NCBI RefSeq assembly: GCF_022458985.1
Contig: NC_061776.1
Span: 7,814,379 to 7,878,378, forward strand
Direction of reading: 5' to 3'
Length of the DNA stretch: 64,000 nucleotides
Source: Mugil cephalus
Lineage: Eukaryota; Chordata; Actinopteri; Mugiliformes; Mugilidae
In this document: positions 1-64,000 of the stretch, one piece after another
How the letters are laid out: every line of letters begins with the position of its first letter
How positions within the stretch are numbered: the stretch's first letter is position 1
Program-made: the position numbers and the translations under genes
The notes under the pieces: model-generated
Told to the model about the DNA's origin: nothing
The model's input: the letters and a program-made list of their open reading frames with translations, nothing else
The model's database searches: none

Positions 1-49
1 AATACACATTAGGGTGTATTTGCACAAAGTATCGGTATCGGTATCCTCT

Positions 50-200
50 TCTCTGCTGTGGTCTGCTGGGGGAACAGCATTGCAGCCAGTGACGCCAACA
101 GACTGCATAAACTGACCAGGAAGGCTGGCTCTGTCATTGGCTGCGCACAGGAAACTTCCGAAGTGGTGGTGGAGGAGAGGACACTTAACAAATTGACATA
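50..200 (+). mobile_element. LINE reverse-transcriptase ORF, C-terminal remnant
   Basis: The frame starting at 58 reads through WGNSIAASDANRLHKLTRKAGSV and then a VVVEERTLNKL segment. This resembles the extreme C-terminal end of teleost non-LTR retrotransposon polyproteins (W-G-x-I-x-A-x-D-x-N-R-L, then E-R-x-L-x-K-L), recognised from memory. Only about 45 codons are present, after which the sequence returns to the family's 5' flank. It is a dead fragment, not a host gene. Confidence 0.5.
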
Positions 201-418
201 TAGTTTCATAGTTGAAACGATTTCATTCTTCATCAAAAGACTTCAACCAGTAAAGAGTCTGTTAAGAATTGACTAAATCAGAGAAGTTGTGTGTTACTTG
301 TTAACACGACAAAACCGGAAAGACACAATGATGACTAGGCTGTAGTCTGTGGTGTGGTGGTGGATTCAAAAGTATTTCCACTGGCACATTTATAGTCAAC
401 AAAGCAAGAAGCTCTACC
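201..418 (+). promoter_or_regulatory. MSLSV-type promoter region of gene A
   Basis: The stretch before the signal exon is shared with copies at 13.4, 24.4, 26.5, 36.3, 55.7 and 58.9 kb. It carries an ETS-type core (aaccggaaag, 313-322) and two overlapping RUNX-type TGTGGT words (348-358), 60-110 bp before the ATG at 419. No clear TATA box is visible. A role as a lymphoid promoter is inferred from these motifs only. Confidence 0.4.
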
Positions 419-2931
419 ATGTCTCTCTCTGTGATACTTGGACTGATGCTCTGCATTGAAGCACCAGGTAGGACAAGAACACTGTCTGATTAAATGTTGA
501 CAACAGGAACAGCAACGATACCAGATTCTTTATTTGGATTAATAACAGCAGCAGTAGGGGCACAGCTTCCTGTTTCTGTTTGGAGAAAATGAAATACACC
601 AACTAAAAATCTTCAGTCTTACAAGTCAACGTCTCCATGTCTGTATATATGATTCTAACAAAGCAAAGTCTTCTGAACACATGTACAACCATGAAGAAAT
701 ATCTGAGGCTGCTTGAGGTCATTTTGAGACGTGGACAGATGGAGCAAAGAATGAAAGATGGAACAAGAGGAGAGACAGAAAAATGAGAAAGTGGAAGAAA
801 GTCTCTGTTTTCAGTAGAGACTGTGCAGAGATGTAAAGAAATGTAAAGAGTTCTCTATCATGGGACACAATGTGACAAGAGTTAAGGATATACTGTAGAA
901 CAGTACAAAGTACATTTTTTCCATTGAAAAAATCATCAGAGGCACACCACAACCAAAAACGTTAAAATAAAAGGATATTCTGTAGCCTACATTAAAAATA
1001 CAGCCATTCTCATCAAAGTGTCTTGAATATGAATCAAATAAACACACAAAACAGTATTTCATCGTCCTTTACATTTCTTCTTTCCAGTAAAAAGTGCACT
1101 TAACACGTCCACTTCAAAAACACAGCTTGAACATGAAATGCCACAACAATGTGGCCTTATAACTAAAGAGGTAGTAGAAAACTTTCAAGTGTTTTGCAAA
1201 CTCTAATTCTGTCCAAAGGCATTCTGTTAGCAGGAATACAGAAATATAGTGCTTATTCTGACAGAAGCAATGATATTTGGGAAAAATGTCACTGTTCCAC
1301 ACTGAGAAATATGACAAGTTGCTAGCTAGCTTTAAGGGCTCTCTCTGCTACCGTTGTGGGTTTTCCTGATAAAAGTTGCCTGTTTCTCCGTGTGTTCACA
1401 CAGGCGAACAAAATAGTCTGCAAGCGAAGCGAAAGGTGTTTAAGCTTGTTTGTTACCATGGCATAACAAGCACAACAGAGCATATATATATATATGCATG
1501 CATCACTAGTTCTCTTGTCTCGACCTACAATGCAATTCACTACCTGCTGCTATCTAGTGATAAGGAAGAGTATTACATAAATACGCTGCCAGTCACTACT
1601 ACAGCACCAACACTCGACAATGGCATATTATTTACAGATAATGATAATTTCGTGTTCAAAAACTGTTTTTAGACCAATTAGATGAAATTGGACAATTTCC
1701 CACGGCACACTAGACGATCTCTCACAGCACAGTGGTTGAAAAACACTGATTGGTAAACCACAGGTAAAGCTCTTTCTACAGCAAAGATTTGAACACATTG
1801 AATAGTTGTCAGCAGGAACAAGACAAAACGTTACGTCCCCTTGCAGCCCCTCTGCTGTCCTTCAGTGGAAGCGCAAGTGTCTTTAGGTGGTGATGAACTG
1901 GATTTCCTGTCACATGGTTCAATATGAAGGTTGAAGAAGAAACATATAAGATAAAGGACTGATGTTAAAAGCTATGCTGGATATTGAGTTAGAATTTTAT
2001 TTTTCATTATTATGTATCTACTGTTTTACAGGGTCCAGTGCTGTGACTGATGTGTTTGTGAAGAGAGGAGATGATGTACTTCTGGAAGTTATGGGTGATG
2101 TTCCAGAAAACCTGATAGTTCTTATCTGGAAATTTAATACAAGCAATGTTTTGGTAACATATTCACCTATAAGAGGACCAATAGTCTCTGAAGGTTACAC
2201 TGGAAGGGTTGAGTTCTCTGTGGGAAATTACTCATTGAAATTAAAGAATCTACAAGATGACGACAGTGGAGTTTATACAGTACAATTGGTAGGAGATAAA
2301 GAACAAACAATAACTAAATACATGGTCACAGTTCAAGGTAAGTTTCTGAACATTTCACACACTGACAGAGAACATCTGCTGTCATGTTTGTAAACCTCCT
2401 CACACCTACTTTCCTCCATCAGGTCCAGTGTCTCCAGTTGATCTGAATCCAGACTCTGTGTCCATCAGCTCAGACTCCTGTAACCTCACTGTGACCTGCA
2501 GCACAGAGGACTCACACATCAGCAGCACTTTCACATGTGACACCAAAACCTGCTCTCAGGAGGGAGGAGACCAATCAAAGGTCACCAACTCTGGTGCTTC
2601 CCTCCGTGTCCACCTGTTGAATGGAACAATCATATGTCACCATAGCAACCAAGTCAGCTGGACTCAGAAGAATATGACACAGATTCAGGATCTTTGTCCC
2701 CTACATCCTTGTGAGACTGACAGACAAAACATTTATCTAATAATAACATAAAGGTTCATGTATCTGAACCTGTTGTGGTTTTGCTCTGACACTTTTCTCA
2801 TGTTTGCAGGTCTCTCTGATGGTGTCTCCATCTGTCTGGTGAAAACAGTCGTGTTCTCTGTTGGTCTGATCATCATGGTGTCTGCCGTCATCAGTGTCCT
2901 CCTCATGGAGAAGATCAGGAAACAAAAATAA
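419..2931 (+). CDS. Gene A: two-Ig SLAM/CD2-family-like receptor
   Basis: Exons are 419-467, 2032-2337, 2423-2710 and 2810-2931, all GT-AG and phase 1, giving 254 aa. Residues 1-17 (MSLSVILGLMLCIEAPG) are the signal exon. Residues 18-118 form a V domain with a core Trp and a DDSGVY motif but no cysteines. Residues 120-214 form a C2 domain with six cysteines and N-x-S/T sites. The membrane segment is about residues 222-247 with Lys226, and the tail is only E-K-I-R-K-Q-K. A cysteine-free V domain plus a multi-cysteine C2 is the CD2/SLAM pattern, so a cell-surface recognition role on leukocytes is likely. The C2 exon ends in T rather than G, making a Cys at the C2/TM junction, and Leu replaces the His seen near the end of the TM in other copies. 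Intron 1 (1.56 kb) carries extra repeat DNA. The V sequence (GDVPENLIVLIWKF) is distinct from its neighbours. Confidence 0.82.
468..2031 (+). other. Intron 1 of gene A with inserted repeat DNA
   Basis: The first part (about 468-890) and last part (about 1760-2031) match intron 1 of genes D, M and J. The middle, about 890-1760, is absent from those copies and is an insertion. Its right end (1700-1747) ends in a gttgaaaaacactg motif typical of hAT-type terminal repeats, preceded by a 'cacggcacac' word. I could not locate a convincing left terminus or target duplication. No coding sequence is seen. Confidence 0.45.
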
Positions 2932-4328
2932 ACACTTCTCCACTAGCTGTGGTGTCATAACGATCGTATGAAGAAGTGTTTTGAATGAGGTTGGACGTCA
3001 TTTAAGGCCTAGATACAAACTGCATGACCTGCCACTGGTAAATTGAATTCTTGTTGGCATATATATAAAAAAAATATTTTTGAGGATTTCATTTTAAGAA
3101 ACTGTAAAATTAGCTCTGACCAATCCAACAGCTGAAGAGTTAGATCAGTCAACTCTGTGTTTATTCATGTGCACGGTGAATGAAACAAAGATAATCATTC
3201 AGAAGTTCTAATAAAGGTTCATCCTGACACTGGGTGTGGTAGTAAATGTGGTTTGAATATAAGCACGATAACAATGTGAAACTTTTATTTCAACCATAAG
3301 CTTTGAGATGCTGTAACTTGTGGTTCACACTGTTGCAGTGTGTGTTCAACAAAGCAAGAGGCTTTGTGATGTGACACTGGGACTGATGCTCTGCATTGAC
3401 AGCAATGTCTAATTAAATGTTACTAAAGTAACATTGAAGTAAAGTTATTGAAGTAAATGTCCATGATTTTCTATGTCAAAAAAGAATCTGTTGACAGATT
3501 AAGAACCAAAAGTACAACCAGAAGGAGTTTTGTTCAGGAAGTTGGTGCAAACTGAAACTTCACTCTTCTTACTACGCACTGGAACTCACTGTTTCTGCTG
3601 CTGTCATTTATTCACACATCACCACAACAGACAACAACATTTCACATGTGTGAGGTTAGTAAAACGATACTGTATGTGTAAATGTAACTTCTTAGACTAC
3701 TGTTATAAATCTTAGAACCACCAAAATGAACCTTCCTACCTCGAATTTGACTTAAAAAGGAAAACAAAATGAAACCATAAATATCAGTAACTGTGAACGT
3801 CTGAAAGAAACTTCTTACATCAGAGTCAACAGGAGATTTTTTTGTTATTTTTCGCATAGTACCCATAATTTATCCTGATATTAAATCACTCAAGATTGTC
3901 TCATGTCACAGTAACTGTATTATATTTCAGACATCAGACAACAGCTTTGATAGACGGCAATAAAAATAATCCTGATAGAAAAGTCAAAGCCTCATCTCTA
4001 CTGTTATTGTTTCCAGACCAGACCAGATACCCCCACCCCACAGCAATGTGTTCTGGAGCAACAGGGGAGACCAACACAATATTAGACAGGTGGTCATAAT
4101 GTTGTGCCTGGTCGGTGTATTCTCTTTAAGATAAGCATGTGCATGACAAAGGAACAAATTCACCATGTAAACAGTTGACGCAGGGAACAATGGGTTAATT
4201 TGTTCACTTTTACTTGACATCAATGTGAAACCGGAAACGGACAGCTGTGCCACGGCTGTAACCTGTGGTGCAGTTGTTAGCGCATAACACTTCACACTGT
4301 TGCGCTTTGCAAAGCAAGAGGTTCAACA
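2932..4328. other. Intergenic A-B, duplicated flank
   Basis: No gene is seen. At 3100-3300 lies a shared flank word (tagctctgaccaatccaaca) repeated through the window. At 3345-3412 is a decayed first-exon relative (gggactgatgctctgcattg) whose ATG is followed at once by TGA. At 4010-4120 is a fragment of a common teleost repeat ending near 'tggtcataatgttgtgcc'. The segment at 4200-4328 is a diverged MSLSV-type promoter for gene B with a ccggaaac ETS-like core. Confidence 0.5.
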
Positions 4329-5508
4329 ATGTCTCTCTCTGTGATACTTGGACTGATGCTCTGCATTGAAGCACCAGGTAGGACAAGAACACTGTCTGAA
4401 TAAATGTTTATTCATTTGATGTTCCAGTAGTTTATGAGCAACTAGTCTGAGAGGACTCATTCTTGTGCTACAGGGGATGAAATAAATCAAAACCTGAACT
4501 GTTCTGTTGTGTTTTTGTATGTTTTATTTTGTTGTATTTTGTTGTGTTCCTGCTGTACAGGGTCCAGCGCAGTGACTCATGTGTTTGTGCAGAAGGGAAA
4601 AGATGTACTTCTAGAAGTCACGGAAGCTGATGTTCTTCAGAAAGATTTAATTCTCCTATGGAGATTCAAACAAAGGGACATTTTAGTACGATTTTTTCCA
4701 GGAACTGAACCAACGGTCTCTAAACTTTACACCGGAAGGCTTGAGTTCTCTCCAAAAAAATACTCAGTGAAACTGAAGAATCTACAAGATGACGACAGTG
4801 GAGTTTATACAGCACGAGTGACAGGGAGTAAAGAACAGACAGTAACTAAATACATGGTCACAGTTCAAGGTAGGTTTCTGAACATTTCACACACTGACAG
4901 AGAACATCTGCTGTCATGTTTGTAAACCTCCTCACACCTACTTTCCTCCATCAGGTCCAGTGTCTCCAGTTGATCTGAATCCAGACTCTGTGTCCATCAG
5001 CTCAGACTCCTGTAACCTCACTGTGACCTGCAGCACTGAGGACTCACACATCAGCAGCACTTTCACATGTGACACCAAAACCTGCTCTCAGGAGGGAGGA
5101 GACCAATCAAAGGTCACCAACTCTGGTGCTTCCCTCCGTGTCCACCTGTTGAATGATACAATCATCTGTAACCATAGCAACCAAGTCAGCTGGACTCAGA
5201 AGAATATGACACAGATTCAGGATCTCTGTCCCCTACATGCTGGTGAGACTGACAGACAAAACATTTATCTTATAATAACATAAAGGTTCATGTATCTGAA
5301 CCTGTTCTGGTTTTGCTCTGACACTTTTCTCATGTTTGCAGGTCTCTCTGATGGTGTCTCCATCTGTCTGGTGAAGACAGTCGTGTTCTCTGTTGGTCTG
5401 ATCATCATGGTGTCTGCTGTCATCAGTGTCCACCTCATGGAGAAGATCAGGAAACAAAATAAACAGTTCTCCTCTAATCAAATGAACATAGAGCTCAATC
5501 TCTTGTAG
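4329..5508 (+). CDS. Gene B: compact, most diverged SLAM/CD2-like receptor
   Basis: Exons are 4329-4377, 4561-4869, 4955-5242 and 5342-5508 (phase 1 throughout), giving 270 aa. Intron 1 is only 183 bp, against 1-5 kb in the other copies. The signal exon reads MSLSVILGLMLCIEAPG. The V exon is one codon longer (309 bp) and clearly diverged: it begins SSAVTHVFVQKGKDVLLEV and carries EADVLQKDLILLWRF and FFPGTEPTVSKLYTGRLEF, still without cysteines. The C2 exon is nearly identical to the other copies, with six Cys and N-glycosylation sites at CNLT, LNDT and KNMT. The TM has the Lys in ICLVKTVVF. The tail is the long form, through NKQFSSNQMNIELNLL and a TAG stop, with no tyrosine. This copy may be closest to an ancestral or separately selected member. 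Function as a surface recognition receptor is inferred. Confidence 0.82.
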
Positions 5509-5825
5509 TGAACATCTTAAAGTTGCCTGTGGATTTTTTTCTCTTACAGCCAGTGGCGTCTTTCCATCATTGAGCCACCAGAGGGCGCTGCTGTGTAGGG
5601 AGGATCACAGCAGTATGTTAGAGAGAGTCTGGTCAACTACGGAATGGACCGTCTGAGCTATCCCGCTATGCTGATAGGATCTGAGCTTGTCACTTATGTC
5701 ATGGGCGCCATGTTTGCTACATCTAACCAAAATTCAAAAAACTACCCCCCAAAAATATATTTATTGGCCCATTTTTCTGAAAGCAGGCTTAACAAGCTCA
5801 GAACCAGCCTCAGAACAAGTCCAGC
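5509..5825. other. 3' flank of gene B
   Basis: This is flank class alpha: a pyrimidine tract ending ctcttacag|ccagtggcg (a plausible acceptor for a 3' UTR exon), then the CTCF-like motif and a segment found again at 42.2 kb and, reversed, at 20.1 kb. No ORF of substance is seen. Confidence 0.5.
5575..5590 (+). promoter_or_regulatory. CTCF-like motif in 3' flank of gene B
   Basis: CCACCAGAGGGCGCTG is a near-perfect match to the vertebrate CTCF core consensus CCASYAGRKGGCRS. It lies 67 bp past the stop codon, in the flank block shared with F, J, K, M and the 46.7 kb orphan. Binding is inferred. Confidence 0.45.
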
Positions 5826-6128
5826 TCGGGCCTTTCTTGGTTGAGTTTGCATGTTCTCCCTGTGTCTGCGTGGGTTTTCTTCAGGTGCTCCGGTTTCCTC
5901 CCGCCTACAAAAGACATGCTCGTTATACTGATTGGTGACTCTAAATTGACACTAGGTGTGAGCCTCAGTGCAAATGGTTGTTTGTCTCTGTGTTAGCCCA
6001 GTGATAGACTGGAGACCTGTCCAGGGTGGACCCCACCTCTCACCCAATCACAGCTGGGATAGGCTCCAGAAACCCCCGCGTCCCTAGTGAGGATAAGAGG
6101 TAGTAGAAGATGAGATGAGATCATTTTA
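5826..6128 (+). repeat. Dispersed teleost repeat, copy 1
   Basis: It runs from gtttgcatgttctccctgtg through cccaatcacagctgggatag to a gatgagatgagat tail. It is a repeat I recognise as very common in fish genomes (possibly a SINE or an L2-type LINE 3' end; family uncertain). Six further copies lie near 8.2, 12.5, 19.5, 35.2, 42.5 and 47.0 kb, each next to the same taaaattagctctgacc flank, so they were copied with the gene units rather than inserted separately. Confidence 0.6.
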
Positions 6129-6355
6129 AGAAACTGTAAAATTAGCTCTGACCAATCCAACAGCTGAAGAGTTAGATCAGTCAACTCTGTGTTTATTCAT
6201 GTGCACGGTGAATGAAACAAAGATAATCATTCAGAAGTTCTAATAAAGGTTCATCCTGACACTGGGTGTGGTAGTAAATGTGGTTTGAATATGAGCACGA
6301 TAACAATGTGAAACTTTCATTTCTACCATAAGCTGTGACACTGTTACGATGTTCT

Positions 6356-6844
6356 AGTGTTGTCACGATACCAACATTTTGGTATCGATACCAGTATCAA
6401 CATGTATTTTGATACTTTTTGATATTTTTCAAATAAAAAGAGAGCACAAAAAATGTCATTACTGATTTTATTAGTTTCTTTTCAAATTGAAGTAGTGCCA
6501 TATCGCACTTCGCGCCCCTGCTTTGCCCACGAGTTTCGGCATGGTGAGGGTTGCAGCAGCCGTTCTCCTCTCCGTGCTCCCCTCTCTCTCTCTCTTTCCC
6601 TCTCTCTCTCTGTCCCCCCACCTCCCTCTATCACGCGCTCTCTCTTGCTTGCTTTTTCTTTCTTTCCTTCTCAAGCTCCGCTTACTCCTCTCAGCTCTAG
6701 TTACAACGCGGTAACGTCTCGTGACGACGTCGCCATTGTTGCTGGCGGCGCTGCAAGTACCGGTCCATCCACATGCAGTATAATACCGTTTTAAATGCCT
6801 CAGTACCCCACTACCAATTTAGTACCGGTATACCGAACAACCCC
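6356..6844 (+). mobile_element. Non-autonomous DNA transposon-like element, copy 1
   Basis: It begins agtgttgtcacgatacc and ends with ggtataccgaacaacccc, an imperfect inverted repeat of about 30 bp (ggtatcgatacc-like words at both ends). The middle is CT-rich (6577-6625). No transposase is visible and no target duplication was identified. The element is copied with its flanks at 8579-9067. Confidence 0.45.
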
Positions 6845-7411
6845 ACGTTATATGACTTATAACATATAACAGGACACCAGAGCACCATTTGGAGGTTCAA
6901 ACAAGGTGTATTGTTATTCAAACTTAAAGAGAGAGAGAGCAGGGTAAAAAAATAAAAATAATAATAATAATAATAAATACAAACTAAACTCAAAGAACTA
7001 AAAAAGGACTGCAGGTGATGGACAAACAGAACAAAAGAGGAAGTCGGAACAAGACCTAAATAAAGGCTGTAGAACCATGACCTCCTTCCACTAAAGACTA
7101 TCTGGCTTAAAGAAAGAAACTAAAGCTAAATAAAATGAACAAAACCCGAAAACAGAACTAAAAATAATAAAGCTCCTGAAGTAGGAATTACCTCAAAGGG
7201 AATTAAATAAACCTCCTGTTTAAGAGGAAAGGAAGATCAAATTAAAAGTCAAGAGTTCACTAGATTAGAGAAGTCGACGTGTTTCCATTTACGTTTTAAC
7301 ACCACAAAACCAGAAGAACAATGATGACTAGGCTGTAGTCTGTGGTGCAGTGATTGGTGGAAACCACTTCACACTGTTAAATTTGTAGTCGACAAAGGGA
7401 GAAGCTCTACC
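6845..7411. other. Repeat-derived flank before unit C
   Basis: It contains a TAA-type microsatellite at 6956-6977 and an A-rich stretch of unknown origin, followed by a promoter-like block near 7290-7400. The same DNA recurs at 9068-9642. No gene is seen. Confidence 0.4.
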
Positions 7412-7458
7412 ATGTCTCTCTCTGATACTTGGACTGATGCTCTGCAATGAAGCACCAG
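7412..7458 (+). pseudogene. Frameshifted MSLSV signal exon (unit C, first)
   Basis: This matches the MSLSV first exon but lacks 2 bp after the TCTCTCTCT run, giving 47 instead of 49 nt and an early TGA. The donor (ggtagg) is kept. The same deletion occurs in the exon at 9643, so both come from one damaged ancestor by tandem duplication. Confidence 0.7.
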
Positions 7459-7788
7459 GTAGGACAAGAACACTGTCTGATTAAATGTTGACAACTGGAA
7501 CAGCAACGATACCAGATTCTTTATTTGGATTAATAACAGCAGCAGTAGGGGCACAGCTTCCTGTTTCTGTTTGGAGAAAATTAAATACACCAACGAGTCT
7601 TCAGAACACAAAGTGAAGAGTCTGTTAAGAGTTCACTGGATTAGAGAAGTTGACTTGAGTGCATTTACGTGTTAATACAAGAAAACCGGAAAGACACAAC
7701 GATGTCTGGCCGTAGTCTGTGGTGTGGTGGTTGATTCAAAACTATTTCCACTGTTACATTTACATTTAACAAAGCAAGAAGCTCTACC

Positions 7789-8227
7789 ATGTCTCAAAGG
7801 AATTTGACTTTCTTCTCTGGAATTTTCATAAAAGTTATGGTATAAATTTAATAACATATTCACCTGGTAGAAAACCAAGAGTCTCTGAAGGTTACACTGG
7901 AAGGGTTGAGTTCTCTGTGGAAAATTACTCGTTGAAATTAAAGAATCTACAAGATGACGACAGTGGAGTTTATACAGCACTAGTGACAGGAGATAAAGAC
8001 CAAACAATAACTAAATACATGGTCACAGTTCAAGGTAGGTTTCTGAACATTTCACACACTGACAGAGAACATCTGCTGTCATGTTTGTAAACCTCCTCAC
8101 ACCTACTTTCCTCCATCAGGTCCAGTGTCTCCAGTTGATCTGAATCCAGACTCTGTGTCCATCAGCTCAGACTCCTGTAACCTCACTGTGACCTGCAGCA
8201 CAGAGGATCTCTGTCTCCTACATGCTG
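7789..8227 (+). pseudogene. Copy C: deletion pseudogene of the receptor family
   Basis: Two deletions and a truncation have destroyed this copy. The ATGTCTC start of a signal exon (7789-7795) is joined directly to the middle of a V exon (7796-8034), losing the signal peptide and the V N-terminal half. The C2 exon (8120-8227) lacks its central part: AGCACAGAG is followed by the last codons GATCTCTGTCTCC. The third intron jumps after gtgagactg into the dispersed repeat at 8233, so the TM exon is gone. The junctions share short microhomology (agga; agactg), consistent with end-joining deletions. The ETS/RUNX promoter block upstream (7685-7735) is retained. Confidence 0.8.
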
Positions 8228-8229
8228 GT

Positions 8230-8346
8230 GAGACTGGAGACCTGTCCAGGATGGACCCCACCGCTCACCCAATCACAGCTGGGATAGGCTCCAGAAACCC
8301 CCGCGTCCCTAGTGAGGATAAGAGGTAGTAGAAGATGAGATGAGAT
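8230..8346 (+). repeat. Dispersed teleost repeat, copy 2 (3' part only)
   Basis: Only the gagacctgtccagg to gatgagatgagat end is present. Its left edge is the deletion junction of pseudogene C. Confidence 0.6.
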
Positions 8347-8578
8347 CATTTTAAGAAACTGTAAAATTAGCTCTGACCAATCCAACAGCTGAAGAGTTAG
8401 ATCAGTCAACTCTGTGTTTATTCATGTGCACGGTGAATGAAACAAAGATAATCATTCAGAAGTTCTAATAAAGGTTCATCCTGACACTGGGTGTGGTAGT
8501 AAATGTGGTTTGAATATGAGCACGATAACAATGTGAAACTTTCATTTCTACCAAGCTGTGACACTGTTATGATGTTCT

Positions 8579-9067
8579 AGTGTTGTCATGATACCAACAT
8601 TTTGGTATCGATACCGGTATCAACATGTATTTTGATACTTTTTGATATTTTTCAAATAAAAAGAGAGCACAAAAAATGTCATTACTGACTTTATTAGTTT
8701 CTTTTCAAATCGAAGTAGTGCCATATCGCACTTCGCGCCCCTGCTTTGTCCACGAGTTGCGGCGTGGTGAATGTTGCAGCAGCCGTTCTCCTCTCCGTGC
8801 TCCTCTCTCTCTCTCTCTTTCCCTCTCTCTCTCTGTTCCCCCACCTCCCTCTATCACGTGCTCTCTCTTGCTTGCTTTTTCTTTCTTTCCTTCTCAAGCT
8901 CCGCTTACTCCTCTCAGCTCTAGTTACAACGCGGTAACGTCTCGCGACGAAGTCGCCATTGTTGCTGGCGGCGCTGCAAGTACCGGTCCATCCACATGCA
9001 GTATAATACCGTTTTAAATGCCTCAGTACCCCACTACCAATTTAGTACCGGTATACCAAACAACCCC
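8579..9067 (+). mobile_element. Non-autonomous DNA transposon-like element, copy 2
   Basis: Nearly identical to 6356-6844 with identical flanks, so it is a product of segmental tandem duplication, not an independent insertion. A TAA-type microsatellite at 9170-9208 downstream is longer than in copy 1. Confidence 0.45.
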
Positions 9068-9170
9068 ACGTTATATGACTTATAACATATAACAGGACAC
9101 CAGAGCACCATTTGTAGGTTCAAACAAGGTGTATTTTTATTCAAACTTAAAGAGAGAGAGAGCAGGGTAA

Positions 9171-9211
<41 letters not shown>

Positions 9212-9642
9212 CAAACTAAACTCAAAGAACTAAAAAAGGACTGCAGGTGATGGACAAACAGAACAAAAGAGGAAGTCGGAACAAGACCTAAATAAAGGCT
9301 GTAGAACCATGACCTCCTTCCACTAAAGACTATCTGGCTTAAAGAAAGAAACTAAAGCTAAATAAAATGAATAAAACCCGAAAACAGAACTAAAAATAAC
9401 CCAAACTAAAAATAATAAAGCTCCTGAAGTAGGAATTACCTCAAAGGGAATTAAATAAACCTCCTGTTTAAGAGGAAAGGAAGATCAAATTAAAAGTCAA
9501 GAGTTCACTAGATTAGAGAAGTCGACGTGTTTCCATTTACGTTTTAACACCACAAAACCAGAAGAACAACGATGACTAGGCTGTAGTCTGTGGTGCAGTG
9601 GTTGGTGGAAACCACTTCACACTGTTAAATTTGTAGTCGACC

Positions 9643-11546
9643 ATGTCTCTCTCTGATACTTGGACTGATGCTCTGCAATGAAGCACCAGGTACAAGAACA
9701 TTGTCTGATTAAATGTTGACAACAGGAACAGCAACGATACCAGATTCTTTAGGTGGGGCTTATAAGAATTGTCTCTTTATTGAAATGAACTGTGAACAAA
9801 TTAAGACCCAAACTAATATGATGTTATAAAGGAGGGATCACAGTGTTATTTTGACCAAGTTGATTTAAACAACACTTCTGACTTCTCTCTGCAAACAATA
9901 GCTCAGCTTCCTGTTTCTGTTCTGAGAAAATTAAATACACAAACTAAAAATCTTCAGTCTTACAAGTTAACGTCTCAATGTCTGTATATAAAATGAGAAA
10001 CAAAACACATTTGAAACAATAATCAAAATGTCAACACACACATTTGATTAAACTTATTTCAAGTTGCTGGTTTATTAAAGATCAGTTGATTCTAACAAAG
10101 TGAAGTCTTCTGAACACATGTACAACCATGAAGAAATATCTGAGGCTGCTTGAGGTCATTTTGAGACGTGGACAGATGGAGCCAAGAATGAAAGATGGAA
10201 CAAGAGGAGAGACAGAAAAATGACAAAGTGGAAGAAAGTCTCTGTTTTCAGTAGAGAATGTGCAGAGATGTAAAGAAATGTAAAGAGTTCTCTATCATGG
10301 GACACAATGTGACAAGAGTTATTAATATAGTGTAGAGAGAGGTTTACCTGTTTATCTTTCTAGTAAAGGTTTGAACACATTGAATAGTTGTCAGCAGGAA
10401 CAAGACAAAACTTTACGTCCCCTTGCAGCCCCTCTGCTGTCCTTCAGTGGCAGCGCAAGTGTCTTTAGGTGGTGATGAGCTGGATTTCCTGTCACATGGT
10501 TCAATATGAAGGTTGAAGAGGAAACATGTAAGATAAAGGACTGATGTTAAAAACTATGCTGGATATTGAGTTAGAGTTTTATTTATCATTATTATGTATC
10601 TACTGTTTTACAGGGTCCAGTGCTGTGACTGATGTGTTTGTGAAGAGAGGAGATGATGTACTTCTGGAAGTCATGGATGATGTTACAAAGGACTTAGAGT
10701 TTCTTCGATGGACAGTTAATACAAACAGTGTTTTAGTAGAATATTCACTTGGTGGAAAACCAACAGTCCCTGAAGGTTACACTGGAAGGGTTGAGTTCTC
10801 TGTGGAAAATTACTCGTTGAAATTAAAGAATCTACAAGATGACGACAGTGGAGTTTATACAGCACGAGTGACAGGAGATGAAGAACAAACAATAACTAAA
10901 TACATGGTCACAGTTGAAGGTAGGTTTCTGAACATTTTACACACTGACAGAGAACATCTGCTGTCATGTTTGTTAACCTCCTCACACCTACTTTCCTCCA
11001 TCAGGTCCAGTGTCTCCAGTTGATCTGAATCCAGACTCTGTGTCCATCAGCTCAGACTCCTGTAACCTCACTGTGACCTGCAGCACAGAGGACTCACACA
11101 TCAGCAGCACTTTCACATGTGACACCAAAACCTGCTCTCAGGAGGGAGGAGACCAATCAAAGGTCACCAACTCTGGTGCTTCCCTCCGTGTCCACCTGTT
11201 GAATGATTCAATCATCTGTTACCATAGCAACCAAATCAGCTGGACTCAGAATATGACACAGATTCAGGATTTCTGTCCCCTACATGCTGGTAAGACTGAC
11301 AGACAAAACATTTATCTAATAATAACATAAAGGTTCATGTATCTGAACCTGTTGTGGTTTTGCTCTGACAGTTTTCTCATGTTTGCAGGTCTCTCTGATG
11401 GTGTCTCCATCTGTCTGGTGAAGACAGTCGTGTTCTCTGTTGGTCTGATCATCATGGTGTCTGTCGTCATCAGTGTCCACCTCATGGAGAAGATCAGGAA
11501 ACTAAAATCAAATCAAATGTACATAGAGTTCACTCTCTTACAGTGA
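9643..11546 (+). CDS. Gene D: SLAM/CD2-like receptor with damaged signal exon
   Basis: Exons are 9643-9689, 10614-10919, 11005-11289 and 11389-11546. The V, C2 and TM exons are open with good splice sites (C2 donor gtaagac). The signal exon has the same 2-bp deletion as 7412-7458 and stops early. Starting instead at the internal ATG 9668 restores the frame but gives only MLCNEAP before the V domain, probably too short for a signal peptide. The V domain reads DDVTKDLEFLRWTVNT and EYSLGGKPTVPEGYTGRVEF, with no Cys. The TM keeps the Lys. The tail, RKLKSNQMYIEFTLLQ, is the only one in the window with a tyrosine (YIEF fits a YxxPhi sorting motif, not an ITIM or ITSM). It may be a young pseudogene or may use another first exon. 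Confidence 0.6.
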
Positions 11547-12510
11547 AAAAATTGAATTTGCTTGTGGATTTTTTTCTCTTACATCACTGCTATTTTTGTT
11601 TTAATAAAATAAAAGCATGTTGTTTTCTAACAGGGATAAATAAAGTCCTACCTTGTCCTAAAATATCTTTCTCTGATACTTGGACTGATGCTCTGCATTG
11701 AAGCACCAGTCAACCAAAGTACTTCAGTACTTCAGTCTTATTCAGTCTCTTATCTAGAAAACTTCAGCGTGAACTGCAGATTTTTTACAATTAAAAAGCT
11801 CGACTGCTTTTATTTTTTGATACATTTCATGTTGTTTTTTTTCTGTTATAATGTGTAAATGAGAAATGTAGCAGTATTGGAACAACTGTAGGAGTTTAGG
11901 AGGCTACAGACCAGCAACAAGGTGGTTTTTTAACAGCTTATGTTTGAAATTAGTTTCACATTGTTATCAAGTACATGTTGGAGTCACTGCCACACCCAGT
12001 GTCATGGTGAATGTTTGTTGGAACTTTTTTCATTTACCCTGAACATGAGTGAACACAGAGTTGAGTGACTTAACTCACTTCAGCTGTTGGATTGGTCAGA
12101 GCTAATTTACAGTTTTATTTTTAATTCAATCCTCAAAAATATATACTTTGCATTACTTGTTGTGATCCTGCTTTATGTTTTTATTCAGTGAAGCAGTTTG
12201 TGTTGCATTTTTATTGCATGAAAAATACATAAATAAAGTTTGATTTGAATTGATCCTGATCCTGAAAGTTTCCCTGTTCTTAAAAACAAAACAACAACTT
12301 TCTGTTGTTGTATTAACTCAGATATATAGTAAATGTAAATGTAGTAAATTTACTACCACACCCAGTGTCAGAATGAACCTTTATTAGAACTTCTGAATGA
12401 TTATCTTTGTTTCATTCACCGTGCACATGAATAAACACAGAGTTAACTGATCTAACTCTTCAGCTGTTGGATTGGTCAGAGCTAATTTTACATTTTCTTA
12501 AAATGATCTC
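11547..12510. other. 3' flank of gene D (class beta)
   Basis: An AATAAA at 11603-11608 is a candidate poly(A) signal. At 11665-11709 is a signal-exon remnant (tctttctctgatacttggac... gcaccag) without ATG or donor. The same block follows genes E and G and, reversed, lies at 48.2-48.8 kb. A second flank with the tagctctgaccaatcc word ends at about 12500. No gene is seen. Confidence 0.5.
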
Positions 12511-12750
12511 ATCTCATTTTCTACTACCTCTTATCCTCACTAGGGACGCGGGGGTTTCTGGAGCCTATCCCAGCTGTGATTGGGTGAGAGGTGGGGTCCA
12601 CCTTGGACAGGTCTCCAGTCTATCACTGGACTAACACAGAGACAAACAACCATTTGCACTGAGGCTCACACCTAGGGTCAATTTAGAGTCACCAATCAGT
12701 CTAAGGAGCATGTCTTGTTGGATCCAGCTGGACTTGTTCTGAGGCTGGTT
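12511..12750 (-). repeat. Dispersed teleost repeat, copy 3
   Basis: Reverse orientation, with an internal deletion near 12716-12730 compared with copies 4 and 5. Confidence 0.6.
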
Positions 12751-13348
12751 CTGAGCTTGTAACTGATCTTTAATAATCCAGCAACTTGAAATAAGTTTAA
12801 TCAAATGTGTGTGTTGACATTGATTATTGTTTCAAATGTGTTTTGTCTCTCATTTTATATACAGACATTGAGACGTTAACTTGTAAGACTGAAGATTTTT
12901 AGTTGGTGTATTTAATTTTCTCAGAACAGAAACAGGAAGCTGAGCTATTGTTTGCAGAGAGAAGTCAGAAGTTTTGTAATCAACTTGGTCAAAATAAAAC
13001 CTCACTGTGATCACTCCTTTATAACATCATATTAGTTTAGGTCTTAATTTGTTCACAGTTTATTTCAATACAGAGACAATTCTTATAAGCCCCTCCCTCT
13101 TTTCATATCTTTCCTCTCTTGGTCCATTTGTTTCTGATTATACATATAAAGAAAGATAAACTACTGTCACCTTCTCTTCTCTAATAGAACAACACATTAT
13201 TTCAGGTTTCATGTGTGTTTTTCTGATCATTAGATATAAACTGGATCCACTTGTGCCCCTACTGCTGCTGTTATTAATCCAAATAAAGAATCTGGTATCG
13301 TTGCTGTTCCTGTTGTCAACATTTAATCAGACAGTGTTCTTGTCCTAC

Positions 13349-13397
13349 CTGGTGCTTCAATGCAGAGCATCAGTCCAAGTATCACAGAGAGAGACAT
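13349..13397 (-). pseudogene. Orphan MSLSV signal exon (minus)
   Basis: An intact 49-nt signal exon (ATG at 13397, donor after 13349) with promoter block at higher coordinates. No V exon lies downstream on the minus strand before gene D, so this is the 5' stump of a lost gene. Confidence 0.7.
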
Positions 13398-13986
13398 GGT
13401 AGAGCTTCTTGCTTTGTTAAATGTAAATGTAACAGTGGAAATAGTTTTGAATCAACCACCACACCACAGACTACAGCCAGACATCGTTGTGTCTTTCCGG
13501 TTTTGTCGTGTTAACACGTAAATGGAAAGAAGTCAGCTTTTCTAATCCAGTGAACTCTTAACAGACTCTTTACTGGTTGAACTCTTTTGATGAAGAATGA
13601 AATCATTTCAACTATGAAACTATAAGTCAATAAATCAAAGTGTGACGCAACACAAATAACATCTTCTGTAAATCCTGCAGGTTTATCTGCATTACACATA
13701 TTTGGGATTCATGTCTGATCTTAATACGACCTAGTTGTTCTGTACAATAATATTCACAACATAGTTTCATGAACTTTAAAGGTTTCTTTATCTTATCTGG
13801 GGTTTTCTGCACATTTTACTATATTTTATATATTCCCTCAGTTTATTTATTTTAAACTTGAGGTAGTGGCCTCATTTACTTTATATCTGAGCTAATACAA
13901 AAAAAGAATATGTAAAATAATAAGACCATTAAAATAAATGATTGTTTAACTATTAAGAACTGTTCTCTCCTCTTCTGTCCTCTTCA

Positions 13987-14183
13987 TCATAAATGACTCA
14001 TACTTATGAGAGACTTATCATATTCATCATATTTATCATATTTGTTATTATATATATTTTTTATATTTAGTTTCCTGATCTTCTCCATGAGGTGGACACT
14101 GATGACGACAGACACCATGATGATCAGACCAACAGAGAACACGACTGTCTTCACCAGACAGATGGAGACACCATCAGAGAGAC
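13987..14183 (-). pseudogene. Orphan transmembrane exon (minus)
   Basis: The acceptor (tttgcag|gtc) at 14183 and the DGVSICLVKTVVFSVG frame are intact, but no C2 exon lies upstream on this strand. Loss of one A after RKL removes the normal stop and extends the frame into AT-rich DNA (to 13987). It is divergent from, and 244 bp away from, the MELK exon of gene E. Confidence 0.7.
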
Positions 14184-14317
14184 CTGCAAACATGAGAAAA
14201 CTGTCAGAGCAAAACCACAACAGGTTCAGATACATGAACCTTGTCTTAGATCATCTCTCCATTGTAGTTTGACAAACTATGGGCGTCTTATAGACATAGT
14301 GTCTCCACAAAGATAAA

Positions 14318-14333
14318 GACGCCCCCTGTGGTA
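14318..14333 (-). promoter_or_regulatory. CTCF-like motif upstream of gene E
   Basis: On the minus strand the sequence is TACCACAGGGGGCGTC, matching the CAGGGGGCG core of the CTCF consensus but less well on its 5' side. Copies sit at 23576-23593, 37235-37250 and 49091-49106, always 94-110 bp before a MELK exon. Confidence 0.3.
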
Positions 14334-14426
14334 ACGTCTATAGTAGAAATAATTAAACAGGAACCAACACTTCTCATTTTCTCTGAGGGAGCAGCTCGTG
14401 TACATCCTTAAACTGGATGTTTTGAA

Positions 14427-17400
14427 ATGGAACTTAAATCTTTCTTATTGGCTGTTTTTGTGATATTTTCAAGTCAAATTCAAGGTAAGATCTTATTCTT
14501 GTATTAGTAATAGTTTGTGTTTTTTATATTCTTAATTTTAAAATCTGCTTTTCGTACTATAGCTCTGAAATGTCTCCATAAAAGATAGAATTGAAACTAA
14601 CAGCATGCGACCACAGGAGGAAGAAGCAGATATTAAAGTTCTATATGTCCAGAGTACGTTGTAGCTGTAACTGTTTCTTTAGAGAGAGAACGAATGTTTC
14701 AGCAGCATTTGTCTATTTCATCAACCACTTCCTGTGGTCATGGCTTAAAATGGCGTCTCAACACATTTATAGTTTTTCATGACAAAGTCAAGGTTAGAAC
14801 TTTACAACTATTGTTACTTCGTCTCCTGATTGTTGTTTTCAAAGCTGAGATCTTGTGGCATTACTATCGTATCACCTTAAATAATTAGTAGTTTTAGCTT
14901 TAAAGACCGCACTTGTTGGTGGGATCATTCTGAGGTACTTTAATATGTACTACATGGATACCAACTGCTACATATAAGTATACAGTTATGCATATTTTAG
15001 ATTTACACATTTATTTTTACATATTTTTTCTTAATTTTTTAACCTGATATATTACTCTGTGTCAGTTTTGCTATAAGAGATGATATTTTTATAAGAGTGT
15101 ATAAATGTAGCATTTGAAATAGTAAATTCATGTTTTATGACAAATAATACAGCTTCAAATTTACCTTTTGTCTTTATTAACAAAATATGAGCTTTTAAAA
15201 TGAAATTTACTCCAATAACAAATAAAAGTATGAAGGTTTAGAGAAAAACTAAAATATCAGACATTTGAGAAGGAAAAATTCAAGCCAACAGCTCCAGGTC
15301 AGTGCTGTAACTGAACTAAATTACAGTCGTACCAATAATGCACACAGCACTCAACAAGAAAACATGTTGCTGGGAGATGGAATATGTCAGTATGTGCATA
15401 TGTGACGGTCTCTGTTTGACTTCCTCAGAATAACAGTGAAAAAAACAACTATGGTCAATTTTAGTTTTATGATAAATTACAGCTACAGATAAATTAAATC
15501 ATGTGATTCCTTATATATGTGCAGCATCTGTATAAATATAACAGGCTAAGGTTGAAAGGGCTGGTGAGCGTGAACCCAGTTGCAAAAGGAAGGGAAGGCA
15601 AAGGTACCGAGTCCACGATCCAGAACCTTTAATCAGAGCGAAGCAGCAGGTCACACAGGGAAGGGCAGACAGAAACAGGCAAACCAGCAGGTAAGGAGCA
15701 GGTGACAATCCAAAAACCAAGACAACTACACTGGTCATACACCACAGGCACGACAGAAGTAACTAGGAAGGCTGGAAAGAAAAGACACACGTTCCTAAGA
15801 TAATCTGGTTCAGAAAACATAGTGGGGTGGGCTTAAATACATGGTGACGAGACACAGGTGAAACACATCGCTAATCAACAAAGGCGGGAAAAGGAACAAA
15901 GAGGGGAAGTAAAACTGACAAACACTGGGAAGACAAATCTTTTCAAAATAAAACAGGAAGCGTACAACACAACACAACAAGAAGTGACAGATTCTGACAA
16001 AGGTAACTCCATCATTTTTTAGTTATTCCTAAAGTGTTTTTGCGTGTGTGTCTGTGTCATTACTATGGGGTGGGGGGGTGTGGTCTGGTCTAGGTGGGTG
16101 GTACAAAGTAATATCCACATATCCACATTTAATTGTCACAAGATGGTCAATGTTTACTTCTCCTGTCGGTGGTTTTAATGTTGTGGCTGATTGATAGATA
16201 GAGTTCCTCTGAACAACTGACTTCTTTTAAACTTGTTCTGTAATCAACATGTTTGGACAGTTTTAACTATCAGCTTCAATTTCTTCACATTTAACTACAG
16301 ACAATAAATATATAAATCAGATATGAGAGCACCACACTAAATAGTAAAACATCATGTATCCAAATCTTTCTACAGAAATGTTTTGTAATGAGGGAAACAG
16401 ACAATCTACAATGTTCTTAGACATTTTATCCATGAAAACCTGATACAAACAGATGAACCATGCTGTTATACTTGTATTATATCATAGTGTGATTGCTGTA
16501 ACTCAGAGACTCAACGCTGTAGAATTTTAATGTTAAACAACAGCTTTTAAATGTTCTTTTCCTCAGTATGTCGTGGTCTAACAATGTCATAAAAATCAAG
16601 GCTAAACAAAGCAATAAGTCAGACATATGTGCAGTAGACACATGTCTGCTCTGAAGCTGATCTTGGACAAACTGACATAGTTACTGTTTGTTCACATGTT
16701 TCTTTGAGGCTCAGAAATATTTTAAAGATAAATGAGTCGTACGTCTGAGAGCTCTGTCGTAACAAATGATGGAACCAAAAGGAAGAAAATAAAAGCAACA
16801 GACACATCAGTGGTTGTTGATGATGAAGAGGTTTCACTCAACTATTTCAGCTAAAACTCTATAAAGACATGGGATAATAATACACAGCACACTGAGAAAC
16901 ACAACAATCAACAGAAGAGTCCATAAGACTTTTACTGACCTCTTTCTTTCTCTGTCACTTGTCATAAATACACACTGAGTCAAAGCAGGTAAAGATGTTT
17001 TCAGCTACAAATGAGAATCCACTCCTTAACAAATCCAGATGAGATAAATATACACAATGATTATTTAACTGATCACTGACATTGTGTTGGAAGTTAGGTA
17101 CAGAAATACAGTATTTATGATTGATCTAATTTCATTATTATGTATCTACTGTTTTACAGGGTCCAGTGCTGTGACTGATGTGTTTGTGAAGAGAGGAGAT
17201 GATGTACTTCTGGAAGTCATGGATGATGCTCCAATGGAATTTGATTTGTTTGTCTGGACATTTAATACAAGCAAAGTTTTAGTAATATATTCACATGTTG
17301 GAGGATCAACAGTCTCTGAAGGTTACACTGGAAGGGTTGAGTTCTCTGTGGGAAATTACTCAGTGAAATTAAAGAATCTACAAGATGACGACAGTGGAGT

Positions 17401-18056
17401 TTATACAGCACTAGTGGTAGGAGCTAAAGACCAAACAATAGCTAAATACATGGTCACAGTTCAAGGTAGGTTTCTGAACATTTCACACACTGACAGAGAA
17501 CATCTGCTGTCATGTTTGTAAACCTCCTCACACCTACTTTCCTCCATCAGGTCCAGTGTCTCCAGTTGATCTGAATCCAGACTCTGTGTCCAACAGCTCA
17601 GACTCCTGTAACCTCACTGTGACCTGCAGCACAGAGGACTCACACATCAACAGCACTTTCACATGTGACACCAAAACCTGCTCTCAGGAGGGAGGAGACC
17701 AATCAAAGGTCACCAACTCTGGTGCTTCCCTCCGTGTCCACCTGTTGAATGATGCAATCATCTGTAACCATAGCAACCAAGTCAGCTGGACTCAGAAGAA
17801 GACACAGATTCAGGATTTCTGTCCCCTACATGCTGGTGAGACTGACAGACAAAACATTTATCTAATAATAACATAAAGGTTCATGTATCTGAACCTGTTG
17901 TGGTTTTGCTCTGACAGTTTTCTCATGTTTGCAGGTCTCTCTGATGGTGTCTCCATCTGTCTGGTGAAGACAGTCGTGTTCTCTGTTGGTCTGATCATCA
18001 TGGTGTCTGTCGTCATCAGTGTCCACCTCATGGAGAAGATCAGGAAACTAAAATAA
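14427..18056 (+). CDS. Gene E: SLAM/CD2-like receptor with MELK signal exon
   Basis: Exons are 14427-14484, 17160-17465, 17551-17835 and 17935-18056, giving 256 aa. The signal exon differs from the MSLSV type: MELKSFLLAVFVIFSSQ is a typical signal peptide, it ends caag|gtaaga, and it is phase 1, so it joins the same V exon in frame. The V domain (DDAPMEFDLFVWTFNT, SHVGGSTVSEGYTGRVEF, TALVVGAKDQTIAKY) lacks Cys. C2 has six Cys and one codon fewer than in A (QKKTQ). The TM keeps the Lys and the tail is E-K-I-R-K-L-K. The 2.7 kb first intron contains a solo LTR. It lies tail-to-tail with gene F. Choice of this exon 1 rests on its frame, donor and position, repeated in four units. Confidence 0.8.
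15553..15999 (-). mobile_element. Solo LTR, copy 1 (minus)
   Basis: It begins tgaaagggctggtgagc and ends gattctgaca on the plus strand, flanked on both sides by AAGGT. On the minus strand it is TG...CA with a tatttaagccc TATA-like box and a gattaaaagg poly(A)-like signal. No internal retrotransposon genes are present. It is shared with units F, I and K at the same site. Confidence 0.75.
16000..17159 (+). other. Rest of MELK-type intron 1 in gene E
   Basis: Moderately AT-rich DNA shared with F, I and K. From 17084 an ATG frame (MLEVRYRNTVFMIDLISLL) runs open through the V acceptor into the V domain; see findings. Near 16060-16200 lies a 'gtggtttaatgttgtggctg' teleost repeat word. Nothing else is recognised. 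Confidence 0.4.
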
Positions 18057-19540
18057 AATCAAATGTACATAGAGCTCACTCTCTTACAGTGAAAAAATTA
18101 AATTTGCTTGTGGATTTTTTTCTCTTACATCACTGCTATTTTTGTTTTAATAAAATAAGAGCATGTTGTTTTCTAACAGGGATAAATAAAGTCCTACCTT
18201 GTCCTAAAATATCTTTCTCTGATACTTGGACTGATGCTCTGCATTGAAGCACCAGTCAACCAAAGTACTTCAGTACTTCAGTCTTATTCAGTCTCTTATC
18301 TACAAAACTTCAGCGTGAACTGCAGATTTTTTACAAGTAAACACCTCGACTGTTTTGATATATTTCATGTTAGTTTTTTTTACTGTTATAATGTGTAAAT
18401 GAGAAATGTAGCAGTATTGGAACAACTGTAGGAGTTTACGAGGCTACAGACCAGCAACAAGATGGTTTTTTCACAGCTTATGGTTGAAATTAGAGTTTCA
18501 CATTGTTTGTACATGTTGGAGTCACTGCCACACCCAGTGTCATGGTGAATGTTTGCTGGAACTTTTTCCATTTCCCCTGCACATGAGTGAACACAGAGTT
18601 GAGTGATTTAACTCACTTCAGCTGTTGTATTGGTCAGAGCTAATTTACCGTTTTGAAAGGAAATCCTCAAAAATATATACTTTGCATTACTTGTTGTGAT
18701 CCTGTTTTATGTTTTTATTTAGTGAAGCAGTTTGTGTTGCACTTTTATTGTATGCAAAATACATAAATAAAGTTTGATTTGAATTTATCCTGATCCTGAA
18801 AGTTTCCCTGTTCTTAAAAACAAAACAACAACAACAATAAAACAGCAGCTGTGCATAGAATTAGTTTTCTTGTTGTACTGTAGCCTTCTTTCACTGATTG
18901 AAAGTAAACTACTACAAATCAGTTTCTTCACCTGTTTGGTTTCTCATTGTCAGACATATTTTGTCTGATTGTGTGTCTATCTGGTTTTCCTGTTGTTGTA
19001 TTAACTCAGATATATAGTAAATGAGGCCACTACCTCAATATACAAATACACGCATTTTTACATTAACCAGACACATTAAGTGTATTTGTACAAAGCATCA
19101 GTATCAGATCCGTATCAACGATACCAGCTTGAATTTTTCTCAGTATCAGACAAGAAAGGACTATATAAAATATAAAATATAGTAAAATGTGCAGAAAACC
19201 CCAGTTAAGAAAACGAAACCTTTAAAGTTTATAAAATTATGCTGTGAATGTTATTTTACAGAACAACTAGGTCGTATTAAGATCAGACATGAATCCCAAA
19301 TATGTTTAATGCAGATAAACCTGCAGGATTTACAGAAGATGATATTTGTGATGATCAGAAGATCGTGCTGATATTCAAACCACATTTACTACCACACCCA
19401 GTGTCAGGATGAACCTTTATTAGAACTTCTGAATGATTATCTTTGTTTCATTCACCGTGCACATGAATAAACACAGAGTTGACTGATCTAACTCTTCAGC
19501 TGTTGGATTGGTCAGAGCTAATTTTACAGTTTCTTAAAAT
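18057..19540. other. 3' flank of gene E and inversion spacer
   Basis: Class beta flank: AATAAA-like words near 18150, a signal-exon remnant at 18209-18255, then the taccagacacattaagtg flank and a segment (19189-19371) found upstream of many MSLSV exons. No gene is seen. Confidence 0.5.
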
Positions 19541-19840
19541 GATCTCATCTCATCTTCTACTACCTCTTATCCTCACTAGGGATGCAGGGGTTGCTGGAGC
19601 CTATCCCAGCTGTGATTGGGTGAGAAACGGGGTCCACACTGGACAGGTCTCCAGTCTATCACTGGGCTAACACAGAGACAAACAACCATTTGCACTGAGG
19701 CTCACACCTAGGGTCAATTTAGAGTCACCAATCAGTCTAAGGAGCATGTCTTTTGGAGGCAGGAGGAAACAAGAGTACCTGAAGAAAACCCACGCAGACA
19801 CAGGGAGAACATGCAAACTCCCCCCAGAAAGGCCCGAGCT
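19541..19840 (-). repeat. Dispersed teleost repeat, copy 4
   Basis: Reverse-orientation copy with the full gtttgcatgttctcc to gatgagat span, followed by the 19841-20070 flank of class alpha. Confidence 0.6.
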
Positions 19841-20071
19841 GGACTTGTTCTGAGGCTGGTTCTGAGCTTGTTAAGCCTGCTTTCAGAAAAATGGGCCAAT
19901 AAATATATTTTTGGGGGGTATTTTTTGAATTTTGGTTAGATGTAGCAAACATGGCGCCCATGACATAAGTGACAAGCTCAGAACCAATCAGCATAGCGGG
20001 ATAGCTCAGACGGTCCATTCCCTAGTTGACCAGACTCTCTCTAACATACTGCTGTGATCCTCCCTACACAG

Positions 20072-20087
20072 CAGCGCCCTCTGGTGG
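20072..20087 (-). promoter_or_regulatory. CTCF-like motif in 3' flank of gene F
   Basis: Reverse complement of CCACCAGAGGGCGCTG, 113 bp past the stop codon of gene F, as in genes B, J and M. Confidence 0.45.
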
Positions 20088-20199
20088 CTCAATGATGGAA
20101 AGACGCCACTGGCTGTAAGAGAAAAAAATCCACAGGCAACTTTAAGATGTTCACTACAAGAGATTGAGCTCTATGTTCATTTGATTAGAGGAGGACTGT

Positions 20200-23100
20200 T
20201 TATTTTAGTTTCCGGATCTTCTCCATGAGGTGGACACTGATGGTGACAGACACCATGATGATCAGACCAACAGAGAACATGACTGTTTTCACCAGACAGA
20301 TGGAGACACCATCAGAGAGACCTGCAAATATGAGAAAAGTGTCAGAGCAAAACCATAACAGGTTCAGATACATGAACCTCTATGTTATTATTAGATAAAT
20401 GTTTTGTCTGTAACTCTCACCAGCATGTAGGGGACAGAAATTCTGAATCTGTGTCCTATTTTCCGTCCAACTGACTTGGTTGCTATGGTGACAGATGATT
20501 GTTCCATTCAACAGGTGGACACGGAGGGAAGCACCAGAGTTGGTGACCTTTGATTGGTCTCCTCCCTCCTGAGAGCAGGTTTTGGTGTCACATGTGAAAG
20601 TGCTGCTGATGTGTGAGTCCTCTGTGCTGCAGGTCACAGTGAGGTTACAGGAGTCTGAGCTGATGGACACAGAGTCTGGATTCAGATCAACTGGAGACAC
20701 TGGACCTGATGGAGGAAAGTAGGTGCGAGGAGGTTTACAAACATGACGGCAGATGTTCTCTGTCAGTGTGTGAAATGTTCAGAAACCTACCTTGAACTGT
20801 GACCATGTATTTAGTTATTGTTTGTTCTTTATCTCCCATCACTCGTGCTGTATAAACTCCACTGTCGTCATCTTGTAGATTCTTTAATTTCACTGAGTAA
20901 TTTTCCACAGAGAACTCAACCCTTCCAGTGTAACCTTCAGAGACTCTTGGTTTTCCACCAGGTGAATATCCTACTAAAACTTTGCTTGTATTAAATTTCC
21001 AGGCAAGAAATTGAAAGTCCTTTGTAACATCATCCATGACTTCCAGAAGTACATCATCTCCTCTCTTCACAAACACATCAGTCACAGCACTGGACCCTGT
21101 AAAACAGTAGATACATAATAATGAAATTAGATCAATCATAAATACTGTATTTCTGTACCTAACTTCCAACACAATGTCAGTGATCAGTTAAATAATGATT
21201 ATGTATCTTTATCTTTAAAATATTTCTGAGCCTCAAAGAAACATGTGAACAAACAGTGACCATGTCAGTTTGTCCAAGTTCAGCTTCACAGCAGACATGT
21301 GTCTACTGCACATATGTCTGACTTATTGCATTGTTTAGCCTTGATTTTTATGACATTGTTAGACCACGACATACTGAGGAAAAGAACATTTAAAAGCTGT
21401 TGTTTAACATTAAAATTCTACAGCGTTGAGTCTCTGAGTTACAGCAATCATACTATGATATAATACAAGTATAACAGCATGGTTCATTTGTTTGTATCAG
21501 GTTTTCATGGATAAAATGTCTAAGAACATTGTAGATTGTCTCTTTCCCTCATTACAAAACAATTCTGTAGAAAGATTTGGACACATGTTTTACTATTTAG
21601 TGTGGTGCTCTCAAATCTGATTTATATATTTATGGACTGTAGTTAATGTGAAGAAATGGAAGCTGATAGTTAAAACTGTCCAAACATGTTGATTACAGAA
21701 CAAGTTTAAGAGAAGTCAGTTGTTCAGAGGAACTCTATCTATCAATCAGCCACAACAATAAAACCACCGACAGGAGAAGTAAACATAAACCATCTTGTGA
21801 CAATTAAATGTGGATATGTGGATATTACTTTGTACCACCCACCTAGACCAGACCACACACCCCCACCCCATAGTAATGACACAGACACACACACAAAAAC
21901 ACTTTAGGATTAACTAAAGAAAGATGGAGTTACCTTTGTCAGAATCTGTCACTTCTTGTTTTGTTGTGTTGTACGCTTCCTGTTTTATTTTGAAAAGATT
22001 TGTCTTCCCAGTGTTTGTCAGTTTTACTTCCCCTCTTTGTTCCTTTTCCCGCCTTTGTTGATTAGCAATGTGTTTCACCTGTGTCTTGTCACCATGTATT
22101 TAAGCCCACCCCACTATGTTTTCTGATCTAGATTGTCTTCGAACCGTGTGTCTTTTCTTTCCAGCCTTCCTAGTAACTTCTGTTGTGCCTGTGGTGTATG
22201 ACCAGTCTAGTTGTCTTGGTTTTTGGATTGTCGCCTGCTCCTTACCTGCTGGTTTGCCTGTTTCTGTCTGCCCTTCCCTGTGTGACCTGCTGTTTCGCTC
22301 TGATTAAAAGGTTCTGGATCGTGGACTCGGTACCTTTGCCTTCCCTTCCTTTTGCAACTGGGTTCACGCTCACCAGCCCTTTCAACCTTAGCCTGTTATA
22401 TTTATACAGATGCTGCACATATATAAGGAATCACATGATTTAATTTATCTGTAGCTGGAATTTATCATAAAAGTAACATTGACCTAGTTGTTTTTTTCAC
22501 TGTTATTCTGAGGAAGTCAAACAGAGACCGTCACATATGCACATACTGACATATTCCATCTCCCAGCAACATGTTTTCTTGTTGAGTGCTGTGTGCATTA
22601 TTGGTACGACTGTAATTTAGTTCAGTTACAGCACTGACCTGGAGCTGTTGGCTTGAATTTTTCCTTCTCAAATGTCTGATATTTTAGTTTTTCTTTTCAT
22701 ACTTTTATTTGTTATTAGAGAAATTTTCATTTTAAAAGCTCATATTTTGTTAATAGAGACACAAGGTAAATTTGAAGCTGTATTATTTGTCATAAAACAT
22801 GAATTTACTGTTTCAAATGCTACATTTATACACTCTTATAAAATATCATCTCTTATAGCAAAAGTGACACAGAGTAATATATCAAGTTACAATATTTAGA
22901 AAAAATATGTAAAAATAAATGTGTACATCTAAGACTATGCATTACTGTATACTTATATGTAGCAGTTAGTATCCATGTAGTACATATTGAAGTACCTCAG
23001 AATGATCCCACCAACAAGTACTAATTATTTAAGGTGATACGATAGTAATACCACAACATCTCAGCTTTGAAAACAACAATCAGGAGACGAAGTAACAATA

Positions 23101-23482
23101 GTTGTAAAGTTCTAACCTTGACTTTGTCATGAAAAACTATAAATGTGTTGAGATGCCATTTTAAGCCATGACCACAGGAAGTGGTTCATGAACTAGACAA
23201 ACGCTGCTGAAACATTCGTCCTCTCTCTAAAGAAACAGTTACAGCTACAACGTACTCTGGACATATAGAACTTTAATATCTGCTTCTTCCTCCTGTGATC
23301 GCATGCTTTTAGTTTCAATTCTATCTTTTATGGAGACATCTCAGAGCTATAGGACGAAAAGCAGATTTTAAAGTTAAGAAGATAAAAAACACCAAGTATT
23401 ACTCATACAAGAATAGGATCTTACCTTGAATTTGAATTGAAAATATCACAAAAACAGTCAATAAGAAAGATTTAATTTCCAT
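20200..23482 (-). CDS. Gene F: SLAM/CD2-like receptor, mirror copy of E
   Basis: Minus-strand exons in order are 23482-23425, 21096-20791, 20705-20421 and 20321-20200, giving 256 aa. The signal exon reads MEIKSFLLTVFVIFSIQ. The V domain carries DDVTKDFQFLAWKFNT, GYSPGGKPRVSEGYTGRVEF and TARVMGDKEQ, with no Cys. C2 has six Cys and ENRTQ in place of TQKNMTQ, which keeps an N-glycosylation site. The TM keeps the Lys, and the tail stops at K-I-R-K-L-K although the longer-tail sequence (SSNQMNIELN type) follows out of frame. The first intron holds the same solo LTR as gene E. Its 3' flank is class alpha, unlike its mirror partner E, so the inversion and the flank exchange were separate events. Confidence 0.8.
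21937..22384 (+). mobile_element. Solo LTR, copy 2 (plus)
   Basis: 448 bp, starting TGTCAGAATCTG and ending CCCTTTCA, with a perfect 5-bp duplication ACCTT at 21932-21936 and 22385-22389. It contains a tatttaagccc TATA-like box (about 22097) and ctgattaaaagg (about 22299). The features fit an LTR of a retrotransposon with 5-bp target duplications; the family is not assigned. Confidence 0.8.
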
Positions 23483-23575
23483 TTCAAAACATCCAGTTTA
23501 TGGATGTTCACGAGCTGCTTCCTCAGAGAAAATGAGAAGTGTTAGTTCCTGTTTAATTATTTCTACTAAAGACGT

Positions 23576-23593
23576 TTACCACAGGGGGCGTCT
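23576..23593 (+). promoter_or_regulatory. CTCF-like motif upstream of gene F
   Basis: Mirror of 14318-14333, with the cagggggcg core, 94 bp from the start of the MELK exon. Confidence 0.3.
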
Positions 23594-23726
23594 TTAGTTT
23601 TGTGGAGACACTATGTCTATAAGACGCCCATAGTTTGTCAAACTACAATGGAGAGATGATCTAAGACAAGGTTCATGTATCTGAACCTGTTGTGGTTTTG
23701 CTCTGACAGTTTTCTCATGTTTGCAG

Positions 23727-23845
23727 GTCTCTCTGATGGTGTCTCCATCTTTCTGGTGAAGACAGTCGTGTTCTCTGTTGGTCTGATCATCATGGTGTCT
23801 GTCGTCATCAGTGTCCACCTCATGGAGAAGATCAGGAAACTAAAT

Positions 23846-23896
<51 letters not shown>

Positions 23897-23914
23897 ATCA
23901 GTATGATAATATAA
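23727..23914 (+). pseudogene. Orphan transmembrane exon extended by a TA repeat
   Basis: The acceptor and TM frame (DGVSIFLVKTVVFSVG) are intact. Loss of one A after AGG AAA CTA shifts the stop away, so the frame enters the (TA)n tract at 23849-23893 and would add alternating Tyr-Ile. No C2 exon precedes it. It mirrors the orphan at 14 kb. Confidence 0.7.
23849..23893. repeat. (TA)n microsatellite
   Basis: About 22 TA units directly after the orphan TM exon. The mirror position at 14 kb has only a short AT-rich run. Confidence 0.9.
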
Positions 23915-24539
23915 AATATACAAAATATGAAAAATATCAATACTTTTAATACTTCAGTCATTTGAGGCAATGTAGGAACACAGTGGAAAGTAACAAAATC
24001 TTGTGTAAAACCTCAGGTTAAACCACAACACAGAATATGAGTCATTTATGACGAGGAGGACAGAAGAGGAGAGAACAGTTCTTCATAGTTAAACAATCAT
24101 TATTTTACATATTCTTTTTTAGTATTTACTCAGATATATAGTAAATGAGGCCACTACCTCAGTAAACTTCAGAGTTTAAAATAAATAAATAAACTGAGGG
24201 AATATATAAAATATAGTAAAATGTGCAGAATCCCACATATGTGTAATGCAGATAAACCTGCAGGATTTACAGAAGATGATATTTGTGTTGCTTCATACTT
24301 GATTTATTGACATATAGTTTCATAGTTGAAATAATTTCATTCTTCATCAAAAGAGTTCAACCAGTAAAGAGTCTGTTAAGAGTTCACTGGATTAGAGAAG
24401 CTGACTTCTTTCCATTTACGTGTTAACATGACAAAACCGGAAAGACACCATGATGTCTGGCTGTAGTCTGTGGTGTGGTGGTTGATTCAAAACTATTTCC
24501 ACTGTTACATTTACATTTAACAAAGCAAGAAGCTCTACC

Positions 24540-24588
24540 ATGTCTCTCTCTGTGATACTTGGACTGATGCTCTGCATTGAAGCACCAG
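24540..24588 (+). pseudogene. Orphan MSLSV signal exon
   Basis: An intact 49-nt signal exon with donor and ETS/RUNX promoter block. Its unit continues like intron 1 of gene M to about 25510, then stops at an LTR; no V exon follows before the next signal exon at 26643. In principle it could still splice to the V exon of gene G at 31912. Confidence 0.65.
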
Positions 24589-25519
24589 GTAGGACAAGAA
24601 CACTGTCTGATTAAATGTTGACAACAGGAACAGCAACGATACCAGATTCTTTATGTGGATTAATAACAGCAGCAGTAGGGGCACAAGTGGATCCAGTTTA
24701 TATCTAATGATCAGAAAAACACACATGAAACCTGAAATAATGTGTTGTTCTATTAGAGAAGAGAAGGCGACAGTAGTTTATCTTTCTTTATATGTATAAT
24801 CAGAAACAAATGGACCAAGAGAGGAAAGATATGAAAAGAGGGAGGGGCTTATAAGAATTGTCTCTGTATTGACATAAACTGTGAACAAATTAAGACCTAA
24901 ACTAATATGTTATAAAGGAGGGATCACAGTGAGTTTTTTTGTTTTGACCAAGTTGATTTAAACAACACTTCTGACTTCTCTCTGCAAACAATCGCTCAGC
25001 TTCCTGTTTCTGTTCTGAGAAAATTAAATACACAAACTAAAAATCTTCAGCCTTACAAGTTAACGTCTCAATATCTGTATATAAAATAAGAGACAAAACA
25101 CATTTGAAACAATAATCAAAATATCAACACACACATTTGATTAAACTTATTTCAAGTTGCTGGATTATTATAGATCAGTTGATTCTAACAAAGTGAAGTC
25201 TTCTGAACACATGTACAACCATGAAGAAATATCTGAGGCTGCTTGAGGTCATTTTGAGACGTGGACAGATGGAGCTAAGAATGAAAGATGGAACAAGAGG
25301 AGAGACAGAAAAATGAGAAAGTGGAAGAAAGTCTCCGTTTTCAGTAGAGACTGTGCAGAGATGTAAAGAAATGTAAAGAGTTCTCTATCATGGGACACAA
25401 TGTGACAAGAGTTATTAATATAGTGTAGAGAGAGGTTTACCTGTTTATCTTTCTAGTAAAGGTTTGAACACACTGAATAGTTGTCAGCAGGAACAAGACA
25501 AAATGTTGCGTCCCTTTGC

Positions 25520-25859
25520 TGTTGTGTGTCGTGGCAAAATAGAAGAGAATGAACCCAAGCGCAGGACTCAGATGTTCAGGCTCAACAGAAGTTCTAATAA
25601 CAAAAGATCTTGAGCAAAAAGTCTAATATACAAATAATACAATTCCAAAGGCTAGCTGGAGGACTGGCAACTGGAAGAACTGGCAGAGAATGGTAGAACA
25701 GAGAGTCCTTAAGTATGGTTCAACATAATGAGAGATGTGAAATAGGTGGGAAGGCAGCCCAGCCCCAGTGTAGCAATCAGCAGCTCATTCCACACACCTG
25801 AGGTGAGAAAAGCAGACATGAAAGTAAATCAAAAGAGGGCAACAAGTCACCTCCTAACA
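25520..25859. mobile_element. LTR-like element at a unit junction
   Basis: 340 bp bounded by TG and CA (tgttgtgtgtcgtgg ... cctcctaaca). Read on the minus strand it has a ccatacttaaggactc core-promoter-like word. It is unrelated to the four solo LTRs. No target duplication is visible: the left flank is MSLSV intron DNA (interrupted at cgtccc) and the right flank is a different part of the repeat unit (attgaaagtaaac). Confidence 0.5.
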
Positions 25860-26642
25860 GATTGAAAGTAAACTACTACACATCAGTTGTTTAAACTTTA
25901 CCCTGTTTGGTTTCTCTTTGTCAGACATATTTTATCTGATTGTGTCTCAGTTTGGTTTTCCTGTTGGTGCATTAGCTCGGCTAAATGAGGCCACTACCTC
26001 AATATACCTCAGAGTTTAAAATAAATAAATAAATGACTCTGATGTCCTTTTTTCTTTATGAAGCTATGATTCAAAATACACTCAGTTTTATATTAACCAG
26101 ACACATTAAGTGTATTTGTACCAAGTATCGTTATCAAATCGGTATCGCTGATATTAGCCTGAATGTTTCTCAGTATCAGATCAGAAAGGACTATATAAAA
26201 TATCAAATATAGTAATATATAATAAAATGTGCAGAAAACCCCAGTTAAGATAAAGAAACCTTTAAAGTTTATAAAACTATGTTGTGAATATTATTGTACA
26301 GAACAACTAGGTCGTATTAAGATCAGACATGAATCCCAAATATGTTTAATGCAAATAAACCTGCAGGATTTACAGAAGATGATATTTGTGTTGCTTCATA
26401 CTTGATTTATTGACATATAGTTTCATAGTTGAAATGATTTCATTCTTCATCAAAAGAGTTCAACCAGTAAAGAGTCTGTTAAGAGTTCACTGGATTAGAG
26501 AAGCTGACTTCTTTCCATTTACATGTTAACACAACAAAACCAGAAAGACACCATGATGTCTGGCTGTAGTCTGTGGTGTGGTGGTTGATTTAAAACTATT
26601 TCCACTGTTACATTTACATTTAACAAAGCAAGAAGCTCTACC
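25860..26642 (+). promoter_or_regulatory. Upstream region of gene G
   Basis: Standard MSLSV-type upstream DNA: the acacattaagtgtatttg word (about 26100), the conserved 26226-26400 block, then the promoter block (26520-26640), in which the usual aaaccggaaag is aaaccagaaag, weakening the ETS core. The RUNX-like TGTGGT words remain. Confidence 0.4.
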
Positions 26643-29600
26643 ATGTCTCTCTCTGTGATACTTGGACTGATGCTCTGCATTGAAGCACCAGGTAGGACAA
26701 GAACACTGTCTGATTAAATGTTGACAACAGGAACAGCAACGATACCAGATTCTTTATTTGGATTAATAACAGTAGCAGTAGGGGCACAGCTTCCTGTTTC
26801 TGTTTAGAGAAAATTAAATACACAAACTAAAAATCCCCTTGCAGCCCCTCTGCTGTCCTTCAGTGGCAGCGCAAGTGTCTTTAGGTGGTGATAAGCTGGA
26901 TTTCCTGTCACATGGTTCAATATGAAGGTTGAAGAGGAAACATGTAAGATAAAGGACTGATGTTAAAAACTTTGCTGGATGTTGAGTTAGAGTTTTATTT
27001 TTCATTATTATGTACACTGTAAAAAAAAAAAAAAAAAAAACGTAAAAAACGATAGATTTCTGGCAGCAGGGGCGCCATAAAAATACCGTAAAATAAAGGA
27101 AAATTACTTCCTTGTGAAAATACAGTTTGCTTGTAAATTAACATTTTCAGGTTGTTGTAACGTTTAATTAGAAACATTTTCACATTTTTAAATGATTAAA
27201 TCACCTACAAATATGTTAAATAAATGTTGTATTACGAACAATAATGCTTAAATTTACAGAAATGTGCTGTTACTAATCGGTTTTAATGACATTATTTTAT
27301 GGGAAGAGATTGTATAATAATTTATATGTGATGTAATACAAGAGTATATGACACAAAATAATGAGATTAATCTTTCAAAACACGTCAAAAAACTGTTGCA
27401 AAACTAGATATTTGGTTAGATTGCAAGAATTTACTGTTAATTTTAGAAAACATCAAATGGATATTTAATTGTTTTACGTTGTTTTTAGCGTTTAATTACA
27501 AACATTTTACATTTTAAAATAATGAAATTACCCATAAAGACAGCAAATTAACATTGTAATATAAATAATAATGCTTAAAGTTACAGAAATGTGCTCTTAT
27601 TAGTTGTTTTAATGGCATTATTTTATTTAAAAAAGGCTGTAGGCTATATTAGATTAGATGTAATATAACACTATACAACAATAATTTGATCTTTTCAAAA
27701 CATGAGAACATTATTACAGCAATATTCAAATATCTATTCTATTTAAATGACTGGTTCTGAAACAAAAACAAAACAAAATTCAACTGAACTGGTAATGAAA
27801 GAAAAAAGTTTAAAAAAAATAAAAATAAAAAAAAAATTACCAATTTACATACAAGTCACCGTACATCCACAACACTGATTAGAAACTTGGTGAAACGTCA
27901 CTGGAAATAAATCCATACTCTATACCAGGGGTCGGCAACCCTCAACACTCAAAGGGCCATTTGGAAAGAAAACACTGGGAGCCACAAAACCCCTTTGACA
28001 TCTAAAATGAAGATAACACTGCATATATCGTTTTCACCTCTATGCTAGGCCCATAGTGTGTTGCATTTATGAAATGAAATAACTGCTACAGAGAAAACAA
28101 AATTGCATTATGCATACATAACGGGGATTTATCCATGGTCGTCTTACCTGGGGTCGAAAAGATCAATAAATAGCGGGCTGGACCTGCAGGCGGCTGTCGT
28201 ACGTCGGCAGTTGTGGCGTATGTTTTGTGCAACAAAAAATTAAATACATTTTATTTTAATGTTTAAAGATCACCATCAATTCAAATTTAGAATTATATTG
28301 AAAAAATTAATGCACTAAAATAAAAATACATTTGAATTAAATACTCAACTAGTAAATGAGCTGCAATGCACTGTGGGAGTTCAGTGTTTTTTGGTTGTTA
28401 CAACCATGAGTGTGGTGTGGCATTCAGTGTCATTCAGTTGTTGTGTAACTCTCGCTCGTTCACTGATGAGTGACTAGTTGCCGCTATTCTGAGGCAGTTA
28501 GTTAGCGTGAAAAAGTGAACGGCTTTGATCAGTGTCCTTGCTCCGCACCGCTCGCTGCAGAAAGCTACAACAGAGGAACGAAAGAGCTGCATGCGGCTCC
28601 GGAACCGCGGGTTGCCGACCCCTGCTCTATACAGTTGACGAGGTGTGGTGTCCATACTTGAACTACTTGTTGATCGTAGTGAAGTTGCTGTTTCTGAGCT
28701 GTAACCACCTGAAGAGAAGACAGAAAACATTAGGGTTTATTAAATAATAACAGCTAATAACAGTTTAAGAGGCAGGACCAGGATAAAGGTGCAAGAATAT
28801 ACAGCCTTTTCCAACACCACAGCAGTCACACAAGTCCCACTATCGATGACACTGTTGCTTTGGGACAGACAAGCTTGCAAGATCTCAACATAACACACTA
28901 CAAAGAAAATACACACCAGGCTGACTATACATGGGAACTAAATGAACAACATATAGTTGTTGGGGGAACTATTGCTACTGCTGGATACAAAAGTCATTTT
29001 TTTCTGTACATTGTGATAAAGTATCCTGTGTTCATCCCACAATCCCATCCCATCATTAGTTGTGTGTCATTTGCTACCTATTCTATCAGAATCTAGAGAA
29101 GATAGACCCAACTGATGATACTGATTTATAAGCACACTGTCAATCCACTGCTGCTGACTGTACTATATACACTAAGTTACAGGTAGATGATCTTATTTTT
29201 CAGCCCATCTAACCCAAAAAAGTACTTGTGTGCAACAGATGCATGTACTCACCAGAGAGGGGCATCTGGTCAGACTGTGTTACTGGACTTGTACTGGTAC
29301 TGGCTCTGCTCAACTGTTGTTTGCTCTGGCTGCTTGGAGGACTGTCCAAGACATGTTGTTGGCCTTACTAAAGGACAGATAGTAGTAATATTTAAACACA
29401 GACATCACATAGCTCAATGTGGGTATATTATTACCTAACATAATTATATCCTCAGTAGCCATTAATATATTTAAAACTGTTCCTTTCTCAATATAATGCA
29501 TTACACCACCACTAAGACCCACTATGAAATCAATGATGAACAAGGTGTAGTGTATAGTCATCACCTTTTTCAAAACATCAACAAAAATGTAGAGAAGATT

Positions 29601-32600
29601 CTTTGAAGTATAATTCATAGTAGAACTGCTGTATTGGACTGCATTGATTAGTACAGGTGGACCTAATAAGTAGATTTTGACTATGCATATTTTTTTAATG
29701 TGAAAGTTTATTCTGTACAAACTGAAACACACACTTGTCTTTTTGAGCAGTGACATTTCCTGGCTTCAACTGGTCTGAGGACAGAAAGGAGGTCACTCTC
29801 CTGCAGGTAGCTCAGGTCCTCAACTCCTAAACTTTGCAGATGCTCCAGCAAAAGCTCAGGGTCTCTCAGTTAAGGCACTGATTTGATGAAAGACAGAAGC
29901 GGACTCTCTGCATCCATGACTAGGAGGACTAGAAGGGATGAAAAATACTGTTACTGTCAGATTTTAATCTTTCAAACTCCAGATGACTGTGTCAACAATG
30001 CTATGCTTAAGTGAAATTACTCTTGTCCCACAAAGCTTGTACACATGCAAATGGTAATAATCTAGTTTCTGCTCAGGCTTCCAACATTTCATGCTTGTTT
30101 CACTTCATACAATGCAAGTGCTGGCACATAGGACACATCATGAGGTGTAACAAAGTATACGTGCTGGTCCTGCATCAAAAGCATGAGCTGAATCTGTCTG
30201 AATTCAAGTGCCTCACCTTGGTTTAAACACAGAAAGACCCTTTTAGTACTGAGTGCCTTTCCACTGCATCTCGGTAGCTGCTCAACATTGGGTTCTTTGA
30301 CTAAGGTTTCACTGTGTTATGCCATGAAATCAACTCTCACCACTTATCCGCAGAGACAAAGAAAAAAAAAATGATGAATCATGAAATATGCCAAAATCGA
30401 AATAAATGCAATTGGTTGTGAAAAAGTGGACCTAAACTGTGTTAGCAGATCTCCCCTCAATAAACTACAAGATGATCGTTAGCTTATCCTTTACATATTT
30501 TTCAGTATTGTTTTGAATTTCATGTTGACCACTGACTAGTGTTGCACCAGTGTTGAAAAACCTTGAAAAAGGCTGAGTAGGTCGCTCCTCCTATATTTGT
30601 GAGAGTAAGAGTAAGATGAAAATATTACTTTAAGAAAGAGTAACTGGTTAAAATAAACCATTACCAAATCTCAGTATCATTTATAAAACATTTGTTCTCT
30701 CTTCTTTGGAAGAAAATCTACTTAAAATGGCTTATTAGTGACACCTGCAAGTGGAGGAATAGGAGCAGTCTGCATGGAAAGAAGACTTTGACATTTTGAC
30801 ACGTTCCATAAAATCCAGCTTCCTATCCTAGCCAAAAATCATGCCATTTGAAGAGACGCAGTAAAAGTTATGGCCAAAAAATTAGTGAAAATGTAGAAGA
30901 GGGTTAATAATTGATTATTGTTCATTGTTGCAGCTCTAAACAAATGTTGTTCCTCTTTCTCTCCGCCTGTGTCAGTCAGTTCACAAAAGTAAACGTAATG
31001 ACTCACTGTTAAGTGCTTAGCTAACGTTAGCGTAAATAAAATAAAAGTGGTTGGTCTGGCTGACTACTAACAGTCATAGATATATATCTATGATTAACAC
31101 TGGAAGACGCCGCCGCCGGCCATACTTTTGTCATCATAGCTGGCTAACATTTCAATTGACGACATGCTAGCGGATTCGTTTTGTCGACTGAGTAAAGTCA
31201 GAGGCATAGTGGTAAATAAAGCGAATACTACTAAGCTTCAGTTTGATACTTGCCTTCTGCCTTCGTCCTTCCTCCTTCCTCCAACCTCGGAGGAAGTTCC
31301 CGTTTCTGTGACCAAACGGCAACAGCCGCGTGGTGGTTGTTGACCTTGTTAAGCGTAACGTCAAAGACTGATCTTCAGTGTCCCAACAGCCAATGGCATG
31401 TCTTCTTCTTCTTCTTCTTCTCCAACCGTTTCTGTCCACCAATCCAAACGGGACCTGCACTTTTCAAAGCACTCCAATGACATGTCGCGTTCACGTTTGT
31501 GCAGAGAGACGTTGCAGCAGTAAAGTGTCTCCTGATTACACGTGTTTTGTTCAAGATGAACAAAAACAATAAAAATAAAAAATAAATAATTTTTCAATTG
31601 TTTATTCCATTAAATAAAAGACAAATATTTTTAAAATTACGATACATTTGTGAACATATTTTAACAATAAATATCCGTATTTCTAATGTTTTTTTGTAAA
31701 AGAACAGAAATATCATGTTCCCACAGGTATTTTCACAGGTACAGTGATTTCATGTTATTTTACACTTGACATGTAAAATCGCAATCTTTTTCGTTGATTG
31801 TCCAGATTGTTTCTGTATTTTTAGAATACAAAATTAATCTGTAAAAATAAACAGTACATCGCCGTTATATTACTTTCTTTTTTTTTTAACAGTGTATCTA
31901 CTGTTTTACAGGGTCCAGTGCTGTGATTGATGTGTTTGTGAAGAGAGGAGATGATGTACTTCTGGAAGTCATGGATGATGTTACAAAGGAATTTGATTTC
32001 TTTGTCTGGACATTTGATTCAAGCAAAGTTTTAGTAAGATATTCATCTGTTAGAGGACCAAGAGTCTATGAAGGTTACACTGGAAGGGTTGAGTTCTCTG
32101 TGGAAAATTACTCAGTGAAATTAAAGAATGTACAAGATGACGACAGTGGAGTTTATACAGCACATGTGACAGGAGCTGAAGGACAAACAATAACTAAATA
32201 CATGGTCACAGTTCAAGGTAGGTTTCTGAACATTTCACACACTGACAGAGAACATCTGCTGTCATTTTTGTAAACCTCCTCACACCTACTTTCCTCCATC
32301 CGGTCCAGTGTCTCCAGTTGATCTGAATCCAGACTCTGTGTCCAACAGCTCAGACTCCTGTAACCTCACTGTGACCTGCAGCACAGAGGACTCACACATC
32401 AGCAGCACTTTCACATGTGACACCAAAACCTGCTCTCAGGAGGGAGGCGACCAATCAAAGGTCACCAACTCTGGTGCTTCCCTCCGTGTCCACCTGTTGA
32501 ATGATACAATCATCTGTAACCATAGCAACCATGTCAGTTGGACGGAAAATAGGACAAAGATTCAAGATCTCTGTCCCCTACATGCTGGTGAGACTGACAG

Positions 32601-34099
32601 ACAAAACATTTTTCTAATAACATACGTTTTCATGATGAAGGGAATGTATGCAACACTTTAAGGATATTCAGAATTTCTTTTTGCTAAGTAAAACTGACGA
32701 TAAACATGAATGTTGTCACTCCAGAGTGTGATTGTACCCAGTGATGCAAGGGCTCACTTTGTAAATAAACTGCTTGTGTTGAACATCAGTTCCATCTACA
32801 AACATACCCCCAAAACTATATTCATGGAGTCCCAAAAAATGTCAAAGGGTTGATTTGACTTAACCCTCGGGCATCTTTTTACTACCCTCTTGTAACCTTA
32901 GCAGACAAAAACATCAGTGTCCAAAAATTGTTATAAAAATTTGACAGATTAACATTTTTTTCTGGGTAAATCTTTTTCAATCACTTCAGCACTTTGCACA
33001 ACTACCAAAAATTCAATCATTTTGAGGAATTTTAATCCGTTAAACCTTTCAAATTTGTGTAGCATCAGATTTAAAATCTTGGCGGACAGATGACCCATTG
33101 ACTTCCATTATATCTACTTTTTTTTATCTCTCAGCCATGGCCCAATAAAATCATTCATTGTGGAATATTAGGGTTTCATTTATGTGAAAAATTGTAAAAT
33201 TTGTCATTTTTAGTGTTCAATACTAAAATCAGCCATTTCACCATTTTAGGGCCTATGCATGAAATGTTTGTTTTTTCAGTCACTTTTGTGGTTGTGTCAT
33301 TGAGCTTAGCAGGTTATCATGAGGTTTTGAAGTAGTGAGAAGTGTATCAAGAGTTAGCGTGATTCGAGAAGTTGACTTGTGTGCATTTACGTTTTAACAC
33401 CACGAAACTGGAAAAAACACAACAATGACTAGGCTGTAGTCTGTGGTGTGGTGGTTGATTCAAAACTATTTCCACTGTTACATTTACATTTAACAAAGCA
33501 AGAAGGTAGGTTTCTGAACATTTCACACACTGACAGAGAACATCTGCCGTCATGTTTGTAAACCTCCTCACACCTACTTTCCTCCATCAGGTCCAGTGTC
33601 TCCAGTTGATCTGAATCCAGACTCTGTGTCCATCAGCTCAGACTCCTGTAACCTCACTGTGACCTGCAGCGCAGAGGACTCACACATCAACAGCACTTTC
33701 ACATGTGACACCAAAACCTGCTCTCAGGAGGGAGGAGACCAATCAAAGGTCACCAACTCTGGTGCTTCCCTCCGTGTCCACCTGTTGAATGATGCAATCA
33801 TCTGTAACCATAGCAACCAAGTCAGCTGGACTCAGAAGAATATGACACAGATTCAGGATTTCTGTCCCCTACATGCTGGTGAGACTGACAGACAAAACAT
33901 TTACCTAATAATAACATAAAGGTTCATGTATCTGAACCTGTTGTGGTTTTGCTCTGACAGTTTTCTCATGTTTGCAGGTCTCTCTGATGGTGTCTCCATC
34001 TGTCTGGTGAAGACAGTCGTGTTCTCTGTTGGTCTGATCATCATGGTGTCTGTCGTCATCAGTGTCCACCTCATGGAGAAGATCAGGAAACAAAAATAA
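26643..34099 (+). CDS. Gene G: transposon-interrupted receptor with duplicated C2
   Basis: Signal exon 26643-26691 (MSLSV type) and V exon 31912-32217 (DDVTKEFDFFVWTFDS, SSVRGPRVYEGYTGRVEF, no Cys) are open. The next C2 exon (32303-32587) has its acceptor changed from AG to CG and has no TM exon of its own. A second C2 (33591-33878) and TM (33978-34099), from a neighbouring truncated copy, have good splice sites. Joining signal, V, second C2 and TM exons keeps phase 1 and gives 254 aa with the Lys in the TM and an E-K-I-R-K-Q-K tail. Intron 1 is 5.2 kb because of a 4.9 kb DNA transposon ending 17 bp before the V exon. Whether this gene is still spliced is the main doubt; it could be a pseudogene. 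Confidence 0.5.
27926..28624. mobile_element. Nested hAT-type non-autonomous element
   Basis: 699 bp with terminal inverted repeats CAGGGGTCGGCAACCC and GGGTTGCCGACCCCTG, and a perfect 8-bp target duplication CTCTATAC (27918-27925 and 28625-28632). The 8-bp duplication and terminal sequence are those of the hAT superfamily (Charlie-like). It inserted into the larger transposon, so it is younger than it. Confidence 0.85.
29310..29756 (-). other. Unrecognised 148-codon frame inside the transposon
   Basis: It reads from ATG at 29756 and includes HYTLFIIDFIVGLSGGVMHYIEKG. It may be a remnant of transposon or captured coding sequence. No domain or motif is recognised, and base composition is AT-rich, so chance is possible. 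Confidence 0.2.
32588..33351. other. Unique DNA between the two C2 exons of gene G
   Basis: After about 32610 the family intron stops and an AT-rich stretch without homology elsewhere in the window follows (to about 33350). No gene, LTR boundary or inverted repeat was recognised. Confidence 0.4.
33352..34099 (+). pseudogene. Truncated copy H: promoter fused to C2-TM
   Basis: The MSLSV promoter and 5' UTR (33360-33506, aaagcaagaag) run straight into the donor of a V exon (ggtaggtttctgaac). The signal peptide and whole V domain are deleted, with 'aag' shared at the junction. The remaining C2 (33591-33878) and TM (33978-34099) exons are intact. Alone it would lack a signal peptide; as 3' exons for gene G it may still be used. 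Confidence 0.65.
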
Positions 34100-35239
34100 A
34101 ATCAAATGTACATAGAGTTCACTCTCTTACAGTGAAAAAAATTAATTTGCTTGTGGATTTTTTCTCTTACATCACTGCTATTTTTGTTTTAATAAAATAA
34201 AAGCATGTTGTTTTCTAACAGGGATAAATAAAGTCCTACCTTGTCCTAAAATATCTTTCTCTGATACTTGGACTGATGCTCTGCATTGAAGCACCAGTCA
34301 ACCAAAGTACTTCAGTACTTCAGTCTTATTCAGTCTCTTATCTACAAAACTTTTACAATTAAACACCTCGACTGCTTTTATTTTTTGATATATTTCATCT
34401 TGTTTTTTTTTTCTGTTATTATGTGTAAATGAGAAATGTAGCAGTATTGGAACAACTGTAGGAGTTTAGAAGGCTACAGACCAGCAACAAGGTGGTTTTT
34501 TAACAGCTTATGTTTGAAATTAGTTTCACATTGTTATCAAGTACATGTTGGAGTCACTGCCACACCCAGTGTCATGGTGAATGTTTGTTGGAACTTTTTT
34601 CATTTACCCTGAACATGAGTGAACACAGAGTTGAGTGACTTAACTCACTTCAGCTGTTGGATTGGTCAGAGCTAATTTACAGTTTTATTTTTAATTAAAT
34701 CCTCAAAAATATATACTTTGCATTACTTGTTGTGATCCTGTTTTATGTTTTAATTTAGTGAAGCAGTTTGTGTTGCATTTTTATTGCATGAAAAATACAT
34801 AAATAAAGTTTGATTTGAATTGATCCTGATCCTGAAAGTTTCCCTGTTCTTAAAAACAAGACAACAACAACAATAAAACAGCAGCTGTGCATAGAATTAG
34901 TCTTCTTGTTGTGCTGTAGCCTTCTTTCACTGATTGAAAGTAAACTACTACAAATCAGTTTCTTCACCTTAACCCTGTTTGGTTTCTCATTGTCAGACAT
35001 ATTTTGTCTGATTGTGTCTCTGTCTGGTTTTTCTGTTGTTGTATTAACTCAGATATATAGTAAATGTAAATGTAGTAAATTTACTACCACACCCAGTGTC
35101 AGGATGAACCTTTATTAGAACTTCTGAATGATTATCTTTGTTTCATTCACCGTGCACATGAATAAACACAGAGTTGACTGATCTAACTCTTCAGCTGTTG
35201 GATTGGTCAGAGCTAATTTTACAGTTTCTTAAAATGATC
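34100..35239. other. 3' flank of H/G (class beta)
   Basis: Matches the flank of genes D and E, including AATAAA words near 34192 and a signal-exon remnant at 34252-34297. No gene is seen. Confidence 0.5.
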
Positions 35240-35540
35240 TCATCTCATTTTCTACTACCTCTTATCCTCACTAGGGACGTGGGGGTTGCTGGAGCCTCTC
35301 CCAGCTGTGATTGGGTGAGAGGTGGGGTCCACCCTGGACAGGTCTCCAGTCTATCACTGGACTAACACAGAGACAAACAACCATTTGCACTGAGGCTCAC
35401 ACCTAGGGTCAATTTAGAGTCACCAATCAGTCTAAGGAGCTTGTCTTTTGGAGGCGGGAGGAAACCAGAGTACCTGAAGAAAACCCACGCAGACACAGGG
35501 AGAACATGCAAACTCCCCCCAGAAAGGCCCGAGCTGGACT
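35240..35540 (-). repeat. Dispersed teleost repeat, copy 5
   Basis: Reverse orientation, near full length, next to the same flank as copies 3 and 4. Confidence 0.6.
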
Positions 35541-36160
35541 TGTTCTGAGGCTGGTTCTGAGCTTGTAACTGATCTTTAATAATCCAGCAACTTGAAATAA
35601 GTTTAATCAAATGTGTGTGTTGACATTGATTATTGTTTCAAATGTGTTTTGTCTCTCATTTTGTATACAGACATTGAGACGTTAACTTGTAAGACTGAAG
35701 ATTTTTAGTTTGTGTATTTAATTTTCTCAGAACAGAAACAGGAAGCTGAGCTATTGTTTGCAGAGAGAAGTCAGTCAGCCAAGTTTTGTAATCAACTTGG
35801 TCAAAATAAAACCTCACTGTGATCACTCCTTTATAACATCATATTAGTTTAGGTCTTAATTTGTTCACAGTTTATTTCAATACGGAGACAATTCTTATAA
35901 GCCCCTCCCTCTTTTCATATCTTTCCTCTCTTGGTCCATTTGTTTCTGATTATACATATAAAGAAAGATAAACTACTGTCACCTTCTCTTCTCTAATAGA
36001 ACAACACATTATTTCAGGTTTCATGTGTGTTTTTCTGATCATTAGATATAAACTGGATCCACTTGTGCTCCTACTGCTGCTGTTATTAATCCAAATAAAG
36101 AATCTGGTATCGTTGCTGTTCCTGTTGTCAACATTTAATCAGACAGTGTTCTTGTCCTAC

Positions 36161-36209
36161 CTGGTGCTTCAATGCAGAGCATCAGTCCAAGTATCACAGA
36201 GAGAGACAT
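36161..36209 (-). pseudogene. Orphan MSLSV signal exon (minus)
   Basis: Intact 49-nt exon, ATG at 36209, donor at 36160. It is the counterpart of 13349-13397, with no V exon downstream on the minus strand. Confidence 0.7.
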
Positions 36210-36909
36210 GGTAGAGCTTCTTGCTTTGTTAAATGTAAATGTAACAGTGGAAATAGTTTTGAAACCATCACCACACCACAGACTACAGCCAGACATCGTT
36301 GTGTCTTTCCGGTTTTGTCATGTTAACACATAACACACAACTTCTCTAATCCAGTGAACTCTTAACAGACTCTTTACTGGTTGAACTCTTTTGATGAAGA
36401 ATGAAATTATTTCAACTATGAAACTATATGTCAATAAATCAAAGTGTGAAGCAACACAAATATCATCTTCTGTAAATCCTGCAGGTTTATCTGCATTACA
36501 CATATTTGGGATTCATGTCTGATCTTAATACGACCTAGTTGTTCTGTACAATAATATTCACAACATAGTTTCATGAACTTTAAAGGTTTCTTTATCTTAA
36601 CTGGGGTTTTCTGCACATTTTACTATATTTTACTATATTCCCTCAGTTTATTTATTTATTTTAAACTCTGAAGTTTATTGAGGTAGTGGCCTCATTTACT
36701 TTATATCTGAGCTAATACAAAAAAAGAACATGTAAAATAATAAGACCATTAAAATAAGTGATAATTTTAACTATTAAGAACTGTTCTCTCCTCTTCTGTC
36801 CTCCTCGTCATAAATGACTCATATTCTGTGTTGTGGTTTAACCTGAGGTTTTACACAAGGTTTCGTTACTTTCCACTGTGTTCCTACATCACCTCAAATG
36901 ACTGAAGTA

Positions 36910-37100
36910 TCAAAAGTATCGATAATTTTTATATTTTATATTATTATATTTATTATATTTGTTATTATATATATTTTTTCTATTTAGTTTCCTGATCTTC
37001 TCCATGAGGTGGACACTGATGACGACAGACACCATGATGATCAGACCAACAGAGAACACGACTGTCTTCACCAGACAGATGGAGACACCATCAGAGAGAC
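36910..37100 (-). pseudogene. Orphan transmembrane exon (minus)
   Basis: Counterpart of 13987-14183: acceptor at 37100, Lys-containing TM frame, and a lost stop that extends the frame into AT-rich DNA. A CTCF-like core lies at 37235-37250 between it and the MELK exon. Confidence 0.7.
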
Positions 37101-37344
37101 CTGCAAACATGAGAAAACTGTCAGAGCAAAACCACAACAGGTTCAGATACATGAACCTTGTCTTGGATCATCTCTCCATTGTAGTTTAACAAACTATGGG
37201 CGTCTTATAGACATAGTGTCTCCACAAAGATAAAGACGCCCCCTGTGGTAAATGTCTATAGTAGAAATAATTAAACAGGAACCAACACTTGTCATTTGCT
37301 CTGAGGGAGCAGCTCGTGTACATCCTTAAACTGGATGTTTTGAA

Positions 37345-40300
37345 ATGGAACTTCAATCTTTCTTATTGGCTGTTTTTGTGATATATTCAAGTCAAATTCA
37401 AGGTAAGATTTTATTCTTGTATTAGTAATAGTTGGTGTTTTTTAAAATCTGCTTTTCGTACTATAGCTCTGAAATGTCTCCATAAAAGATAGAATTGAAT
37501 CTAACAGCATGCGACCACAGGAGGAAGAAGCAGATATTAAAGTTCTATATGTCCAGAGTACGTTGTAACTGTAACTGTTTCTTTAGAGAGAGGACTAATG
37601 TTTCAGCAGCATTTGTCTATTTCATCAACCACTTCCTGTGGTCATGGCTTAAAATGGCGTCTCAACACATTTATAGTTTTTCATGACAAAGTCAAGGTTT
37701 GAACTTTACAACTATTGTTACTTCGTCTCCTGATGTTGTTTTCAAAGCTGAGATGTTGTGGCAGTGCTATCGTATCACCTTAAATAATTAGTAGGTTTTA
37801 GCTTTAAAGACCGTACTTGTTGGTGGGATCATTCTGAGGTACTTTAATATGTACTACATGGATACTAACTGCTACATATAAGTATACAGTAATGCATATT
37901 TTTAGATTTACACATTTATTTTTACATATTTTTTCTAAATATTGTAACTTGATATATTACTCTGTGTCAGTTTTGCTATAAGAGATGATATTTTTATAAG
38001 AGTGTATAAATGTAGCATTTGAAATAGTAAATTCATGTTTTATGACAAATAATACAGCTTCAAATTTACCTTGTGTCTCTATTAACAAAATATGAGCTTT
38101 TAAAATGAAATTTACTCTAATAACAAATAAAAGTATGAAGGTTTAGAGAAAAACTAAAATATCAGACATTTGAGAAGGAAAAATTCAAGCCAACAGCTCC
38201 AGGTCAGTGCTGTAACTGAACTAAATTACAGTCGTACCAATAATGCACACAGCACTCAACAAGAAAACATGTTGCTGGGAGATGGAATATGTCAGTATGT
38301 GCATATGTGACGGTCTCTGTTTGACTTCCTCAGAATAACAGTGAAAAAAAAAACAGCTACAGATAAATTACATCATGTGATTCATTATATATGTGCAGCA
38401 TCTGTATAAATATAACAGGCTAAGGTTGAAAGGGCTGGTGAGCGTGAACCCAGTTGCAAAAGGAAGGGAAGGCAAAGGTACCGAGTCCACAATCCAGAAC
38501 CTTTAATCAGAGCGAAGCAGCAGGTCACACAGGGAAGGGCAGACAGAAACAGGCAAACCAGCAGGTAAGGAGCAGGCGACAATCCAAAAACCAAGACAAC
38601 TAGACTGGTCATACACCACAGGCACAACAGAAGTTACTAGGAAGGCTGGAAAGAAAAGACACACGGTTCTAAGACAATCTGGCTCAGAAAACATAGTGGG
38701 GTGGGCTTAAATACATGGTGACAAGACACAGGTGAAACACATCGCTAATCAACAAAGGCGGGAAAAGGAACAAAGAGGGGAAGTAAAACTGACAAACACT
38801 GGGAAGACAAATCTTTTCAAAATAAAACAGGAAGCGTACAACACAACACAACAAGAAGTGACAGATTCTGACAAAGGTAACTCCATCTTTCTTTAGTTAT
38901 TCCCAAAGTGTTTTTGCGTGTGTGTCTGTGTCATTGCTATGGGGTGGGGGGTGTGGTCTGGTCTAGGTGGGTGGTACAAAGTAATATCCACATATCCACA
39001 TTTAATTGTCACAAGATGGTCAATGTTTACTTCTCCTGTCGGTGGTTTTAATGTTGTGGCTGATTGATAGATAGAGTTCCTCTGAACAACTGACTTCTCT
39101 TAAACTTGTTCTGTAATCAACATGTTTGGACAGTTTTAACTATCAGCTTCCATTTCTTCACATTTAACTACAGACATAAATATATAAATCAGATTTGAGA
39201 GCACCACACTAAATAGTAAAACATCATGTATCCAAATCTTTCTACAGAATTGTTTTGTAATGAGGGAAACAGACAATCTACAATGTTCTTAGACATTTTA
39301 TCCATGAAAACCTGATACAAACAGATGAACCGTGCTGTTATACTTGTATTATATCATAGTATGTTTGCTGTAACTCAGAGACTCAACGCTGTAGAATTTT
39401 AATTTTAAAAAACAGCTTTTAAATGTTCTTTTCCTCAGTATGTCGTGGTCTAACAATGTCATAAAAATCAAGGCTAAACAATGCAATAAGTCAGACATAA
39501 GTGCAGTCGACACATGTCTGCTGTGAAGCTGAACTTGGACAAACTGACATGGTCACTGTTTGTTCACATGTTTCTTTGAGGCTCAGAAATATTTTAAAGA
39601 TAAATGAGTCGTACATCTGAGAGCTCTGTCGTAACTAATGATGGGACGAAAAGGAAGAAAATAAAAGCAACAGACACATCAGTGGTTGTTGATGATGAAG
39701 AGGTTTCACTCAACTATTTCAACTAAAACTCTATAAAGACATGGGATAATAATACACAGCACACTGAGAAACACAACAATCAACAGAAGAGTCCATAAGA
39801 CTTTTACTGACCTCTTTCTTTCTCTGTCACTTGTCATAAATACACACTGAGTCAAAGCAGGTAAAGATGTTTTCAGCTACAAATGAGAATCCACTCCTTA
39901 ACAAATCCAGATGAAACAAATATACACAATCATTATTTAACTGATCACTGACATTGTGTTGGAAGTTAGGTACAGAAATACAGTATTTATGATTGATCTA
40001 ATTTCATTATCATGTATCTACTGTTTTACAGGGTCCAGTGCTGTGACTGATGTGTTTGTGAAGAGAGGAGATGATGTACTTCTGGAAGTCATGGATGATG
40101 TTACAAAGGAATTTGATTTGTTTCTCTGGAAATTTAATACAAGCAAAGTTTTAGTAACATATTCACCTGGTGGAAAACAAAGAGTCTCTGAAGGTTACAC
40201 TGGAAGGGTTGAGTTCTCTGTGGAAAATTACTCATTGAAATTAAAGAATCTACAAGATGACGACAGTGGAGTTTATACAGCACGAGTGACAGGAGATAAA

Positions 40301-42179
40301 GAACAAACAATAACAAAATACATGGTCGCAGTTCAAGGTAGGTTTCTGAACATTTCACACACTGACATCTTTATTTGGATTAATAACAGCAGCAGTAGGG
40401 GCACAGCTTCCTGAACAAATTAAGACCTAAACTAATATGATGTTATAAAGGAGGGATCACAGTGAGGTTTTATTTTGACCAAGTTGATTACAACACTTCT
40501 GACTTCTCTCTGCAAACAATAGCTCAGCTTCCTGTTTCTGTTCTGATGAAATTAAATACACAAACTAAAAATCTTCAGTCTTACAAGTTAACGTCTCAAT
40601 GTCTGTATATAAAATGAGAGACAAAACACATTTGAAACAATAATCAAAATGTCAACACACACATTTGATTAAACTTATTTCAAGTTGCTGGATTATTAAA
40701 GATCAGTTGATTCTAACAAAGTGAAGTCTTCTGAACACATGTACAACCATGAAGAAATATCTGAGGCTGCTTGAGGTCATTTTGAGACGTGGACAGATGG
40801 AGCAAAGAATGAAAGATGGAACAAGAGGAGAGACAGAAAAATGAGAAAGTGGAAGAAAGTCTCTGTTTTCAGTAGAGACTGTGCAGAGATGTAAAGAAAT
40901 GTAAAGAGTTCTCTATCATGGGACACAATGTGACAAGAGTTATTAATATAGTGTAGAGAGAGGTTTACCTGTTTATCTTTCTAGTAAAGGTTTGAAAACA
41001 TTGAATAGTTGTCAGCAGGAACAAGACAAAACGTTACGTCCCCTTGCAGCCCCTCTGCTGTCCTTCAGTGGCAGCGCAAGTGTCTTTAGGTGGTGATGAG
41101 CTGGATTTCCTGTCACATGGTTCAATATGAAGGTTGAAGAGGAAACATGTAAGATAAAGGACTGATGTTAAAAACTAGGCTGTATATTGAGTTAGAATTT
41201 AATTTATCATTATTATGTATCTACTGTTTTACAGGGTCCAGTGCTGTGACTGATGTGTTTGTGAAGAGAGGAGATGATGTACTTCTGGAAGTCATGGATG
41301 ATGTTACAAAGGAATTTGATTTGTTTCTCTGGAAATTTAATACAAACAATGTTTTAGTAACATATTCACCTGGTGGAAAAAAAACACCCTCTGAAGGTAA
41401 CACTGGAAGGGTTGAGTTCTCTGTGGAAAATTACTCAGTGAAATTAAAGAATCTACAAGATGACGACAGTGGAGTTTATACAGCACATGTGATAGGAGAT
41501 AAAGAACAAACAATAACTAAATACATGGTCACAGTTCAAGGTAGGTTTCTGAACATTTCACACACTGACAGAGAACATCTGCTGTCATGTTTGTAAACCT
41601 CCTCACACCTACTTTCCTCCATCAGGTCCAGTGTCTCCAGTTGATCTGAATCCAGACTCTGTGTCCATCAGCTCAGACTCCTGTAACCTCACTGTGACCT
41701 GCAGCACAGAGGACTCACACATCAGCAGCACTTTCACATGTGACACCAAAACCTGCTCTCAGGAGGGAGGAGACCAATCAAAGGTCACCAACTCTGGTGC
41801 TTCCCTCCGTGTCCACCTGTTGAATGACGCGATCATCTGTAACCATAGTAACCAAGTCAGCTGGATGGAAAACAAGACACAGATTCAGGATCTCTGTCCC
41901 CTACATTCTGCTGAGACTGACAGACAAAACATTTATCTAATAATAACCTAAAGGTTCATGTATCTGAACCTGTTGTGGTTTTGCTCTGACAGTTTTCTCA
42001 TGTTTGCAGGTCTCTCTGATGGTGTCTCCATCTGTCTGGTGAAGACGGTCGTGTTCTCTGTTGGTCTGATCATCATGGTGTCTGTCGTCATCAGTGTCCA
42101 CCTCATGGAGAAGATCAGGAAACAAAATAAACAGTTCTCCTCTAATCAAATGAACATAGAGCTCAATATCTTACAGTGA
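37345..42179 (+). CDS. Locus I/J: fused receptor with two tandem V exons
   Basis: The MELK exon 37345-37402 (MELQSFLLAVFVIYSSQ) and V exon 40032-40337 belong to unit I. The DNA breaks 29 bp past its donor, in the start of intron 2, and continues inside intron 1 of an MSLSV unit (J), whose V (41235-41540), C2 (41626-41910) and TM (42010-42179) exons follow. Since all introns are phase 1, splicing gives signal-V-V-C2 in frame. The C2 donor of J is changed from GT to CT at 41911. Retaining that intron ends the protein at TAA 41949-41951 (about 331 aa), without a membrane segment. Both V domains lack Cys (KFNTSKVLVTYSPGGKQRV and KFNTNNVLVTYSPGGKKTP). J has EGNTG where others have EGYTG. Expression is unproven. 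Confidence 0.55.
38427..38873 (-). mobile_element. Solo LTR, copy 3 (minus)
   Basis: Same element and same AAGGT duplication (38422-38426 and 38874-38878) as copies 1, 2 and 4, in intron 1 of unit I. Confidence 0.75.
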
Positions 42180-42242
42180 ACATCTTAAAGTTGCTTGTGG
42201 ATTTTTTTCTCTTACAGCCAGTGGCGTCTTTCCACTATTGAG

Positions 42243-42258
42243 CCACCAGAGGGCGCTG
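42243..42258 (+). promoter_or_regulatory. CTCF-like motif in 3' flank of J
   Basis: CCACCAGAGGGCGCTG, identical to the copy after gene B. Confidence 0.45.
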
Positions 42259-42489
42259 CTGTGTAGGGAGGATCACAGCAGTATGTTAGAGAGAGTCTGG
42301 TCAACTAGGGAATGGACCGTCTGAGCTATCCCACTATGCTGATTGGTTCTGAGCTTGTCACTTATGTCATGGGCGCCATGTTTGTTACATCTAACCAAAA
42401 TTCAAAAATTACCCCCAAAAAATGTATTTATTGGCCCATTTTTCTGAAAGCAGGCTTAACAAGCTCAGAACCAGCCTCAGAACAAGTCC

Positions 42490-42788
42490 AGCTTGGGCCT
42501 TTCTTGGTGGAGTTTGCATGTTCTCCCTGTGTCTGCGTGGGTTTTCTTCAGGTACTCTGGTTTCCTCCCGCCTCCAAAAGACATGCTCCTTAGACTGATT
42601 GGTGACTCTAAATTGACCCTAGGTGTGAGCCTGAGTGCAAATGGTTGTTTGTCTCTGTGTTAGTCCAGTGATAGACTGGAGACCTGTCCAGGGTGGACCC
42701 CGCCTCTCACCCAATCACAGCTGGGATAGGCTCCAGAAACCCCCGCGTCCCTAGTGAGGATAAGAGGTAGTAGAAGATGAGATGAGAT
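42490..42788 (+). repeat. Dispersed teleost repeat, copy 6
   Basis: Forward copy following the class alpha flank of J, as after gene B. Confidence 0.6.
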
Positions 42789-44299
42789 CATTTTAAGAAA
42801 CTGTAAAATTAGCTCTGACCAATCCAACAGCTGAAGAGTTAGATCAGTCAACTCCGTATTTATTCATGTGCACGGTGAATGAAACAAAGATAATCATTCA
42901 GAAGTTCTAATAAAGGTTCATCCTGACACTGGGTGTGGTAGTAAATGTGGTTTGAATATCAGCACGATCTTCTGATCCTCACAAATATCATCTTCTGTAA
43001 ATCCTGCAGGTTTATCTGCATTAAACATATTTGGGATTCATGTCTGATCTTAATACGACCTAGTTGTTCTGTACAATAATATTCACAACATAGTTTTATA
43101 AACTTTAAATGTTTCTTTATCTTAACTGGGAATTTCTGCACATTTTACTATATTTTACTCTATTTTATATTTTATATAGTCCTTTCTGATCTGATACTGA
43201 GAAAAATTCAGGCTGATATCGGTGATACCTATCTGATACTAATACTTTATGTGTCTACTCTAATATAAAAATGAGTGTGTTTTGAATCATAGCTTCATAA
43301 AGAAAACAGGACATCAGAGTCATTTATTCATTTATTTTAAACTCTGAAGTATATTGAGGTAGTGGCCTCATTTAGCCGAGCTAATGCACCAACAGGAAAA
43401 CCAAACTGAGACTCAATCAGACAAAATATGGTGAATAAAACTGATTTGTAGTAGTTTACTTTCAATCAGTGAAAGAAGGCTACAGCACAACAAGAAAACG
43501 AATTCTATGCACAGCTGCTGTTTTATTGTTGTTGTTGTCTTGTTTTTAAAAACAGGGAAACTTTCAGGATCCGGATCAAATCAAATCAAACTATAAATGT
43601 AACATGTGAAGTGTTTCCTGCGAACTATTGCACCACAACCTACTCTTTCCTCTTTGTCGTGTGAACACATAACACACAACTTCTCTAATCTAGTGAACTC
43701 TTAACACTGGAAGAACATCAGAGCACTTTTTAAACTTCTTAAAACAGATGATTCCTTTCTATGAAGCTAACTTTAATCTAATTGGAAAAGTGTGTCTATG
43801 TCTTCATGTGTTATGATGGCTTTTGTTTTTTTTGTGAGGAGCCAAAAGACTCGACTTCATGATAACTTATAAGGTTGCAACTTGGAGATGAATGTTTGTG
43901 GTTGAAGCTGAGTGTGAGTCAGGCAAGTGGATGATTGTTGCAGAATGTGGCGTGGCCGTCTGGTTAAACCTCTACTTTGGAGTAAGTAGAGGAGACAAAA
44001 TGAGACAACTAACAATAACAGAGAGAAACCAAACAGGGTTAAAGTGAAGAAACTAATGTGTAGTTGTGTATTTGAATCAGTGAAAGAACAGGAAAACTAA
44101 TTCTATGTACAGCTGCTGTTGTATTGTTGTTGTTGTCTTGTTTTTAAGAGCAGGGAAACTTTCAGGATCAGGAACAATTCAAATCAAACTTTATTTATGT
44201 ATTTTTCATACAATAAAAATGCAACACAAACTGCTTCACTAAATAAAAACATAAAACAGGATCACAACAAGTAATGCAAAGCTGTACCTCCCTCCCTCC

Positions 44300-44330
<31 letters not shown>

Positions 44331-44640
44331 GCACGCAAACACAATCACACACATAGTAAATAGTCTACTATCATGACAGGACACTGAGGGACCAGGATAA
44401 AAACAAAAGTGTGTAAAAAGCATTCATATGAAATGTAGCTGCACAAACAGAAGAGCAGGAGTTAAGGAGCCTTGAAACCAGCAACATGTTCAAAACAAAG
44501 ATTTGAAAACTGACAAGAACAGGAAATGCATGAAAATCAAGAATTTACAAATGCTTTTAGTGACTTGTCCTGACTGAAAACATAAACATTAATACTGGTA
44601 ATAGATATATTAGGATTTCATTTTAAAAAACTGTAAAATT
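42789..44640. other. Gene-free flank with CA microsatellite
   Basis: It contains reversed MSLSV upstream blocks (42960-43640), a second promoter-like block with caccacaacc (about 43632-43668), the empty target site (43968-43975) of the 56.1 kb element, and a (CA)n tract at 44300-44336. No coding sequence is seen. Confidence 0.45.
44300..44336. repeat. (CA)n / (GCAC)n microsatellite
   Basis: About 13 CA units followed by GCAC units after a CCTC run. Confidence 0.9.
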
Positions 44641-46850
44641 AGCTCTGACCAATCCAACAGCTGAAGAGTTAGATCAGTCAACTCTGTGTTTATTCATGTG
44701 CACGGTGAATGAAACAAAGATAATCATTCAGAAGTTCCAATAAAGGTTCATCCTGACACTGGGTGTGGTAGTAAATGTGGTTTGAATATGAGCACGATAA
44801 CAATGTGAAACTTTAATTTCTACCATAAGCTGTGAGATGCTTTAACTTGTGGTTCACACTGTTGCAGTGTGTGTTCAACAAAGCAAGAGGCTTTGTGACA
44901 CTGGGACTGATGCTCTGCATTGACAACAATGTCTAATTAAATGTTACTAAAGTAAAATGGTGTTATTACAAAAATACAGCCAGAAGGAGTTTTGTTCAGG
45001 AAGTTGATGCAAACGGAAACGTCACACTTCTTACTGCTGAATCCAAACCAGCCTCCTGATCTTGAAACGTATACATCACCACAACAAACAACAACACATG
45101 TGTGAGGTTAGTAAAAAGATACAGTATGTGTAAATGTACATATAGTAGGTAGGGGTCCCTACTCAGTCTCTCCATCAGTTTGGGGGTGCTGGGTCTGAAA
45201 AATGTTGAAAAACCTGAAAAACCCCTGTTCTTCAGTATATTGTACTATGAGTTAATGCAACAACAGAAACACCAACCAGAGGACACAATCATACTGAATA
45301 TGTGAAAATAGTATTTAAAACTATAATAAAAAGATTAAGTAATAGAGACTATAAAAAAAAATATATTATTATAAGTAGCCCTCAGAAGACCCATGTTCAT
45401 TCTCAGATGAGTAACAACTGTTTTGGAGGCACAAGGGAGACCTACACAATATTAATAAGGTGGTCATAATGTTATGCCTGATCAGTGTAAGTCCTGTAAA
45501 CTTTGTCTCATAATAAACTGCAAAAAATACTATTACTACTATAATATTAATAATTCATTTACTATATAAATCCTATTGAACTCTGTTTACCACCTACAAC
45601 TAATAAATTCTTTCTGGGAAAATATATTTATCATTATTAATTTAACTTGTTGTTCACTGAGAACTCAAACAGCAACAGTTTGAACAGATGGATCAAAGTC
45701 ATTTAATCAGTTCAGAGAAAGTGAGAAGAAAACAGCAGAAAGGAACAGAGAGGTTCAGAGAGCAAAGTTAGCATGATCATAAGAGCCACATTAAAGGGAC
45801 ATAATTCAGAATCAGATCATGCTCAGTCATAGACACGTATTACAGCTTGTGTTTTTGTTCATTCTGTCACTTTATAGAAAATAAAAGTCATGTTCATCAT
45901 GTGTAACATTTTCAGCGTGGAATCAGTGATAGATCTATAGCACATAACATAGTGAGTGAAGGCAACGCAAAATATGTGATTCAAAAACATTTAATGACAC
46001 TTGAATGAAGAAAGTAAACCTTCTTCTGGCACTCAAACACAACCATGAAAATAAACCTGTACAAAACAGCATGTGCTGACTGTTCTGGGTCCTATATGTT
46101 CTTTTGCAGCAGAAGAATTAGCTGTGAAGTAAACAGACACACACAAACACTAAATATCTTAAATACAATGAAAATATGTAAAACATGAAATGTAAATACT
46201 GCAGCATACTGCTATCTTACAGTGCAATGGCTTCAAGCCCACATTCATTTACTGTAAATTATTTCTGTACAATTCAGGATCATCATTTTGTTGTGTTTAC
46301 AACGTATTCCTTCATTCTTTCTGTTTTTTGAAATGTATAGATCAGTTTATTTAACAGATATCTGAAGCTTATGAGGAATGTGCTTGAATGTGAAATGGAA
46401 CTATTCAACACAACTACAGATTAAAATCTGCCGACAAACCACAACATAATTGAATTTAATCCTTATATGTGTTAATATATGATCTAGTTTAAATATAAAC
46501 TTCTTCTGTAGCAGTAACTTCAGCTTTGAACTTAACATCAAGTATCTAGTTGACCAGACTCTCTCTAACATACTGCTGTGATCCTCCCTACACAGCAGCG
46601 CCCTCTGGTGGCTCAACAGTGGAAAGACGCCACTGGCTGTAAGAGAAAAAAATCCACAGGCAACTTTAAGATGTTCACTACAAGAGATTGAGCTCTATGT
46701 TCATTTGATTAGAGGAGAACTGTTTATTTTAGTTTCCTGATCTTCTCCATGAGGTGGACACTGATGACGACAGACACCATGATGATCAGACCAACAGAGA
46801 ACACGACTGTCTTCACCAGAAAGATGGAGACACCATCAGAGAGACCTGCA
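44640..46850 (-). repeat. Inverted copy of the K 3' region
   Basis: Read on the minus strand from 46850 to 44640, this matches 52700-54710 and, more completely, 60960-63240. It includes the orphan TM exon, CTCF-like motif (46596-46611) and a decayed first-exon relative (44887-44930). The forward copies are 3' flanks of genes K and M. Confidence 0.65.
46724..46845 (-). pseudogene. Orphan transmembrane exon (minus), normal stop
   Basis: 122-nt exon with intact acceptor (46845), FLVKTVVF TM frame and RKLK tail ending at TAA 46726-46724. The upstream side on this strand has no C2 exon and breaks near 46930. Its own class alpha 3' flank follows. Confidence 0.7.
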
Positions 46851-47039
46851 AACATGAGAAAACTGTCAGAGCAAAACCACAACAGGTTCAGATACATGAA
46901 CCTTGTCTTAGATCATCTCTCCATTGTAGTTTGACAAAATTTTGATTTTGACATAGAAACACATTTGATTAAACTTATTTCAAGTTGCTGGATTATTAAA
47001 GATCAGTTACAAGCTCAGAACCAGCCTCAGAACAATTCC

Positions 47040-47338
47040 AGCTCGGGCCTTTCTGGGTGGAGTTTGCATGTTCTCCCTGTGTCTGCGTGGGTTTTCTTCA
47101 GGTGCTCCGGTTTCCCCCCGCCTCCAAAAGACATGCTCCTTAGACTGATTGGTGACTCTAAATTGACCCTAGGTGTGAGCCTCAGTGCAAATGGTTGTTT
47201 GTCTCTGTGTTAGTCCAGTGATAGACTGGAGACCTGTCCAAGGTGGACCCCACCTCTCACCCAATCACAGCTGGGAGAGGCTCCAGCAACCCCCACGTCC
47301 CTAGTGAGGATAAGAGGTAGTGGAAGATGAGATGAGAT
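47040..47338 (+). repeat. Dispersed teleost repeat, copy 7
   Basis: Forward copy joined on the left directly to MSLSV intron DNA (acatttgattaaac), unlike copies 1 and 6. Confidence 0.6.
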
Positions 47339-48844
47339 CATTTTAAGAAAATGTAAAATTAGCTCTGACCAATCCAACAGCTGAAGAGTTAGATCAGTCA
47401 ACTCTGTGTTTATTCATGTGCACGGTGAATGAAACAAAGATAATCATTCAGAAGTTCTAATAAAGGTTCATCCTGACACTGGATGTGGTAGTAAATGTGG
47501 TTTGAATATGAGCACGATCTTCTGATCATCACAAATATCATCTTCTGTAAATCCTGCAGGTTTATCTACATTAAACATATTTGGGGTTCATGTCTGATCT
47601 TAATACGACCTAGTTGTTCTGTACAATAACATTCACAACATAATTTTATAAACTTTAAAGGTTTCTTTATCTTAACTGGGGTTTTCTGCACATTTTCCTA
47701 TATTTTATATTTTATATAGTCCTTTCTGATCTGATACTGAGGAAAATCCAGGCTGATATCGGCGATACTGAGCTGATACTGATACTTTTTGCAAATACAC
47801 TTAATGTGTCTGGTTAATACAAAAATGAGTGTATGTATATTGAGGTAGTGGCCTCATTTACTACATATCTGAGTTAATACAACAACAGAAAAACCAGACA
47901 GAGACACAATCAGACAAAATATGTCTGACAAAGAGAAACCAAACAGGGTTAAGGTGAAGAAACTGATTTGTAGTAGTTTACTTTCAATCAGTGAAAGAAG
48001 GCTACAGTACAACAAGAAAACTAATTCTATGCACAGCTGCTGTTTTTTGTTGTTGTTGTTGATTTGTTTTTAAGAACAGGGAAACTTTCTGGATCAGGAT
48101 AAATTCAAATCAAACTTTATTTATGTATTTTGCATACAATAAAAATGCAACACAAACTGCTTCACTGAATAAAAACATAAAACAGGATCACAACAAGTAA
48201 TGCAAGGTATATATTTTTGAGGATTTCATTTGAAAAAAATGTAAATTAGCTCTGACCAATCCAACAGCTGAAGTGAGTTAAATCACTTAACTCTGTGTTC
48301 ACTCATTTTCAGGGAAAATGGGAAAAGTTCCAGCAAACATTCACCATGACACTGGGTGTGGCAGTGACTCCAACATGAACTTGATAACAATGTGAAACTC
48401 TAATTTCAACCATAAGCTGTTAAAAAACATCTTGTTGCTGGTCTGTAGCCTCCTAAACTCCTACAGTTGTTCCAATACTGCTACATTTCTCATTTACACA
48501 TTATAACAGAAAAAAAAACAAGATGAAATATATCGAAATATAAAAGCAGTCGAGGTGTTTAATTGTAAAAAAAATCTGCAGTTCACGCTGAAGTTTTCTA
48601 GATAAGAGACTGAATAAGAATGAAGTACTGAAGTACTTTGGTTGACTGGTGCTTCAATGCAGAGCATCAGTCCAAGTATCAGAGAAAGATATTTTAGGAC
48701 AAGGTAGGACTTTATTTATCCCTGTTAGAAAACAACATGCTTTTATTTTATTAAAACAAAAATAGCAGTGATGTAAGAGAAAAAAATCCACAAGCAAATT
48801 TAATTTTTTCACTGTAAGAGAGTGAGCTCTATGTACATTTGATT
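47339..48844. other. Flank between orphan TM exons
   Basis: Reversed class beta flank, with a signal-exon remnant on the minus strand at 48646-48690 and MSLSV upstream blocks at 47510-47800. No gene is seen. Confidence 0.45.
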
Positions 48845-48966
48845 TTATTTTAGTTTCCTGATCTTCTCCATGAGGTGGACACTGATGACGACAGACACCA
48901 TGATGATCAGACCAACAGAGAACACGACTGTCATCACCACAAAGATGGAGACACCATCAGAGAGAC
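48845..48966 (-). pseudogene. Orphan transmembrane exon (minus), Lys replaced
   Basis: 122-nt exon with acceptor at 48966 and stop 48847-48845. It reads SIFVVMTVVFSVG, with Met in place of the TM Lys, the same variant as gene K, 3.7 kb away. No C2 exon belongs to it. Confidence 0.7.
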
Positions 48967-49200
48967 CTGCAAACATGAGAAAACTGTCAGAGCAAAACCA
49001 CAACAGGTTCAGATACATGAACCTTGTCTCTCCATTGTAGTTTGACAAACTATGGGCGTCTTATATACATAGTGTCTCCACAGAACTAAAGACGCCCCCT
49101 GTGGTAAATGTCTATAGTAGAAATAATTAAACAGGAACCAACACTTCTCATTTGCTCTGAGGGAGCAGCTCGTGTACATCCTTAAACTGGATGTTTTGAA

Positions 49201-52200
49201 ATGGAACTTAAATCTTTCTTATTGGCTGTTTTTGTGATATATTCAAGTCAAATTCAAGGTAAGATCTTATTCTTGTATTAGTAAAAGTTGGTGTTTTTTA
49301 TATTCTTAATTTTAAAATCTGCTTTTCATACTATAGCTCTGAAATGTCTCCATAAAAGATAGAATTGAAACTAACAGCATGCGACCACAGGAGAAAGAAG
49401 CAGATATTAAAGTTCTATATCACCAGAGTACATTGTAGCTGTAACAGTTTTTTTAGAGAGAGGACTAATGTTTCAGCAGCATTTGTCTATTTCATCAACC
49501 ACTTCCTGTGTTCATAGCTTAAAATGGCATCTCAACACATTTATAGTTTTTCATGACAAAGTCAAGGTTAGAACTTTACAACTATTGTTACTTCGTCTCT
49601 TGATTGTTGTTTTCAAAGCTGAGATGTTGTGGCAGTACTATCGTATCACCTTAAATAATTTAGCTTTAAAGACCGTACTTGTTGGTGGGATCATTCTGAG
49701 GTACTTTAATATGTACTACATGGATACTAACTGCTACATATAAGTATACAGTAATGCATATTCTTAGATTTACACATTTATTTTTACATATTTTTTTCTA
49801 AATATTGTAATTTGATATTTTACTCTGTGTCACTTTTGCTATAAGAGATGATATTTTATAAGAGTGTATAAACGTAGCATTTGAAATAGTAAATTCATGT
49901 TTTATGTCAAATAATACAGCTTCAAATTTACCTTGTGTCTCTATTAACAAAATATGAGCTTTTAAAATGAAATTTACTCTAATAACAAATAAAAGTATGA
50001 AGGTTTAGAGAAAAACTAAAACATCAGACATGTGAGAAGGAAAAATTCAAGCCAAAAGCTCCAGGTCAGTGCTGTAACTGAACTAAATTACAGTCGTACC
50101 AATAATGCAGACAGCACTCAACAAGAAAACATGTTGCTGGGAGATGGAATATGTCAGTATGTGCATATGTGACGGTCTCTGTTTGACTTCCTCAGAATAA
50201 CAGTGAAAAAAACATCTATGGTCAATGTTACTTTTATTCTAAATTACAGTTACAGATAAATTAAATCATGTGATTCCTTATATATGTGCAGCATCTATAA
50301 ATATAACAGGCTAAGGTTGAAAGGGCTGGTGAGCGTGAACCCAGTTGCAAAAGGAAGGGAAGGTACAAAGGTACCGAGTCCACGATCCAGAACCTTTAAT
50401 CAGAGCGAAGCAGCAGGTCACACAGGGAAGGGCAGACAGAATCAGGCAAACCAGCAGGTAAGGAGCAGGCGACAATCCAAAAACCAAGACAACTAGACTG
50501 GTCATACACCACAGGCACAACAGAAGTTACTAGGAAGGCTGGAAAGAAAAGACACACGGTTCTAAGACAATCTGGCTCAGAAAACATAGTGGGGTGGGCT
50601 TAAATACATGGTGACAAGACACAGGTGAAACACAGCGCTAATCAACAAAGGCGGGAAAAGGAACAAAGAGGGGAAGTAAAACTGACAAACACTGGGAAGA
50701 CAAATCTTTTCAAAATAAAACAGGAAGCGTACAACACAACACAACAAGAAGCGACAGATTCTGACAAAGGTAACTCAATCTTTCTTTAGTTATTCCCAAA
50801 GTGTTTCTGCGTGTGTGTCTGTCATTGCTATGGGGTGGGGGGGTGTGGTCTGGTCTAGGTGGGTGGTACAAAGTAATATCCACATATCCACATTTAATTG
50901 TCACAAGATGGTCAATGTTTACTTCTCCTGTCGGTGGTTTTAATGTTGTGGCTGATTGATAGATAGAGTTCCTCTGAACAACTGACTTCTCTTAAACTTG
51001 TTCTGTAATCAACATGTTTGGACAGTTTTAACTATCAGCTTCCATTTCTTCACATTTAACTACAGACAATAAATATATAAATCAGATTTGAGAGCACCAC
51101 ACTAAATAGTAAAACATCATGTATCCAAATCTTTCTACAGAATTGTTTTGTAATGAGGGAAACAGACAATCTACAATGTTCTTAGACATTTTATCCATGA
51201 AAACCTGATACAAACAGATGAACCATGCTGTTATACTTGTATTATATCATAGTGTGATTGCTGTAACTCAGAGACTCAACGCTGTAGAATTTAAATGTTA
51301 AACAACAGCTTTTAAATGTTCTTTTCCTCAGTATGTCGTGGTCTAACAATTTCATAAAAATCAAGGCTAAACAATGCAATAAGTCAGACATATGTGCAGT
51401 AGACACATGTCTGCTGTGAAGCTGAACTTGGACAAACTGACATGGTCACTGTTTGTTCACATGTTTCTTTGAGGCTCAGATATATTTTAAAGATAAATGA
51501 GTCGTACGTCTGAGAGCTCTGTCGTAACAAATGATGGAACCAAAAGGAAGAAAATAAAAGCAACAGACACATCAGTGGTTGTTGATGATGAAGAGGTTTC
51601 ACTCAACTATTTCAGCTAAAACTCTATAAAGACATGGGATAATAATACACAGCACACTGAGAAACACAACAATCAACAGAAGAGTCCATAAGACTTTTAC
51701 TGACCTCTTTCTTTCTCTGTCACTTGTCATAAATACACACTGAGTCAAAGCAGGTAAAGATGTTTTCAGCTACAAATGAGAATCCACTCCTTAACAAATC
51801 CAGATGAGATAAATATACACAATCATTATTTAACTGATCACTGACATTGTGTTGGAAGTTAGGTACAGAAATACAGTATTTATGATTGATCTAATTTCAT
51901 TATTATGTATCTACTGTTTTACAGGGTCCAGTGCTGTGACTGATGTGTTTGTGAAGAGAGGAGATGATGTACTTCTGGAAGTCATGGATGATGTTACAAA
52001 GGAATTTGATTTGTTTCTCTGGACATTTGATACAAGCAATGTTTTAGTAAGATATTCACCTGGTGGAAAACCAAGAGTCTCTGAAGGTTACACTGGAAGG
52101 GTTGAGTTCTCTGTGGAAAATTACTCAGTGAAATTAAAGAATCTACAAGATGACGACAGTGGAGTTTATACAGCACGAGTGACAGGAGATAAAGACCAAA

Positions 52201-52872
52201 CAATAGCTAAATACATGGTCACAGTTCAAGGTAGGTTTCTGAACATTTCACACACTGACAGAGAACATCTGCTGTCATGTTTGTAAACCTCCTCACACCT
52301 ACTTTCCTCCATCAGGTCCAGTGTCTCCAGTTGATCTGAATCCAGACTCTGTGTCCATCAGCTCAGACTCCTGTAACCTCACTGTGACCTGCAGCACAGA
52401 GGTCTCACACATCAGCAGCACTTTCACATGTGACACCAAAACCTGCTCTCAGGAGGGAGGAGACCAATCAAAGGTCACCAACTCTGGTGCTTCCCTCCGT
52501 GTCCACCTGTTGAATGACGCGATCATCTGTAACCATAGCAACCAAGTCAGCTGGACTCAGAAGAATATGACACAGATTCAGGATCTCTGTCTCCTACATG
52601 CTGGTGAGACTGACAGACAAAACATTTATCTAATAATAACATGAAGGTTCATGTATCTGAACCTGTTGTGGTTTTGCTCTGACAGTTTTCTCATGTTTGC
52701 AGGTCTCTCTGATGGTGTCTCCATCTTTGTGGTGATGACAGTCGTGTTCTCTGTTGGTCTGATCATCATGGTGTCTGTCGTCATCAGTGTCCACCTCATG
52801 GAGAAGATCAGGAAACAAAATAAACAGTTCTCCTCTAATCAAATGAACATAGAGCTCAATATCTTACAGTGA
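49201..52872 (+). CDS. Gene K: SLAM/CD2-like receptor lacking the TM lysine
   Basis: Exons are 49201-49258, 51925-52230, 52316-52603 and 52703-52872, giving 273 aa. The signal exon reads MELKSFLLAVFVIYSSQ. The V domain (DDVTKEFDLFLWTFDT, RYSPGGKPRVSEGYTGRVEF, TARVTGDKDQTIAKY) lacks Cys. C2 has six Cys and EVSHISS where others have EDSHISS. The TM reads SIFVVMTVVFSVG, so the Lys of the other copies is Met here. The tail is the long form ending NIELNILQ, without Tyr. Intron 1 holds the solo LTR. The class alpha 3' flank has a CTCF-like motif missing one G (52936-52950). Without the Lys it should not pair with an adaptor in the way proposed for the others. Confidence 0.8.
50318..50766 (-). mobile_element. 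Solo LTR, copy 4 (minus)
   Basis: Same insertion as copies 1-3 with AAGGT at 50313-50317 and 50767-50771. Confidence 0.75.
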
Positions 52873-54720
52873 ACATCTTAAAGTTGCCTGTGGATTTTTT
52901 TCTCTTACAGCCAGTGGCGTCTTTCCACTATTGAGCCACCAGAGGCGCTGCTGTGTAGGGAGGATCACAGCAGTATGTTAGAGAGAGTCTGGTCAACTAG
53001 ATACTTGATGTTAAGTTCAAAGCTGAAGTTACTGCTTCAGAAGAAGTTTATATTTAAACTAAATCATATATTAACACATATAAGGATTAAATTCAATTAT
53101 GTTGTGGTTTGTAGGCAGATTTTAACCTGTAGTTGTGTTGAATAGTTCCATTTCACATTCAAGCACATTCCTCATAAGCTTCAGATATCTGTTAAATAAA
53201 CTGATCTATACATTTCAAAGAACAGAAAGAATGAAGGAATACGTTGTAAACACAACAAAATGATGATCCTGAATTGTTTAGAAATGAATTTACAGTATAT
53301 GAATGTGGGCTTGAAGCCAGTGCACTGTAAGATAGCAGTATGCTGCAGTATTTACATTTCATGTTTTACATATTTTCATTGTATTTAAGATATTTAGTGT
53401 TTGTGTGTGTCAGTTTATTTCACAGCTAATTCTACTGCTGCAAAAGAACATATAGGACCCAGAACAGTCAGCACATGCTGTTTTTTTCAGGTTTATTTTG
53501 ATGGTTGTGTTTTAGTGCCAGAAGAAGGTTTACTTTCTTCATTCAAGTGTCATTAAATGTTTTTGAATCACATATTTTGCGTTGCCTTCACTCACTGTGT
53601 TATGTGCTATAGATCTATCACTGATTCCACGCTGAAAATGTTACACATGATGAACATGACTTTTATTTTCTATAAAGTCACAGAATGAACAAAAATACAA
53701 GCTGTAATACGTGTCTATGACCGACAACAAGTTAAATTAATGATGACAAATATATTTTCCCAGAAAGAATTTATTATTTGTAGGTGGTAAACAGAGTTCA
53801 ATAGGATTTATATAGTAAATTAATTATTAATATTATAGTTGTAATAGTATTTTTTGCAGTTTGTTATGAGACAAAGTTTACAGGACTTATACTGATCAGG
53901 CATATCATTATGACCACCTTATTAATATTGTGTAGGTCTCCCTTGTGCCTCCAAAACAGTTGTGACTCATCAGAGAATGAACATGGGTCTTCTGAGGGCT
54001 ACTTATAATAATATTTTTTAATAAACAATATTTTGTTTTATTAATCTCTATTACTTAATCTTTTTATTATAGTTTGAAATACTATTTTCGCATATTCAGT
54101 ATGATTGTGTCCTCTGGTTGGTGTTTCTGTTGTTGCATTAACTCATAGTACAATATACTTAAGAACAGGGTTTTTTCAGGTTTTTCAACATTTTCCAGAC
54201 CCAGCACCCCCAAACTGATGGAGAGACTGAGTAGGGACCCCTACCTATTATATGTACATTTACACATACAGCATCCTTTTACTAACCTCACACATGTGAA
54301 GTGTTGTCGTTTGTTGTGGTGATGTATACGTTTCAAGATCAGGAGGCTGGTTTGGATTCAGCAGTAAGAAGTGTGAAGTTTCCGTTTGCATCAACTTCCT
54401 GAACAAAACTCCTTCTGGCTGTATTTTTGTAATAACACCATTTTACTTTAGTAACATTTAATTAGACATTGTTGTCAATGCACAGCATCAGTCCCAGTGT
54501 CACAAAGCCTCTTGCTTTGTTGAACACACACTGCAACAGTGTGAACCACAAGTTAAAGCATCTCACAGCTTATGAATTACTTCTGAATGATTATCTTTGT
54601 TTCATTCACCGTGCACATGAATAAACACAGAGTTGACTGATCTAACTCTTCAGCTGTTGGATTGGTCAGAGCTAATTTTACAGTTTTTTGAAATTAAATC
54701 CTAATATATCTATTACCAGT
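52873..54720. other. 3' flank of gene K
   Basis: Class alpha flank, shared with M and reversed at 44.6-46.7 kb. It includes a teleost repeat word (tatcattatgaccacc, about 53902) and a decayed first-exon relative on the minus strand (54474-54515). Compared with M it lacks about 160 bp near 53720. No gene is seen. Confidence 0.5.
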
Positions 54721-55839
54721 ATTAATGTTTAAGTATAAAATAAAATAAAATAAAAGCCATCATAACACATGAAGACATAGACACACTTTTCCAATTAGCT
54801 TACAGTTATATCTGTTTTAAGAAGTTTAAAAAGTGCTCTGATGTACATCCAGTGTTAAGAGTTAACTAGATTAGAGAAGTTGTGTGTTATGTGTTCACAC
54901 GACAAAGAGGAAAGAGAAGGTTGTGGTGCAATAGTTCGCGGGAAACACTTCACATGTTACATTTATAGTTTGATTTGAATTGATCCTAATCTCAAAAGTT
55001 TCCCTGTTCTTAAAAACTAAACAACAACAAAAAACAGCAGCTATACATTGAATTAGTCTTCTTGTTGTACTGTAGCCTTCTTTCACTGATTGAAAGTAAA
55101 CTACTACAAATCAGTTGCTTAACCTCAACCCTGTTTGGTTTCTCTTTGTCAGACATATTTTGTGTGATTGTGTCTCTGTTTGGTTTTTCTGCTGGTGCAT
55201 TAGCTCGGCTAAATGAGGCCACTACCTCAGTATACTTCAGAGTTTAAAAAAAATAAATAAATGTCTCTGATGTCCTGTTTTCTTTATGGCGCTATGATTC
55301 AAAATACACTAATTTTTATATTAACCAGACACATTTAGTGTATTTGCACTTAATATCTATCAGCTTGAATTTTTCTCAGTATCAGATCAGAAAGGACTAT
55401 ATAAAATATAAAATATAGGAAAATGTGCAGAAAACCCCAGTTAAGATAAAGAAACCTTCAAAGTTTATAAAACTATACTGTGAATATTATTGTACAGAAC
55501 AACTAGGTCGTATTAACATCAGACATGAATCCCAAATATGTTTAATGCAGATAAATCTGGAGGATTTACAGAAGATGATATTTGTGTTGCTTCATACTTT
55601 GATTTATTGACATATAGTTTCATAGCTGAAACGATTTCATTCATCATCAAAAGAGTTCAACCAGTAAAGAGTCTGTTAAGAATTCACTGGATTAGAGAAG
55701 CTGACTTCTTTCCATTTATGTGTTAACACGACAAAACCGGAAAGACACAACGATGACTGGTTGTAGTCTGTGGTGTGGTGGTTGATTCAAAACTATTTCT
55801 ACTGTTACATTTACATTTAACAAAGCAAGAAGCTCTACC
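54721..55839 (+). promoter_or_regulatory. Upstream region of orphan exon L
   Basis: A promoter-like block (54880-54970, gacaaagaggaaagag) resembling reversed DNA at 43.6 kb, then the standard MSLSV upstream region with aaaaccggaaag (55734) and TGTGGT words before the ATG at 55840. Confidence 0.4.
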
Positions 55840-55888
55840 ATGTCTCTCTCTGTGATACTTGGACTGATGCTCTGCATTGAAGCACCAG
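55840..55888 (+). pseudogene. Orphan MSLSV signal exon L
   Basis: Intact 49-nt exon and donor. Its intron breaks at about 56009, soon followed by a DNA transposon, and no V exon lies before the next promoter at 58.9 kb. Splicing to the V exon of gene M (60185) is formally possible. Confidence 0.65.
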
Positions 55889-56107
55889 GTAGGACAAGAA
55901 CACTGCCTGATTAAATGTTGACAACAGGAACAGCAAGGATACCAGATTCTTTATTTGGATTAATAACAGCAGCAGTAGGTGCACAAGTGGATCCAGTTCA
56001 TATCTAATGTACACAGAATTAGTTTCTTCACCTTAACCCTGTTTGGTTTCTCTTTGTTATTGTTAGTTGTCTCATTTTGTCTCCTCTACTTACTCCAAAG
56101 TAGAGGT

Positions 56108-57953
56108 GGTAACACTTTCTATGAAGGTTGTATTTATAATGCCCTATGAATGCACTCATAATGTTTTATAAGGTGTCTATAAAGCATTATAATGGTCATT
56201 ATTACATCTATACATATTCACAAGGGGTCATAACCAACTTCATGATGCATTATGACAACTGGTTATGAATGATTATAATTTTAATCTGAATAGTGCGTTA
56301 TAAATGTGTCAATATCTGCCTAGTCACTTGTTATTTTATGATGCATCATAACTACTTTGCTTTGCTAAATGTGTAGTGATGCATAATGAGTTTTGACTTC
56401 TATTATAGCCCTTTATATCTGTAGCTATAAGTATATGTAATAAAGTTATAATAATGTATACATCTCCCTACAGCACACACTTATAAACAGCTATGCAATA
56501 TCATAAGTGCTATTTGTCAGCTCTAAGTAAAGTGACAAGTGCCGTCAGATATTATTTTAATATAATTTTTATTAATATTATTATTGAAGAAATGTCATTC
56601 CTTAGTCCATGACCCCTGACCTCTGACCCCACCCACCCACCTCCCTCTCCAGCTCCTCCCACTGTCGTAAAGCATTGAATGTATGTACTAGTCGTAAAGT
56701 GGCTTTTCTGGCCTTTCTCCACTGAGCCCTCTTCAGGACAGGTAGGATGTGTCTCTGTCTTGCTGGTGTTTTGAGAGCTAATGCCTTACTTTGCTTACGT
56801 GAAGCACGTGGTTTACGTATTAAAGCAATGATTTCGAATGGGTTCAGTCATTAAACGCAAGAATATGAAAACGATCTAACTTGTGAGGGAAAACTAGCCG
56901 TGTCTTGTAACTTTAGTTTAGCTAGCTTAAGCCACCTACGGGTAATCTGCGGTGCCTGCATGATATGTGGTAACATAATGTCTCATTACGCTACTTTAAA
57001 CAAAAAAAAAAAACTTGATGTGTTTATGTTTTTTCAATCAAACCTTTCTGCATAAAAACAAACCCAGATAGAGCACTAAAGATTTGCCTCTGTTCTTCTT
57101 GTAGGTGCTGTGAAACCATCTCCTGACCTCTGACCCTGAATCACCTCACCAACCCAAAGGCACTTTTAAGAGCCACATCTCTAGGACCACGCCGTGCCAC
57201 TTTTGTGGCCTGTTTCACGTGTTTCATGTGTTTGTGTAATGTACTCAGAGCATTGATAATCATTCTGATTATGTGTGTTGGTTTAAATAAAAATAAAGTG
57301 AACTACATGCATTCCTTTTGTCTTTACTGTCCAGGCTCTCATTTAATTGTGCCTCATATTTGTTTATAATCTTATATCTATTTATAACAACACCTCATTT
57401 GCTCTACTTTACCTAAAGCTGACAAATACCACCTATGATATTAACATAGTCATTTATAATATTGTGCATATGGGGTAAAGATGCCAGACTCAGTCCTTAG
57501 TTCATTGCACCTTTTAATTACTCATAGTAACTTATATCTGTTAATAATAGTGTCATATTCTTGTCACTTTACTTAGAGCTGACAAATAGCACTTATGATA
57601 TTGCATAGCTGTTTATAACTGTGTGCTGTAGGGAGATGTATACATTATTATAACTTTATTACATATATTTATAGCTACAGATATAAAGGGCTATAGTAGA
57701 GCAAAGTAGTTATGATGCATCATAAAATAACAAGTGACTAGGCAGATATTGACATATTTATAATGCACTATTCAGATCAAAATTATAATCATTCATAACC
57801 AGTTGTCATAATGCATCATTACGTTGGTTATGACGACTTGTGAATGTGTATAGATGTAATAATGACCATTATAATGCTTTATAGACACCTTATAAAACAT
57901 TATGAGTGCATTCATAGGGCATTATAAATACAACCGTCATAGAAAGTGTTACC
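56108..57953. mobile_element. DNA transposon with long inverted repeats
   Basis: 1846 bp beginning GGTAACACTTTCTATGA and ending TCATAGAAAGTGTTACC, with terminal inverted repeats of roughly 430 bp. It is flanked by GTAGAGGT (56100-56107) and GTAGAGGC (57954-57961), an 8-bp duplication with one change. The empty site survives, reversed, at 43968-43975. The core (56580-57300) shows no transposase. The 8-bp duplication suggests a hAT-like mechanism; the family is not assigned. Confidence 0.8.
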
Positions 57954-57961
57954 GTAGAGGC

Positions 57962-59017
57962 CTAACCAGCCGGCAACGCCACATTCTGCAACAATCATCC
58001 ACTTGCCTGACTCACACTCAGCTTCAACCACAAACATTCATCTCCAAGTTGCAACTTCATAAATCTTTCAATAAAACTGGTTATTATAGTCGAGTCTTTT
58101 GGCTCGAAAAAAAGCCATCATAACACATGAAGACATAGACACACTTTTCAATTAGCTTACAGTTAGCTTCATAGAAAGGAATCATCTGTTTTAAGAAGTT
58201 TAGAAAGTGCTCTGATGTACATCCAGTGTTAAGAGTTAACTAGATTAGAGAAGTTGTGTGTTATGTGTTCACACGACAAAGAGGAAAGAGAAGGTTGTGG
58301 TGATTGTGTCTGATTGTGTCTCTGTTTGGTTTTCCTGTTGGTGCATTGGCTTGACTAAATGAGGCCACTACCTCAATATACTTCAGAGTTTAAACTAAAT
58401 AAATAAATGACTCTGATGTCTTGATTTCTTTATGAAGCTATGATTCGAAATAAACTAAATTTTATATTAACCAGACACATTAAGTGTATTTGCACGAAGT
58501 ATCAGTATCAGATCGGTATCGACGATATCAGCCTGAATTTTTCTCAGTATCAGATCAGAAAGGACTATATAAAATATAAAATATAGTAAAATATAGTAAA
58601 ATGTGCAGAAAACCCCAGTTAAGATAAAGAAACCTTTAAAGTTCATGAAACTATGTTGTGAATATTATTGTACAGAACAACTAGGTCGTATTAAGATCAG
58701 ACATGAATCCCAAATATGTTTAATGCAGATAAACCTGCAGGATTTACAGAAGATGATATTTGTGTTGCTTCATACTTTGATTTATTGACATATAGTTTCA
58801 TAGTTGAAATGATTTCATTCTTCATCAAAAGAGTTCAACCAGTAAAGAGTCTGTTAAGAGTTCACTGGATTAGAGAAGCTGACTTCTTTCCATTTACGTG
58901 TTAACACGACAAAACCGGAAAGACACCATGATGTCTGGGCATAGGTTGTGGTGCAGTACTTGGTGGAAACCACTTCACACTGGTACATTTATAGTCAACA
59001 AAGCAAGAAGCTCTACC
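57962..59017 (+). promoter_or_regulatory. Upstream region of gene M
   Basis: Begins with DNA that is the reverse of 43.6-43.97 kb, then the usual MSLSV upstream blocks (58470-58780) and promoter with aaaaccggaaag (58911-58922) and ttgtggtg (about 58946). Confidence 0.4.
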
Positions 59018-61129
59018 ATGTCTCTCTCTGTGATACTTGGACTGATGCTCTACATTGAAGCACCAGGTAGGACAAGAACACTGTCTGATTAAATGTTGAC
59101 AACAGGAACAGCAACGATACCAGATTCTTTATTTGGATTAATAACAGCAGCAGTAGGGGCACAAGTGGATCCAGTTTATATCTAATGATCAGAAAAACAC
59201 ACATGAAACCTGAAATAATGTGTTGTTCTATTAGAGAAGAGAAGGTGACAGTAGTTTATCTTTCTTTATATGTATAATCAGAAACAAATGGACCAAGAGA
59301 GGAAAGATATGAATAGAGGGAGGGGCTTATAAGAATTGTCTCTGTATTGAAATAAACTGTGAACAAATTAAGACCTCAACTAATATGATGTTATAAAGGA
59401 GGGATCACAGTGATGTTTTATTTTGACCTAGTTGATTTAAACAACACTTCTGACTTCTCTCTGCAAACAATAGCTCAGCTTCCTGTTTCTGTTCTGAGAA
59501 AATTAAATACACAAACTAAAATCTTCAGTATTACAAGTTAACGTCTCAGTGTCTGTATATAAAATGAGAGACGAAGCACATTTGAAACAATAATCAAAAT
59601 GTCAACACACACATTTGATTAAACTTATTTCAAGTTGCTGGATTATTAAAGATCAGTTGATTCTAACAAAGTGAAGTCTTCTGAACACATGTACAACCAT
59701 GAAGAAATATCTGAGGCTGCTTGAGGTCATTTTGAGATGTGGACAGATGGAGCAAAGAATGAAAGATGGAACAAGAGGAGAGACAGAAAAATGAGAAAGT
59801 GGGAGAAAGTCTCTGTTTTCAGTAGAGACTGTGCAGAGATGTAAAGAAATGTAAAGAGTTCTCTATCATGGGACACAATGTGACAAGAGTTATTAATATA
59901 GTGTAGAGAGAGGTTTACCTGTTTATCTTTCTAGTAAAGGTTTGAACACATTGAATAGTTGTCAGCTGGAACAAGACAAAACGTTACGTCCCCTTGCAGC
60001 CCCTCTGCTGTCCTTCAGTGGCAGCGCAAGTGTCTTTAGGTGGTGATGAGCTGGATTTCCTGTCACATGATTCAATATGAAGGTTGAAGAGGAAACATAT
60101 AAGATAAAGAACTGATGTTAAAAACTATGCTGGATATTGAGTTAGAATTTTATTTATCATTATTATGTATCTACTGTTTTACAGGGTCCAGTGCTGTGAC
60201 TGATGTGTTTGTGAAGAGAGGAGATGATGTACTTCTGGAAGTTATGGATGATGCTCCAAAGGACTTTGATTTGTTTGTCTGGACATTTAATACAAGCAAT
60301 GTTTTAGTAGGATATTCATCTGTTGGAGTACAAACAGTCTCTGAAGGTTACACTGGAAGGGTTGAGTTCTCTGTGGAAAATTACTCAGTGAAATTAAAGA
60401 ATCTACAAGATGACGACAGTGGAGTTTATACAGCACGAGTGACAGGATATAAACAACAAACAATAGCTGAATACATGGTCACAGTTCAAGGTAGGTTTCT
60501 GAACATTTCACACACTGACAGAGAACATCTGCTGTCATGTTTGTAAACCTCCTCACACCTACTTTCCTCCATCAGGTCCAGTGTCTCCAGTTGATCTGAA
60601 TCCAGACTCTGTGTCCATCAGCTCAGACTCCTGTAAACTCACTGTGACCTGCAGCACAGAGGACTCACACATCAGCAGCACTTTCACATGTGACACCAAA
60701 ACCTGCTCTCAGGAGGGAGGAGACCAATCAAAGGTCACCAACTCTGGTGCTTCCCTCCGTGTCCACCTGTTGAATGACACGATCATCTGTAACCATAGCA
60801 ACCGAGTCAGCTGGACTCAGAAGAAGACACAGATTCAGGATCTCTGTCTCCTACATGCTGGTGAGACTGACAGACAAAACATTTATCTAATAATATAGTA
60901 AAGGTTCATGTATCTGAACCTGTTGTGGTTTTGCTCTGACAGTTTTCTCATGTTTGCAGGTCTCTCTGATGGTGTCTCCATCTGTCTGGTGAAGACAGTC
61001 GTGTTCTCTGTTGGTCTGATCATCATGGTGTCTGTCGTCATCAGTGTCCACCTCATGGAGAAGATCAGGAAACAAAATAAACAGTTCTCCTCTAATCAAA
61101 TGAACATAGAGCTCAATCTCTTACAGTGA
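59018..61129 (+). CDS. Gene M: SLAM/CD2-like receptor, long tail
   Basis: Exons are 59018-59066, 60185-60490, 60576-60860 and 60960-61129, giving 269 aa. The signal exon is MSLSVILGLMLYIEAPG, with Tyr for the usual Cys. The V domain (DDAPKDFDLFVWTFNT, GYSSVGVQTVSEGYTGRVEF, TARVTGYKQQTIAEY) lacks Cys. C2 has six Cys; SCKLTVTC replaces SCNLTVTC, removing one N-glycosylation site, and NHSNRVSW replaces NHSNQVSW. The TM keeps the Lys and the tail ends NIELNLLQ, without Tyr. It has the simplest, uninterrupted MSLSV-type structure in the window and is the best reference copy for that class. Intron 1 is 1.1 kb. The class alpha 3' flank follows. Confidence 0.83.
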
Positions 61130-61192
61130 ACATCTTAAAGTTGCCTGTGGATTTTTTTCTCTTACAGCCAGTGGCGTCTTTCCACTATTGAG

Positions 61193-61208
61193 CCACCAGA
61201 GGGCGCTG
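61193..61208 (+). promoter_or_regulatory. CTCF-like motif in 3' flank of M
   Basis: CCACCAGAGGGCGCTG, 63 bp past the stop codon. Confidence 0.45.
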
Positions 61209-63240
61209 CTGTGTAGGGAGGATCACAGCAGTATGTTAGAGAGAGTCTGGTCAACTAGATACTTGATGTTAAGTTCAAAGCTGAAGTTACTGCTACAGAA
61301 GAAGATTATATTTAAACTAAATCATGTATTAACACATATAAGGATTAAATTCAATTATGTTGTGATTTGTAGGCAGATTTTAACGTGTAGTTGTGTTGAA
61401 TAGTTCCATTTCACATTCAAGCACATTCCTCATAAACTTCAGATATCTGTTAAATGAACTGATCTATACATTTCAAAAAACAGAAAGAATGAAGGAATAT
61501 GTTGTAAACACAACAAAATGATGATCCTGAATTGTACAGAAATGAATTTTCCATAAATTGAATGTGGGCTTGAAGCCAGTGCACTGTAAGATAGCAGTAT
61601 GCTGCAGTATTTACATTTCATGTTTTACATATTTTCATTGTATTTAACATATTCAGTGTTTGTGTGTGTCAGTTTATTTCACAGCTAATTCTACTGCTGC
61701 AAAAGAACATATAGGACCCAGAACAGTCAGCACATGCTGTTTTGTACAGGTTTATTTTGATGGCTGTGTTTTAGTGCCAGAAGAAGGTTTACTTTCTTCA
61801 TTCAAGTGTCATTAAATGTTTTTCAATCACATATTTTGCGTTGGCTTCACTCACTGTGTTATGTGCTATAGATCTATCACTGATTCCACGCTGAAAATGT
61901 TACACATGATGAACATGACTTTTATTTTCTATAAAGTGACAGAATGAACAAAAACACAAGCTGTAATACGTGTCTATGACTGAGCATGATCTGATTCTGA
62001 ATTATGTCCCTTTAATGTGACTCTTATGATCATGCTAACTTTGCTCTCTGAACCTCTCTGTTCCTTTCTGCTGTTTTCTTCTCACTTTCTCTGAACTGAT
62101 TAAATGACTTTGATCCATCTGTTCAAACTGTTGCTGTTTGAGTTCTCAGGGAACAACAAGTTAAATTAATGATGACAAATATATTTTCCCAGAAAGAATT
62201 TATTATTTGTAGGTGGTAAACAGAGTTCAATAGGATTTATATAGTAAATTAATTATTAATATTATAGTAGTAATAGTATTTTTTGCAGTTTATTATGAGA
62301 CAAAGTTTACAGGACTTACACTGATCAGACATATCATTATGACCACCTTATTAATATTGTGTAGGTCTCCCTTGTGCCTCCAAAACAGTTGTTACTCATC
62401 TGAGAATGAACATGGGTCTTCTGAGGGCTACTTATAATAATATATTTTTTTTTATAGTCTCTATTACTTAATCTTTTTATTATAGTTTTAAATACTATTT
62501 TCACATATTCTGTATGATTGTGTCCTCTGGTTGGTGTTTCTGTTGTTGCATTAACTCATAGTACAATATACTGAAGAACAGGGGTTTTTCAGGTTTTTCA
62601 ACATTTTTCAGACCCAGCACCCCCAAACTGATGGAGAGACTGAGTAGGGACCCCTACCTACTATATGTACATTTACACATACAGCATCCTTTTACTAACC
62701 TCACACATGTGAAGTGTTGTCGTTTGTTGTGGTGATGTATGAATAATTGACACCAGCACAAACAGAAGTCAGTCTAAATCTTTTTGTTTGTTTTTTTTCT
62801 GAAATCTTTCAAGATCAGGAGGCTGGTTTGGATTCAGCAGTAAGAAGTGTGAAGTTTCAGTTTGAATCAACTTCCTGAACAAAACTCCTTCTGGTTGTAT
62901 TTTTGTAATAACACCATTTTACTTTAGTAACATTTAATTAGACATTGTTGTCAGTGCAGAGCATCAGTCCCAGTGTCACAAAGCCTCTTGCTTTGTTGAA
63001 CACACACTGCAACAGTGTGAACCACAAGTTAAAGCATCTCACAGCTTATGGTTGAAATGAAAGTTTCACATTGTTATCGTGCTCATATTCAAACCACATT
63101 TACTACCACACCCAGTGTCAGGATGAACCTTTATTAGAACTTCTGAATGACTATCTTTGTTTCATTCACCGTGCACATGAATAAACACAGAGTTGACTGA
63201 TCTAACTCTTCAGCTGGTGGATTGGTCAGGTCAATTAAAT
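61209..63240. other. 3' flank of gene M
   Basis: The fullest class alpha flank copy (compare 52.9-54.7 kb and reversed 44.6-46.6 kb), including a minus-strand decayed first-exon relative at 62950-62993. No gene is seen. Confidence 0.5.
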
Positions 63241-64000
63241 CCTTAAAAATAATTTTTTACATGTGCAACAAGAATTTTATTTACCAGTGACAGGTCACCT
63301 CAGCCTTCAATGACCTCCAGTCTTATTCAAAGCACCTCTTAATACGAACGTCATGACACCACTGCTATAGAAACCATCAACATCACAGGGACACACAATA
63401 AAACAGGGCATTGCATCGTAGACAGGTCATAAAGTGAATTAAATGCTGTTACTGAAGCAAGTAACTCACAGAACAATTCAAAAAGTCTCCTCTCACTCAC
63501 TGCACATTCAGCAGAATAAACATAAAAGACGTAAATATAATTCATTTTACTTGCCAGAACAATTTAGATCAGATGCTGTCAGCCAGGGGCAGTGCTCATA
63601 GTTCCAGCTTTTCCTTCAAAGTCCACCATGAAAATGTCTTTCCGTGAAAATCTGCAACCAAATCAATGGCATCTCCTCCTTCTGCCATCTTGGGTTTAAA
63701 AATAGCTATAAAATCACAAACGGGGACCATTTCCTTGTGCAGCTCCAAACAAATAAACATGAACCACTTGACTTAAACCGAGCGTCTCTCTGACCCTCCA
63801 ATCAGAGGATGAGAAAACACTGACACTACCTAGTCCACAGAGAAGACCTAAGAATAGGAACCTGAGATGTGAGTGGTGAAAGGAACAGCGTCATTATGAT
63901 GTGTTTCAAGCTTCGGTCGCCTGCAGTTTTAATTGTGAAGATCCATAAAGACACCTCTGACTCCAGCAACGACTGAAATATGATGATGGTTAAAAGTAGG
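63241..64000. other. End of the duplicated array, unique DNA
   Basis: Family-related flank ends at about 63240. The remainder has no similarity to the units and no ORF that I recognise. Confidence 0.45.

Follow-up and report, generated by a model that had tools for sequence, protein, structure and literature searches.

A probable paired-receptor array of CD2/SLAM type in the SLAM neighbourhood of the fish Mugil cephalus

Mammalian SLAM receptors (CD48/SLAMF2, SLAMF6 and CD244; human 1q23) have cysteine-free V domains followed by cysteine-rich C2 domains, and the same combination is found in the gene array of Mugil cephalus analysed here. The likeness extends to the linkage to KCNJ10, VANGL2 and FCER1G, to the fish V domain, which best matches CD48 and SLAMF6, and to the motif TxYxxV, which is present in the tails of a tyrosine-tailed class of the fish genes (class II; 2 of 8 models). 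Whereas the mammalian family has nine genes, the fish array has tens of near-identical copies; it also differs in having a class with a lysine in the transmembrane (TM) segment and no ITSM, and in a V diversity that is focused on the C-C'-C'' and F-G stretches. The fish C2 domain has in addition an extra CxxxxC pair that, to our knowledge, is absent from mammalian SLAM C2 domains. An expansion of the CD2/SLAM family with diversified signalling has reportedly been found in Xenopus, as the title of a 2011 article by Guselnikov et al. (Immunogenetics 63:679) has it, and by this title the amphibian expansion is the closest precedent for the fish array. Mammalian SLAM members are mostly self-binding (PMC4718992), and the ITSM is not universal in CD2/SLAM, being absent from SLAMF2, 8 and 9. 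The mammalian family is small and is read via SAP-type adaptors.

Paired receptors of other families are also relevant for comparison. NITRs share with the array clustered genes, a V domain with a second Ig domain, ITIM and charged-TM forms, and a strongly divergent V, and nearly all medaka NITRs have a J or J-like motif (PMC2442602), whereas the array V has neither a J motif nor a cysteine and lies in a SLAM-type locus. In catfish, FcR-gamma, FcR-gamma-like and CD3-zeta-like adaptors were co-precipitated with a short-tailed IpLITR member that has a TM lysine (PMC4810170); the short tail and the TM lysine recur in the fish array, but IpLITRs are a separate receptor family. CEACAMs, too, are a single fast-evolving family with both activating and inhibitory members (PMC2832619), but their similarity to the array V is weaker, and the fish locus is SLAM-syntenic. 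No title in the literature searched named a teleost paired CD2/SLAM array, which is weak evidence of absence, as most subscription journals were outside its scope.

Exon content, location and family membership

The window, i.e., the whole analysed stretch of 64,000 nt of NC_061776.1, is free of N. Using tblastn with the three domains, we detected 11 V exons and 11 C2 exons (in each case ten full and one truncated) and 14 TM exons, as well as a 13-residue tail fragment, with both strands being used; the V matches are not due to chance (E-values of 2e-38 or lower). V, C2 and TM exons are joined in phase 1. Leader exons are of two mutually unrelated kinds, SPA (MSLSVILGLMLCIEAP/G; eight intact copies in the window) and SPB (MELKSFLLAVFVIFSSQIQ/G; four copies). 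Six four-exon genes are intact, with leaders at 419, 4329, 14427, 23482(-), 49201 and 59018, the fourth of which belongs to gene 6, the only complete gene on the minus strand, and further genes are broken or composite. The features are listed by window position and strand:

419..467, +, gene 1 leader exon (SPA)
2032..2337, +, gene 1 V exon
2423..2710, +, gene 1 C2 exon; seventh cysteine at the splice junction
2810..2931, +, gene 1 TM exon, membrane Lys, short tail
4329..4377, +, gene 2 leader exon (SPA)
4561..4869, +, gene 2 V exon, the most divergent V
4955..5242, +, gene 2 C2 exon
5342..5508, +, gene 2 TM exon, Lys
7393..8208, +, gene 3 remnant: leader frameshifted, V 5'-truncated, C2 truncated
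10614..10919, +, gene 4 V exon; gene 4 leader at 9637 frameshifted
11005..11289, +, gene 4 C2 exon
11389..11546, +, gene 4 TM exon, Lys; one tail tyrosine, outside any ITIM/ITSM form
13349..13397, -, orphan SPA leader exon
14065..14183, -, orphan TM exon (5' part), back to back with gene 5 leader; frame open to a later stop
14427..14484, +, gene 5 leader exon (SPB)
17160..17465, +, gene 5 V exon; closest relative is the class II V at C7:7988351
17551..17835, +, gene 5 C2 exon
17935..18056, +, gene 5 TM exon, Lys
20200..20321, -, gene 6 TM exon, Lys
20421..20705, -, gene 6 C2 exon
20791..21096, -, gene 6 V exon
23425..23482, -, gene 6 leader exon (SPB)
23727..23848, +, orphan TM exon (5' part), Lys, continues into an AT repeat
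24540..24588, +, spare SPA leader exon
26643..26691, +, SPA leader exon, candidate for gene 7
31912..32217, +, gene 7 V exon
32303..32587, +, C2 exon, AG acceptor lost
33591..33878, +, gene 7 usable C2 exon
33978..34099, +, gene 7 TM exon, Lys
36161..36209, -, orphan SPA leader exon
36952..37100, -, orphan TM exon (5' part), Lys; frame open to a later stop
37345..37402, +, gene 8 leader exon (SPB)
40032..40337, +, V exon lacking a C2 of its own; followed by a duplication breakpoint
41235..41540, +, gene 8 second V exon
41626..41910, +, gene 8 C2 exon, GT donor lost
42010..42179, +, gene 8 TM exon, Lys
46724..46845, -, orphan TM exon, Lys
48845..48966, -, orphan TM exon, Met replacing Lys
49201..49258, +, gene 9 leader exon (SPB)
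51925..52230, +, gene 9 V exon
52316..52603, +, gene 9 C2 exon
52703..52872, +, gene 9 TM exon, Met replacing Lys
55840..55888, +, spare SPA leader exon
59018..59066, +, gene 10 leader exon (SPA)
60185..60490, +, gene 10 V exon
60576..60860, +, gene 10 C2 exon
60960..61129, +, gene 10 TM exon, Lys

As the C2 exon at 32303 has no AG acceptor, the V exon of gene 7 (31912) must skip to the C2 exon at 33591. A preliminary description made from the letters of the window had reported a repeated leader-V-C2-TM plan on both strands, nine orphan exons, a cysteine-free V and a six-cysteine C2. The plan was recovered in the tblastn counts, and a recount again gave nine orphan exons (five TM exons and four spare SPA leaders). 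None of the 27 full V exons of window and flanks contains a cysteine; these are the full ones among 35 matches, with eight shorter or split matches, three of them with stops, left out. Six cysteines are present in 9 of 10 full window C2 copies, the tenth (gene 1) having seven, and in 24 of 29 full copies overall. The Rfam search of the window gave nothing at gathering scores, and ten other long open frames of the window had no Pfam match above cut-off.

A KCNJ10 exon lies at C7:8006276-8006767, about 7 kb from the right end of the array, FCER1G at about 8.139-8.141 Mb, about 140 kb from this end, and a VANGL gene at 8.143-8.147 Mb, within about 140-150 kb of it. With these neighbours, the array is located in a 1q23-type SLAM neighbourhood; the order in mouse is Fcer1g..Cd244-Slamf..Vangl2..Kcnj10 (PMC6120100). 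The ITAM-like motif of FCER1G is divided between two exons and scored under the Pfam cut-off (14.8 of 22.2 bits).

In comparisons with the PDB, the three best matches of the V profile were CD48 and CD48/CD2, while single V-C2 sequences matched SLAMF6 first, with one alignment extending into C2 across a CxxxxxC pair; the first C2 cysteine pair aligns with CELHLTC of SLAMF6. The C2 profile alone matched no PDB chain, and C2 alone matched no Ig family of Pfam. Pfam calls the V domain as V-set only. Receptor_2B4 stayed below cut-off for window proteins, and its 11 weak matches in a genome search were on C1, C5 and C12, with none on C7. AlphaFold models from the ten window copies had a pLDDT of 34.6 for V and a poor 60.8 for C2, both from alignments that were too shallow, and Foldseek with the poor C2 model gave nothing at E<0.001; because the alignment of ten copies lacked depth, we make no fold claim for V-C2. 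Membership in the CD2/SLAM family, as put forward in the preliminary description, is supported by the V structure matches, the best of which lie within this family, by the cysteine-free V and by the location near KCNJ10, FCER1G and VANGL.

Transmembrane and tail classes

A membrane lysine is present in 12 of the 14 window TM exons; of 28 class I TM exons in which this site is covered, 26 have the lysine and the other two a methionine, one of the two being in an intact gene. About 20 hydrophobic residues follow the lysine in class I. The intact window genes, all of class I, have short tails without tyrosine, and the ITSM is absent from all nine window gene models. As pN/pS is near 0.9 across the 14 window TM exons (0.0219/0.0243), the retention of the lysine may partly reflect recent copying.

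Class II consists of minus-strand V-C2 genes in the right flank with a distinct, uncharged TM exon. This TM exon and tyrosine-tail exons follow the right-flank V-C2 genes, and neither was found inside the window. Four of eight class II models read into the tyrosine tail (one of the four is leaderless and one ends early); the tails, where read, have ITSM/ITIM motifs, and the strict ITSM form occurs in two of the eight models. V distances between the classes are similar to those within them, and class is not clustered on the tree of main-array V domains (153 and 305 of 500 shuffles as low). By sequence, a charged-TM, short-tailed class and an ITIM/ITSM class thus appear to share interchangeable ectodomains, as in paired receptors. 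This paired system, with its tyrosine-tailed class in the right flank, goes beyond the window-only view taken before.

With a probability of about 0.8, we interpret the locus as an expanded NK-type paired-receptor array in the fish SLAM locus, of which the window would be the short-tailed, lysine-TM part. Each gene would encode a signal peptide, a cysteine-free V, a six-cysteine C2 and one TM segment. As the TM lysine is usual in class I and the tail is short and without tyrosine, class I should need an ITAM adaptor; FcR-gamma, with its gene about 140 kb away, would be the likeliest one, and the short-tail class probably signals through it. This proposal is weakened by IpLITR 2.6b, for which adaptor binding persisted after the TM lysine had been changed (PMC4810170), so that the lysine is dispensable there. 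Class II tails with their ITSM/ITIM motifs should recruit SH2 proteins, e.g., SAP or SHP phosphatases. We infer that the array genes are expressed in leukocytes, bind ligands and give opposing signals.

Alternatively, the array could be an expanded CD2/SLAM adhesion family, in which short-tailed members are non-signalling ligands or decoys like SLAMF8/9 or CD48 and the lysine does no more than mark where the TM helix ends on the outer side. The roughly 20 hydrophobic residues after the lysine would allow it to sit at the membrane edge, the two methionine exons and the little constraint on TM exons fit as well, and SLAMF8/9 have tails of about 30 residues without ITSM, while SLAMF2 is GPI-anchored (PMC4718992). 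We nevertheless regard this alternative as unlikely, as the lysine is kept in 26 of 28 TM exons, FCER1G sits in the same locus, and a separate tyrosine-tailed class draws on the same V pool.

V diversity, duplication and decay

In the C-C'-C'' and F-G stretches of V (codons 24-55 and 85-96), which were picked after the variability had been seen, pN/pS is 2.00 (bootstrap 1.39-2.95), compared with 0.64 (0.37-1.27) for the remaining V codons. Divergence is 1.3% in the V-C2 intron versus 17% in V codons 24-55, and the V domain of gene 2 differs by 33% from its nearest copy. The 27 full V exons contain no stop, whereas about 16 would be expected if constraint were absent. Inversion, duplication and probably gene conversion would keep C2, the V framework and the V-C2 intron alike, selection would diversify the presumed binding face of V, and one V pool would be common to class I and class II.

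More tentatively, and at slightly less than even odds, the SLAM locus may now be an NK-receptor complex, in which inversion and gene conversion reassort a hypervariable V pool between FcR-gamma-coupled and ITSM/ITIM classes, and in which recognition of diverse ligands, perhaps driven by pathogens, has replaced self-binding. With its lysine-TM and ITSM/ITIM forms, its common V pool and strong amino-acid change on the presumed contact face, an array of this kind would show SLAM genes in the role that KIR, LILR or NITR have elsewhere. The array would be a concrete system for asking which ligand drives V diversity, and it raises the question of whether an old linkage of SLAM genes with FcR-gamma has functional meaning.

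A 4.1-kb segment of the window is repeated in the same orientation at 95.9% identity, 2.7-kb segments are inverted at 95% identity, and kb-long segments in general are about 92-97% identical. Among the best candidates scored, relatives of V in the genome (E<=0.001) and those of C2, TM and the class II tail exon (E<0.1) are on C7 alone; no viral contig encodes a V relative. The recent expansion proposed in the preliminary description is supported by these kb-long segments of high identity and by the confinement of matches to C7.

A mostly decaying array, in which few genes work and gene conversion from one or two functional copies keeps a duplication nursery open, would also be expected to show orphan exons, dead splice sites, leaders with frameshifts, Lys-to-Met exons and degenerate copies at 8.28 Mb. 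Such an array seems rather improbable in view of the six intact window genes, the full V exons without stops and the focus of amino-acid change on C-C'-C'' and F-G at a pN/pS of about 2, which is unexpected for junk.

It is very improbable that another fish paired-receptor family (NITR, LITR or CEACAM-like) was taken for CD2/SLAM. NITR clusters do have ITIM and charged-TM forms, and six cysteines are conserved in their I domain (PMC2442602), and the V profile matches CEACAM N domains too. However, the best CEACAM match (E 0.0029) is weaker than that to CD48 (3e-5), the V exons end in KYMVTVQ or close variants, with no J motif FGxGTxLxV found in them by eye, the V domain has no cysteines, and the locus is in SLAM synteny. 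Inverted or repeated copies made by misassembly are similarly improbable, as, although long near-identical inverted segments are hard to assemble, the window has no N, and long segments about 4-8% apart and a gene 2 V 33% from its nearest copy differ too much for haplotype copies.

The motif TVYSAI beside the TM exons at 4.9 Mb was considered as an ITSM exon and dropped, as the main-array counterparts carry a stop; the motif also adjoins the likely donor of the 4.9-Mb TM exon and was therefore not counted as a tail motif. The leader at 4.9 Mb has lost one codon in frame.

Gene content, extent and identity of the array

Domain searches of the window recovered 11 exons for V (the cysteine-free variable-type Ig domain), 11 for C2 (the second, cysteine-rich Ig domain) and 14 for TM (membrane exon and tail), with phase 1 at the V-C2-TM joints. 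Splicing the exons gave nine models, 250-273 residues long; in six of these all four exons are intact and the splice sites are sound. Damage was seen in the following copies:

Gene 3: a remnant
Gene 4: leader frameshifted
Gene 7: C2 with its acceptor lost
Gene 8: V without C2, then V-C2 with its donor lost

Gene 8 (window 37345-42179) has the order one leader, V, V, C2, TM and could encode a V-V-C2 protein or, because the C2 donor is lost, a soluble one. The stretch at window ~26800-31500 does not feature in any of the window's 120 longest repeat pairs, and the three open frames tested there gave no Pfam match.

We searched the genome (635 Mb, 24 contigs; V cut-off E 0.001) and scored the best candidates. 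V, C2 and TM relatives were found throughout C7:7.816-8.00 Mb (the main array; C7 is contig NC_061776.1, on which the window spans 7814379-7878378), together with a small V and C2 cluster at C7:4.909-4.926 Mb and decayed copies at C7:8.28-8.29 Mb. Off C7, no V, C2 or TM match was present among the best candidates scored, save one C2 on contig C20 (E 0.73). The 4.9-Mb cluster (C7:4907130-4927174, pieces L030-L032), 3 Mb away, contains one leader with two tandem V-C2 pairs and another with three, each set having one TM exon and one tail exon; the two-pair set has a stop within one C2. These tandem pairs resemble the arrangement in SLAMF3, where V-C2 is duplicated. In the piece beside the cluster (L033:1667-3490, minus strand) lies a TRIM/B30.2 gene with an open frame of 607 residues.

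Pfam assigns V as a V-set domain. Among solved structures, the V profile matched CD48 (3e-5), a CD48/CD2 chimera (5e-5) and again CD48 (8e-5) best, followed by CD86 (2e-4), JAML (0.0013), SLAMF6 (0.0018) and CEACAM (0.0029). With single V-C2 sequences, SLAMF6 was the best match (6e-5 and 9e-5), and one of these alignments extended into C2, pairing CNLTVTC with CELHLTC of SLAMF6; C2 searched alone gave no match. The Pfam family Receptor_2B4 scored under the cut-off, and its genome matches lie on chromosomes other than that of the array. Weak 2B4-like V matches formed further groups at C1:37.55-37.64 Mb and C5:13.47-13.99 Mb (two other contigs), the former lying ~0.4 Mb away from a further match to the FcR-gamma/CD3-zeta family.

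Of all the evidence, its neighbourhood speaks most strongly for the array being the fish SLAM locus. A KCNJ10 exon (1.7e-28, against 1.3e-12 for the next-best Kir) is located 7 kb to the right of the last V, and a VANGL gene is found at C7:8143216-8147110, with three more VANGL loci on contigs C1, C12 and C23. A TCR-zeta/FcR-gamma family match at C7:8140392 marks an FCER1G gene (Pfam: TM 5e-14, ITAM under the cut-off), which was read as a stretch of 23 residues followed in later exons by KQPADGGIYA and GLSARSNDTYETIGKDKKPIM, the latter two combining into the ITAM form YxxL-x7-YxxI. In the available text of PMC6120100, the mouse region, syntenic with human 1q23, has the order Fcer1g ... F11r, Cd244, Slamf7, Cd48, Slamf1, Cd84, Slamf6, Vangl2 ... 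Kcnj9, Kcnj10 (two rows between F11r and Slamf6 omitted). The linkage is shared, but the gene order here differs, with KCNJ10 on the near side.

Two classes of membrane exon and tail

In class I, the TM exon of the window type reads GLSDGVSICLVKTVVFSVGLIIMVSVVISVHLMEKIRK or near it, followed by a short tail. The TM lysine is present in 26 of the 28 array copies covering the site (12 of 14 in the window) and is followed by about 20 hydrophobic residues, a spacing similar to that of mammalian FcR-gamma partners. The tail is free of tyrosine in eight of nine window models, the single tyrosine of gene 4 lying outside any ITIM or ITSM form; three orphan TM exons read on into repeat sequence with tyrosine. 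Right of the window, the plus strand carries four further class I genes.

The minus-strand V-C2 genes right of the window, class II, are without this exon. Their TM exon is uncharged, lies about 350-600 bases past C2 and mostly ends T|GTAAGT, and additional exons bear tyrosine motifs. A tail could be read in four of eight models (II_7892, II_7962, II_7988, II_7999), of which II_7999 has no leader assigned and the II_7988 read takes in the first of two tail exons and ends early; in the other four a TM stop, a phase mismatch or failure to find the first tail exon left the model without a tail. The ITSM form TxYxxV occurs in two models (TEYAAV or TEYATV) and ITIM forms in three (e.g., STYCLV, SLYAMV or SLYATV). 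At E<0.1, the tail exon had 13 matches in the genome, all on C7, and none in the window.

Paired receptors are already known in fish (NITR, LITR), and a CD2/SLAM expansion with diversified signalling has reportedly been described in Xenopus; in the literature searched, the coverage of which was incomplete, we found no teleost report of such an array. By analogy with stimulatory fish receptors, the short tail and TM lysine of class I would call for an ITAM adaptor. With IpLITR 2.6b, which has a TM lysine, FcR-gamma, FcR-gamma-like and CD3-zeta-like co-precipitated and DAP12 did not, and the lysine was dispensable, as far as the available text reports (PMC4810170). DAP12 may nevertheless be a further candidate, because activating NITRs with a charged TM signal via Dap12, according to the part of PMC2442602 available. 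Class II tails are predicted to recruit SH2 proteins; partners given for SLAMF ITSMs in the available part of PMC4718992 are SAP, EAT-2 and SHP phosphatases.

Diversity and exchange of V

V was searched for locally in 140 kb surrounding the window and in 40 kb and 20 kb taken at the side clusters; of the 35 matches, 27 are full length. Classed by the TM exon that comes after, the 27 comprise 13 class I (genes 7 and 8 included), 8 class II, 5 from the 4.9-Mb cluster and 1 with no class. None contains a stop, with ~16 expected without constraint; stops occur in three of the eight shorter or split matches.

Across 22 main-array V exons pN/pS was 1.48, with 2.00 in codons 24-55 and 85-96 (codon bootstrap 1.39-2.95) and 0.64 in the remainder (0.37-1.27), a contrast inflated because the fast stretches were picked after variability was seen. 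Judged by the usual V landmarks in the sequence, with Trp of strand C probably at 33 and Tyr of strand F at 82, these stretches would correspond to C-C'-C'' and F-G, the binding face of CD2/SLAM proteins. For C2, pN/pS was 0.57, and for the window TM exon about 0.9, which therefore does not demonstrate constraint on TM.

In 20 genes, omitting the most divergent, gene 2, the V-C2 intron differed by 1.3% versus 17% in V codons 24-55. Part by part, distances between genes of different classes were similar in size to those among class I genes and among class II genes. On a V tree with 5 of 24 branches firm, bootstraps unsettled and recombination ignored, we found no clustering by class in 500 shuffles: class I required 8 changes versus a shuffled mean of 9.1 (153 shuffles as low), and class II 7 versus 7.1 (305 as low). 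The V of window gene 5 paired with a class II V with good support (98/95). With the 4.9-Mb cluster as a third label the labels did cluster (3/200), because this cluster forms a single clade (93/97).

Leaders and rearrangement

The two signal-peptide exons, SPA and SPB, are unrelated. In 15 array copies the SPA exon is ~1% divergent and its flanks are 20-50% different; the low divergence is partly by construction, because these copies were chosen from 17 full-length ones by 98% identity over the exon query, whereas the fall-off in the flanks is not. An orphan TM exon stands back to back with 11 of the 13 full SPB leaders of the main array, an arrangement that is a rearrangement scar. We also found a 4.1-kb segment repeated in the same orientation at 95.9% identity and 2.7-kb segments forming inverted repeats at 95%.

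Five class I genes carry two SPA leaders in tandem upstream of V, possibly as alternative first exons:

Window 24540 and 26643: tandem SPA pair
Window 55840 and 59018: tandem SPA pair
C7:7884964/7886666: tandem SPA pair
C7:7920093/7920586: tandem SPA pair
C7:7952686/7953188: tandem SPA pair

Two TM exons (window 48845-48966 and 52703-52872), one of them an orphan on the opposite strand, have a Lys-to-Met change (SIFVVMTVV) in common, which likely arose by conversion or inverted duplication.
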